Source of the DNA: Liolophura sinensis
Taxonomy: Eukaryota > Mollusca > Polyplacophora > Chitonida > Chitonidae
Direction: 5' to 3'
Assembly (NCBI RefSeq): GCF_032854445.1
Contig: NC_088295.1
Span: 23,547,385-23,611,384, forward strand
DNA: 64,000 nucleotides
The notes beneath the pieces were generated by a model that saw only the letters and a list, made by a program, of their open reading frames with translations, was not told the origin of the DNA and did not search any database. Shown here one piece after another: positions 1-64,000 of the stretch (position 1 is its first letter; each line of letters opens with the position of its first letter). The translations under genes were made by a program, and so were the position numbers.

Positions 1-228
1 AAAAAATAGAAAAGGTATGCTTTTCTAACTTTACAGGTCAAAGTTTATTGATACACATTTATATTCGGTCTAGTGTTGTCATCTTTTAAATCTGGGACCT
101 ACGGGGCTAATTGCCTGCGGCAAAAACACTGCTTCAGCAAAATGACCCAGATGAAAATGAATCCTGAAGACAGTAAACAAAATAGCACAAATTAGCTGAT
201 CTCTGAATGATTTCCATTCTCCACTCAC

Positions 229-4230
<4,002 letters not shown>

Positions 4231-4509
4231 TTTCGAGCAGTAATTCGGCGACTTCTACAGGAACTCTCTTCTTTTTCGTTTGGAACCATTCACATCCCAC
4301 AATCCAACGCGCAGCTTCCACCAGATGGCGTGCTAAAATCTCCTGCGCGAAAACTTTCTGGGCGGATAAAATAATTCACTAAATGTCTGACCAGTTTTTA
4401 TTAACTGTCACACACCACTTATTCACAACTTAACGTGTGAATATCTGATTTACAATTAATATTTTGTCCCTCTTAAAACACACTCGATCTAACGTGTGTC
4501 CGACTAATT

Positions 4510-4640
4510 ATTCTGTAAGACGGGTCGGAAGTTGGAGGTCACCTGACCACCCCTTCGTGTCTGTATCAAAATGGCCGTCCAGTGTTAAAGCATTGCGGAA
4601 AAGGTCACTTTTTGCCACTTCGCAAGCGACCAGTAAGGCC
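4510..4640 (-). repeat. Inverted-repeat arm upstream of the U2AF2 start codon
   Basis: This is the partner of 3419-3549 in opposite orientation. It lies 280-410 bp upstream of the U2AF2 ATG, in the promoter or 5' UTR. Both arms end at the inner side with CTTACAGAAT, read in arm orientation. A short direct duplication containing CCATTAAATTGGT follows at 4648-4676. Confidence 0.8.
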
Positions 4641-5299
4641 TAGATCCATTAAATTGGTCGCCATTAAATTGGTTAGACTTTCCTTTTGATTTTTTTTTTT
4701 CGTTTTTTTTTCTTTCTTTTTTTATTGTTATTTTTATGAAAAAATCTAAACTACTAAAGCACCGACAGTAAAATCTATACTGCGATGACCAGGTGTATAC
4801 CACTACTTGTCAATTAATGACCTACGGATATATATTAACTGAGAAAGCAACGATGAAAGAGGAAAGGGGAGGCAACCAGTGTTATTATCAACGTGTTCAT
4901 CTTGGCGCGGTAGAACTACCAAAGCCGACAGGCTTGGGGCTGGGTTAAAGCTATCGCATAGTGAGGAATTCATATAACTTTCATGAATCAACTAATGATC
5001 ATAACTTTTCTCATAAAAATCACAAAATTAACTCAGCAATTAATCGGAATTTAAAAACCTGGCAGTTTTATTTCCTTAATTTTATATTTGGAAGCTCTCC
5101 CAGAGTTCCACTGTCAGATTTAGACCAGCACTTAGAAGATTCACGGTAATGAAGGTAAATCTTTAGATTAGAGTTGACCTGACAAGAGATGATACGAATA
5201 CACCGAGGAGCAGTTTATTGATGCCAGCATGGCCTGTCTTAGGCCTATAGACCTTTACTGCAATATAGGCCTACCCTCATTCTTTCATCAAGCCCCATT

Positions 5300-5536
5300 C
5301 TTCAACCATTTCAACAGCCTCTACAACTAATATTTTGAAACATTCTGAAAGAACAATGGATGGAATGTAGAAAAATGAATTGCACAGTTTTATGAAGCTT
5401 TATAGAGAAATGATTTGCCCAGTTTTATGAAACTTGTATCCTTAATGACACAAACAAATCAATTTTAGCATCATTTGCATGATAATTGTATGTACAAATT
5501 TCACTGAATAAGGGTTAGTGGTTGAAAAGGTTGAAG
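5300..5536 (-). mobile_element. MITE-like element with CTTCAACC termini, copy 1
   Basis: It begins CTTCAACCATTTCAACAGCC and ends GGTTGAAAAGGTTGAAG, which are terminal inverted repeats. The inside matches the reverse complement of 26027-26227, for example CAGAATGTTTCAAAA followed by GTTGTAGAGGCTGTTGAA when read in reverse. It has no coding capacity. Two related copies with matching ends in one window support a miniature inverted-repeat transposable element. Confidence 0.7.
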
Positions 5537-5846
5537 ATTTAAAATACTAGTAGGCCTGTATAGAATAAATGTGCATAATCGCCATTGGAGAAGTATTGCC
5601 TATTATCCGATTTTATATAGCCTAAATCATGAAAATGTCTAAATGTTTGTACAGTTTCATGAAACTGAATAGACATTGGTTATTATTAATACATGTAAAA
5701 CATACTGCATATATTTCATCAAGCAAAATTCTAGCTATACCTCTTACCAGTACATACCATATAGCTCATATTTGTCATGCAGGTTTTTATGTTTACATTT
5801 TAGATCAAGATCAACGTCTGTTATGATTGAGTCCAGTGTGTAAAGT

Positions 5847-8800
5847 ATGGATGAAACGACAAACCTGGAAGAAAAGCTCAGGGAGTCAGCTTGTATCGGG
5901 GACTTGGAGGAGTTGAGGAATCTAATCAAGGGCAAAGGAGTTAACATCAACTCACAAAACTCTGTGAATGGATGGTAATTAACACCAAGTGTCTAATATG
6001 CTGTGAAGGTGTATCTTTGCTGATCCAGACACAGACTGATCATCTATCATATTAATTGGTGACCTTGGTGATGATGTTACCTCCCAAGTGTTACATACCC
6101 AGGGCTATATCTAGAGACATTTTAGTTCTGGAAAATATTTGGACTCCCAAACTTGTGGGCGCCCAAGCTAATTGAACCGCAAGAAAACTGAAAAGTAACC
6201 AGAACAAAAATATGATTGTTCACCAATAAAAAGTTTTCATGCAAATTTATTTCATTCATACTCTCAGAGAGTATCATTTTGATTTCGGTTGTGTAAATTT
6301 CTTTGTGTACTATCACAATGCCACCATTAAAATTTGGGATTAGATCCTTCAGTGTTTGTCTAGATGTGGTCCTGGTACAATATATACGTCTAACATAGGT
6401 GACACCAGATTAATCCATGAGAGGTATAAGGCATTAATTATACTGAAGATCAGGACTATATAAATACATGTACATGGCACAAGTCACAGTATGTTAATGC
6501 AATTCAATAGCCTATAATGCAAAATAATATACAGTGTTGAGACTATCAAATAAATACAGCAATGCACCCTTTTGATCAGTATAAAAAAATCAAAACTTGA
6601 GCTATAACTTTGCTTGAGTTATTAATACAAAGAACAGTACATGTACTATTGTTTTCAGGACAGCCTTACACTGGGCAGCCAAGAGAAACCATGAATCAGT
6701 TGTGACATATTTGTTATCAGAAGGAGCAGATCCTAACATTGCCAACAACAACGGTGAAAAACCTGTCGAGGTATCGTCAGAGAAACAAATACAGCAGTTA
6801 CTGGGAGGTGAGTGAAGACAGCAGCGCACTAGAAGGGGAGGGTGATGGTCATAGGGTGGTCCTGAGGGCTCTACCTGGTTCCCAGAGGACTGGTTTTCGT
6901 AATTCAAAATTCTGACAACTGCAATATAAGTGAAATATAATTAATGAAAGACAGTGAAGGGCCAGAAGGGAAGATGGGGGTCATATCTCTCCAGGCAGGG
7001 AATCTTATCCCCAGGTTGGATTGATACAGTTTCGAGTGCTGTAAGGTTAGACTGTGAGACTAGCTAAAATCCTGGCTTGGAGGAGTCTTGAACATTATGT
7101 AAAGTGATGTGTGGCGTACCTGTGCTATTAACATGTAGGTGAAGATGTTGAAGTCAGAAGGTTTACTATGTATCTGGTGAGTTCCTATGATTTCCTAAGG
7201 GCTCTTCCTGATTTCCTGAAGGCTTAGTCTGCTTTCCTGAGGGCTATTTGTTTCACAAGGGCAACACCTTTATTCCTCCACCTAAAACTCTTGACTGCTG
7301 TCATACAAAAGTCATTATGACATAAAACATAAATCAAATAACCACATCATTAGTTGATAATCTGCAGAGATGATAATTCTCCACACAGGTGATGAATCCA
7401 TGGAGGTGCGTCAGACAAAGCTACCTATTACCCCTAACTACCTGGCACATCCGCCATTCCCGTACATCAAGCCAGGCCGTACTACAGAGCAACTCTCCTT
7501 ACATACACCTGTGAGAACTTCCATTAACAGTGAAGGTGAGAGAGTGGGAAAATAGGACTTACCGTGTCTTTTCCTATTTAACTTAAGAAACTTCTGCTCC
7601 CCTGGCGTTTTGCCCAGTTTCCTCTCACCTCAATGCTGGCTGCTGTTGTATAGTGAAATAATACTTAGTAACAAGTTAAAACACCAATGAAATAAGTAAG
7701 TAAAAGAAACTTGTGCAATAAAGTTGTTGAATGCCTGTAATAATCTGTAACAAGCTCTTGGAGCAAAATTGGTGGAGTGGTGAAGAGGCTTGTCTTACAA
7801 TTGCGAGGACACGAGGTGCGCGTTTAATCATAAATTTGAACAGGGAATTTTTCTAATGCTTGTTGGAGACCACTTGTCTTCCACTAATTTACTTATTTGA
7901 TTGGTGTTTTTTGCTGTACTCAAGAATATTTCACCCATGTGACGACAGCCAGCATTATTGTAGGAGGAAACCAGGCAGAACCTGTGGGAACCCACAATCA
8001 TCCACAGGTTGCTGGCAGACCTTCCCATGTATATCCGGAGAGGTAGCCATCATGAGCTTACAGTGACCACATTGGTGAAAAGCTTGTTGTTCATTGCGAC
8101 ACTCTTTCACTCTAACCACAGAGGCCATGGATGTTCCACTGATCTTGTGAACATTTCTGTATGTCACAGATGGTCAAGTTTGGTGGTTTGCCTCAGGTTA
8201 GTTCAGGTTCCCCTACCCATAAAACTGTCTGTCATTTTACAAGAGAAAATTCTCCAGTGTGGAAATAACTAACAGTGGAAAAATAATAAGTACATTAATA
8301 AACTGTTGTAATAAACCTTAATAAGCTGTGGTCATAAAGCTTAATGAGTTATTGTAATAAAGCTAAATGAGGTGTTGAAATAAAGTTTTCCAGTTGTTGA
8401 AAGACTTTTGTTCTCACCAGATGGACTTGGTGTGATTTAATCTGTTGTGATAATAACATGGGTACCTGAAGATAGGGATGTAGTGAGAACTGCCCATAAG
8501 TTGTCTGTTAGTCTGTTCAGCTTATCAGTATTGATGTAATGCATTCACTGTATCCATCATCCAAGACTTTGAGGTTTGGATATGGGTATCATAAATATCT
8601 ATTATCATGTAATATCACTGGCCAAGTGGTTAGCATGGTAGTGCAGTACAATGACCCATCTCGTCAGTGTTGTCCCTGTGAGTTTAACTCCAGCTCATGC
8701 TGGCTTCTCCTCTGGTCTTAGGTGGATAGGTCTGCCAGCAACCTGTATGTTGACGGTCCTGGGTATCTGTGGGCTGGTGGTTAGCATGCTAGTACACCAA

Positions 8801-9609
8801 GGCTCTGACCGTTTCTTTCCCACCATAATGATGTGTAATTGAAATATTCTTGAGTAATGAAACTTAATTGAAACAAATAATGTTACCCTTAAGACACATA
8901 TAATTTGCAAACAAAAACCCCTAGACATCTGCGTCATCAGTGTTATTGTAGAAACAAGGCTCTTGATCAATGTTCAAATTCCCCCATGGTCTGTCTGATT
9001 TCCTCCCACCATAATGCTGGCTGTCATCGTATAAGTGAAATATTCTTGAGTATGGCGTGAAACACCAGTCAAATAAATAAATAAATAAACAGTGTTCAAA
9101 TCCATCTCCTGGTGGTTTGGTTAGGATTTTATGTGTGGTAAATGACAGCGATTTCCCTCCAGCAATTTAATTTATCTTTGTTTAGTATATAAAATATTTT
9201 TGAGTATTTCAATCAAATTAACTGAATAAAATTTCAGTCACATTAACTAAATAAATTGCCATTATACCTGTAAATTTTTGTGCTTCTTCTTGTGACAGAG
9301 CTAGTCCTGAAGGCCCGACTCGCCAACTCGAATGAGCGTGATTTTATTGAAGTGGAGCTGCCTCAGCACAACCGGACATACGATGCTCTGCTAACATTGC
9401 TCTGTGGAGAACTCCATTGTGACAAGCGCTTGGTCTACAAAATCCGCAAACTCCCAAACACAATTGTACGCAAGGACAAGGACGTTCTACGACTAGTGGA
9501 CTTCCAGGAACTTGAAGTAGTTTTATCCAATAAGGTGATCAGTGCATCGTCACGGAATTATGGAGTTATCGGTGGAGCCAGCCCTCGTCAAGAACAGATC
9601 CTTTACTGA
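5847..9609 (+). CDS. ANKRD40: Ankyrin repeat domain-containing protein 40
   Basis: Exons 5847-5974, 6659-6807, 7389-7535 and 9299-9609 give 735 nt and a 244-residue protein with consistent phases. Residues 8-75 form ankyrin repeats: VNINSQNSVNGWTALHWAAK, then SEGADPNIANNNGEKPVEV. A short Pro-rich linker follows (PNYLAHPPFPYIKPG). The C-terminal family block (from residue 142) has ELVLKARLANSNERDFIEVE, KIRKLPNTIVRKDKDVLRL and DFQELEVVL, all close to human ANKRD40. The human protein is about 120 residues longer because its linker is longer and acidic; that stretch is missing here. The molecular function is poorly known in any animal, and a scaffold role is inferred only from the ankyrin repeats. 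The last intron (7536-9298) has collected several SINE pieces. Confidence 0.93.
7890..8128 (-). mobile_element. tRNA-derived SINE (family A), near full length
   Basis: In minus orientation it runs from the tRNA-like head (GAGGCC side at 8128) to the tail at 7890 (CCAATCAAATAAGT). It shares with the copies at 12285-12537 and 45897-46129 the body words CCAGCATTAT, GGTTGCTGGCAGACCTTCCC and TCAAGAATATTTCAC. It lies in the last intron of ANKRD40. Confidence 0.85.
8615..8880 (+). mobile_element. SINE family A, rearranged copy with a doubled head
   Basis: The head (GGCCAAGTGGTTAGCATGGT) and B-box-like GAGTTTAACTCCAGCTCATG are followed by the body word GGTCTGCCAGCAACCTG. A second head-like piece (GGCTGGTGGTTAGCATGCTA, about 8773) then appears before the 3' part (CCCACCATAATG, GAAATATTCTTGAGTA). 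It looks like two truncated copies joined, or one inserted into the other. Confidence 0.7.
8990..9090 (+). mobile_element. SINE family A, 5'-truncated copy
   Basis: Only the 3' end is present: TTTCCTCCCACCATAATGCT, then GTATAAGTGAAATATTCTTG, then the tail CAAATAAATAAATAAATAAA ending at 9090. Confidence 0.85.
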
Positions 9610-10107
9610 AATGAGGCTGTCAGAGAGGCACAGATGAGAACTGTTAGGGACCAGATACTAGGCAATTGCTCGGGCCAAATACGCTAACATTTTAATATCT
9701 TCCTTCACCTGTTCTCATTATTATCTGTATGCAATAGTGTGTGTGTTCATTTGTTTTATGTTCACGCAGGTATATCTTCCCAAAGAGAAAAGATAGTGTT
9801 CCTGTTCTATGGGTTCTTTTTTTTTTTTTTACCAAAGAGATAATACTGCATGGGATTTTTGTTCTTACATTGTAAAAGTCTTATGAAACTAATGTTAATG
9901 TTCCGAAAATATTTCTTATTTTCCACATGTAAATTCTTCTCTATGCTGGCTTTTATGCAACAAAGTGAAAAAAGTGAAGTTTATTTTTTCCAGGATCTCA
10001 AATGATTTATGAAGTATAAATTTACCCATCTTGCAGGACATGTAAGCACACAAGTATTCTCATCTATTTATTTCCTCATCAGTGTACTGATACAGCCAGA
10101 GTTTTAC

Positions 10108-10113
10108 AATAAA
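10108..10113 (+). terminator. Candidate polyadenylation signal for ANKRD40
   Basis: AATAAA about 500 nt after the ANKRD40 stop codon. A second AATAAA is at 10741-10746, so alternative 3' ends are possible. Confidence 0.5.
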
Positions 10114-11072
10114 TGTGTACATGACAGGTATGTCCGTGCAATGTGTTGTCCCCCAGTGTTGAGAGCTTTGTCTGTTATTTGGTGAAGGCAGCTTACTACA
10201 TCTCTTAAGAGAAGAACCTTTACTCACTTAGCCAATGAAGTTATAACAATTCCCATCAATGGATGTTTATGGATTACAATTCCTGCGAGTAGTGGTCTAG
10301 CTTTTCTGCCTGGGAGATGTGTACAGGATGGCTAGGCTGTCTGATAGACATTACCTTCCATGATACTAGTAAATATGTTTTCTTCAAGAATGTCTTCGAA
10401 CTATTCTCTATACCCTACATAAAAATTAACATGTCAACAACTCTATTCCCAACACAGTCTAAGTACCAGCATCAACATTTACATTCTTCTACATTTCTGC
10501 CTCATTATCTGTAAGTTATTACCAGTATTCAAGCCATGTCCTGGCTAATGATGAACATGGGCCCATTTTTTGTTCAAAACTGTGTGAAGACTTCAGTATT
10601 GTACTTGGCCCCAAAATAATAATATAACAGTATATTAGATATGAACTAAATCTGCTGCTGTTCCATTTGATCTCGGTACAACCGTATTGGTTGCTGTGTT
10701 TTGTTAGAATTGAAAATATGTAATATGATTTAATAGAGGGAATAAACTAATACACTTTTGAACAACTAGGCTTAGGTGTTTTTTTTTGTTGTTTTTTTTT
10801 AATTTGGTAAATTTTTGGTGTGTGTGTCTAGTTCAAAACATCATGTGATCATTTAATCCCTGTACAGAATTCAAATGTGCTGTTTGGTACAAAGTGTAAG
10901 CAAGATAAGGACAATGACAACATGGCGATAAAAATGGGATTTTTTTAGAGTTTATTTTTACATTCATAACTTCATAGTCAAGTTTCGCAATGATCAAGTG
11001 AATTAGCTCTACTAGTAAGATAATAGTAGTTTCCTCTAATCACACAGTCATTTCCCAGGGTGATAGATATTG

Positions 11073-11078
11073 TTTATT
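11073..11078 (-). terminator. Candidate polyadenylation signal for RSL1D1
   Basis: AATAAA on the minus strand about 95 nt after the RSL1D1 stop codon, implying a short 3' UTR. Confidence 0.55.
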
Positions 11079-11173
11079 CCCAAGGCCCTTTCATGGACCA
11101 CTGGTCAGTATGAGTGAAGAGGAGAGAATGCATTGTGGTGAACAAGTATCGTCGCACCAGCCACTGGAAGTCT

Positions 11174-14100
11174 TTAGGCTTTGTCTTTTGTCTTTCCAGT
11201 TTTTGCAGTCTTGGATGTCAAGGTCTTTGATTTTGTTTGTGCAACTTTCTTCTGTTTCTTCAAGGTTTCTCCAGACTTTTGGAGAACAGTGAGGCTTGCT
11301 TTTTGCCCTTTCCTGGAAGCAGTGGCTTTGACCTTTGGCCCATCTGGCTTTCGTCGCTTGACCTTTAACCTTGTGGTCTGTCCAATCTTCTCCAGTTTTC
11401 TCTTTCGTTTCATCTCTGACTCCTCTGTCACTATGTGAACCTCTCCAGTGGGAAATACTCTGACCTTGCCCTTCATCACTGTGGTTACCTCCTCTGGTTC
11501 TATCATCTCCCTCTTCTTCTCTACTTTTGGCAGCTTTACATCCTTTGCAGAGTCTGCACACAAGAACAGATAAGAAAACACCAGTTAGCACCACATCTTA
11601 GAGCTAAAAACATTAAAAGTTTACCGGGAAAGACTACAAAAAAGTGAATCTGGTGCCAGGAGAAAGGCCATTGAAAACTAGCTCTAAAGTTTTTTTTTTC
11701 TTTGACTAAATTACATTCAGTCAAATTGTAAAGTGGCTTTATGGACCATTTTGTCATTGGCAAGGTACTTTGACATCACATACCTTTTTAAATAATTAAT
11801 GTTGCTAATAACAGCCATTCCAATATTAACAACTGTGCTCAGAATGGGGAAAAACTAAACACCAGTTACAAGAGAACTGACATGTATTTGATAAGTGTAT
11901 TGTGCAGAACTATGATGGGAGGAAACCGGGTCGGGCACAGGAGAACTTACGACAATTCACAGATTGTTAGCAGACCTTCCCATGTACCATCAGAGAGGAA
12001 GCCAGCTTGAATGAAGGTTCTGGATTAGAAATACTGGGGTTAAGATCTCGCTTGTACTTACCTAACGAAGCATACACTGGAAGAGAGACAGATTTCTCTG
12101 TTTTTATATGGAATGACCGAATGTTAGCAGCACCTCCTGGAATACTTTGTGCTATCTGCTGAGCTGCTGACATCACATTCTCTGTGATCTGGACAACTGT
12201 TTGTTTAGAGTGGGCTACATAAGCAGTGCTGAAAACAATGACAATCATGGGATTATGCAAATGTCAACACCAGAGTTTCCAACATATTTTATTTGATTGG
12301 TGTTTTACACTATATTCAAGAATATTTCACTTATACGACGGCCGCCAGCATTATGGTGGGAGGAAACCGGGCAGAGCTCGGGGGAAACCCACGACCATCC
12401 ACAGGTTGCTGGCAGACCTTCCCATGTACGGCCGGAGAGGAAGTCAGCATGAAATGGACTTGAACTACCAGCGACCGCATTGGTGCAAGGCAATTGCGCT
12501 GCACTAGTGTGCTAACCAACTGAGCCGCGGAGGCCCCAAAGATTGAAACATACAAAAGAGGACCATCACCATCTGATCATTCTGCCGTTCAATACACTCA
12601 TGCATATCAATGCTTGTCATCATGCTTCTCCTGACTCCAGGACAGTACATGTACTATCCTAGTTGTTAACAGCGAGTCACTGTGCTACACAGGATAGCCT
12701 AAAGACATTTAAATATGTACCTGATACCGTACCATATTCTTATGTTATGTGGTCTGGACGACTGACATGTATTGCTGGCGATTTGGTGCCCAATTTCTGC
12801 ACTACAGCCTGAGCGATATCCAGAAAGAGTAATCACTAATAACAATAATTCTGTTATTTAAAACGCACTTTCTAAATGTCATCTACCAGTGTGATATATT
12901 CTTATTCTGGCCATCAAACACTAAGCTGGCTAACAGTGAGATACACCTGGCTGTTATCTTGACGAGTGCAACATGCTCATGTATATTGGCATACATATAC
13001 TTTGCAAACTTGTCTCTGACTTTTGATTATGACTATTCTTATGTAAAACCCTGCGTATCTTTGGCATACCAGTAACTATTCAGTTAGCCAGCAGGCTAAT
13101 CTGCCTTACCAGGATGAGCCTCTTCCACTAATTACACAGCGACTGTTGTTCAGTGCTCTGTTGATTTCCTTTTTCAAATCTTTGACAGTCAGATTAACCT
13201 GTACTGGATGTCTGCAAAGAACAGACAGGCCACTGAGTCAGAATTCATTGCAGCAGTTATGAATCAATTGCTCATGTGATCATAGACTGCTTTCACATAT
13301 TATATTTATTGGCATTTGAGGTCAAAATCAAGTGATGTGGCAACAATTAAAAGATCTCATTGACTGTACTAGGGTAGAGGAGATAAATTTTGTGAGTAAA
13401 CTCGTAAGAATACAAAAACGATTAACTGTTGAGTGAAAATGAAATGGTGAAGTACAGCTCTTTCGACATGTCTGTGGATTATTTTTCATTAATTATTTAG
13501 AAATGAAAAATTAAAATATGGCTGGAGCTGAGATTTCAACAATAACCTTTACATTCACTCTCAAGAAATTTATCACTATCTTGACAGCAGAGATAAAAAT
13601 CTTCCTCAGTTCACTGACTTATCCACAGAGGCTGGAAATACATGTTGTCATGGTGATCGTTTCACAAGTGTATGAAGCATTACACAGAACTACCATAGCA
13701 ACCACTACATTCATGGTATTAACGAGCTTTTGTGATGGGTTCATGTTTCCTAATTCCTAAATTGGTTGCAGTGACAGCGATATTGTGAAGTTATCACCAT
13801 TAACAGTTTATTGATAACCCACCTTTTTCTACCATAAAAGTGTTTTCCAAGAAGAGAGGGCAACAAATGAGCAATCCTTTCATCAGTTAAGTGAAGATTA
13901 AAACTGTTTGACAAATTCCTTTTGGCCTCATATGGCTTGTACATGGTTTTCAAGGCTTTCAGTGGAATAATCTGTCCAAATTAAGAAACATATCACACTG
14001 TAATTACGCTTTTGTAACAATGATTTAGCCATTTTTCTTGATGGGTGAGTTTTGAGTTGTATCAATGTTATTTCAGTAATGCCACAACATTGTTTCCTTG

Positions 14101-17100
14101 AAGGAATGCCGTCACCTGTATGCTTCAATAAGATGATATGTTTGAGACAAAGGGTGGCCGAGCTTTTCGGTTCCTAGGTTTCAATTTGGTGCAGGTCGCA
14201 TCATTCTGTGTTCATAGTTTTTGTTTCACAGAGAAAAATGTGAATTCTTAAAATATGCTGAATATCAAGAAATAAACTTAACGCAATGCACTTTACAGCA
14301 CAGTTCTCTGTTTACTAGCTTATGCACAAATCAATTTTGGTGATTTCATGGTAATTTTTTTTTTTTTTTTGTCACTTGGTAAAATCTTGAAACTTTCAGT
14401 AAACAATGTTGCCAAAGTTCTATTCAGGGCACAACATAACATCAAGTAAGGTCAAATATGAAAGATTGGAAGAAAATTGAAAACTTAGTCACGTGACGAG
14501 CCTTCAGAATACCAATTTGCTTACATATATGTAAATCACACTTTTTTTTTTACCATTTAAGTAGGCCTACTCATTATGTAACAGCAAATCAAATTTCACC
14601 CTGGTAGGTTGAGTGGTTGTTAAGAAAAAGACTTCAAAATGGCCTCAAAACCATGTGACCTGTCAAAAATCGCAAAGCAGCAAAAGTTTTGCTCAGTATT
14701 TAAAGGTTCTGTATTGTTATTAATAAGTTGGGTTTCTTTGTGTTTAGCAGTTTTCGAGATTCTTAATCTTGAAGTCATCCAACACAAATAAACCTAACAA
14801 GTTCAACAGGTGCCTCAGGACAGCATGGACCATTAACTAGGGACCAATCAAGGTAAATTTCAGAAAACACCTGGAAAGACTTACCTCTGATATTTCCTGA
14901 ATGTTATGTCTACTGAGCAGCTCCTTGTAGTGAAACACAGTGTCTTCATGTTCTCTGGACTTCCTGTCCAGATCCTTGACAAACAAACTGACAAACTGGC
15001 TATCTGTAGCGACTCCATTGGGAAGATTTCTGATGAAGACAATACATGTACTACTATTATCATCCAGTTATAAAAATAAACATGTTTGCCTTAAATTATA
15101 TAAGAGGGTGGAAAAGCGAAATGATATCATGACATATCCTCTTGCCGTCTTGTGTGAATGTTCACAATGGTGTACAGGTGAACTTAAACGATGGACAGTA
15201 TTAAATCATTTACCTGTACAACATTTACAATTAGTTTGCTGTCTTCATGCAGTCCAGTTTATGGGTGAATAATACCCGACAGAAACAAACAAACACAGTG
15301 AGCGACATACTGACCATAAACAGTGCAAGGCCACTACAGTGTGCGACATACTGACCATAAACAGTGAAAGGCCACCACAGTGTGCGACATACTGACCATA
15401 AACAGTGACAGACTACCACAGTGTGTGGAATACTGACCACAAACAGTGACAAGAATACCACAGTGTGCGACATACTGACCATAAACAGTGACAGACTACC
15501 ACAGTGTGCGACATACTGACCATAAACAGTGACAGACTACCACAGTGTACGACATACTGACCATAAACAGTGACAGACTACCACAGTGTGTGGCATACTG
15601 TCCATAAACAGTGACAGACTACCACAGTGTGCCACATACTGACCATAAACAGTGACAGGCTACCACAGTGTGCCACATACTGACCATAAACAGTGAAAGA
15701 CCACCACAGTGTGCGACATATTGACCATAAACAGTGAAAGACCACCACAGTGTGCCACATACTGACCATAAACAGTGACAGACTACCACAGTGTGCGACA
15801 TGCTGACCATAAAAAGTGAAAGACCACCACAGTGTGCGACATACTGACCATAAACAGTGAAAGACCACCACAGTGTGCCACATACTGACCATAAACAGTG
15901 ACAAACTACCACAGTGTGCCACATACTGACCATAAACAGTGAAAGACCACCACAGTGTGCGACATACTGAACATAAACAGTGACAGGCTACCACAGTGTG
16001 CTACATACTGACCATAAACAGTGAGAGACTACCACAGTGTGTGGCATACTGACCATAAACAGTGAAAGACCACCACAGTGTGCTGCATACTGACCATAAA
16101 CAGTGACAAACCACCACAGTGTGCGGCATACTGACCATAAACAGTGACAGACTACCACAGTGTGCGACATACTGACCATAAACAGTGAAAGACTACCACA
16201 GTGTGTGGCATACTGTCCATAAAAAGTGAAAGACCACCACAGTGTGCTACATACTGACCATAAACAGTGAAAGACCACCACAGTGTGCCACATACTGACC
16301 ATAAACGGTGACAAACTACCACAGTGTGCGACATACTGACCATAAAAAGTGAAAGACCACCACAGTGTGCCACATACTGGCCATAAACAGTGACAGACTA
16401 CCATAGTGTGTGACATACTGACCATAAACGGTGAGAACCTACCACAGTGTGCAACATACTGACCATAAACAGTGAAAGACCACCACAGTGTGCGACATAC
16501 TGACCATAAACAGAGACAAACCACCACCGTGTGCGACATACTGACCATAAATGGTTTCAAACCACCACAGTGTGCGACGTGCTGACCATAAACAGTGACA
16601 GACTACCACAGTGTGCGACGTACTGACCATAAACAGTGACAAGACTACCACAGTGTGCTACATACTGACCATAAACAGTGACAGGCTACCACAGTGTGCG
16701 ACATACTGACCATAAAAAGTGAAAGACCACCACAGTGTGCGACATACTGACCATAAACAGTGAAAGACCACCACAGTGTGCCACATACTGACCATAAACA
16801 GTGAAAGACCACCACAGTGTGCCACATACTGACCATAAACAGTGAAAGACCACCACAGTGTGCCACATACTGAACATAAACAGTGAAAGACCACCACAGT
16901 GTGCCACATACTGACCATAAACAGTGAAAGACCACCACACTGTGCCACATACTGAACATAAACAGTGAAAGACCACCACAGTGTGCGACATACTGACCAT
17001 AAACAGTGAAAGACCACCACAGTGTGCGACATACTGAACAAAAACAGTGAAAGACCACCACAGTGTGCGACGTGCTGACCATAAACAGTGAAAGACTACC

Positions 17101-20100
17101 ACAGTGTGCCACATACTGACCATAAACAGTGAAAGACCACCACAGTGTGCGACATACTGAACATAAACAGTGAAAGACCACCACAGTGTGCGACATACTG
17201 ACCATAAACAGTGAAAGACCACCACAGTGTGCCACATACTGACCATAAACAGTGAAAGACCACCACAGTGTGCGACATACTGACCATAAACAGTGAAAGA
17301 CCACCACAGTGTGCGACATACTGACCATAAACAGTGAAAGACCACCACAGTGTGCGACATACTGGCCATAAACAGTGAAAGACCACCACAGTGTGCGACA
17401 TACTGGCCATAACCAGTGAAAGACCACCACAGTGTGCGACATACTGACCATAAACAGTGAAAGACCACCACAGTGTGCGACATACTGAACATAAACAGTG
17501 AAAGACCACCACAGTGTGCGATATACTGACCATAAACAGTGAAAGACCATCACAGTGTGCGACATACTGAACATAAACAGTGAAAGACCACCACCGTGTG
17601 CAACATACTGACCATAAACAGAGACAAACCACCACCGTGTGCAACATACTGACCATAAATGGTTTCAAACCACCACCGTGTGCGACGTACTGACCATAAA
17701 CAGTGACAGACTACCACAGTGTGCGACGTACTGACCATAAACATTGACAAGACTACCACAGTGTGCTACATACTGACCATAAACAGTGACAGACTACCAC
17801 AGTGTGCGACATACTGACCATAAATGGTGACAAACCACAACACTGGGATCTCCAATCAAATAAACATATTTGGTTTATACAAAAAAAAATTCCAGCCTCA
17901 ATCAAATCGTCATATTTATAAATGGACAAATAAAGAGTATCTTACTTTCAACTAAATAGGGCATATCAGGACATTAGCACAAATAGAAACCTCACATCTA
18001 ATTGTTCAATGACTTACAATTTTATTGTTTTATTCTTCAGCTGAGGCACCTTCTTAAAGGTAAACTGAAGCAATATCTTCTCTGGGTTGTCCAGAAAGTC
18101 TGTGTCAGGCTTTGTCTTCTTAATCAACAACTGGAGAGCGGACACAGCCTTCTCAACCTAGGAAAACACCAACAAGATGACAATGTATGTGATGTTTGGT
18201 ATGATGCCACTGCATCATTTACCAGTTCAGGTGAACATTAGGTATACATTAAAAGTTTGGGGTGACCTTATCTATCAACTGAAAACCACCTACCCAATTA
18301 GGTTTTCTTTCTGAGTTCTAAAGTATCGGATTCTGAAACAGGCTAGAGCAAATCTGCTTTTCCCAATTACAAACAAGGGTCAATGAAAGATACCCAATAC
18401 TTTAAAACTCCCCTTAAGGATTATCACCCAATATCTGAAGGTGCAGGGGTGCAGGCATTTTCTCCTCTGGACACCTGTACCCCTTGACAATTCGCCCCTA
18501 CTCCCCTCCCTCACCCACTTTCTCAGTAATTCAACCTCCTCTACAATTCCTCTTCACATATATATGAACACATACCAAAGCTGTATTTGTTTGGATTGAA
18601 CAAATAGAAATAATGAGATAGGTAAATCAAGAGGGGTTTAAAGAATAGTATAAATTGTGAAGAATGTCACTTGTACATATTATTTTTCCCAAAACATCTG
18701 GACACTCAACGCTTTACTTGTGCCACAAGCTCTACTCACCCAGATATGAAAATATTGTTTAAATATTGATGCAAGTCCAAAACTACATTTTGCTATAAAT
18801 GCTCACAAGTTATGTACACTATTTGGATTGTCCTTTCACCCGATCGATCACCAGCTTGCCACTGCTGCGGGAGGGTCCTAAATTACAATTGAGCCGTTCG
18901 AAAAACGAGGTTGTTGTTCATGAGTTGCTTTCCATGTGAATTCTTTGGAATTGTGAAGACAAGGGTGCTATTTACGTGTTAATTTCCATGTGCCTTTTGA
19001 CGTCATTAGTTTCCCCCCAGTCACATGTTTTTACTGATTTTTCTTTGGTTAAAAATGAATGGAGTATGTTCAATTTACACGCAAAGAAAAACAGCGTAAG
19101 TAAGACGTTCTTCATATTAGTCTCACCTGAAACTGTCTTCCACGAGTTTTTTGTGTCCAACTGTTTGTGGTTCATACATTTCAGAAAGTCATTTCTTTGT
19201 TTTGAAAAAGCTCTGGATTCGAACTTCCATTAGACAGTATGTTGGGTCCGTATTCAGATGCTTATACCACTAGATCACTAGAGTTGTTGTGATAGTATGA
19301 ACTTTTTTGGAAACGTGTTTAAAAACTAACCTCATTCAGGGAAGCATGAAAGTTACATGCAAACACAGCACCCAGACATTACTATATCCATTTGTTTTTT
19401 TTTAAATATCTCGATCCCCGTTCATTTTTGTACCAATGAAAAATAAGCAAAAGCATGTGAGCATGGGGAGGCAGTTATAAAGGGTAATATTTATGTATAA
19501 CTACCTATGTCAATAAATTCATGATTTGCTGAATGAGGCTGGCCAGATATGGAGGAGACATTTGTCAGATGTAGTCCATGTGACAAAACCATGTGACACA
19601 TACACATTCAACCCTTACCATGTTCATCTATTTTAAAGACGTCTAAAAACCACGTTCTAGCACATCAACTCGAGTGCTGTCTGATGAAAGTTTGAATCCA
19701 GAGCATTTCACAACAAACTACAGAAATCCTTTCAAAAATGTATGAACCACAGATAACACTACGTACAAATCCCATGATATATAACAGTGCTATGCAACAG
19801 AAATGATAAACGTCTTATTTACGCTGTCTTTCTTTGTATGCAAACTAAACATCTCTCAATTCAATTTTAACCAATGAAAAATCACTAAGAGCATTTAACC
19901 GTGGGAAAGAAATGGCGTCAGAATGCACGTAGAAATCAGCAAGTAAATATTACCCTAATCTTTACAACTCCCCATGGAGAAAACAAATGACATCAAACCT
20001 GAAAGCGCACATGGAAAGCAACACTTAAACACAAACCTAGTTTATACAACATCCTCTGCAACATGTAGTATGATGGAGGGAAAGGGTTACAACCACAGGT

Positions 20101-20324
20101 GCACTGACCTTATTCAACTCCTCTTACTCCTCTATAATCATGTGGCTACAACTTACATCTATGAAGCCATGTGTTTCGACACTATCATGAATCAAATTTC
20201 AGTGTTTTCTGGGGCAACACTAAAACAATAAGCACGTATAGGACCAAGTATCCATAACGACAGAATTATGGACGATAGCTAAATGTGCAATCACCTGTTG
20301 TTTGTCAATATCCATTGGCTCCAT
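11174..20324 (-). CDS. RSL1D1: Ribosomal L1 domain-containing protein 1
   Basis: Seven exons on the minus strand: 20324-20295, 18157-18018, 15029-14885, 13971-13823, 13211-13110, 12228-12062 and 11553-11174. Together they are 1113 nt, or 370 residues, with all phases matching. The N-terminus MEPMDIDKQQVEKAVSAL aligns with the LDKEQVRKAVDALL start of human RSL1D1. The L1 domain follows (about residues 20-245): YKPYEAKRNLSNSFNLHLTD, LLPSLLGKHFYGRKR, VNLTVKDLKKEINRALNNS and KTEKSVSLPVYASL. The last exon is a Lys/Arg-rich tail ending KTAKTGKTKDKA, typical of nucleolar proteins. In human the family works in the nucleolus, in ribosome biogenesis and senescence control. Intron 1 holds two SINE-like copies in inverted orientation and intron 2 holds a large 41-bp satellite. 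The gene lies head to head with CANT1. Confidence 0.95.
11908..12012 (-). mobile_element. SINE family A fragment
   Basis: The middle of the element only: GATGGGAGGAAACCGGGTCG, then AGCAGACCTTCCCATGTACC and AGAGGAAGCCAGC. Both ends are missing. It lies in the last intron of RSL1D1, close to the full copy at 12285-12537. Confidence 0.75.
12285..12537 (-). mobile_element. tRNA-derived SINE (family A), full length
   Basis: Read on the minus strand it starts GGGGCCTCCGCGGCTCAGTT with GGTTAGCACAC (tRNA A box). A B-box-like GTAGTTCAAGTCC follows, then the body, and the 3' end TATTCTTGAATATAGTGTAA with CACCAATCAAATAAAATA. It is one of the best-preserved copies in the window and lies in the intron between RSL1D1 exons 5 and 6. 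Confidence 0.9.
15293..17846. repeat. 41-bp minisatellite array, about 62 copies, in RSL1D1 intron 2
   Basis: The unit is ACCATAAACAGTGAAAGACC plus ACCACAGTGTGCGACATACTG (41 bp). The period was checked by spacing: TGACCATAAA at 15311 and 15352. Main variants are GACAGACTACC versus GAAAGACCACC, GCCACAT versus GCGACAT, and occasional 42-bp units. Units near the left end and the extreme right are mostly of the first type, while 16690-17590 is nearly pure second type. Because 41 is not divisible by 3, each strand cycles through its three frames. The minus strand lacks stops over long stretches, so it shows open frames of up to 309 codons that are not genes. Confidence 0.97.
18953..19290 (-). mobile_element. 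Second SINE-like family (family C), copy 1, inverted relative to copy 2
   Basis: On the minus strand a tRNA-like head is visible: GTGATCTAGTGGTATAAGC (A box) and GAAGTTCGAATCCAGAGC (B box). About 240 bp of body follow. The body matches the reverse complement of 19660-19975 at roughly 75-80% by eye, for example GGTTCATACATTT, ACAGCGTAA(G/A)TAAGACGTT and TTGGTTAAAA. It lies in RSL1D1 intron 1. Confidence 0.65.
19640..19975 (+). mobile_element. Second SINE-like family (family C), copy 2
   Basis: Plus-strand copy with the B-box-like GAAAGTTTGAATCCAGAGC near 19687 and the same body as 18953-19290 in opposite orientation. A third, partial relative seems to lie at about 19420-19500 (ACCAATGAAAAATAAGCAAA). 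The two long copies form an imperfect inverted repeat with arms of about 310 bp. Confidence 0.65.
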
Positions 20325-20701
20325 CTATAAAACTTCTAATTAGATGAAGACTTGTGTCGACTTTCAACTCCACGTGGTTTGTGTGTTTTCGCAAGAACCG
20401 GAAGAGAACGTCAAGGTAATTTAATTTGTCTATATTTTCATACTTGTACAGCAACATCAAAAATTATAATTTATATTTCTAAGACGTTTGCTCGCTGATT
20501 ACTAAATTAAAAATATCTTTATTTGGTGCGGAATCAATTATCGGAATCACAATGGCGAGCACCAGCTGTCAAAAGTGGAAACGTTGTCAGGAAAGAACAT
20601 GTCAATGGTCACGTCAGGGTTATGTAGTTGTGACGTTTCCGATTTAAGTCATGAATGTTTCCTGGATTTAAGGTAGAGGTGTTGACATCCATGATTCCGC
20701 C
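20325..20701. promoter_or_regulatory. Shared divergent promoter interval, RSL1D1/CANT1
   Basis: Only 377 bp separate the two start codons. It holds a perfect E-box CACGTG (20371-20376) and an ETS-type ACCGGAAG (20397-20404), both nearer RSL1D1. A GTCACGTCA half-CRE-like element lies near 20610 on the CANT1 side. No TATA box is obvious. Myc-type control of a ribosome-biogenesis gene through CACGTG is known elsewhere; here it is only inferred. Confidence 0.6.
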
Positions 20702-23700
20702 ATGAAAGCGAGTACTTCGGTCCACGACTGGATGAAGGCTATTCAAACCCCCACGCCGTATCGGGTGGGCACTGCCAAAATCCAGCTAAAGCCACGATTT
20801 CTGGCGTATGCATCGCTCTTCACCATGGCGCTTTTCATACTCTTTGTTTTTGTGGTGTTGCCTCGACCAATCAGAGGCATACCAAATTGTGTCGAAATAA
20901 GAAAACGTACTGAATACAACTCAACATATCCACTAACCGAGCCAGAAGACTTAGGCGATGGATATCGTTTTAAAATTGCGGTTGTAACAGATCTGGATAC
21001 TGATTCAAAGATCTCGGAAAACACTTGGAAAAGTGACATAAAGTTTGGGCATATAACTGTGTCAACAGACATGAGAGAAGTCAAAATACATTGGGAAGAC
21101 AGTGTGACTCTTTCATCAGGATTGTCACAAGGGGGTAGAGGCATGGAACTGTCAGAGCTTGTGGCATTCAATGGGAAACTTTACTCTGTGGATGATAGAA
21201 CTGGGATTGTGTACCAGATAGACAATCAGAAAGTCATTCCATGGGTGATCTTGGCAGATGGCAGTGGTCATGAAAGCAAAGGTAGCATAATCTGAAAACT
21301 CTGCACCTCAAAAATATATTAGAGAGGGTGGATTAATCAGAGATTGCTCTTTCTACATCTATTCCTCCTAAAAAAATACATTTACTTAAGGGCACTCCAC
21401 CACCCCCAAGTTATGTAACATTTCTCCCAAAAGTACAAATGTGCTGTTTGTTGTAGCTTCTTATGTCATTATTTTGGCCAACAGAAGTCACCTGAAATGT
21501 GCCTCTAAAGCGAACATAAAGTCAGCTACTAAAGCTGAATTAATTGATGTAGTGGTATTCCAGAAATGTTCTAAAAATATTTTAAAAATTCTACACCACT
21601 TATCAGCAAAGTAAATAACAAACTATTGTCAGTACCAAGCCACTCATTTGGTGATCCCATTTTGTCATGTTAAAGCTATCTAGAGTGACATCAGAAAAAC
21701 CTGAGGTTCTCCCGTGCCAGCTGTATTAAACAATCTGTATTAAACAATCTGTATTAAACAATGTGAAAGTGAGAAAATACAAATAAAAGTGCCTGACACC
21801 CAACCAAAGCATATCAGCTCTACTCTGTGTTCAAAGGGCCGATATTTCTTTTAGTTTGGTGCTCGGTCAGGGCAGTATTCCTGGACACAAGCGTCATACT
21901 TTAGCCGTCCTGCTCATCCTCGTCCTGCATGGGTGTAAGCATTTGGCCTAACTGGCTGCACCGACTTCAGGCAATTTACCAAACGTAGCAGGACCTTCTG
22001 ATTTATAACAGACCCTTTCATTCAAACTTTTTGGAAGAAAATGCAGAGTCACAATATTTTTCTTCAAGCAATGACTGTGCAGAGACGGTTTTCTTGCCAG
22101 CTCACAGTGACAATTACTGCAGTATCCTGCCCAACATGTGCATTGTGACGTGGGCAGCTGTTCTCAGTTCCCTGCTCATAAATGTGTGGTTCAGAATGCC
22201 ACAGTTTAACACTTAAACTACCCCCAGAATCCAATTTATTGCATCAGTATTTGACTATTCACTATAAGAAACCACACTGACAATCGACAGTTAATAGGTT
22301 TTTTGACGTGACAGCCAATTATCATATGACGCTTTCGGCACTAGTGATTAGCCAAGTTCATAAGGACTTCTATAACACGGCTACTCAGAATGAATTGTCC
22401 GTCAGTACCATATCCCCATTGCTGAACTTCATCTTCGTGGCTTTCAAAACTTTATAGAATTTTTTTACATATTTTTCTGTGATAACTGTGTCCTTTATCA
22501 TTTTTTCCGTGTATATATAGTGCCAGACTTCATGTTCACTTTAAAGGTCTAGAAAACATAAAAAATACATGAAGTCCAGGTGACAGAGTAAAAGTTAGTT
22601 TTAACTATCAGTATGCTCTGAACCTTTTTTTTTTTTTCAATTTTTGTTTAATGAGACATTAGAAAATAATTTTTGTATGGTGGGTATTTGGTACTGCCTC
22701 TTGGTATATACTGTCTCTGCATAATAATGTTCTAAATGAAGATGTAGTGAATGTTTAATATATATATATATTTGTGCTAGAGTCTGGACTTTACAAATGT
22801 GCTCAAACAGAGTTTTTTTATGGTTTTAATATATTAATAAATTTAATCATAATTAAGATTAAATGCATGTCTTTGGATATAAACAACAAATTGAAATTGG
22901 AATATATTTATTTTGCATTGCATCATATCCTTATTTATAACATTATAATGCAAAGACGATATATATCAAAAGGTGGTCCTGAATACCTACCATACAAAAA
23001 TATTTTTACATATCCTTTCTTCTGAAAGAAAACATTGAAAAAATATTAAAGACTTTCCATGCTTTTTCGTCAGATCTTGGCATCATTTTTATGTTTTCCT
23101 CACCTAGGTGGCTGAAGAGGACAAAGCTTCCAGGGCCTAGGCTGCCCATGGACTTTGGCTATTGGACTGAGACATTGTAAATTAATTTAGCTGCTTTAAC
23201 ACCCTTAAATTATTTGATATTACCTCAAAAGACAAATATTGCGCTTTATTCCAGCTTCTTATATATATGTGAGGTCAGAGCATCGCTGGCCTAGGCTGCC
23301 CCTGGACCTTGGTCTGTCACTAACATATCACACACCTTCACCCTCTGTAGATTGCATTTTATTGCATGATGGTCAGCTATGCATGCATTTAGGCCCATGT
23401 TCTTAAAATTTAACAAATTCTTTGTCAAGCTGTTAATTATGTGTATTATGTGTTGTTTCAGGTTTTAAATCTGAATGGGCTACAGTGAAGGATAAGCGAA
23501 TGTATGTTGGAGGACTGGGAAAGGAATGGACTACTGTTTCAGGAACTGTCCAGAATTTTAATCCTCAGTGGGTGAAAAGTATTGGGCCAAGTGGAGATGT
23601 AATTCATCTGAACTGGAGGGAGAACTACAACAAAATGAGGCATGCATGTAGTACAGACTATCCTGGTACGAGTCTCTCATTATCAGCTTCTGTGGAGTCA

Positions 23701-24351
23701 TTTCAGTTTTTCTCTTGTGGATGAGTTAGATTGAGAGATTGTGCGAATGGCATGTAAAACTACATGGAATATGAATATAATAAATTTCTAGCCGGAGTAG
23801 AGCAAAATTTGTAGGCCTATTTCCAAAAGATTAAGTAATTATTTCTTAGAAAGGTACATAATGAGACATGTTTTTGTGTGATACTTTGTGATCTAATTTG
23901 ATAATTTCACAAGTATTCATTGTGAGTGATAAAAGGAATTTGATGTTTTGCCTTGTATCATTTTTATTTTATTTTGTTAGGCTATTTAATCCATGAAGCG
24001 GGCGTGTGGAGCATTGTCCATCAACAGTGGTTCTTTCTGCCAAGAAGAGCAAGCATGGAGGCGTATGAAGAAGTTGCAGATGAAAGGCGTGCATCCAACA
24101 TCCTGCTTGTCTGTAATGAACATTTTGAAAACATTGAAGTTCGTCACATAGGAGTTGTTAATCCTACCCATGGCTTTTCATCATTCAAGTTCATCCCTGG
24201 AAGTAATGACAGATTGATAATAGCTCTCAAGTCTATGGAAGACAAAGGACAGATAGCTACCTTTGTCTTGGTCTTCTCTGTCGATGGAGAGATCATCTAT
24301 CCAGAAACAAAAATAGGAGATTATAAATATGAAGGGATTGAATTTGTTTGA
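20702..24351 (+). CDS. CANT1: Soluble calcium-activated nucleotidase 1 (apyrase family)
   Basis: Exons 20702-21281, 23462-23665 and 23981-24351 give 1155 nt and a 384-residue protein. The enzyme hydrolyses nucleoside di- and triphosphates, preferring UDP and GDP, with calcium. In vertebrates it acts in ER/Golgi and supports glycosaminoglycan synthesis. An N-terminal membrane anchor spans about residues 34-53 (YASLFTMALFILFVFVVL), as expected for a type II protein. There is an N-glycosylation sequon at N73. The apyrase fold shows VVTDLDTDSK, GRGMELSELVAFNGKLYSVD, VGGLGKEWTT, HQQWFFLPRRAS, PTHGFSSFKFIPGS and the C-terminus YKYEGIEFV. The length is close to human (401). A possible short upstream ORF lies at 20552-20647. 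Confidence 0.96.
21721..21762. repeat. Short tandem repeat, 3 x 14 bp
   Basis: Three perfect copies of CTGTATTAAACAAT in CANT1 intron 1. Confidence 0.9.
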
Positions 24352-25759
24352 TTATGAAAATATTTTAGTTTTCTTATTGTATTTTTTAAGGGAAATGCTG
24401 GTAGTCAGTCCATCTATGAAATATATTTTACTTTGAAAAAAAATGTAAGGAAGAATTTATTACATTTAGTTGTTTGAAACTTTTAAACTCTAGGATCAAA
24501 TTGTAGGATTTTGTAAAATGTGGACGAATAGCTGTGAGAGCACAAGCCTGTGGAAGGACTGGTTTTTAAGTGTCATTTTATGGGCTGTACTGTAGCTGAC
24601 AACCACTTGCATAGTTGATTACATACACATACCAGGAGTACCTTCATAGACTTGTGGTTTGTTTTATTTTCTCTTTCTTTATTTGAAGCTGTGTTGAAAG
24701 CTGTGTAAATGGTTCCCTTGATGGCTCCTCGACTAGGCATATTAAATGGGCAGGAGGGATGGGTTGCTATGGGAGTCTTTTTAAAATGTTCTTCCTTAGT
24801 GCATTTGGTTATTCTGCTTGACAGGACGCATGCATTTTCTCTTCAACCCTGTCTACTACTAATACTAATTGTGATACTCACGCTGGCTTCTCGTGGGTAA
24901 ACATTAGCAGTAGCTGATTACTAGCACACCAATCCAATTTTGAGAGTTTACCTCGGTTTATTCTTATTTAGATTCAGACTTCCCAGAATTAAATCCCGAG
25001 GCTAGTTTGTAGAGCACGATTGAAAGTGTTAAGTGTTAGATGCGTTTGTGTATTTCCAGCACATAAAATGGCACAGACATGCTTGACAACATGGCCACGG
25101 TCATCAATGTTAAGAAAGCAATAAACAGGGTCAGTTTCACACCACCGAGGCTGGTTATGGATTTCTCCTCTTGAACTGCCATGGAAAGGCTCGAGGGAAG
25201 TACACCATTTCTGGAGGATTTCTTGGGAGTCCTGTGGTTTGTACACGTATTGGGAGACACGCTTGGTGAGAAGGTGCTTAATTACAGACTTGGTGCCAGA
25301 AGTGTGTATCAAACTATGCATCAAAGTCATGTTAATATTGATGTGATTTTTATATTTGTATTCTCATAACTGATCATGTCAAAGAAAATGGATTTTATTT
25401 CTTTATGTATTCCTGCCCGAGTGATTTTTACATAATTGATAGTTATACCCTCAAAAGTTTTAAGTGAATTTTTATGTGTTAACCATTGAAAAGTGCCCTT
25501 TACTGCCACAACCTGCTACTATTCACATACTATTTAATAATTATTTGTGAACATTTCTTCATACCAACATTCATACGATACAGCATCTGAAAGCATGATC
25601 ATTTATTGTTGTGCATGAGGTGCTTCAATCTTTGTGTTGTGATTATAGGCAAATCTGACAAACTTGAATGAATCCGCTTGTGTAACGTTTTACAATGTGA
25701 CATTTGTATAATAACATTACATATATGTATGTGTAATACACTCCACATTTAGAGGTGGA

Positions 25760-25841
25760 GCCAGCATACTGCTGGTTGCCGTTGTATAAGTGAAATATTC
25801 TTGAGTACGGCGTAAAACTCCAATAAAACAAATAAATAAAA
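25760..25841 (+). mobile_element. SINE family A, 3' end only
   Basis: GCCAGCATACTGCTGG, then GTATAAGTGAAATATTCTTG and AGTACGGCGTAAAAC with an AAATAAATAAA tail. Confidence 0.85.
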
Positions 25842-26026
25842 TCTCCCTTATACGCCGGAGATATTGGGTTCACTCTCTACTCCAGTGCTCAGCTTAATCG
25901 TACCCAGTTTAAGTAAACTTGGTGGGACATATGTCTGGTGTCTTTCACATGGTGCTCCAGTGAGGGAGCACTTTAAATATGTATGTATGTATTAGGACCA
26001 GCCCGTTAAAGATAGGTAATGTAAAT

Positions 26027-26227
26027 CTTCAACCTTTTCAACCACTAAAGCACTTTTTTTCAGTGGAATTTATGCATACAGTTATTATGACCATGATGCT
26101 TAAAATGATTTGTTCGTGTAATTAAAAGATTCAAGGGTCATAGAACTGTGCCAGATATTTCTCTACACCCCAGTTTTCTCAGAATGTTTCAAAAGATTGG
26201 TTGCAGAGACGGTTGAAAAGTTTGAAG
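26027..26227 (+). mobile_element. MITE-like element with CTTCAACC termini, copy 2
   Basis: Starts CTTCAACCTTTTCAACCAC and ends GGTTGAAAAGTTTGAAG. The interior is related to the reverse complement of 5300-5536. It is shorter than copy 1 by about 36 bp. Confidence 0.7.
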
Positions 26228-27659
26228 CATTAGATATATGTTGTTCATTAGATGGACTAACTGTGTGAGAAAGGGAAACGTATTTCTGTTACAATTACAT
26301 GTGTATTGGTGAAAAAGAGCTGGCCAGGTGTCCCCAAAATTAGAATAATTACAGTGACTGTAAATTGTGTGGATGCAACCCTCATTTACTATATTCCAGT
26401 AGTATCAGCTGCATGGATTTTTGCAGGTAATACTGTTGGTTTTCTCAATAACCTCGTCACATTCAGTGGAGATAAGTACTTATGTGCAGAATATGTGTTC
26501 AGATGTCTTTGCAGGACCTTTTTAATATGCGTGTAAATATTAACCCTGTTGTATGTTTGCATGGTATTGCTTTTATATTTGAAAGGAATATCCTGTCTAC
26601 AAAAAATATGGGAAGCTGTTGTGGCAAATACAGCGAAGCACTCCTGTTCTATGCCCTCACAAAGAGTAAGAATATCAAACACCAATATTATTGTATTGCT
26701 GGAAACAACATTTTATTGTTAACAGTCTTAATCTACATTTGTATTTCAATAAGCAGCAAAGGCTTGCATGCATTGAGCTTTGTTTTTGAAGGCTTTTGTA
26801 CATCAGGCTTTGTCTTGAAAAATTGAGGAGTGAAAAAAACCTTACTGTATGATATAGTCACACTGGTATACAGCCTTTGTCTTCGTGATTGCATGAAACA
26901 CTGCCATTCCAGTCAATTCAGTGTCAAATTATTACTTTATACATACAGTAATACCTACAAGGACTATATGAGCGAGGAGTACATCAGTGATACTCGGGTA
27001 TTAAGATTGAGGGTATTAGTACAAGTTGTGCCTGTAAATATTATTCATGAAAACAACTGTAATTTTTTATCCATATGAATGATTATTCTTGAAATTGGAA
27101 TTTCTGTCTGATTGCTTACATACATTATCACATTGTTCATTCAAAAACTGTGATGTGAGTTGAGAAAGTTTTAGCATGATGTAGTTAAAGAAAACCTTAA
27201 TCTACAGTGTAGGTGCCAAAGATGCATGTAAAAACCAATTGTCAGTCATAGTGGATGTTCCAGGTCAATAATAGCAATACAAATTTGCTAAACAACGTTC
27301 AATACAAGCCACCAAAAGAACTAAGGACGTAGACAAAATAACAAATTAGGATGAATTCATGTAAAGATAGGTTTTCAGTGAAACAGGAAATCAGTATCCA
27401 GTGCTGTACTTGTATATATCCTGTCCTTAAACTATGTGAAGACCTGTACAGAGCCCAACTTTCACCACTGAACTGTTAAAAACACTAACACTAAAGGATT
27501 TAGTCTATACAATTTGTAGGGACTCTTTGTAGCATTTGTAAGTGTAAATACATGTATAGAATGAAATCATGAATAATTTCATCATGACTGTGATATTCTG
27601 CACATTTTCACATGGTACATGCGCACTGTTACGGGGCTGTAGAACATACAGCATTCAGC

Positions 27660-28760
27660 ACACCAGCTGAGGTTACACTGGTATAGGATGGTGAAAGGTG
27701 TGCTAGTGTTGTACACTCCTGATTACACTGATACAGGTCCCACTTTCACAAAACTTTGTATATCAATGTTTTGTAACTTTTCTTGTAAATAACGCGGCCT
27801 TATGGCACGGCAACTTGGATGTCTTTAATGAAAAATGTGAAGAGAAATAAGACTTTGTAAATGTTATGGTAGTGTTGTACACTCCAGATGATGTTACTGA
27901 TACAGAGGAGTAAAAGTTACGATAGTATTGTACACTCCTGAGGTTACAATGGTACAGAGCTGAAAAAGTTACGGTAGTGTTGTACATTCCTGATGTTACA
28001 CTGTACAGAGGTGTAAAAGTTATGGTAGTGTAGTTTACTTTTGATGTTACACTGGTACAGAGATGTATAAGTTACGGTAGTGTTTACTCCTGATGGTACA
28101 CTGGTACAGAGTTATGGTAGTGATGTACACTTATGATGATGCACTGGCACAGCACTGTAACATGATTTTTACTATGGTACAGAATTGTAAAAGGTATGGT
28201 CATGCTATACACTCCATCTGATGTTATACTGGTACAGAGTTGTAACGTTTATCAGTGTTGTAGGCTCCAGCAGATGTTACACTGGTACAGAGCTGTAGAA
28301 TTTATGGCAGTGGTGTACACTCCAGCTGATGTTACACTGGTACAGAGCTGTAACGTGTGGTAATGGTGTACACTTCTGATGATGTTACACTCGTAGAGAG
28401 CTGCAAAAGTTATGCTAGTGGTTAGATCTGAGATCTGTTTCATTATTCCCAGCATAGCTTTCAGAAATATTTGTGGAACCTATGCTGGGGACAAGGCCAA
28501 CATGGTGTACACTTCCGCTAATGTTACCACTGGTACAGAACTAACAGATTTTGTCACCATGGTAGAAAGCTGTAAACTCCTCCTGAAGTTACCCTAGGAG
28601 AGAGTGGTTAAAGCTCGGGTAATGTTGTACACTTCTGCTGGTGTTACACTGGTGCAGAGCTCTTAACGGGCCTAGTATCTCACTGAAATTATATACTGGC
28701 ACAGATCTACGATAGGTGTAACATTATGCATATATTGTATGCTACCAGTATCAAACATGT
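27660..28760. repeat. Degenerate tandem repeat, about 53-55 bp period
   Basis: Recurrent words in fixed order: GATGTTACACTGGTACAGAG, then CTGTAA(A)AG, then GTTATGGTAGTG, then TTGTACACTCC. The clearest adjacent units are 28267-28321 (55 bp) and 28322 onward (53 bp). Perhaps 15-20 units of uneven length can be traced, eroding toward both ends. No coding function is suggested. Confidence 0.8.
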
Positions 28761-29611
28761 TCTGGTAAAGATATCAAGTAGGTGTAATAAAATACCTGTC
28801 TGGTACACAGTGGATCAGGTTATGCGGGTACATGTACACAAGACAGATGCTGGGTAGGTGTAGTACTGTACAGTCGTCTTCTCCATGGATCACGTTATTA
28901 ATACAACTATGGTAGAAGGGTGTAGATGCTCTACTGTCTGTGTCATCTTCATAATATTTTTCTCGTGAAATCAATGTGATGAATTGTTTTAAAGTTATTC
29001 CAACATACATGTATAATAAACAATTTCAGTAAAATAATTGTCCTTGTGCCTGATGCTATGATTGTGATGCATACCTGGGAGATCTTCACGATCAGTTCAA
29101 CGATATGTTGAATATCAGTTGTTCTTTTATATTTCTTTATGTCCAAGTTCAACACTTCAGTGACATGCAAGGTAAGTTCACTCATTTATTCTTTTAATTA
29201 ATTGTTTTTGCTTTTTCTGGAAGACAACCTTAATTATAATTCTTCCACAGGCATATTTATTTGTGAAGAAAACTTGGCTATTTGCCTGCTGTAAAACTTA
29301 CGGCCAGCAGGAGCAGTCTAACAAACGTCACAGGCAACATCTTCACTCAAGATGTTGTACAAAGTTAATTTAACGGCATATTTCTTTATCCACATTTGTT
29401 GACACAGCTTCACAACTGATTGGACACGAATTCAGCATAGACCATCTTGTAAAAATGAAAGTAATTCAGACAGGGCCACCAGTTATTGTGTGATGCTGTG
29501 AATATCATGTAGGAAATGAACATTGGTTGGTGCGAGACAGTCTACCAAAATCCTAGACAATATACTCCTTTTATCCTTTCAAACAAAGAAAAGTGACATG
29601 CAATAATCACA

Positions 29612-29725
29612 GGCCAGATTCACAAAGTGCATGCTGCATTACATTAGCCTGCACTGAACACCTACAGTACAAGCTGGCAAGATATATCATTTATGCAATG
29701 CCATAGACTTTGTGAAATCCGGCTT
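29612..29725. mobile_element. Small inverted-repeat element, about 115 bp
   Basis: Starts GGCCAGATTCACAAAGTGCA and its right end reads, in reverse, GCCGGATTTCACAAAGTC. The same terminal style occurs at 57992-58102. No open frame is present. It is probably a MITE. Confidence 0.5.
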
Positions 29726-30634
29726 GCCTTCAATTAACATGTTTGTTATTTGTCACTCTGATAAAAGCAAGGCACAGGCAGAGCAGTGGTAAAGTTCAGA
29801 GTGGCAACAGTTTTATTCCACCCATGGGTAAAACACAGGCACAAGGCTTCTGACAATAGAAGTGTAACCTGTGACAATGTATGCCTGCCCCACATGAAGG
29901 ACAAGTCCACAAGTTTGTTGCTGGCTAGGAAGCCATCATAAATAAATTTCAAGTAGGTGACCTCTTCAATAATTTTGCAACATATGCAGATTTTTAAGTA
30001 TGGAAAAATCAGTTCCCAAATCATTCAGTTGAGACCAAGTTTAGGGTAAAACAGTTACACTAAATGCTTGGATTAACAAAGTCAAAGTATTCAACATAAA
30101 TAATAATAAAAATGGGAAGTTTATACTATGAAAAATATGGTACTTGTATTTATATTCTGACCATTGACCATTCCCCATTCCTATCAATAACAGCAAAATC
30201 CATTGTAATATCTACAATTTACATGGCAAAGACCTACACCTATATAAGCCGCATTGCAGGTCACCTGAGGTTCATACAGATAAAACCAAAAATACACACA
30301 ATAACTACTGAGGACATCTTGGTAAGAGCGTAACAAACATAACCAGTCCAGCACATGTACTTTTGTGTATATATATAGATCAAAAGAAAAAAAAAAAGAG
30401 TTCTGTTCTAATCCCTCAACTTAAGATTGTCTCATCTTAGTTTGATTGCAAACCTGGAAGAACTCCTTCCAACATATTACTTTGGTTGGAAAAAGCTTGT
30501 TTTGAAACATGCCAATGAGCACACCAACTGGATTTGATCACTGTCAGTTTAATTCATTATTCCATGGAAAAGTAGTTTCACACTGTAAAACATCTTCAGT
30601 TATATGCTTCACAATGTAGTGCAATGGTTCAACA

Positions 30635-30648
30635 TTTATTTATTTATT
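30635..30648 (-). terminator. Candidate polyadenylation signals for GSPT1
   Basis: Three overlapping AATAAA hexamers on the minus strand, about 1.24 kb past the stop codon at 31881. Other single hexamers exist, so the 3' end is uncertain. Confidence 0.35.
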
Positions 30649-31880
30649 AAAGTGATGCCATCAGGTATCTGGTACATTTTGCATCATATTTTGTCTTTAA
30701 CTGTGCTTTGACAGTTCAAATTCATGCAGCACCACAGTGTTACATTTGAAAAGAAAATTCTGTTAACTCAAAACTCCAGTCAATAAAGCTAGTGCTACGT
30801 ATGAAAATGGAATGGAAATGCTTTAAAAATAAACACTGGTAGCATGAAAACTTACCCAGAGACTTGCTAGGTCATAGACAATATACCAATCATAAAACGG
30901 TCAACAATTTTTTTTAAGCTGTATTAACAGCTTTGACAGCAGGGTTGAGTAAAAATCTGTCTGGACCATACATGCATAAACATCATGAAGATTGACCAGA
31001 GCACAAGTCAACTGTGAAATGGCTATGAAGTGACAAAGGTGGTCTTGATGTGGAGTTCAATTAGGATCTGCACAGCGTTTGATATTACAGTTCCATCAAC
31101 GCAAATAATTCAAGAACTGTCAAGAGAAAGCACTGGTTTACACCCTTTGACAGGTACAACCTTGATGTGTTTGACAGACCCACATGCAGAATGTCTGTGG
31201 TCTGACTGTCCCTGATTTTCACCTCCATAACATAACACTTTCCTGAAATAATCACAAGCTTGACCTGAAGACAATCTTGCCAGCTATGTGTACCATTAAG
31301 AACAATAAGTTTCTGCAAGGCGTAGAAATGTTAGAACTAAGTGCTATGTTCACTTTGAAGATAACCAAAGCTTGACTGACATGTGGCAGGGTATTACAAG
31401 GTACACATACATTTGATCTCCACAAATTACAGCAGTGTCAGTTGCCAGAGGAGGGATCAGTAGTGCGCGTGCGCCCACCATACCAAGACTCGAGGTACAG
31501 GCAATATCAGAATTCAACAATATCAGATTACACATTCCTCTGTAAAACTTTTCTTTCTTCTTTTTTGTTGTAAATTTCATACATTTTTTAACTTTTATAT
31601 ACACATATATATATCAAAATATGAGGACGAAGGATAATACAGCACTGGATTGGATGAGATGAAATAGCGATGGTTTGCCTCCTGATGAGCAGGGAAACCT
31701 TCCAAACAGCTTCCCGGAGCACACAACCCTTCCCTTTGGCATGGCAGCAGTTCCGGACAGGGCGATGAGGCGAAACTCCTAGCTACTGTGCACAAGTCTC
31801 TCATGACCAACAAAAGGCCTACACTCAGTTTCCTTCATAGTCTTTAGAATTGCATCCCTTGGTGGGCACAAGTTGTGTAT

Positions 31881-34800
31881 TTACTCCCGTACCTTCAGCA
31901 CTTTCCCAATAGCAATCGTCCTTCCTGATAATAAACACCAAAACGATAGTAGTCATTGATTGATTGATGAATTCATTTACTGACTGTTACATTTATTTAT
32001 TTGATTGGTATTTTACGCTGTACTCACAAATATTTCACTTACACAAAAACAGCATGAGCTGGACTTGAACTTACAGCGACCACATTGGTGGGAGACTCCC
32101 GGGCCATTACGCTGCGCTAGCACGCTAACCAACTGAGCCACGGAGGCCCCCTGACTGTTACATAACACCATACTCAAACACTTTTCAGTTATATGGTGAT
32201 GGTCACTTTAATGTGTGGAGGAAACTAATGTGTCTGGAGTAAATCACAGACTTGCGTGCTACATTGGTGGAAAACAAGTTTGAATATGTAAAAGGCCCTT
32301 ATGATCGCCGTAGGCCGCTTGTCACAAAGGCCCCTACAAACGAGCGAACGAGAGGGAAACCATGTTTCTTTGTGCACAGTTCGGACAGAGAGACAAGAAG
32401 TTAACAAATTTTGACAACTATGTCAGGTACATGCAGGGTCAAGCTGTCCTGTAGATATAATGGTAATGCCAAACAAAGATCCTCCTTACCTTCATCCCTT
32501 AATGTGAACCGTCCCATCTGTGGAAACTGTTTGAAGGCTTCTAAACAGATCATGCCCCCATTGACTTCAAGTCGGGCTATTGCCACTTGGTCTTGTTTGA
32601 TAAATCTAGGTTTCATCACAGTTTTTTCCCCTGTCTTTTTGTCTAGTACACACAACAATGCCTACAACAGAAGATATTTAGCTTATTTTGTAAGTGCAAT
32701 GTGTATGAATGTGATAAAGCTACATCTAAAAAGCCTGTTAGCACTTTTCTTTCCCAAAATGTACCGTGTAAATGCCTCGCACTATTGGCAAAACAAATTC
32801 TGCTTTATTCTCTTATACAACACTCAGGAATTTAATCAGGCTGTCTACTCTTGTTGTACCAAGCTTAAATATCACCAGTGAAATGTTTTAAGCATCAAAC
32901 AGCAGTAGTGTTACTGTATATCATTTGTGACTCAATCAATCATTCTGCTTCTTTCTGAGCATTCTTCTAACCTTCAAAGGTGGGCTGAGGCTTGTTCGGA
33001 AGGTGAGATGACATCTTTCTGGACAAAAGTAAGTTTCAGCACATAGGTTTATCACCTTAATGTGCCTGCTAAAATGTATCATTTTGGGTGAATATTTGAA
33101 GCCAACTAAGGTAAAAAAAAAAAAAAAAAAAGGTATGTAGATGGTCACTCTGCTTACCTTGATAGTTACTTCCTCAGCACAGGTGTGAATATGCAGGACA
33201 GCACTGTATCCTGCACAGATGATAGACTTGTGCTCCAAGATCACAATCTGAAATTCGGATTTTGAGCAAAATGTTACACACAAGCAATATGATCCAAATG
33301 ATGCTAAAGAGAATCTGTAAGCCTGTAGCAAAGACAAGCGATACTCAATGGTCCTGCATCCCCAAACTTTGGCACATTAATTTCACATGTCAAAGAGATC
33401 AAGATTTGGACAAAAAATTAACAAATCTTGACATTATTTTTGACATATAAAAGTTTTGAAGTCTTGAAACTTTATTTGAAGTTTATTAATTAATTGGATT
33501 ATTCTTTGCTACCGCAGAGAAACATTTTTCATTTTACAATGGCAACCACTTTCAGGGTTGGAAAGATAAGAAAGTACCTGTTTTCCTACTTGTATCAAAT
33601 TCTCTCCTTACCATCACGGGCTATTTACAAACACAACTGATATCCTAACAAATTATTAAACTGAAGTGTCTAGGGGAAAATGAATTCCTTCATGAATGAA
33701 ACGTTAAACAAGTGTGCCTTAATTCCTCTCACATAAAATATTTCATAGAAGAATATTAAAAGTAATAATTTTATGTTTTTACATGTGTCAATGGCAAAAC
33801 ATGTTTGGAAATTCTTACTTGAGCATCAAATATTCGTCCTGTGTGACAGAGACTGTCGAGTGAACACAAAACAAATCCAGCAGACACATCCTATGGAAAA
33901 AAAATATATATATACATAAAGGTAAACGTTTCATTTCTGAAACTGCTAAATAGTATTCGGTTCAAGTCATCTCAATTAAGCAACACTCATGTTCACTCCG
34001 CATGTTGTAAGAGTATTATTCTGTACACTTCAGCCATTGCACTGTTAATGAAGCTATGAAGCCTAGCTAAATCATATGCTTTTATATACATTTATTCCAC
34101 GGTGGTCAGTTTTATGGGTGGACAAAACTGGAGTAAATCCCCAATCTGTGACAGGCAAACGGCCCATGGCCACATGATACAAATCCATAAATTAAAGTCA
34201 AACCAACCCTATTTTTATCAACTTCTCTAATTCCCTTTGTCTTTTTCGCAGATGGTGCTTCATAGTTCGGTGAGCCGAAACATGACAAGATCACAAAAAC
34301 ACTCAAGTTGTGAGGAAATGAGATGTATGAGAAACCATTTAGCAAACAGTGTATATGAATAATGCAGTTTTCTTACCTCTTCCTCTACCCCCTTAAGCTT
34401 CACCTTCACATTTTCTCCAGGATTTGCAGTATCTGTTTCTTCATCATCTGACCACAGCATCATTACCTCCACATTTACCTGTCAATAAAAAACAGCTGCA
34501 TCTTTAAACAGTTCAGAGAGCTCACACAGGTTAGAGAGCTCACACAGAACTCAATTCAGACATGTCAGATGGCCTTACTTAACTCAAAGAGATCTTTCAC
34601 AACTCCATTCTGAAAAGTTCATTTCACAACTCAGTTCTGAAAATTCATTTTACAACTCATTCCGAGAGTTCATTACACAACACAGCCCTGAGACTTTGTT
34701 ATACAACTCAGCTCAGAGCCCTCACACACAGGTCAGTTCAGAGGGCTCACACACAACTCAGTTTAGAGAGCTCACAAACGATGCAGTTTAGAGAGCTCAC

Positions 34801-37800
34801 ACACAACTCAGCTCAGTTCAGAGGGCTCACACACAGCTCAGTTCAGGGGGCTCGCACACAATTCAGTTTGGAGAGCTCAAACACCCATTCGACTTGCCAC
34901 TTCAAAAGAACCACTTTATCATGAAACACATGTCAAAAACATATCATGTATCAACATTTAAACAGAAAGTTTAACTTAAAATGACCTTAGTCAGACGTGC
35001 TGGGTATATCTGGCATCAGCCAGAAAATTTATTCTCATTGGTCATCACAATATGAACACTGTAGTATGAGTAACAATAAATGGACATTACATTATCTCCA
35101 AGTTTAATCAGAGTGCTAAAACTTGTAACTTTTAGGAAAATTAAGTTCTCTATTGCAGGATACCAGGATTGCATCAACAAGGAAATCTTATCACTAACAA
35201 TCGAGAGGCGGCATATTTTTAATCATGTGAGAAGGTGCTAGTGTGAAGCAGGATATGCACACATTGTTAGGTTAAAAATTGATTGTAGCACAACATCTAC
35301 AATGTTACAATGTATCAGTTTCTACTGGTCACAGATCAACAGACTTATCAGAACCACTGACCTTGTTTGGCATCAGCATCAAGACCTGGCCCTTTGATAT
35401 TACCCCAGACTCCACCTTCCCCAATACAATGGTTCCCATATCCTGGAAATTTAGAGAGAAAAGTATGAAAAATCTTCAAATGCCAAATTAGACCACAGTT
35501 TTAAAACGAGTACAGAGGAAACATGCTCAGCAGGGTATTTATATCTATCCATAAAGCACTGTCTTTGGAGGAACACTTATTTAGCAGAAATTTGATATAC
35601 TGCAAACCAGCCATGCATCACAGTTGCACCCTGAATGTCATGCTGTATATCAGAAAACTCAGGCTGTTCAACTATTTGATCTAGTCTGTATAATATCAGT
35701 GTAACTAAACTTGACAAATATATGTAACTGGCTCTATCAGGTGTTCAATGTAATTGTATTTCAACAGATGTACAGTTTGAATCTGCAACTGTTCCTTTTC
35801 GAAGCCAGGTACATGATGGTGTATATAAACTTTGCAGCTTTTGGTGAGACAACTCTGTGACTTTATGAACTCCCAGTTGAAAGACCTGAACTACTGAACA
35901 GAATAACATCAAGAAACTGCCACACGAAGATGGACTACATTTCTTGTCAAGAATCCTGTCCCACAATTTAAATCTTGTATTGTGTATTACCAATGGGGAA
36001 CTTGTAAAACTTCTCCCTGTCTGTAATGAAATGGTCCTAAGCAAGAACTCTTGTTCTTTCCTGTGAGGTTTCCTATTCCAGGCAATGGCTAATCTGTTTG
36101 GAGTTTTGTCTCACCTTGTATCGGTCTACAACTGGCACCCTCACTGGTCCCTCTGCCATCCTGTTCATTGAGGGAAGTGCATCCAAGTACTCAATCAGAG
36201 CTGGGCCCCTGAACAATACATCCACTTATAGATAAAACATTGGTTAAACCATAAAGTATTGTAAAGATGGAATAATATGACAGTCCACCTTAAAAACAAG
36301 ACCTTATTACTGCATACACTGTTGGCAAAGTGCAGTACTGAAGACGTCATTTGAAGAAATGGTGCATGTAATAAATGTGAATGCTTTTTTCATGCCCCAG
36401 TGAATTACTTCACTAGCATACCTCATTAGGGAGTGTTCCAATCCAGTGTTTTCTCTTCCGCAGTTTTCTTCACGTAAAGAACACGGTAACGGGCAACACC
36501 CACCGTTTTCCACAAATCGCCAGTATTCTAAAAACGCCAAATGGACACTTGGGTCAAGTGCTATCACAATCGACTTCGCTATCTTTGACGAGACCGTGAA
36601 ATCAACTCCGCGTATCTCTCAGCGCGCTAATAGGCACAGCTAACTACCGCACATGTAGTCGCCGAATCACACCGATCTGCAACATGAGCCTGCATGCGGA
36701 ATCAGTATACACAGCACACTGCCGACTTTTATTGTGTATGGTGATTTTATCATACAAATGAAGTTTCAAATGAAATAATTATAGAACAATTACCCACTGA
36801 ACAAGTTGTGCTTAGCTACAGAATGTTGTCTGCTGTTTTTATATTACAGGTCATCAACGACAACGGTAAAATGACATCGGGGAGTGCATACGATCTATAC
36901 CTTGCTGTCCAAAACATTCACAGATATAATCTGAAATTAACTTACCTGAGATCTTGAGTAGCTGACTTTGGCTAAACAAAAATTTATATAGGCCTATTTT
37001 ATCCAATGAATGAAAGAAGTATATAGGGCTACTTTGTGTTTTTCTGGCACGAATACTCAAATTTTTGGATAAAAACGGAATTGCACTCCAAAATATCCAC
37101 ATAGCTTTGAGTGGTTGACTTTGATCGCCAATGGCCGCATCTGTGACACGCATGTCTTGGTTGTAATTGAATTAAAATTAAGCTTCAAACATAAACAAAC
37201 TGTGGAGATAACATTTAGTGGGTATAAAACAAAGTGGGTGTTCATTCGTCTTTAGCTTGATGAATCTTCCGTATGCTGGTAAAGTTAAGAAAATGAATGT
37301 CGCTTTGATACACATTATCCCAGTGGCTGTGTCTCTGCTGTGGACCAATGAGTGAGCTTCTAACAAACTGTAATTTGTTCATCTACGGGAATGTAAGCCA
37401 TTTCTGGCTACACAGTACGATTAAAATCGACAACAAGCAACTAATGGTGTTGCTTGACTGCGTTAATCAAGCCTGAATGTCTGGCTCCGATAATGAAGAA
37501 TTAATTTGTTTTATGCTGAACTGCTCAAAGATGACAGGTCACTTTACCACTTAATTAAAAGTAATCACTAGGCAGACAAAGGCCGGTGTGAAAACAAGGG
37601 ACACCTCTTTAAATACTGCTCACAGAAGGTGCGAAAGTCATCTTTTTACATAGTGATAATCCATCTCCCATTGTTTAAATCTTTGACCCAGATTACGAGG
37701 ATTAGAGACCCCGCAGGACACAAAAGAGGTTTATAACCATCCTTGATAGTACCTGTTTGACAAGATTTTTTTCAGTATTCCCTTGATTAAATATGCGAAC

Positions 37801-40800
37801 ATTAATTCCCATGAATGATAAATACTTTGTAGTATATGCCCCTCACCTTGCTGTTTGTATGTGTTTATATTTTATGTAATATTTATAATATAAATGAAAT
37901 TAAACTTTCTCTCTCTCATACATATATCATATACTTTCACCTTCATACCAGGTTATAACTGGCGTTTAAAAATATAAATAAACGCAACCTGGACCAGAAA
38001 AAAGCTCAAGTTTGAGTTGCTGCTTGTTAGGGGTCCACACTAGTTCCTAGTGGGACACCTCTTGAAATCGTTTGGATTATTATCATTATTCTTCTTATTC
38101 AACTCGTAAAATTACAATATCTCGAAAATTATAAAAGCTAAAAAAAAAGAAAAACTTTGAAGTCTTAATAAGGAACAAGTGAAGCAACTTTTGACGTCAC
38201 GTGCTGCTTTACCAGTCCTGTGATATAGTGGCCATTTTGAATTTTATTGGTACGCGCTAAAAAATCTTCTTCTCCACAACGGCTAAACCTGACGAGATGA
38301 CCTGTCCTGTTGCCCTACCCATACTGTAAAAAACTTTTAGTTTGGTATGCAAATAAGGCCAAATGAAATTGGCTCAAAAAAGGGGTCAACTTTTAAAACT
38401 GCTTAAAATCATAAAACAAACACTACCTGGTGCCCCTTGACATCACGATTATGAATCTTCGAGAATTATTTTTGGACTTTGTGTAGTTCTGATGTTATGA
38501 TCAAAAAACCAGCAAAAATTTGACAAAACCGTCCTATGTCAATAAAACAAGAGTTTGGTCCTAGACTGCATCAAACCATTGACTGCAGTTTACCGTGGGA
38601 ATGGGCATCAGCCCTGCAACAATGTATTCTTTCTCCCTCTTGTCCTCGGCTATCAGCCCAAGATGAAAGCCGCCTAATCTCTATGCTAGTCTTCAGTACT
38701 TGGTCCATTGTAAATGATGCCAGGTAGTCTTGGGGTTCAAATCCAGTACAATCCATTCCACTTTTTTAGCTTTTTTTTTTTATTATCATGAACACTAGGC
38801 TACTGAAAGTGGTAAAAGATTAGTGGCGAGGACCCCGGCAATGCTATTGAATAACAGTTTTAATTAAAATTTATGCTTCTATGAATCCCTGAAAAGGGCT
38901 AGCTCAAAGTCCCAAGGAATTGTACAGATTCTTCGCTGCACAAGTGACGGTATGTAAAATTATGAACTCTGATCTGCTGATCTAGATTTGGCAGAAGATT
39001 TCACAATCGTGATGACTCATTCTTCCAAAGTGGGGTCAATGAAAATAACTTCACCCAACTGGTTAATAATACTGAATTCTGTACGCTGTCAGTTGATTTT
39101 GACATTTTATTACACAATGTTTAAAATTGTTGCAATGTGAAATTGGTAATAGGCATCACTTTATACAAAGTTGAGTTTATGATTGCCATTTTAAGAAAAG
39201 AGATTTAAAACTGTCTTGAGACTGAACTTGTACAGGTTTCTCTTCCTCAAATGAGCAAAATAGCAGACAAAACTAGTCTTTCTATTCAATACTGTATCAC
39301 ACCCCTTGTTGTAAGGCCGCTGTCAGTATTCCACCAATCCCTCAATATAGGGGTATATATTTAGAAAAAAGCTTCCACCAATGCAGGCAGCGAAATTTGG
39401 CCTGCCGGCGAAACCCAGAAATCGATTACGTCTTTTCCGCCTCGCCTAACCGATCATTCGGTTACGCCACGTATGTTTATCAACCCGATCGGTTACGCTA
39501 ATTGTTTACGTGGTTTATGTTTCAGGCATCATTCTGGATCATTAATAAAAGTATTCAGCTCAATGTTATGTTTGTTTTTCTTTTCTATATCTAGCAGCTC
39601 ATACCGTAAGGTTGGTGAACAAAAGAAAGAGAAATTTTACACTCACACGGTGTTTCAGCGTTGTGTGTTGCCTGGTTGGTACTTGACTCCTGTGGCACAT
39701 TTTTACGTGAAATTCCGTTATACAGGCTTATATGTTTGCAATATGCCCAGTCCAACATTAAGTACTTCCAGTAAGTGTCATTACGGTATTGGGGAGCGAG
39801 TTTGGTATCCCTGATTACTGATAATTAACGCAGTTTCCAACGCACGTGGTGTGAGTCTTACCACAGTGATATATATATATATATATATATATACTCGCTA
39901 CAGGGCCGGGAGAGACCTTGACGTCACAGGCCTATGCGTCACAGGCCTGTGCTCTAAATCAGAACGCAGCCGGTGAGGTCCCGTAAGGGTTCCATCAATC
40001 TGTACGGTAGACTCGACTAATTTGGGCTCGAGTAGCAGTTAAACTACATGTACATGAAAAGGTAACCTTGTTTTATTTACTTGCGTGATCGTGAAAAGAT
40101 AAGTCAAAATAAATAATTTGAGTATTATCTCAAAGCCTGTAAGGCATATATGAATGATTACATTTCCATGTGACCAGCACAGGCAGCTGGCTGTGGCTGA
40201 AGTCGATGTTTCTATTTTTAGACGCGTTGCCATACTAACCGCGTTGTGATTCTGAAAGCTGTTCAGTCCAGTTTATCTGTAGTTACCTAATGCACACTGA
40301 CTCTAAGGACGTTCTCGTTGGACAGTTGGCCTAACCGATTTTCCGGTTAGCCAAATTGAACCGCACGTAACCGTTGCGCGACCGACGGTTTCGTTCGCGC
40401 CAAATTTCGCTGCCTGCAATGGATGCATAAACGAACTGCAAGTGATGCAAAAATCAACAAACTACATGTAGAAAGTTTCAAACTTCCAGGCACATCCCTC
40501 ACCAGAACGTTTGACTATTATATAGTTGTATATGTTCTTGTTGCAATACGTAGCTTTTACGGCCATTTCGCTCATGGATGTCGTGGCTGTTCAAATCACC
40601 AATCAAATATTTTTCCAAGGTAATTTTCACTGTTTATCTACATACATTTTATATTCAACTAATAGCTGTTTATATATGAAATAACTTTTATATGCATGTA
40701 CATGTTCCGCGAACGGGTTGATAACAGCAGATCGCTTGCCGGCACTACTTCCAAAGCCGATTGCCTTCAGCTAAGGTCATGGCTCTTCCCGCTGAGCAGC

Positions 40801-43800
40801 CCGCTTTCACAACAGGTCGCTGACCACAGCTAGAGGATGGTAGGTCGGCTACCGTGTTCTAAACGATGATGGGTTTCAACACCTGGTGTTTTTGAGAATG
40901 TTTTCTTCATTGAAGAAAACTGTGGAAGAGAAAACGGTGGATGGGAGTGCTCCCTTATTTAGGTGACAACTCTTGTATCTATATCCACAGAGCTGGCATT
41001 GTCAGCTGTAAGAGATAAAACACAAGGCTTCACTATAGCACACAACAAGGTGATAAGCGATGACAGCAATCCTCACAACACAATAGAGAACAGATGACTG
41101 GGTGACTCACCTGTACCAAGGACAGATTTCTTCTGAAGGAACGTCCCTTAAAAATGCTCCCGTCATTCCTGACACAGGCATGAAGTACACATCTGCCTTT
41201 GGATTAAACCCCACCTTCTTCAAATATGGAATGAGTTTGTCTTTGCATTCATTGTACCTACAATTAAACATTTATTGTCCACTGAGTTAACAACTGGAGA
41301 TTTCACTTTAGTGTGAATCTAGTAAACTCCACCAAGACTTTTTGGGTTGGACACCGATGTAAACTGTTCTATTTAGTCTATGCTAGCCATACCGATGGAA
41401 AATGTTAATAACAGATTTAGCAAATTTAAAAATAAATTTGGCAAAACTATTCATGTATAATATTCTTGTGTGATGAGATACTCCTTTTTCACATCCATAA
41501 CCCCATGTGTAGTTCTCGAAGAGTAGAAGTTAGCCATGGCAGCACCACAAAAGTATTACCAGAAAAGTTTAAATAATAGTCTCACACATGTGTTTATCTG
41601 TTTGGTGTATTATGCTGTACTCAAGCAGACTTCATTCATAGGAAGACAGCCAGCATTATGTTGGGGGGAAACTCATGGCAGAGTTAGCCTAAACTGGAAG
41701 AGCCTATAGTGATAGAATACACGAGAGGTCCTGAGTCACTGTCCTTTTTGAATGATCACTGCTTTGCCTTAAGTTTCTGTTCGCAAATTGTGAATTTTGC
41801 TTTGACCAGATGATTGTCAAAATGGTCGAAACATTAATGACCAGTTTAGCCACAATGGCTGCAGCAAATAAAAGGCTTGTGCTTGCACAGTTAGTGTAGC
41901 AAATTTCACCGTAAGATGCCTAGGAGCATGTGTATGGGCTACTCACCGATCTTCTGACCACTCTACTGTGGGGTCATCCATTTTATTAATGAGTACGACT
42001 AGGTGCTTAACTCCAGCAGTCTTGGCCAACATGGCATGTTCTCGCGTTTGGCCTCCTCGCTCAAATCCAGTCTCAAACTCTCCTTTTCTCGCTGATATTA
42101 CCTTCATGGAGAATAGAAGAAAAAGCATTGATAAGCCATTCATAGCTCCCTTTCAAATCTAAACTGCCAGGCTCATCGTTAGTTCTGCAAACTACTGTTC
42201 CTGTGTTTTTATGCAGTTCAGCTTCCATAGCTTTTTTTTTTTAGGTTAAGACAGATAAAAATGTTTATTTTGTGAACATAAACTTTACTTGTATTACTTA
42301 GCCACTTGTAGTTCAATGTCTGATACTAAATCAACAACACAAACTAAGGTACTTTTTAAAAATGAGTAGGCGGAGGAATTAAGGCAGGTTACTTCCTATC
42401 TAAGCCTTGTACACTTACGCTAAAAAGTTACCTATTAGAAGGCAAAACTAAGCACATAACCATTGGATGGCAATACACCTATGTAACCTTTTATAATGAT
42501 GACCTTTTCTGATGTAACATTCAACTAAAGATACTACCAAAGATGTGACCTCAGTCTGACGTGCTGTTTACATCAGGATTCAGCGACAGGTTTGTCCTCA
42601 TTGGTCACCTCACTGGTCTCATTCCTAACTTAGATTGTTATTGCATAAGTACTTAGATTGTTATTGCATAAGTATATGCAAGATCAGTCAGCGTCAGGGA
42701 GCAAAATGTCAAACTAGACTTGCGTTTCAAGTTTACAGAACTGAGGACAGGAAATGTGAAGTTTCATGTCATTTGGTATTAAATATAAAATAGTGGCAAA
42801 GCTGAATGAAAACCATAGTCCTGCTTAATTTTTCTTGACCGCAAATGCAAAAGTACTGAAGTACAAAGGTTGTCGATCATCAAGTCTAAGGTCTGACTGG
42901 ACGACCGTTAGACCAGCTCAGCATCCACAATTTTACTCCTACACTGCTGTCACAAGAGAATGAAATAATATGATAGTTGCTTTTTTGAGAGGTGAGCACC
43001 GGCCCGAACAAAAAAAAAAAAAAAAAATGAACATATACGAGCAATAATGGGCAGCTGCATTTTAGCTAATTCACTTTCAAGCCATACAAATCCATTGTAT
43101 TAGTACTTACCAAGACTGCTAAATCTGCCTGTGAAGCACCACCTATCATATTAGGTACAAAACTCTTGTGGCCAGGAGCATCTAATATAGTAAAATGTCT
43201 CTTTTCAGTTTCAAAAAATGCTCTGCCAACTTCCACAGTTTTGCCCTTGTCTCTCTCCTCCTGGTTTGTGTCTAGTGCCCAGGATAAGTACCTGAAAATC
43301 ACAGCATCGTATCAGAAGCTGTTGGAGCAGATTACTTAAGCAAACTACTAAGTTAGCAGCCTCTATAATGGACATTCTTGCTTTCTGAGCTGATCACTGT
43401 GAAATGATTTTGTGGGGAGAACAGTTTATAGAATGATTACATGGCTTGTATGTACCAACCAACTAATGGACAAATATCAATAACATTTCCCATTAGTAAG
43501 ATAGCTTCACTGCAACAGTTTCTGTGAAACACACAAAAAGAAAAAAAATTGGTAAAACTATTATTATTAGGAGATTTATACAATTTCACGGAACTTGGCA
43601 ACACTCAACACTTTGGTTATGGTTGACTAACTTAACTACTGTCATGGTTGTGTTCAGAGCCAACAAAATCACCCAGGATGTCCATGTTACCTTTTTGTTA
43701 GATGAGAAAATGCCATACTTTTCAAGACAATATGTTGTCTCCACATGACTAACAAATGAAATCAACAGCTCATCAGACATAAGTGCCATTATATTGGTGT

Positions 43801-46800
43801 AATACTGTACCAAGTTTCTCTGTTCTTCTCTTTTGCTTCTCGCTCATATTTCTCCAGTGTTCTTTTGTCAACTTGACCAGTCAAATACCTGAAGAAAACA
43901 TCCAAATATGCTCTTAAAATACATACTACAATTTATCTTTTTTATTTAGTCACTGTTGTTTAATACCATACTCAAGAATCTTATGAAAGATAATGTTTTG
44001 TTTGTTGTTAGTTTGGCCCAGTACAGGAGATGCAAACAACTCAAAGTAATGATAAACACTGGAAACTAATGTGAAATGAACAGAGATCTTATTTCACTAA
44101 GAGTCCGGTTTACTATATCCCCATATAAGCTACAATCTATATCCTACGTGGCTAACTTCCAACAGCTGCTGCATCATTATATTAACCAATAAACTTACAT
44201 TATATGGCCTCCAATTGTGGATTTCCCAGCATCTGTAATGAAAAAAGAAATACAACAATTTTACAAAGTATCTCCGTAACAAAACTTCCTCTTGTACCCA
44301 ATGCAGTAGGTGGGTTCTCTCCTGTTACCCGAGATGAGTGTACCAACAGACACGTCATGTAAACATACATCTTGGCTCAATTGAGTACAAGGTACTGGCT
44401 AAGTCATTTGTATTACAGACCTTCAAACACAACTGAAAATGTGAACACTGTTTTGAAAATTGGTCAATATATGTAATCTGGAGCTTAAATTACGCAAAAA
44501 TTTTTTTCTATTTTAAGGGTAGTTCAGTTGAAGACCACTTCAACAGTGTGTATAATAAGTAACTACCAACATCTTACATCTAATGTGTTACATGTATTGT
44601 TAATTTTTTTTAACTACAGCTAACATTAATCAATGAAACTCTCAACTTACCTACATGGCCAATAAAGACAACATTGACATGCTCCTTTTTAATACTTTTC
44701 TCTGCCTCTTTAGCTCCATTTTTCTTCTTTTTGGTGGCTGTGGCTGTGTCTGAGGATGCTTCTCCAGAGTCTGTGCCTTGGGCTTCATCACCTTCCTCCT
44801 CCTCCTCCTCATCATCATCATCATTATCTGCCCAGTCATCTAAATATAGTAAAACATCTAGTCACAAGGCCTCAACCAAGTTACATTTTAGACTTACCAC
44901 CAATGTGGTCTTCAAGTTACAGTTTTAACTGCAACACTGAGGTGCAGTTTTTTGGCATAATAAGATCATTTGCCCCCATTTGCCCATACTGCGATTTATG
45001 TGTTTAAATTTAGAAGAGTAGGGGATAATGCGAGGCATTCCTGAGGATATCCTGTCCAAAGTTGAAACTGAACTATCACCTCAAGTGTCCAAGCAACAAC
45101 CATGTCAGGCCATGAAATTTAGGTGTTTGACATAACCAAAAGATCGGTTATGGGTTTTAAGCCTTGTATCACCAATCATTCAGTTTCATCCCGACGCAAA
45201 AACAGACCAATCATTTGCGCCAATTGGTTATGTGAACACGTGGCTAATACAGTAATCTACAGTACTTCCTAGCAGAGTTTTTCCTTTTAGTTACTGTAAC
45301 TATAGCAAAGCGTATTAGTGAGTGAGTGAGTGCTTGGGGTTTAACGTCGTACTCAACAATTCTTCAGTCATATGACGATGAAGGAATCTTTAGGGTGCAT
45401 GTACGTGTAATGTGCCTCCTTGTAGCAGGACGGATTTCCACCGCTCTTTTATTTAGTGCTGCTTCACTGAGACGACTTACCGAAGGCAAGTAAGCCGCAC
45501 CGCCCGAGCCATTATACTGATACGGGTCAACCAGTCGTTGCACTATCCCCTTCATGCTGAATGCCAAGCGAGGAAGTTACAACTTCCTCTTTTAAAGTCT
45601 TAAGTGTGACTCGATCAAGGATTGATCCTGGATCTAACGGTCCTGAAGCGGACGCTCTACCAACTGTGCTATTCGGGTCGGTCCCAAAGCGTATTAATTT
45701 GCCTATGAAGTTGGTTGCATTGCAGTACAGTGAGCTATCGTACATGCCCAGAGAAATCCTCCGCTAACATGGGTGGGGGGGGGATTGGGGGGGCACACCA
45801 CAAATGGTGATCAGCATAGTTCAGGGGATCAGGAAGCCACTATAAAACATGTTATACATGCTGAGAATCATGAGACTTTTTGGAAATGGAGTTTATTTTA
45901 TTCTTATTTGATTGGTGTTTTACGCCGTACTCAAGAATATTTCACTTATACGACGACAGCCAGCATTATGGTGGTGGAAACCGGGCACAGCCCGGGAGAA
46001 ACCCACGACCATCCGCAGGTTGCTGTCAGACCTTCCCACTTACGGCCGGAGAGGAAGCCAGCATGAGCTGGACTTTAACTCACAGCGACCGCATTGGTGA
46101 GAGGTAACCGACTGAGCCACGGAGGCCCCTATATTTTTATTTGATGATTAATAATTAGCTACGTGTAGTGTATGTAATATCCAACTGGCTTATGAAGCTC
46201 TCACCATCCCTGTCTGATAAAATGGTTTCGTCCAATGATGTGATATAACCACTAGCATCAGGGAATGTCAACAATGACCAGCACATGGAAAATTGTTGAA
46301 CAGTTAAAGTTAAAATCCAGTTCAAAGTGAATGTTCTCTTTCTCTGCCTACCACCGGCTCATCAAGAACACAATACATGATTGAGGAATGCCGTTAGTAG
46401 CATACACAGTGTTCCGTAGATAGCAAAGGAGGCATGTAGTGCACTGAATGGCGAATAGCACTTCCTAAGCCAAAAGTTTTTATATTTTATTTAATATGGA
46501 AGCATTCACACGCGAAGTCAATAGGTGGTTTGTTGACTGGGCTTGACCGCACAAATGACAGGAGACGGCGCATTGACCCTGATTAACAGATAGGGCGTGG
46601 ACCTCAACAAAATTTGATCAGAGCTGCAATTAGAGCCTAGGGCATAATGGCATCGACTTCAGTTCAACACTTTGCAGCATCATGGCACAAAGTGACTTTT
46701 CTTTCAAAGTCTTATAAGCGCTTGTTTTTTTGCCAACAGACTAGTATTCGAACAAACTGGCAAAAAGTAGTTCTAACAACTGATACGACTTCTATTCTGT

Positions 46801-49377
46801 GGTAATTGACGTGATATCATACGCTGAGGATGTCCGGACACCTTGTTGGGGTAACTCTATACTCGTCGAGTGTTACATTTGTGGAAACATTCTGGGGAGA
46901 GATTAGCATAACCGATTTATCAGTCTGCACAAATTACACTCTACGTAACCAACACGTGAACGGTCGTTTTGTTTAGGCCAAATTTCGGTGCCTGCATGGG
47001 GCACCTAACCCACATAAGTCTTTGAACTGCACTTCACAAAAAGAAATGAGGAATATAATACTTATAACAGAGGCACAGTAATGCCTTGCAGTAATGAAGA
47101 AAGATGTTGAATAGAAGTGATGAAGCCGTATGTTAATGGTCATAGCCAACCTGGCGAGCTTTGGTCTTCATCTAGGTTGTTAACCTTGGCTGCTTCATTA
47201 TGTCCATCTGACGTCTTTGATTCCTCATTTACAGTTGCAGATTCCGTACCTTAAAGGCAAAAATGCACATATACACATCAATATATAAAATCAGAATAAA
47301 CCTGAGCTTGAGAAACTTCTTTGTTTTTATCAACGTTATGGTACCGCTCTAAGAATTCCACAAGAATCGTAAGATACCTGACAAGCCAACTGAATTAAGG
47401 CCACAGCCAAATAAAGATGAAGTGGATTTTAAAGTATTTTCTGTACTATTTCAAGTATTCAGAAAAGAAACTTAAATTTAGTAGCACAGCTACAATCTTG
47501 TTTTATTGTGCTTTATACGTACATAAAACCTGAGCTCAATAATTGCAGTACTTTTCGAGATACCATCCCAAACACTGATTTACTGTGTAACTTTGCATCA
47601 TTAATTCAACACACAGCATCAATGGACAATACAAAAGAGGCCAACTTGTGAATTTTGGAATTTACAGTAATTGTGACGAAGAGGAGTCATCAGGTGTGTG
47701 AACACATACTGTGTGTTCTTGTAGAAGGGGGTTTACAGTAATTAATATGCATGTAGGACATTATTGATGAATCATTCCCCTAGTGTCATTGCATTTTTGA
47801 GGTAAGTAAAAACCGAGCTCAATACATATAGTACTATTTAAGATACCACACCCAACAATTACCTTCACACTGACATGATTGAGCAGATGACTGGGTGTGA
47901 CATTAGCTATGCCTGTACTTTGTACAGACGAGCTAAAAAGAAGAAAAAGCAAACATGCATACACATCACAATGCTGTCTGATGGTAACAAATTGATAATA
48001 CATATCACTACCACAATGCAACAGAAGCATACTGAATGTCATTTATCACTGATTTGTTCGTTTGAGATAAATTATCCTTCTCAAGATCATGCTGGTGGGG
48101 TATTTCTGCCAAATTTCATTCACATTAAAAGATAAAACTCACTAATCAACAAACTTTGTCTTGAACCAACGAGGTACACATGAAGACAGGCTATCAAACG
48201 GCAGTGAGTGATGACCCTTCTGATGACCATTTTGACTGACACTATCTGGGAGGATCCCAGCTTTGTTGGACCACAAACGGCTCCTCTTACGCTCACATAA
48301 ACCATTCCTAGTACATGACCCAGCAAAGCTTCAAACAGGCTGCCATGTTCACCATCTCTAACTTTTCCGCTAGAGCGTGGTGCTGGCCAACCCAAGATTT
48401 TCACCTGTGAACAACACACATCTGCATGGCAAAAAATAACCATCATGGAGAATACTCCACAAAGCTTTGAGAGGGCACACATGGCTGCCTGTTCAAACTT
48501 TGCCTTGTTTTTTGGTCTACAAATGATCCATTGAGCAGTACACAGGCCCACTGTGGTCCATGGATTGACAATTGGTGACTCGAGGACGAGTAACACAGAA
48601 GGTCCAAATAACGGTAAGCCGTAACATTTTCTTCTGTGACATTGCACTGCATGTGTACTTCATACATGTTTTATGAGCACAGGTACACCAATGACTGTGA
48701 CGTAAAAAAGCAAAGAACAATTTAGTTCACAGCTTTGGACTGTCTTGATTACTTTTATCACTGACAAGTTCAATAGAAGGTAAAATTCATTATGACACTC
48801 ACTACAGGTCACCAAATACCAAAACATACTCAGAAGACTTATTCAATTTATTAAGCTAAATAAGAGGATCAGAGCCATTCAGAGATAAATAGCATGGTAC
48901 AACATGAATTACCACTAACTGCAGGGAAATATTCATTGTAAGTAAGTTTGGAACACACATACAGTTGGTGACATCATTGCTTTAGTGTCTTCAGCTGTAC
49001 ACAGATTTCACCACCACAGATTTACTTTAGTTGAACTGTACGTAGTCCATATGGAAAGGAAGTCGTGCTATCACATTTCCTCTTAGAACTGCTTATCCTT
49101 GTATCGATATTGCATCAAAATTAAACTCATATACTTGACTGACATCTTCTTATTACCACATACCCTGGTTCTCGTCAGCCGAGGGTGTACAACTTGATGT
49201 AGAAGGCACAAATTCCGCAGCAAACACATTCTGTCCGGGAACGAATGCTGGTGCGTTCACGTTGAGACTGGATAAAGGCTTGGAAAGTTCCGAAACTGGG
49301 CCAGAATCACCTGATCCGCCGTTTAATTCTTGGTCCCAAGAATCCGGGGGATTATTCTGACCGTCTTGGGTAGCCAT
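31881..49377 (-). CDS. GSPT1: Eukaryotic peptide chain release factor GTP-binding subunit eRF3
   Basis: Fifteen minus-strand exons give 1752 nt, or 583 residues: 49377-49164, 47249-47151, 44839-44651, 44232-44199, 43888-43811, 43291-43111, 42101-41947, 41257-41111, 36208-36115, 35442-35362, 34478-34377, 33890-33819, 33247-33158, 32661-32490 and 31924-31881. The product is the GTPase partner of eRF1 in translation termination and links to poly(A)-binding protein and NMD. Overlapping PAM2-type motifs lie at residues 38-58 ([17 protein letters not shown]). An acidic then Lys-rich stretch precedes the GTPase. GTP motifs are GHVDAGKST (165-173), DAPGH (242-246) and NKMD (304-307). The C-terminal beta barrels include [37 protein letters not shown] and the end KVLKVRE. 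A 34-nt exon carries the P-loop end. The large intron 36209-41110 hosts a TIR transposon. Confidence 0.97.
31992..32150 (-). mobile_element. SINE family A, internally deleted, with target-site duplication
   Basis: On the minus strand it has a complete head (GGGGCCTCCGTGGCTCAGTT, GGTTAGCGTGCTAGCGCAGC) and B-box region (GTTCAAGTCCAGCTCATGCT). It then jumps straight to the 3' part (AAGTGAAATATT, CAAATAAATAAAT). About 90 bp of the middle are absent. It is flanked by CTGACTGTTACA at 31980-31991 and 32151-32162, a perfect 12-bp duplication. It lies in the GSPT1 intron before the last exon. Confidence 0.93.
34509..34885. repeat. 25-bp minisatellite in a GSPT1 intron
   Basis: The unit approximates CAGTTCAGAGGGCTCACACA plus CAACT. 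The right half (34735-34885) is fairly regular and the left half is diverged (TTCATTTCACAACTCAGTTC). It lies between the exons at 34478-34377 and 35442-35362. Confidence 0.85.
34978..35050 (+). repeat. Dispersed repeat, copy 1
   Basis: Shares GACCT(T/C)AGTC(A/T)GACGTGCTG and CTCATTGGTCA, in the same order and spacing, with 42542-42612. The family is unknown. Confidence 0.55.
39386..40414. mobile_element. Non-autonomous DNA transposon with TIRs, 1029 bp
   Basis: The left end GGCAGCGAAATTTGGC is the exact reverse complement of the right end GCCAAATTTCGCTGCC. TGCA flanks both sides (39382-39385 and 40415-40418), fitting a 4-bp target-site duplication, although TGCA is palindromic. Sub-terminal blocks repeat GGTTA/TAACC words in inverted pairs (TAACCGATCATTCGGTTA, CCTAACCGATTTTCCGGTTA). 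There is an AT run at 39869-39893 and no transposase. The superfamily cannot be assigned by eye. It is inserted in the long GSPT1 intron 36209-41110. Confidence 0.85.
41590..41695 (-). mobile_element. SINE family A, degraded 3' part
   Basis: GTTTGGTGTATTATGCTGTA, CTCAAGCAGACTTCATTCAT and GACAGCCAGCATTATGTTGG match the family in order. The head is missing. Confidence 0.7.
42542..42612 (+). repeat. Dispersed repeat, copy 2
   Basis: Related to 34978-35050, same orientation, in a different GSPT1 intron. Confidence 0.55.
42628..42673. repeat. Exact 23-bp tandem duplication
   Basis: The 23-bp unit at 42628-42650, beginning ACTTAGATTGTTATTGCATA, is repeated exactly at 42651-42673. Confidence 0.95.
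45318..45684 (-). mobile_element. tRNA-derived SINE (family B), full length with target-site duplication
   Basis: On the minus strand the head reads CCGAATAGCACAGTTGGTAG (A box) with GGATCAATCC (B box). A ~300-bp body ends TTGTTGAGTACGACGTTAAA and CCCCAAGCACTCACTCACT. CAAAGCGTATTA flanks both ends (45306-45317 and 45685-45696), a perfect 12-bp duplication. Confidence 0.95.
45771..45793 (+). other. G-run cluster
   Basis: Runs of 3, 10 and 7 G separated by T and ATT just downstream of the family B SINE, in a GSPT1 intron. It could form a G-quadruplex on the plus strand. It may simply be low-complexity sequence. Confidence 0.5.
45897..46129 (-). mobile_element. tRNA-derived SINE (family A), near full length
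   Basis: Minus strand: GGGGCCTCCGTGGCTCAGTC with GGTTACC, then GAGTTAAAGTCCAGCTCATG, then the full body, and the end TTGAGTACGGCGTAAAACAC with CAATCAAATAAGAA. A short stretch of the head is deleted. Confidence 0.9.
46488..46830. repeat. Dispersed repeat of unknown family, copy 1
   Basis: Shares an ordered series of words with 56694-57075: AATATGGAAGC, then CAATAGGTGGTTTGTTGACT, then GCATTGAC, then TTTTGCCAACAGA, then CTAACAACTGATACGACTT. Identity looks about 65-70%. Confidence 0.55.
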
Positions 49378-49680
49378 TTCAACATTTAGCAAACAAATAA
49401 TTCAATAAAAACTTTTATAAGCACGGCTTCGCAGACCCGAACCGCGTGTGAGAAGTTCTGGTGACGTCACGACAGTGATGACATGCGCCTGTCGCAATCT
49501 CATGGGTTAACGTAGTTTCGTTATGTTGAGCCATTATTCACTTGACATTTTTTGTAGGCGTTTACCCATATTGTGGCAATAGCAGGCAGTTCTTAACAGC
49601 AAATACTAAATTTTGATCTTTTTAAGTATTTTACCGGTCGATCAGATGGGTTAGAGGTTATAAATCCACAGCCGAAGAAA
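49378..49680. promoter_or_regulatory. Shared divergent promoter interval, GSPT1/LUC7L3
   Basis: 303 bp between the two start codons. A perfect CRE palindrome TGACGTCA lies at 49462-49469 with TGATGACA just beside it, nearer GSPT1. No TATA box is seen. A bidirectional promoter is inferred from spacing alone. Confidence 0.65.
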
Positions 49681-52600
49681 ATGGCGGCTTCACAGGCAGC
49701 AGCGTTGCTTGATGAATTAATGGGACGAGATAGAAACCTTGCCCCAACAGAAAAACGAGCAGAGTTACGATGGGATGATCCTGAGGTAAGAAATTGTTTT
49801 GATTGTTTTCTATGTATTTCTTTAATATTGTTAGCGTTGTTATATTGTTAACGTATGAGTGCCGTTGGCATACTGATCAGCCAGTGGGTTTAATTGTTTT
49901 GCAACAACAACAAACATGGCCTCTGGCGTTTTTCATTAAAGCTGCCAAAAGTGAAGAGTCGCTTGCAGTATCTGTTACAGTCGATAACCTGCTTCTCAGA
50001 TGGTCGTTGTGAAAAGCAGATTCTACAATGAATTCACATCACTCTAAGCCCGAAAACTCAGATGTGAGGGTGGCTCATTTTTACTGCTTTCCACCCTTGG
50101 AACGTTCGACTTGTAGACCCGATTTACTGTTATCACATAAAATTTGCATTTACGTACCCTGTTAGCAAACTTCACTACATATGCCACACTTAAACCTAAA
50201 TTCACATAATATAAGTTAATAAAATTACCAACGTTTTATCGCCTTTGGCATCAGCCATTATTCGAGACCTAGCACATCCAGTCATTTCACTTGCAAGGGA
50301 GAAGTGTTGCCACCACTGCTCCAAAGGTTACTGAATTAACGAACGTACCATGCTACCTGGTTTAAAGCAGGAAGTTTAAACATCTGCACCATTCAGTCTA
50401 GGCCAAACATCGCTAGAACTGCACTTCGCAGTATGAAAGCCCACCATACTACCATATTTTCCTCACCTCGTTGCTATACCTCACTAGGAATGAAATACCT
50501 TCCACTCACTCACCTGTACAGGTCACCAGCCACCGTGTTGTCCTCATCACAATTCACGATTCGCGATTGAGTGAAATTGTACGGTGCAAGCTTCAATCTA
50601 CTAATGGGTAGCATTTGTGACGATGATGCATACGTTAGTTCAGTAACTGTGGGAGCAATTGTGGCTAGGGGCTGTGGTACTATAAGCAGAGGATGAGAAG
50701 AGTGAGCAGAAGATGATAAATATCATGGAGCTAAATGGGCGAAATGATTTTTTTCCAATTTGTAAAGTTGAAAGGACTATAGGACACTGAAACTACCATA
50801 TTTTAAGTAAATTTCCATGAAATTTATCATTCATCTTCCCCATATGTTTAATTACAATGGGGTAATGATTTTCATAATTACTCCTGTTCACATACTTTGT
50901 GCAGTAATGGATTTTCATGTACACACTGTATTCTGTTCTGATTGTTACATTTCTCCATTCAAACTGGATGTACCAGTGGTGCAATCAGTGTGCACCACAA
51001 ATGGCACATGAAACAATCTATATATATGAAGCATAACATTTTGTGATTTCTGTTTTCTTTCATTTATTTTTGAAAATGTTGGGGTGTTTCTGACATCTGG
51101 ATTCTAGTTTATCTTAAAACCAAATGTATCACCTGTCAAATTCAACTTCATGCACGTGGTGCACCAACAAAAAAATTGTTACATGCACTGTGATATATTC
51201 ACTTGCATTTTTGCCATTGTGTGTTCAGAATTTGAACCCTGAACATACTTTAACTTCTAGGAAGGGTCTGTTGTTCATTATCCTTTGTCTTTCACCTTGT
51301 CATCTGCCATAGCCGGAGGCGAGTGAAGAACCTAGATGTGGGTGATCTTGAAGCATTTCCTTAGATGACCGATAAACATTAACTCCTCTAAAACTACATT
51401 TTACTTGGGAAACAATTGTTATGGCCACAAATCATGGACTATGCTAAAAAAAATGTGTGGCAAAGAGCTTCTTCAATTTGATGAATTGCTTGTACTTATG
51501 TACTTTGTGGCATTGAGTGGTTTTAGTCTCCAATTGAAGTTCTATAGTTAATTATAAAGTTGAAGAGCAAACAATGGAAACATGACTTTCACCAGAAACA
51601 AGAGTTACACATTAATATGGTGAACGTTTTTATTTTGTTTTAGGTATGCAAGTATTTTCTGTGTGCATTCTGTCCCCATGAGCTATTTGTGAACACAAGG
51701 GCTGACTTAGGTGGGTACTCAAATGAAAATGCTCTTTTGTTAATCATAAAAATATTTAGTTTAACAGGGTCTTAGCTGATCAAATGTTACTTTTGTGCAA
51801 AAGTTAATGGAAGTCCCATTGTAAACATTTCACTTCTGTATCAGAGATAGTTCTGAAAAAAAAATTATGTCAGAATAAAATCATTGATTGGTGACCAGCA
51901 CTCACATTCTTTGATGGTTATGATAATATTATTATTTTATGGGGGCCTCCATGGCTGTATGGTTAGTGTGCTAATGCTACACAATGACGCAGGAGTCTCA
52001 AGAATGCGATCATCGAAGTTCAACTCCATTTCAAACAGTGATTGGTGGTGGCTTTCCCCCAGGCTCCCCCTGATGACCACTTGCCATAATGCTGCTGCTG
52101 CCATCCAAGTGAAATGTTCTTGAGTATGACATTAAACACCAATGAAATAAATAAAGACAGAAATATTTTATGATGTACCATGAAAGAGAAAGATTAAATC
52201 TGGAAATAAGTTTCGGGACCTAGTTGTTCGACATTGTTTTGGGCAATTAAGCCCGGCATTAGTTTTAGTCTGGTCTGAAGTGCCATTAGTTTTGAATTAG
52301 GCCAAGACTGGTATTAAGATTTAAGCCTGGCTTAACTTTTAATCACTTTTGAACAACCAGCCTCGGGATAAGGGTATGTTCTGCACCCGATAAAAACAGG
52401 CCAAGTGGTACAGTACAAAACAACCATGTGGACAAAGTTGTGATTTTGTCATTAATATGGATAGTCGGAAAACTTGCCCATAATTTAATCCACTAACTTA
52501 AAATTATTTCCAGACTTAACCATCAAATCAGAATTTTTCATGGTTTTTGATCTTGTCTACAGTAGATGTGGTGTCGTATTCAGAATTGGTGTAGGAACTT

Positions 52601-55600
52601 TATGCATACCAAATACATATACCAACTGATTTCTTTTTGACAGGTCCATGTTTGAAGCTCCATGATGAAAGTCTTCGTAAAGAGTAAGGACAAATTTATA
52701 TATACAGTATGGTAGTCATTCTGGCATACAGTTTTTGCGCTGGCTGATTGTAGCTGATGTTTGTAGCTATTTGTTTACTTTCTTCATATTTAATAAATGG
52801 AATTGTAGATACTTTTAATGTTTATTCATGTATTATGCATTAAGGGAAAGCAATTTTTTTTCAGAGAGATGTCCTTTGTTAGGAAAAAGAGTCCTAATAA
52901 ATACTAAAAGTTCAAGTAAATACTGTTTTTTGATGTAATTAAATGAATAAGTTTTACTTGAAATAAAGTGTTACCATGGTACATGTGGATGAGAAATACT
53001 GACTTTTCAAGTTTTTATCTAAAGTTGAAATGTTATATTAGATAATCAGAGTGATTGTGCCCATCCTTTTTTTTTAGGTATGAAAAAAGCAGCAGATTCC
53101 AGAATGTTGGGTATGAAGAGGATTTCTTTAGATTTTTGCAGAGCCTGATTTCTGATGTAGAGCGACGTATACGAAGGGGGCATCAGCGATTGGCTTTGAA
53201 TAGCACGCAGGGAACAGTAAGTTTTTATTATTCACATCTGTATACGTTAAGTCTTCACTAAAAATCGTTACATCTGTCGCTGAGAAACATAGGTGGTAAA
53301 TAAGTAGAACATATATTCGTATACAGTACTTGTGAATTATTGACAAATGACGTAGTAGCTGTTATTTACCCCTTTGTACAGAAGTAAAGCCTTATTGGCT
53401 GACACAATACAATCATCTGTTATAAACACATGTACACAGTAAGCCTGTATTTTTTACTTCTCTGCCCCTTAGGGCTAAGGGAGTATTGTATTGTCGTCCA
53501 TCTGTCTCCCAATTTCTTGTCATCACAATAAATTCATGAAATTTGCAAAATGTTCATTGTAACTCATAGATGGGCTTTTTTGGCCATTTCTGTCTATACA
53601 TACACTAATTTGTATGTAATTAAGCACAAGTTGAATTACTGTTACTTCATGTGTATCTGTAATTTGTGATTGTGGGATTAAATATAAAAATGTGTGTGCT
53701 TACTGTTATATGACCAATCCATTATAAATTAATGAACCCAAATTGTTTTTCTCCTTTTTTCACAGTTAAGGAATTATTATTATTATTTTTGCTTCCAAAC
53801 ACTCAACAGAAAATACATTACCCCCATTCAGTAGAAAAGTAGGACTGGAATGCAACACTTATACCTTTGTTAGTACAAAGACCCTTGAAAGAAGGCAGAG
53901 GACCAGTCAACTGTATCACTGTGCTTAGTATGAGCAAATGTCTCACTAAAGAAGACCAGTTGTTAGTCTGCCTTTTAATCTTCTAAAATGATGGGGAATG
54001 GAAAGTTTTGATCGAGAAAAAAGTTGAAGTGATTTGGGCCTGAAAAACAGATAGGTCCTGGCATGGAAAGTAAACAAGTAAATCTTGTTGTCTCTTGTGT
54101 AGTGGATAACCACCAACAGATATAAGATTTAATTCCACTTCTGAAAGGACTGGAGGTCAGAAAATTACTTCATCATACCTCATGAATATTCATAAAGCTA
54201 TCTTGATATTACATTGGTCAATCCAAGTTCTGTGATGAGATATTATTTTTCTCTAAATGACCCACCCTATATACGCGATCCTTTGCTCACATGAGGTCCG
54301 CGGTCAGTGTTTTTTATCTTGTCAGCAGCATGCGAGCACTGAAAGCAAGTATTTTGATCACACTGTGTTTCTCATCTGCCCGTTCTTTCAATTTCACTGA
54401 CAAAGAACTATTGCTTTCATTTCATAATTTTGAGGATGTCACAGTAAGCCGGGGGATTTCATATGTAAGCAGTCATTGTTGATGGGTTCCGTGCTTTATG
54501 GTAGTAGGAACCGATCGGAAACAGAAAATCAGTTCCGTGTCACCTTCATGGGAAACAATTTTACCATTTAGAATAAGAATTATAATATAATCTACATGTA
54601 TATGCATCAAAAGAGGGGGCTGAAATATATTCTGCTGAGCCAAGTATTCCTTCTGTGTCATAGATGTAGATGTCTCACGTCCACATTACTCCAACTGTGT
54701 ATTATAAACCACAAGTACCAATATTTGATCACTGATCACCAGGCCCTGTCTCTTCCGTCCTCACAATAAATGAAGTCCCTTGTTAGTGTTAAGTATTATT
54801 TACCTGTGCTTTATGCCGTACTAAGGAATATTTCAGTTATACGACGACAGACAGCATTATGGTAGGAAGAAACCAAACTGGGGACCATGCGCAGATTGGA
54901 TTTAGTCTCAGTAGTTGATTTTTCTTGTAATTCTTCAACCTTTTAACATGTTTGCATGCAACCTAAAACTGCTTAGTGTAGGAAAAGACATATGCTAATT
55001 TTATTCTACGTAATTAAATAGTTTTCATATTTTCAACTGATTGCATTTGTTCTGCTGAGTTATATTTTGTTTTATTCGTTGTCCGTGCACTGTAAAATTT
55101 GCATCAACAATAATGTGCCTAAGTTGTGTTCCTTTACAATGAACTTGTGGACGTAGGTCACCCCATTGACATAGTTGACCAGTGTTGTTAAGAAGGGCTG
55201 CCTATTCCTCGCCAAAAGGCCTCTTTTTCTAATCTCTGTGTGGTAGGTTCTACAGAACTTCCATCTTAGTGTAACTTGGCCATCCGTGTCGCATTTGGCC
55301 TTGAAACCTTTGCTGAAATACCACTTTAGCAATGTTTTTAGCTAGAGTTGCCTTTGTGGAAAGGAAGTGTTATCTAGGGTCCAGTGCACATGACCGTGTA
55401 AGGGGGAGGTAAATTTGGACGAGAGATTGGTGTAAACTGCAGGAATAGCATATTTCTGCATTTTCAGCATGATTTAATAACAGATAAAAGGTTTAAATAT
55501 CACCCGAGGTTAAAACCCTTAAACTGTCAACTTTGTTTCAACCGTGGGAAACATACTATCAGTTCCGTGGTTTTGTCATCACGGTACCAACACGCTGCGA

Positions 55601-58600
55601 GTAACAGTCGTTTCCCTGAAATCCAAAATTCCCTGAAATTGCACAGGCGGACTTCCCCGCTCTACGCAAAATTGCCAAGTCTAATTTTAGGCTAGTCCAC
55701 AGACACTCCACATATAGTGTGTATCTGACATCTAACATAGTGAAGACCCAGGAAACACCTGGCTGGCATGGAATTGAAGTCAGTATCATCAAACACTTAT
55801 TAACTCGTAGCTAAGTGAATACCCTGAATCCTGGACCCTCGGCTGGACTGCCAAGCTGACCTCGGGTCCGGGATTCATGGTATTGACTCGGCCACAAATT
55901 AATAAGTGTATATTAATAATCTTCATTAATGATTGATGTAAAAAGTCCATCGGTATTGTTTAGGTGGAAATATTCAGTATTATTAACACATTTTGTTCTG
56001 CTGCTCTGATCAGTACCAGTGCTCTTGTAATAGGCAGGGTAGATTAGACGTTTATTGAGCCACTTCCATTGTCGCCAGAAACTGTGCCCATTACACCCAC
56101 CGATTCTGCTTTATTTTATTTTTTTAAACTAATTGCCACATTTTATGTTTGAATGAAGTTTTGAACTACTTGCTTTAAACAGAAATTCTTCTTGATTTAC
56201 TTTATTCCTTAAGGAAGACAGTAATATGCCAGACTTGCTCTAGTCATTTGAGATCTCTCATTTAGTCATTTTCGTTCCCTATCTGTTCCGAGTTACTGCT
56301 TTTGGTTTGAGAATTGTTGAGTTTTTACACTTATGATAAGTACATTTATTACAGTCCTATTGCATGTGATTGTTCATGATGTATTTATGGCAACCTTATT
56401 TTTGTTAAATATGTGGATTACCATTGCAGCTTAATGGGAATTATCCAAGTGCTAAAGAAGATCGCATTCAAATGTTGACTGAAAAAATCAACGAGCTGGT
56501 GAAACAGGTCAGTGATAAATAACCTAACAGATGGCATTTCAGATATCTATTGTCCTCCTGCTTGTCTGTTAAGGAGATTTGCATATTGTAATGATCTTGG
56601 TGTTACTATAAAATGGAACGTGAAATCCTTAAATGTGTAAACCTGTAGTGGCCCAAATGTGTAGGGTTGTTTATAAATATTTTGTTTTAATATGGAAGCC
56701 TACTCCAGTGTTAGCTATACACCTTTGCCAATATTGATGTCATTGCCAATATTGATCAACAGGTGGTTTCTTGACTAGATGGTGCAAATTACAGAAGACA
56801 GTGTAGGTGCATTGACTCAGTCAGTGAAATCTGGTGACAGCTTTTGTTGCAGATTAAATTCTATAGAATGGAAATTTAATCAAGACTGGAACATCACACC
56901 ACCATATGACGGCTTTCACTCAGAGTAGCATTTGCGATTGTTTGTTACATTTATTTTGCCAACGGATAAATATTAAAAAAGACTTGGGAAGAGGTAGCAC
57001 AGCACTAGGTTTCTGACAACTGACATGACTTTGAGATGTGTGGTTTTGGTGATAGTTGGCGTGATTATCCAATACCAAGGATGTGTCTTGCCCTACAAAG
57101 GATGGCCGGCAAGCCTATGAGCACAATGTTAAGCCAGCCAAGTAGAATGGAAAGATAAGATGGGATTGTTACCTACTGTATGTTTAATAAGTGAGTTCTT
57201 GAATTTGAAGTGGATGGAGTACTTAAAAGTTCTTAAATTAGAGGTCACATAAGCAGTGCGACCCCTTGTTTGTTCTCTTGAATTGTGTTCTGTGATTGAA
57301 ATCGTTGCTGTTTTATTATTTTTGTTGAAGGTGTTATCAGTGCTTATGGTTCTTGTTTTGGTCTGTTTTTTAAGGCTGAAGAACTTGGATGTGAAGGGAA
57401 GGTGGAGGAAGCTCAAGGAGTGATGAAGCTATGTGATCAGCTAAAGGATGAGAGGGAAGAGTTAGAAACAGTGAGTGAAGAAAATTTAAAAGAAAAACTT
57501 GTTCATTAGATCTCTTTGATTTTTTCATAATTTTTTAATGTGTGTATTTGGTTTGTGTTGTTCAAACTTTGTGGACTCGTAAATTTGCATCAGCTAACAA
57601 ACTCGTTATGCCCCAAGTACAGATGATTGGTTAACGCAATAGTGGTTGACATGGTTATTGTTCTCATTTGTTTTAGGCCAAACCAGGCTCATCTAGCTCT
57701 GACATAGAGAAGACAATGGAAGTGTGTGGGGTGTGTGGAGCTTTGTTGGTCGTGGGGGATGTACAACAGAGGATTGATGAACATCTCATGGGTAAACAGC
57801 ACATGGGATATGCCAGAATACGCTCCTTTGTGGAATCCAAGAAACTGGAAAAACAGGTGAGGATTACAGTTTGTTTTGGACAGTGAGTAAGTGATGACTG
57901 AAGAGCTGGTTGATAAGTAATAAGTTGGTATAAGGCAACTCATGACTCATCAAGTAGTTTCAAACCTTTGCCAAGTTGTAACCAGCTCTTGGGGCTAGTT
58001 TCACAAAACTTGCATAGCCATCTCCAGGTTTGTTAGTTGGCTAAGGGTCTCTAGTCATGTTAGCTGGCTATGGTTAGCCCTTAGACTTCGTGAAACCAGC
58101 CCATGTCAAATTTTACCCAACCTCTGTCAAGTCCTATCAAACTCATTACAGCATTACCCTATATCATCAGCCAAGGATATAGGTTTCTTTCTTGTATTTT
58201 TAGTTGCATTTTCCAGAAACTCTTCAAAGTGAACGGAACATCTATTCTAAGCATTTCATGTGCCCTCCTTCTTTTTTTCAGTATATTCTTGAGTACAGCA
58301 TAGAACACCAATCAAACAGATAGATAAATAAATCCTTGGGAGATAAGTGAAGCCTTAATCTTAAAAATCAAATTTGGTTCTTGTGACATTCTGGATTAAA
58401 AAAAGGAAAACGAACAAAACCCAGCTAGCACAGTTATAATGCTGGTTGCAATTGAAATATACATGTTCGAAGTGTAAATTTATATGCATATTAAGGGCGG
58501 AAGCATGTAGTCAATATATAAAATTACTGGGTAGGACTGAACTGAAGTTTGATGCTTCTTGGTCATGGTATAAGTTCTCATCAACTCACCTCTTTCTGGA

Positions 58601-61131
58601 TGAGTTGTTTTGATTGCCTTACTTCAGAACAGTTGCTCTTGACGGATGAAGTTTTGCACAGGAATCCAGCTCTTGCTAGCTCAACCGTGGCCTTCCATTG
58701 GGAGGTTTCAAGCCTCTTCTCCTCCTTTGCCCATAAACGGCTGTCACTATATAAAGGGGTTTTTCATCAGTGTAGCGTAAAACATTAGTCAAATCTGTCC
58801 AGTATGTCTAAATGTGATCTGGGAGTGGGCCATGGTCAAGGGGTTACAGGCAGTTGTCTTGCCATCTTGTGGCTTCAAAACATGGCCTTGGATCAGTAGG
58901 ATGTGCATATTTTTATCTCATAGAAAAGTCAGTAACTTGCCTAAGGTCAGCTGTTTATGCCAATCACTCCTGTTTCCTCCACAAATAATACTGACTGTCA
59001 TGCATAAGTGAAAAATTTTGAAGCAACAGTCAAATAAATAACGTGATCAAGAGAGTGTGATGAAAGATTTTAATTCTAAGAGGAATAATGTCGACGACAA
59101 ACGCTGTTTTATTGTTCTTGCAATACATTAGAACCACTAAAAGTATGTGCACTGACTTTTGTGATACAGAAAAGACAACAAGGAATTGATGAAGAGACTG
59201 AAGCAAGGTTGAACAAAGAACGTGAAGAAAGAGAAAAGGAAAGAGAGAAAGAGAGAGAGGAGCGCAAAAAGCGTGAAGAGGAGCGCGAGAAAGAAAGAGA
59301 AAAGGAGAAGGAGCGGAGACGAGAGAGAGAAAAGGAGAGAAGTAAGGACCGTGGACGAGAAAGGGATCGACATAGGAGCAGATCACGAAGCAAAAGTAGA
59401 CGATCACGGAGTAGAGAAAGAAGACGAAGTGGCAGCAGAGAAAGGTTATTATATCAGATGTTTTAACCAGTAGAGAGTAGTTCAGACAGAATGTTGTAAG
59501 ACATGCTTAATAGACGAGGTAGACTGGAGTAAATGTAGTTAACACTGACATTTGTGATGAAGAGGGTATAAGTGGAACATGAAGGCAGTGGAATAGCAGA
59601 ACTACTATATACTATATAGATGTTTACACGGTGTTATGTTCATGGAGGACCGCTTGTCTTCACTGTGTAAGTTCTGCCTGGAAAATTTGAATACAAAGGT
59701 GTTTTTAATACAGTGTATTTACAGAGCATGTCACTCTCAGTAAGTTCTCTGTTTTAATAATGGTTATCATCAGGCTTTTTAAAACCTATACAAACTCATG
59801 GAAGAAAACTTTTTTTAGGCGACGACGATCCAGAAGCCGCAGTAGGAATCGTCGCTCACGTAGCAGGGACGGGAAAAGGTCAAGTCGCAGGTCGGACAGT
59901 CGGTCCCGTCGCTCCAGAAGCCGGAGCAAAGGGAAGTCAAGTAAGCGCAAACATCGATCAAGGAGTAGAGATCGTAGATCCAAGAGCACAGAGCACAGGA
60001 AAGATAGTAAGGAAAGAAGTAGGAGCATGGACAAGAAACGAAGTACTAGTAAGGATAGAGTTAAGGATGATGAGAAAACTGATGATAATGTAAAGGATGT
60101 GATTAAGGATAGAGATGATCGTAGTGTGAGCAAAGACAGAGATCAGAATACTGACAAGAAGAAAGAACCTAACAGTAGTGAGGATAGAAAGAGGGAGGGT
60201 AGCAGTAGTAAGGATAGGAAGAGGGAACGGAGCAGAAGTAAAGATAGAAAAAGAGATCGTAGTAAGAGCAGAGACAGAAGACGAGATCGTAGCAGAAGTA
60301 GAGATAGAAAACGGGATCGCAGCAGAAGCAGAGACAGACGGCGAGATCGCAGCAGAAGTCGGGATAGAAGGAGAGACCGTAGCAGAAGTCGAGAGAGGAG
60401 GAGAGACCGTAGTAGAAGTAGGGACAGGAAACGTGATCGCAGCAGGAGCAGGGATAGAAAAAGAGATAGAAGTGGAAGCAGGGATAGAAAGAGAGACAGA
60501 AGTGGAAGCAGGGATAAGAAAAGAGACAGGAGTGGAAGCAGGGATAAGAGAAGAGACAGAAGTGGAAGCAGGGATAAAAAAAGACCCAGGAGCAGAAGCA
60601 AGGAACGTAGCCAGAGCAAAGAAAGTCGTGGTGACAAAAATCTTGATAAAGATGCTGCTCAGAAGGATCTAGACACAAAAGGCACAAGTTCTGAAAACGG
60701 TAAAGAACCTTTTTGTGTCAATTCAGTATACTGCCACACCTTTACAATGCTGTTAGGTAAAGAGTTGGATGTTTTCCAGGATCAGATGCTTTTATTTCCT
60801 GTTATTTTCACGGGTGTCCCCATCTTTTCTAAGGAGTGGAGAATAATTGTTTTTCTGGCACATTCAGGTTTCTTGGGACTATTGGTAACCAGAGGGAAGT
60901 CATCACATCCATGCAGTATATACATGCATTCCATTAGATCATACTTCATGCACTCTTGAATCCATTACTTTGGTAGTGTAAGATTGTGCTTTGTCTTTCT
61001 TTTATCAAGGTGAGCCCCGGGTAGCAGTTACTGATGGTGGGGACAGCATACCAAAGTCTGTGACAGAGGCAGATGAAGGCTCGGGGAATCCTGTTGTTAC
61101 TGGAGAAGGGGACCGTAGAAAGGATGATTGA
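49681..61131 (+). CDS. LUC7L3: LUC7-like protein 3, U1 snRNP-associated splicing factor
   Basis: Ten coding exons: 49681-49785, 51644-51710, 52644-52683, 53078-53216, 56430-56507, 57375-57470, 57677-57856, 59170-59444, 59819-60699 and 61010-61131. They total 1983 nt, or 660 residues. The N-terminus LLDELMGRDRNLAP and VCKYFLCAFCPHELF through PCLKLHDE form the CCCH zinc finger (C37, C42, C45, C60, H64). Then come YEKSSRFQNVGYEEDFFRFL and EELGCEGKVEEAQGVMKL. The second zinc finger is C192-x2-C-x15-H-x5-H (VCGVCGALLVVGD, DEHLMGKQHMGYA). Residues from about 236 are Glu/Arg-rich, then a long RS domain. LUC7 proteins steer 5' splice-site choice by U1 snRNP in the nucleus. Human LUC7L3 has 432 residues; the surplus here is RS sequence, including 14 repeats of ten residues. 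Confidence 0.96.
51941..52155 (+). mobile_element. SINE family A, diverged copy
   Basis: GGGGGCCTCCATGGCTGTAT, GGTTAGTGTGCTAATG and GAAGTTCAACTCCA give the head. CATAATGCTGCTGCTGCC, GTGAAATGTTCTTGAGTA and CACCAATGAAATAAATAAA give the 3' end. The middle is shortened. It lies in LUC7L3 intron 2. Confidence 0.85.
54796..54898 (-). mobile_element. SINE family A, 3' part
   Basis: TATGCCGTACTAAGGAATAT, TTCAGTTATACGACGACAGA and CAGCATTATGGTAGGA match the family in inverted orientation. The head is missing. Confidence 0.75.
56694..57075. repeat. Dispersed repeat of unknown family, copy 2
   Basis: Matches 46488-46830 in the same orientation and order of words: AATATGGAAGCC, CAACAGGTGGTTTCTTGACT, GCATTGACTC, ATTTTGCCAACGGATA, CTGACAACTGACATGACTT. 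It lies between the fifth and sixth LUC7L3 exons. Confidence 0.55.
57992..58102. mobile_element. Small inverted-repeat element, about 111 bp
   Basis: The left end GGGCTAGTTTCACAAAACTT is mirrored by the right end, which reads in reverse GGGCTGGTTTCACGAAGTCT. Inside, GCATAGCCA and TGGCTATGG extend the symmetry. It is probably a MITE, similar in style to 29612-29725. Confidence 0.65.
58280..58334 (+). mobile_element. SINE family A, 3' tail fragment
   Basis: TATATTCTTGAGTACAGCAT and ACACCAATCAAACAGATAGA with TAAATAAAT. Confidence 0.75.
58960..59041 (+). mobile_element. SINE family A, eroded 3' fragment
   Basis: TCCTGTTTCCTCCAC, ACTGACTGTCATGCATAAGT and AACAGTCAAATAAATAA follow the family order, with losses. 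Confidence 0.65.
60180..60599 (+). repeat. In-frame 30-bp coding repeats in the LUC7L3 RS domain
   Basis: Fourteen consecutive ten-residue units of the type RDRKRDRSRS fill 420 nt of the ninth coding exon. The last five units before the RPRSRS unit change S-R to S-G (RDRKRDRSGS) or RDR to RDK. Codons vary between units (AGA, CGT, CGA; AGC, AGT), so the array is not a recent perfect expansion. Confidence 0.9.
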
Positions 61132-64000
61132 GGTACCGTTGAGGGCTGACTAGAGGTAAGTGGTCTATTACCTGTTTTGCTGACAACTCACTGTGTCTGT
61201 ATTCCAGGTTTTCTCAGGTGAGTGCCAGTAATCCATCTTTTACAGATAGGCCAAATCTGACTCCAGGATGACGTCGAGCAAGCGAGCTGCGGACTGCATC
61301 ACTTAGCTTTGAAAATCATGCCTAAACATGTAGCTGTTCCACTGTTCAGTTCAACCATAAGTGTATATGAGTGAAATATCTGGAAATGCACCCTTTTACT
61401 TACCAAACTCATTTCCAGTCATCTTATCAAAGGTGCTGGTCCCACTCTCACAAAACTCACTCTCATAAATCAGCTTTTCGTAGTTTTTTTGGTGAATCGC
61501 TTTGCATTATGGTCAGAAAAAAAGGTAATTGAATTTGACGGTTGTGGAAGCTGCCCCAATCCATAATGTGATGAACTTCTTTTATTCATCTTGTTGGATG
61601 GTAAAAGGTATGAAGGGACGTGATTGTCCAGATTTCAATGTTCAAAATCTAAAGTAAGTTAAATATAAAAACAATTTTTCTCTGTCGGTTTGACAAACAT
61701 CCTACCTTTATATTCTTCTGTGGAGTACTTTGTATCCAATGTGGTGTTGTACATGTATGGCCTTAAGAGACATTTGGAGGTCTAACTCTTACATTTTCCA
61801 TGTTTTAATGGACTTCTTACAACTTTGTGTCTCTTGGTGCATTTACCTCAAGCCCAACTCCAATAGGACATTTTTGAGTTGTTCAAAAACAACATGCAAG
61901 AATTACATTATTCTTTGCTTATGAACTTGGTTTGCAATCGATTCAAGTACATGTCAATGGAAATTTCCATGTGTAGATAGGCATTGGCCTTCTTCCTGTA
62001 CAAGTTATGTGGGTGTGTTTCCAGTTATTTGTCAGCAGTATGTCACAGTGATGTTAAGACAATATTTCCTACAAGCCTATGACAATTCCACTAGAGGGAT
62101 TTTGGCCATCAATAATATCAAAAGCATATGCGCAAGAACTGAATATTAATCAGGCTATATATTTAACAGATTTGTAATCCCAGTTTTAGTCCAGATGTTT
62201 GTTGCAGAACATTCCTATACTTGTGGAATTTTCATAGCAATTGAAGCTATTTGATAAAGAGGGGCGATAAAACTGTTATACATAGCCTGGATTCTGGCAG
62301 GCCATGTTGATGTTTTTTTTTTTTTTGTGAATTACTAATAACCACTGTAATGTTTGAGCTGAGAACTGGAAGACACTGCAGCTACATATAAAGCTATGCT
62401 GAGAGTGCCTTTCCCAGTTGCTATGACATGCACCTGTTTGGTCGTGGAGATGAACAAGTATGGAGAGGAAGCGGCCTCCATTTGAGTTTCAGGATGTTAA
62501 AGTTGTTAACAGGTATTTCCCTTGTATCGTACTGCCCATCCAATGCTCATGTGTATTCATAGTCCCCTGTGCTGTTAACTGTGTCCTCTGAAGTATCTCA
62601 TCATAATAGTATGTAGTAATTGCAAAACTTCATTTCGAAAGATACTTGACTAATGTGGCCATAAGCATTAAACTGTTGCACAAATGATCTTCGTTGTTGT
62701 CTGTTAGTATGGAAAACATTTTGCACATGCAGTATTTTCACAATATGGAAGCCCATCTCCTTTCACTTTTCAGGCAAATTGAAATGTAATGAAAACATGT
62801 ACTTTCTGGGGATACAATATTGTCATTGATGAGGCTAAAGTTAGGTACCATGTTTGCTTTTCTAGTAATTCAGCATGTAAGAATTTTCCTGCCGTACCCC
62901 TTTACTTGTGGAAAATTCTTAGCCATTAGAGGTCTTGTATTAAGCTTCTCTAAAGTCTCAAATTGTTCAGTAACAAAAAGCTCTAACATTTATTATTTAA
63001 ACAACTGGTCACTGTAATTCATTTCAAGCCATGGTTTGGTAAGAAAAGACTTATATTCACTGCACTGTGCTTTATTTAAATTGATGGTTTGATCAGAAGA
63101 TATGTTTGTGAAGTTCAAAGTATTCCATGGAATCCCTGGGCTGAGCTCCGTTTGTGAAAACACTGTTGTGTCACAGGCATTTTGTCCATATATTCATTTA
63201 TAATTTTACTCTCTGCGTTGCAATAGAGACTACCATTATCATCTCAAATCAACATAGGAAAGGTTATGAAAAGAGTGCTTAATACACTTTGATCCCACTT
63301 AATGAACTTTCATTGTGGATATATGAGTTTTCAAATCATTCAAGTGATACATTTGGCCATCATACAAAATATAGTCTATTGTTGTGTCAGGGATGAGAAG
63401 AGGAATTGAGCTTGTGGCTTGATCCTAGCAATATGTGTAGTGTACATGTATTTTCATTCAGGGCTGACCAACTGACTTTTTGTCAACGGACCCTCTTCAC
63501 TCTTCAGGCTGGCCGTGTTATCTGTGCCGCTACACCCAGGGTGCCATCTACAGGCCAGAGTTTATGATTATAGAAAGAAGATGATGATCACACCTATGTT
63601 AAGTTTAATGAAAGGTATGTGTAAAAAGATGTGGTACATGGGTTTGTTAATGGTATTTAATCGCCTTTATTTCCTCTTTCTGTTTTCCAGACACTCAAAG
63701 GATATCTTCAGTCCTTGACAGTGGTGTCCCACTGGAGATGCTTTCACTATTAACAACCTTTCACGTTACCTACCTTCAATCATCTTAATACACTAGTTCC
63801 ATTTTACAAGGTATGTGTTATGCCTAGACTGAAGTAATGTTGTTAATAATGTTTTCAATTTTTCCTTTTATTCTGTTTTTTTTTTTGTCCCAGTTAACTA
63901 TAAATTTTATGTGCTTAATGTATTTTCCTTGTGCTGACAAAATGTGAACCAGTGTATAAGTTAACTTCAGCGAAATGTCTGTTTGATGTTAGATCTTTTA
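61132..64000 (+). other. Downstream of the LUC7L3 stop: 3' UTR with splice-site-like exons
   Basis: No long coding frame is recognisable. A strong donor (GAG|GTAAGTGG) follows the stop codon at 61155/61156, and a good acceptor (TTTTACAG) ends at 61245. Two further exon-like blocks with acceptor and donor lie at 63508-63614 and 63691-63810. The poly-T run at 62313-62327 is low complexity. The stretch most likely belongs to the 3' UTR or alternative 3' exons of LUC7L3, but a new gene beginning further right is not excluded. Confidence 0.5.

Follow-up and report, generated by a model that had tools for sequence, protein, structure and literature searches.

A chiton gene block that interleaves human 16p13 and 17q neighbourhoods is probably a case of doubly conserved synteny

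Comparisons of amphioxus scaffolds with four human chromosomes have established that one unduplicated segment can correspond to several human regions, which carry complementary and interleaved subsets of its genes, a situation known as doubly or quadruply conserved synteny (PMC6292497; PMC7269912). Human chromosomes 7, 16, 17, 19 and 22 hold conserved paralogous blocks dating from the 2R genome duplications, 23 of 30 neighbouring gene families fitting 2R in a list that includes the T-type CACNA1, WFIKKN and SOX8/9/10 families (the SSTR2/3/5 paralogon; PMC3560075). At a smaller scale, the PDI–RhoGDI microsynteny is found on both human 17q25 and 16p13 (PMC5722932), while a survey of 372 sets of ancestral bidirectional promoters concluded that most of them disappeared on the vertebrate stem once duplication had taken place (PMC6292497). 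Text searches of the literature for synteny or microsynteny of the gene pairs described below returned no matching publication, nor did a search linking T-type calcium channel genes to a paralogon.

The window analysed here is a 64-kb stretch of the Liolophura sinensis genome (scaffold 1, hereafter C1, positions 23,547,385–23,611,384), whose assembly comprises 609,464,459 bases in 632 contigs, with a longest scaffold of 96,433,062, C1 representing 15.8% of the genome. Exon-by-exon matches read directly from the assembly yield six genes, in the order U2AF2 (−), ANKRD40 (+), RSL1D1 (−), CANT1 (+), GSPT1 (−) and LUC7L3 (+). The last five occupy positions 5,847–61,131, from the ATG of ANKRD40 (5847) to the end of LUC7L3 (61131), and they follow one another exactly as the original prediction had proposed. 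The human queries used in tblastn for ANKRD40, RSL1D1, GSPT1, LUC7L3 and U2AF2 yield residue-level identities that are approximate, on which the gene assignments do not depend; CANT1, GSPT1 and RSL1D1 were also compared with PDB chains, and LUC7L3 was assigned at the Pfam family level.

The 5′ part of U2AF2 (U2AF65), recognised by tblastn with the human protein, spans positions 1–4230 on the minus strand and extends beyond the window as far as about −7.2 kb, with a first exon carrying the ATG at 4230, an RS-domain exon at about 2244–2396 and two further exons at 569–652 and 229–402. This gene, which the original prediction did not include, lies head-to-head with ANKRD40. The ANKRD40 orthologue (5847–9609, plus strand; tblastn E-values down to 1.9e-20, Pfam ankyrin repeats) has ankyrin-repeat exons at 5853–5975 and 6660–6812, a short exon at about 7409–7468 and a C-terminal domain at 9298–9525, its three main exons being 49–60% identical to the human query in tblastn. 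The RSL1D1 orthologue (11174–20324, minus strand) matches the RSL1D1 chain of PDB 8fkp (E 2.1e-25) and the Pfam family Ribosomal_L1; it begins with a short exon at 20295–20324 (MEPMDIDKQQ, followed by a GT donor) and goes on with exons at 18017–18157, 14882–15025, 13822–13977, 13115–13207 and 12066–12230, and a basic tail at 11177–11584. Long open reading frames at 15.2–17.9 kb were considered as genes and rejected: they correspond to a minisatellite within an RSL1D1 intron (15294–17842; Tandem Repeats Finder, 41-bp unit, 62 copies, 91% match) that happens to lack stop codons in several frames of the minus strand, over 339 codons at most.

The CANT1 orthologue (20702–24351, plus strand) is the sole apyrase-family gene found across the chiton genome; it matches the human protein in PDB 1s18 (E 1.5e-116) and the Pfam family Apyrase with three coding exons (20702–21283, 23452–23688 and 23980–24348). 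The GSPT1 (eRF3) orthologue extends over about 14 exons from its ATG at 49377 down to 31880 on the minus strand, with an N-terminal exon containing a PAM2-like stretch (49156–49377), GTPase exons from 44690 to 41113 and C-terminal domains from 36207 to about 31890. According to the match with the eRF3a chain in PDB (E 7.8e-137, HBS1L reaching 5.4e-66 and EF1A about 1e-59), the locus is neither HBS1L nor EF1A. Finally, the LUC7L3 orthologue (49681–61131, plus strand; Pfam LUC7, E 4.6e-44) has exons at 49681–49786, 51644–51712, 52643–52684, 53076–53210, about 56445–56516, 57363–57476 and 57707–57844, followed by RS-rich exons at about 59128–60704 and a last exon at 60982–61131. Its exons are 62–78% identical to human LUC7L3 vs. 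37–52% to LUC7L, which rules out that the locus is LUC7L, a separate chiton gene located at 27.55 Mb on C1.

An assembly or annotation artefact, in which the arrangement would stem from wrongly joined contigs or from paralogues taken for the genes named here, hardly deserves credence. Nothing was found in its favour, apart from the approximate nature of some human queries, whereas the window and its 200-kb flanks do not contain a single N, the assembly is based on HiFi and Omni-C data (BUSCO 96.1%), and the genes are complete, their exons forming unbroken series and their identities having been checked against PDB chains and Pfam.

In the 100 kb examined on each side of the window for neighbouring genes, the next assignable gene downstream of LUC7L3 is an orthologue of TMEM186 (75009–75743 in window coordinates, E 1e-27), itself followed by an orthologue of C7orf50 (about 79113–80651, WKF domain, E 2e-12), neither of which was part of the original prediction. 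Beyond C7orf50, at about 95–155 kb, a cluster of SRCR-domain (scavenger-receptor-like) exons was recognised by eye and appears to be a local expansion. The upstream flank (−7 to −100 kb) contains RNA-binding-like genes that are too poorly assignable to be counted; amid these repetitive genes lies a DHX9/MLE-type N-terminal double-stranded-RNA-binding domain (−33.2 to −32.5 kb, E 3.5e-17). On the same flank, TTPxAxK repeats abound in a minus-strand stretch (−17297 to −14247) that stays open for about 1,000 codons.

From U2AF2 to LUC7L3, the coding strand alternates without exception over all six genes, which produces three head-to-head and two tail-to-tail junctions. Two of the head-to-head junctions are very short, with 377 bp between the start codons of RSL1D1 and CANT1 (20325–20701) and 303 bp between those of GSPT1 and LUC7L3 (49378–49680), and their CpG observed/expected ratios reach about 1.19 and 1.26, respectively, vs. 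0.44 for the window as a whole. Both have divergent starts less than about 1 kb apart, the limit adopted here for bidirectional arrangements, while the start codons of U2AF2 and ANKRD40 are separated by about 1.6 kb. Judging from their anatomy, the two short gaps are candidate bidirectional promoters.

The human locations of these genes are as follows: ANKRD40 and LUC7L3 are adjacent at 17q21.33, where they are flanked by CACNA1G and WFIKKN2, the ohnologues of which (CACNA1H and WFIKKN1) are at 16p13.3; CANT1 is at 17q25.3, U2AF2 at 19q13.42, TMEM186 at 16p13.2 and C7orf50 at 7p22.3. RSL1D1 and GSPT1, which the original prediction held to be neighbours on human 16p13, indeed belong to one 145-kb block at 16p13.13 (PMC4846317). 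Thus, all eight genes of the 85-kb stretch running from U2AF2 to C7orf50, to which our gene-by-gene comparison of chiton and human extends, have their human orthologue on chromosome 7, 16, 17 or 19. The probability of such an outcome ranges from 1e-8 to 3e-6 if the paralogon is assumed to hold 10–20% of human genes, values that are illustrative, since these fractions are estimated and the count was restricted to assignable genes. Along the chiton sequence, membership in the human segments alternates as 17q-16p-17q-16p-17q, only one in 10 arrangements being fully alternating. Chromosome-level paralogy (PMC3560075), together with the positions of CACNA1G/H and WFIKKN1/2, indicates that the human 16p13 and 17q neighbourhoods most likely arose as copies of a single ancestral region.

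This bears directly on the idea, put forward in the original prediction, that an inversion might have joined two old pairs. Under this scenario, an inversion or a translocation would have brought two unrelated pairs together during the evolution of chitons or molluscs, and a junction within the window is conceivable, chiton karyotypes being unusually rearranged and Chr01 fusing four molluscan groups (PMC12005716). Yet, both human neighbourhoods lie in a single 2R paralogon (PMC3560075), which makes any joining superfluous, the observed alternation cannot be produced by one inversion breakpoint, and the genes on either side (U2AF2, TMEM186 and C7orf50) are in line with that paralogon as well. 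Consequently, we consider the scenario very improbable and see no need for an inversion.

Linkage was also assessed with paralogon markers located outside the block. Six of eight such markers map to C1, namely Fringe (1.8 Mb), CLEC16A (7.1 Mb), Axin (19.9 Mb), SoxE (20.6 Mb), LUC7L (27.6 Mb) and RhoGDI (41.4 Mb), a directly observed concentration with P = 3.3e-4 given the share of the genome represented by C1; LUC7L was met during the copy-number check of LUC7L3 and was not preselected, the count without it being five of seven. The iRhom and TNRC6 markers gave no match in the search of the chiton genome, which does not imply their absence, and they were therefore excluded from the count. Axin (19.92 Mb) and SoxE (20.58 Mb) lie 0.65 Mb apart, and human AXIN1/SOX8 (16p13.3) and AXIN2/SOX9 (17q24) are likewise near each other. 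The two exceptions, JIP3/4 and CREBBP, are both on C8, at a distance of 170 kb (45646299–45815094). This suggests that the human paralogon regions mix at least two ancestral groups, and the notion that the whole human paralogon equates to one chiton chromosome was dropped for the same reason. As human CREBBP and MAPK8IP3 are both at 16p13.3, the proximity of CREBBP and JIP3/4 on C8 is a second candidate for an old linkage reflected on this human arm.

Altogether, a common ancestry of the block genes at the scale of chromosomal linkage is well supported. The first option of the original prediction, an old linkage group with a subsequent split, is thus supported at the chromosome scale, both by the eight orthologues on one paralogon and by the six of eight markers on C1. 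The split itself is best read as duplication followed by complementary loss, which would make the human neighbourhoods sister copies rather than fragments.

Whether the order of the genes is as old as their linkage is a more delicate matter. If the genes were unlinked, two human-adjacent pairs among six genes would be expected with a probability of about 1e-6 per window. The pattern is not due to chance among unlinked genes, yet shared macrosynteny greatly raises the background: when gene order is shuffled within 24 linkage groups, simulations return about 0.3–2.8 comparable places per genome, a comparable place being one where two pairs that are adjacent in human and stem from different segments fall within five genes. 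Hence, a single selected window cannot settle whether the local order is ancestral. At face value, these numbers could mean that only the chromosome is shared, the order having been fully shuffled in both lineages, and that the two pairs came to lie within five genes of one another accidentally, attracting notice owing to the large number of windows read. The scatter of paralogon genes along C1, at least 40 Mb wide (Fringe, 1.8 Mb; CLEC16A, 7 Mb; RhoGDI, 41 Mb), goes in the same direction, as does the altered relative orientation of ANKRD40 and LUC7L3, which are in the same direction in chiton and divergent in human, so that at least one rearrangement is needed, on 17q. On the other hand, the simulated chance per place is just 3e-5 to 4e-4, RSL1D1 and GSPT1 retain the human order and orientation (both on the minus strand), and head-to-head pairs with gaps of 0.3–0.4 kb are the arrangement likeliest to be conserved. 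Moreover, Chr01 of this chiton, whose genome was published under the name Liolophura japonica, is a fusion of MLG 01+04+16+18 described as not well mixed, and the partial duplication reported in that genome concerns MLG11/17 and not the MLGs of Chr01 (PMC12005716); old local blocks can thus persist on this chromosome. We therefore regard shared macrosynteny without conserved order as an unlikely but serious contender, and the exact local order, compared between chiton and human, as only likely to be ancestral; its value as an old marker of bilaterian synteny, foreseen in the original prediction, is plausible. Two further observations count against doubly conserved synteny: the upstream RNA-binding and DHX9-like genes show no obvious fit to the paralogon, and C1 is itself a four-group fusion.

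In our opinion, the block is probably explained by doubly conserved synteny, that is, one ancestral linkage group, its duplication in 2R and complementary gene loss. The genes would go back to a single linkage group of bilaterians, which is still part of chiton scaffold 1, and the corresponding chromosome would have been copied on the vertebrate stem during the 2R genome duplications. The copy leading to human 16p13 would have kept RSL1D1, GSPT1 and TMEM186, and the copy leading to 17q ANKRD40, LUC7L3 and CANT1, while 7p22 would have retained C7orf50 and 19q13 U2AF2, every gene losing its second copy. The interleaving would then be nothing else than the appearance of the human neighbourhoods when viewed from an unduplicated chiton, and the alternating 17q/16p membership, as the expected product of complementary loss, supports this reading. 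In RSL1D1–CANT1 and GSPT1–LUC7L3, the two close head-to-head pairs, both partners are probably served by one bidirectional promoter, which may have helped to hold the order until, after duplication, opposite partners would have been kept on sister chromosomes. That the split partners of both close pairs are now found on sister human chromosomes fits the disentangling of promoters on the vertebrate stem (PMC6292497), and we infer that such disentangling happened to these two pairs.

Several genes of the run serve RNA splicing, the assembly of ribosomes or the termination of translation. One may go further and propose that an intact run of at least six housekeeping genes, held together by head-to-head promoters (U2AF2–ANKRD40, RSL1D1–CANT1 and GSPT1–LUC7L3), dates back to the bilaterian ancestor and was dismantled in vertebrates only through the freeing of promoters by 2R, a proposal that we advance tentatively, with more doubt than conviction. 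Provided that the local order is ancestral, the block would be a compact and checkable case of genome duplication dismantling bidirectionally paired housekeeping genes, as well as a small anchor, on one invertebrate chromosome, for human 16p13, 17q, 7p22 and 19q13. Should the linkage alone be ancestral, the block still contributes an observation from a chiton to a paralogon known from vertebrates.

When set against the described systems, the chiton block is likeliest an instance of an already known pattern and not a new phenomenon. It resembles the conserved synteny between amphioxus and human in that the human regions carry complementary, interleaved gene subsets, except that the unduplicated partner is here a chiton. 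With respect to the SSTR2/3/5 paralogon (PMC3560075), the chromosomes 7/16/17/19/22 carry all eight human orthologues, and SoxE and Fringe share the chiton scaffold; in contrast, the genes of the block are mostly single-copy survivors that stand outside its 30 duplicate families, and CREBBP, which stands within them, is on C8. The PDI–RhoGDI microsynteny (PMC5722932) likewise involves a local gene arrangement present in duplicate on these two chromosomes, 16 and 17, but both of its copies survive on both of them, whereas the genes of the chiton block each survive on only one. Finally, as with the ancestral bidirectional promoters that became disentangled following 2R (PMC6292497), the chiton pairs are close head-to-head housekeeping genes of an invertebrate whose partners are found on different human chromosomes.
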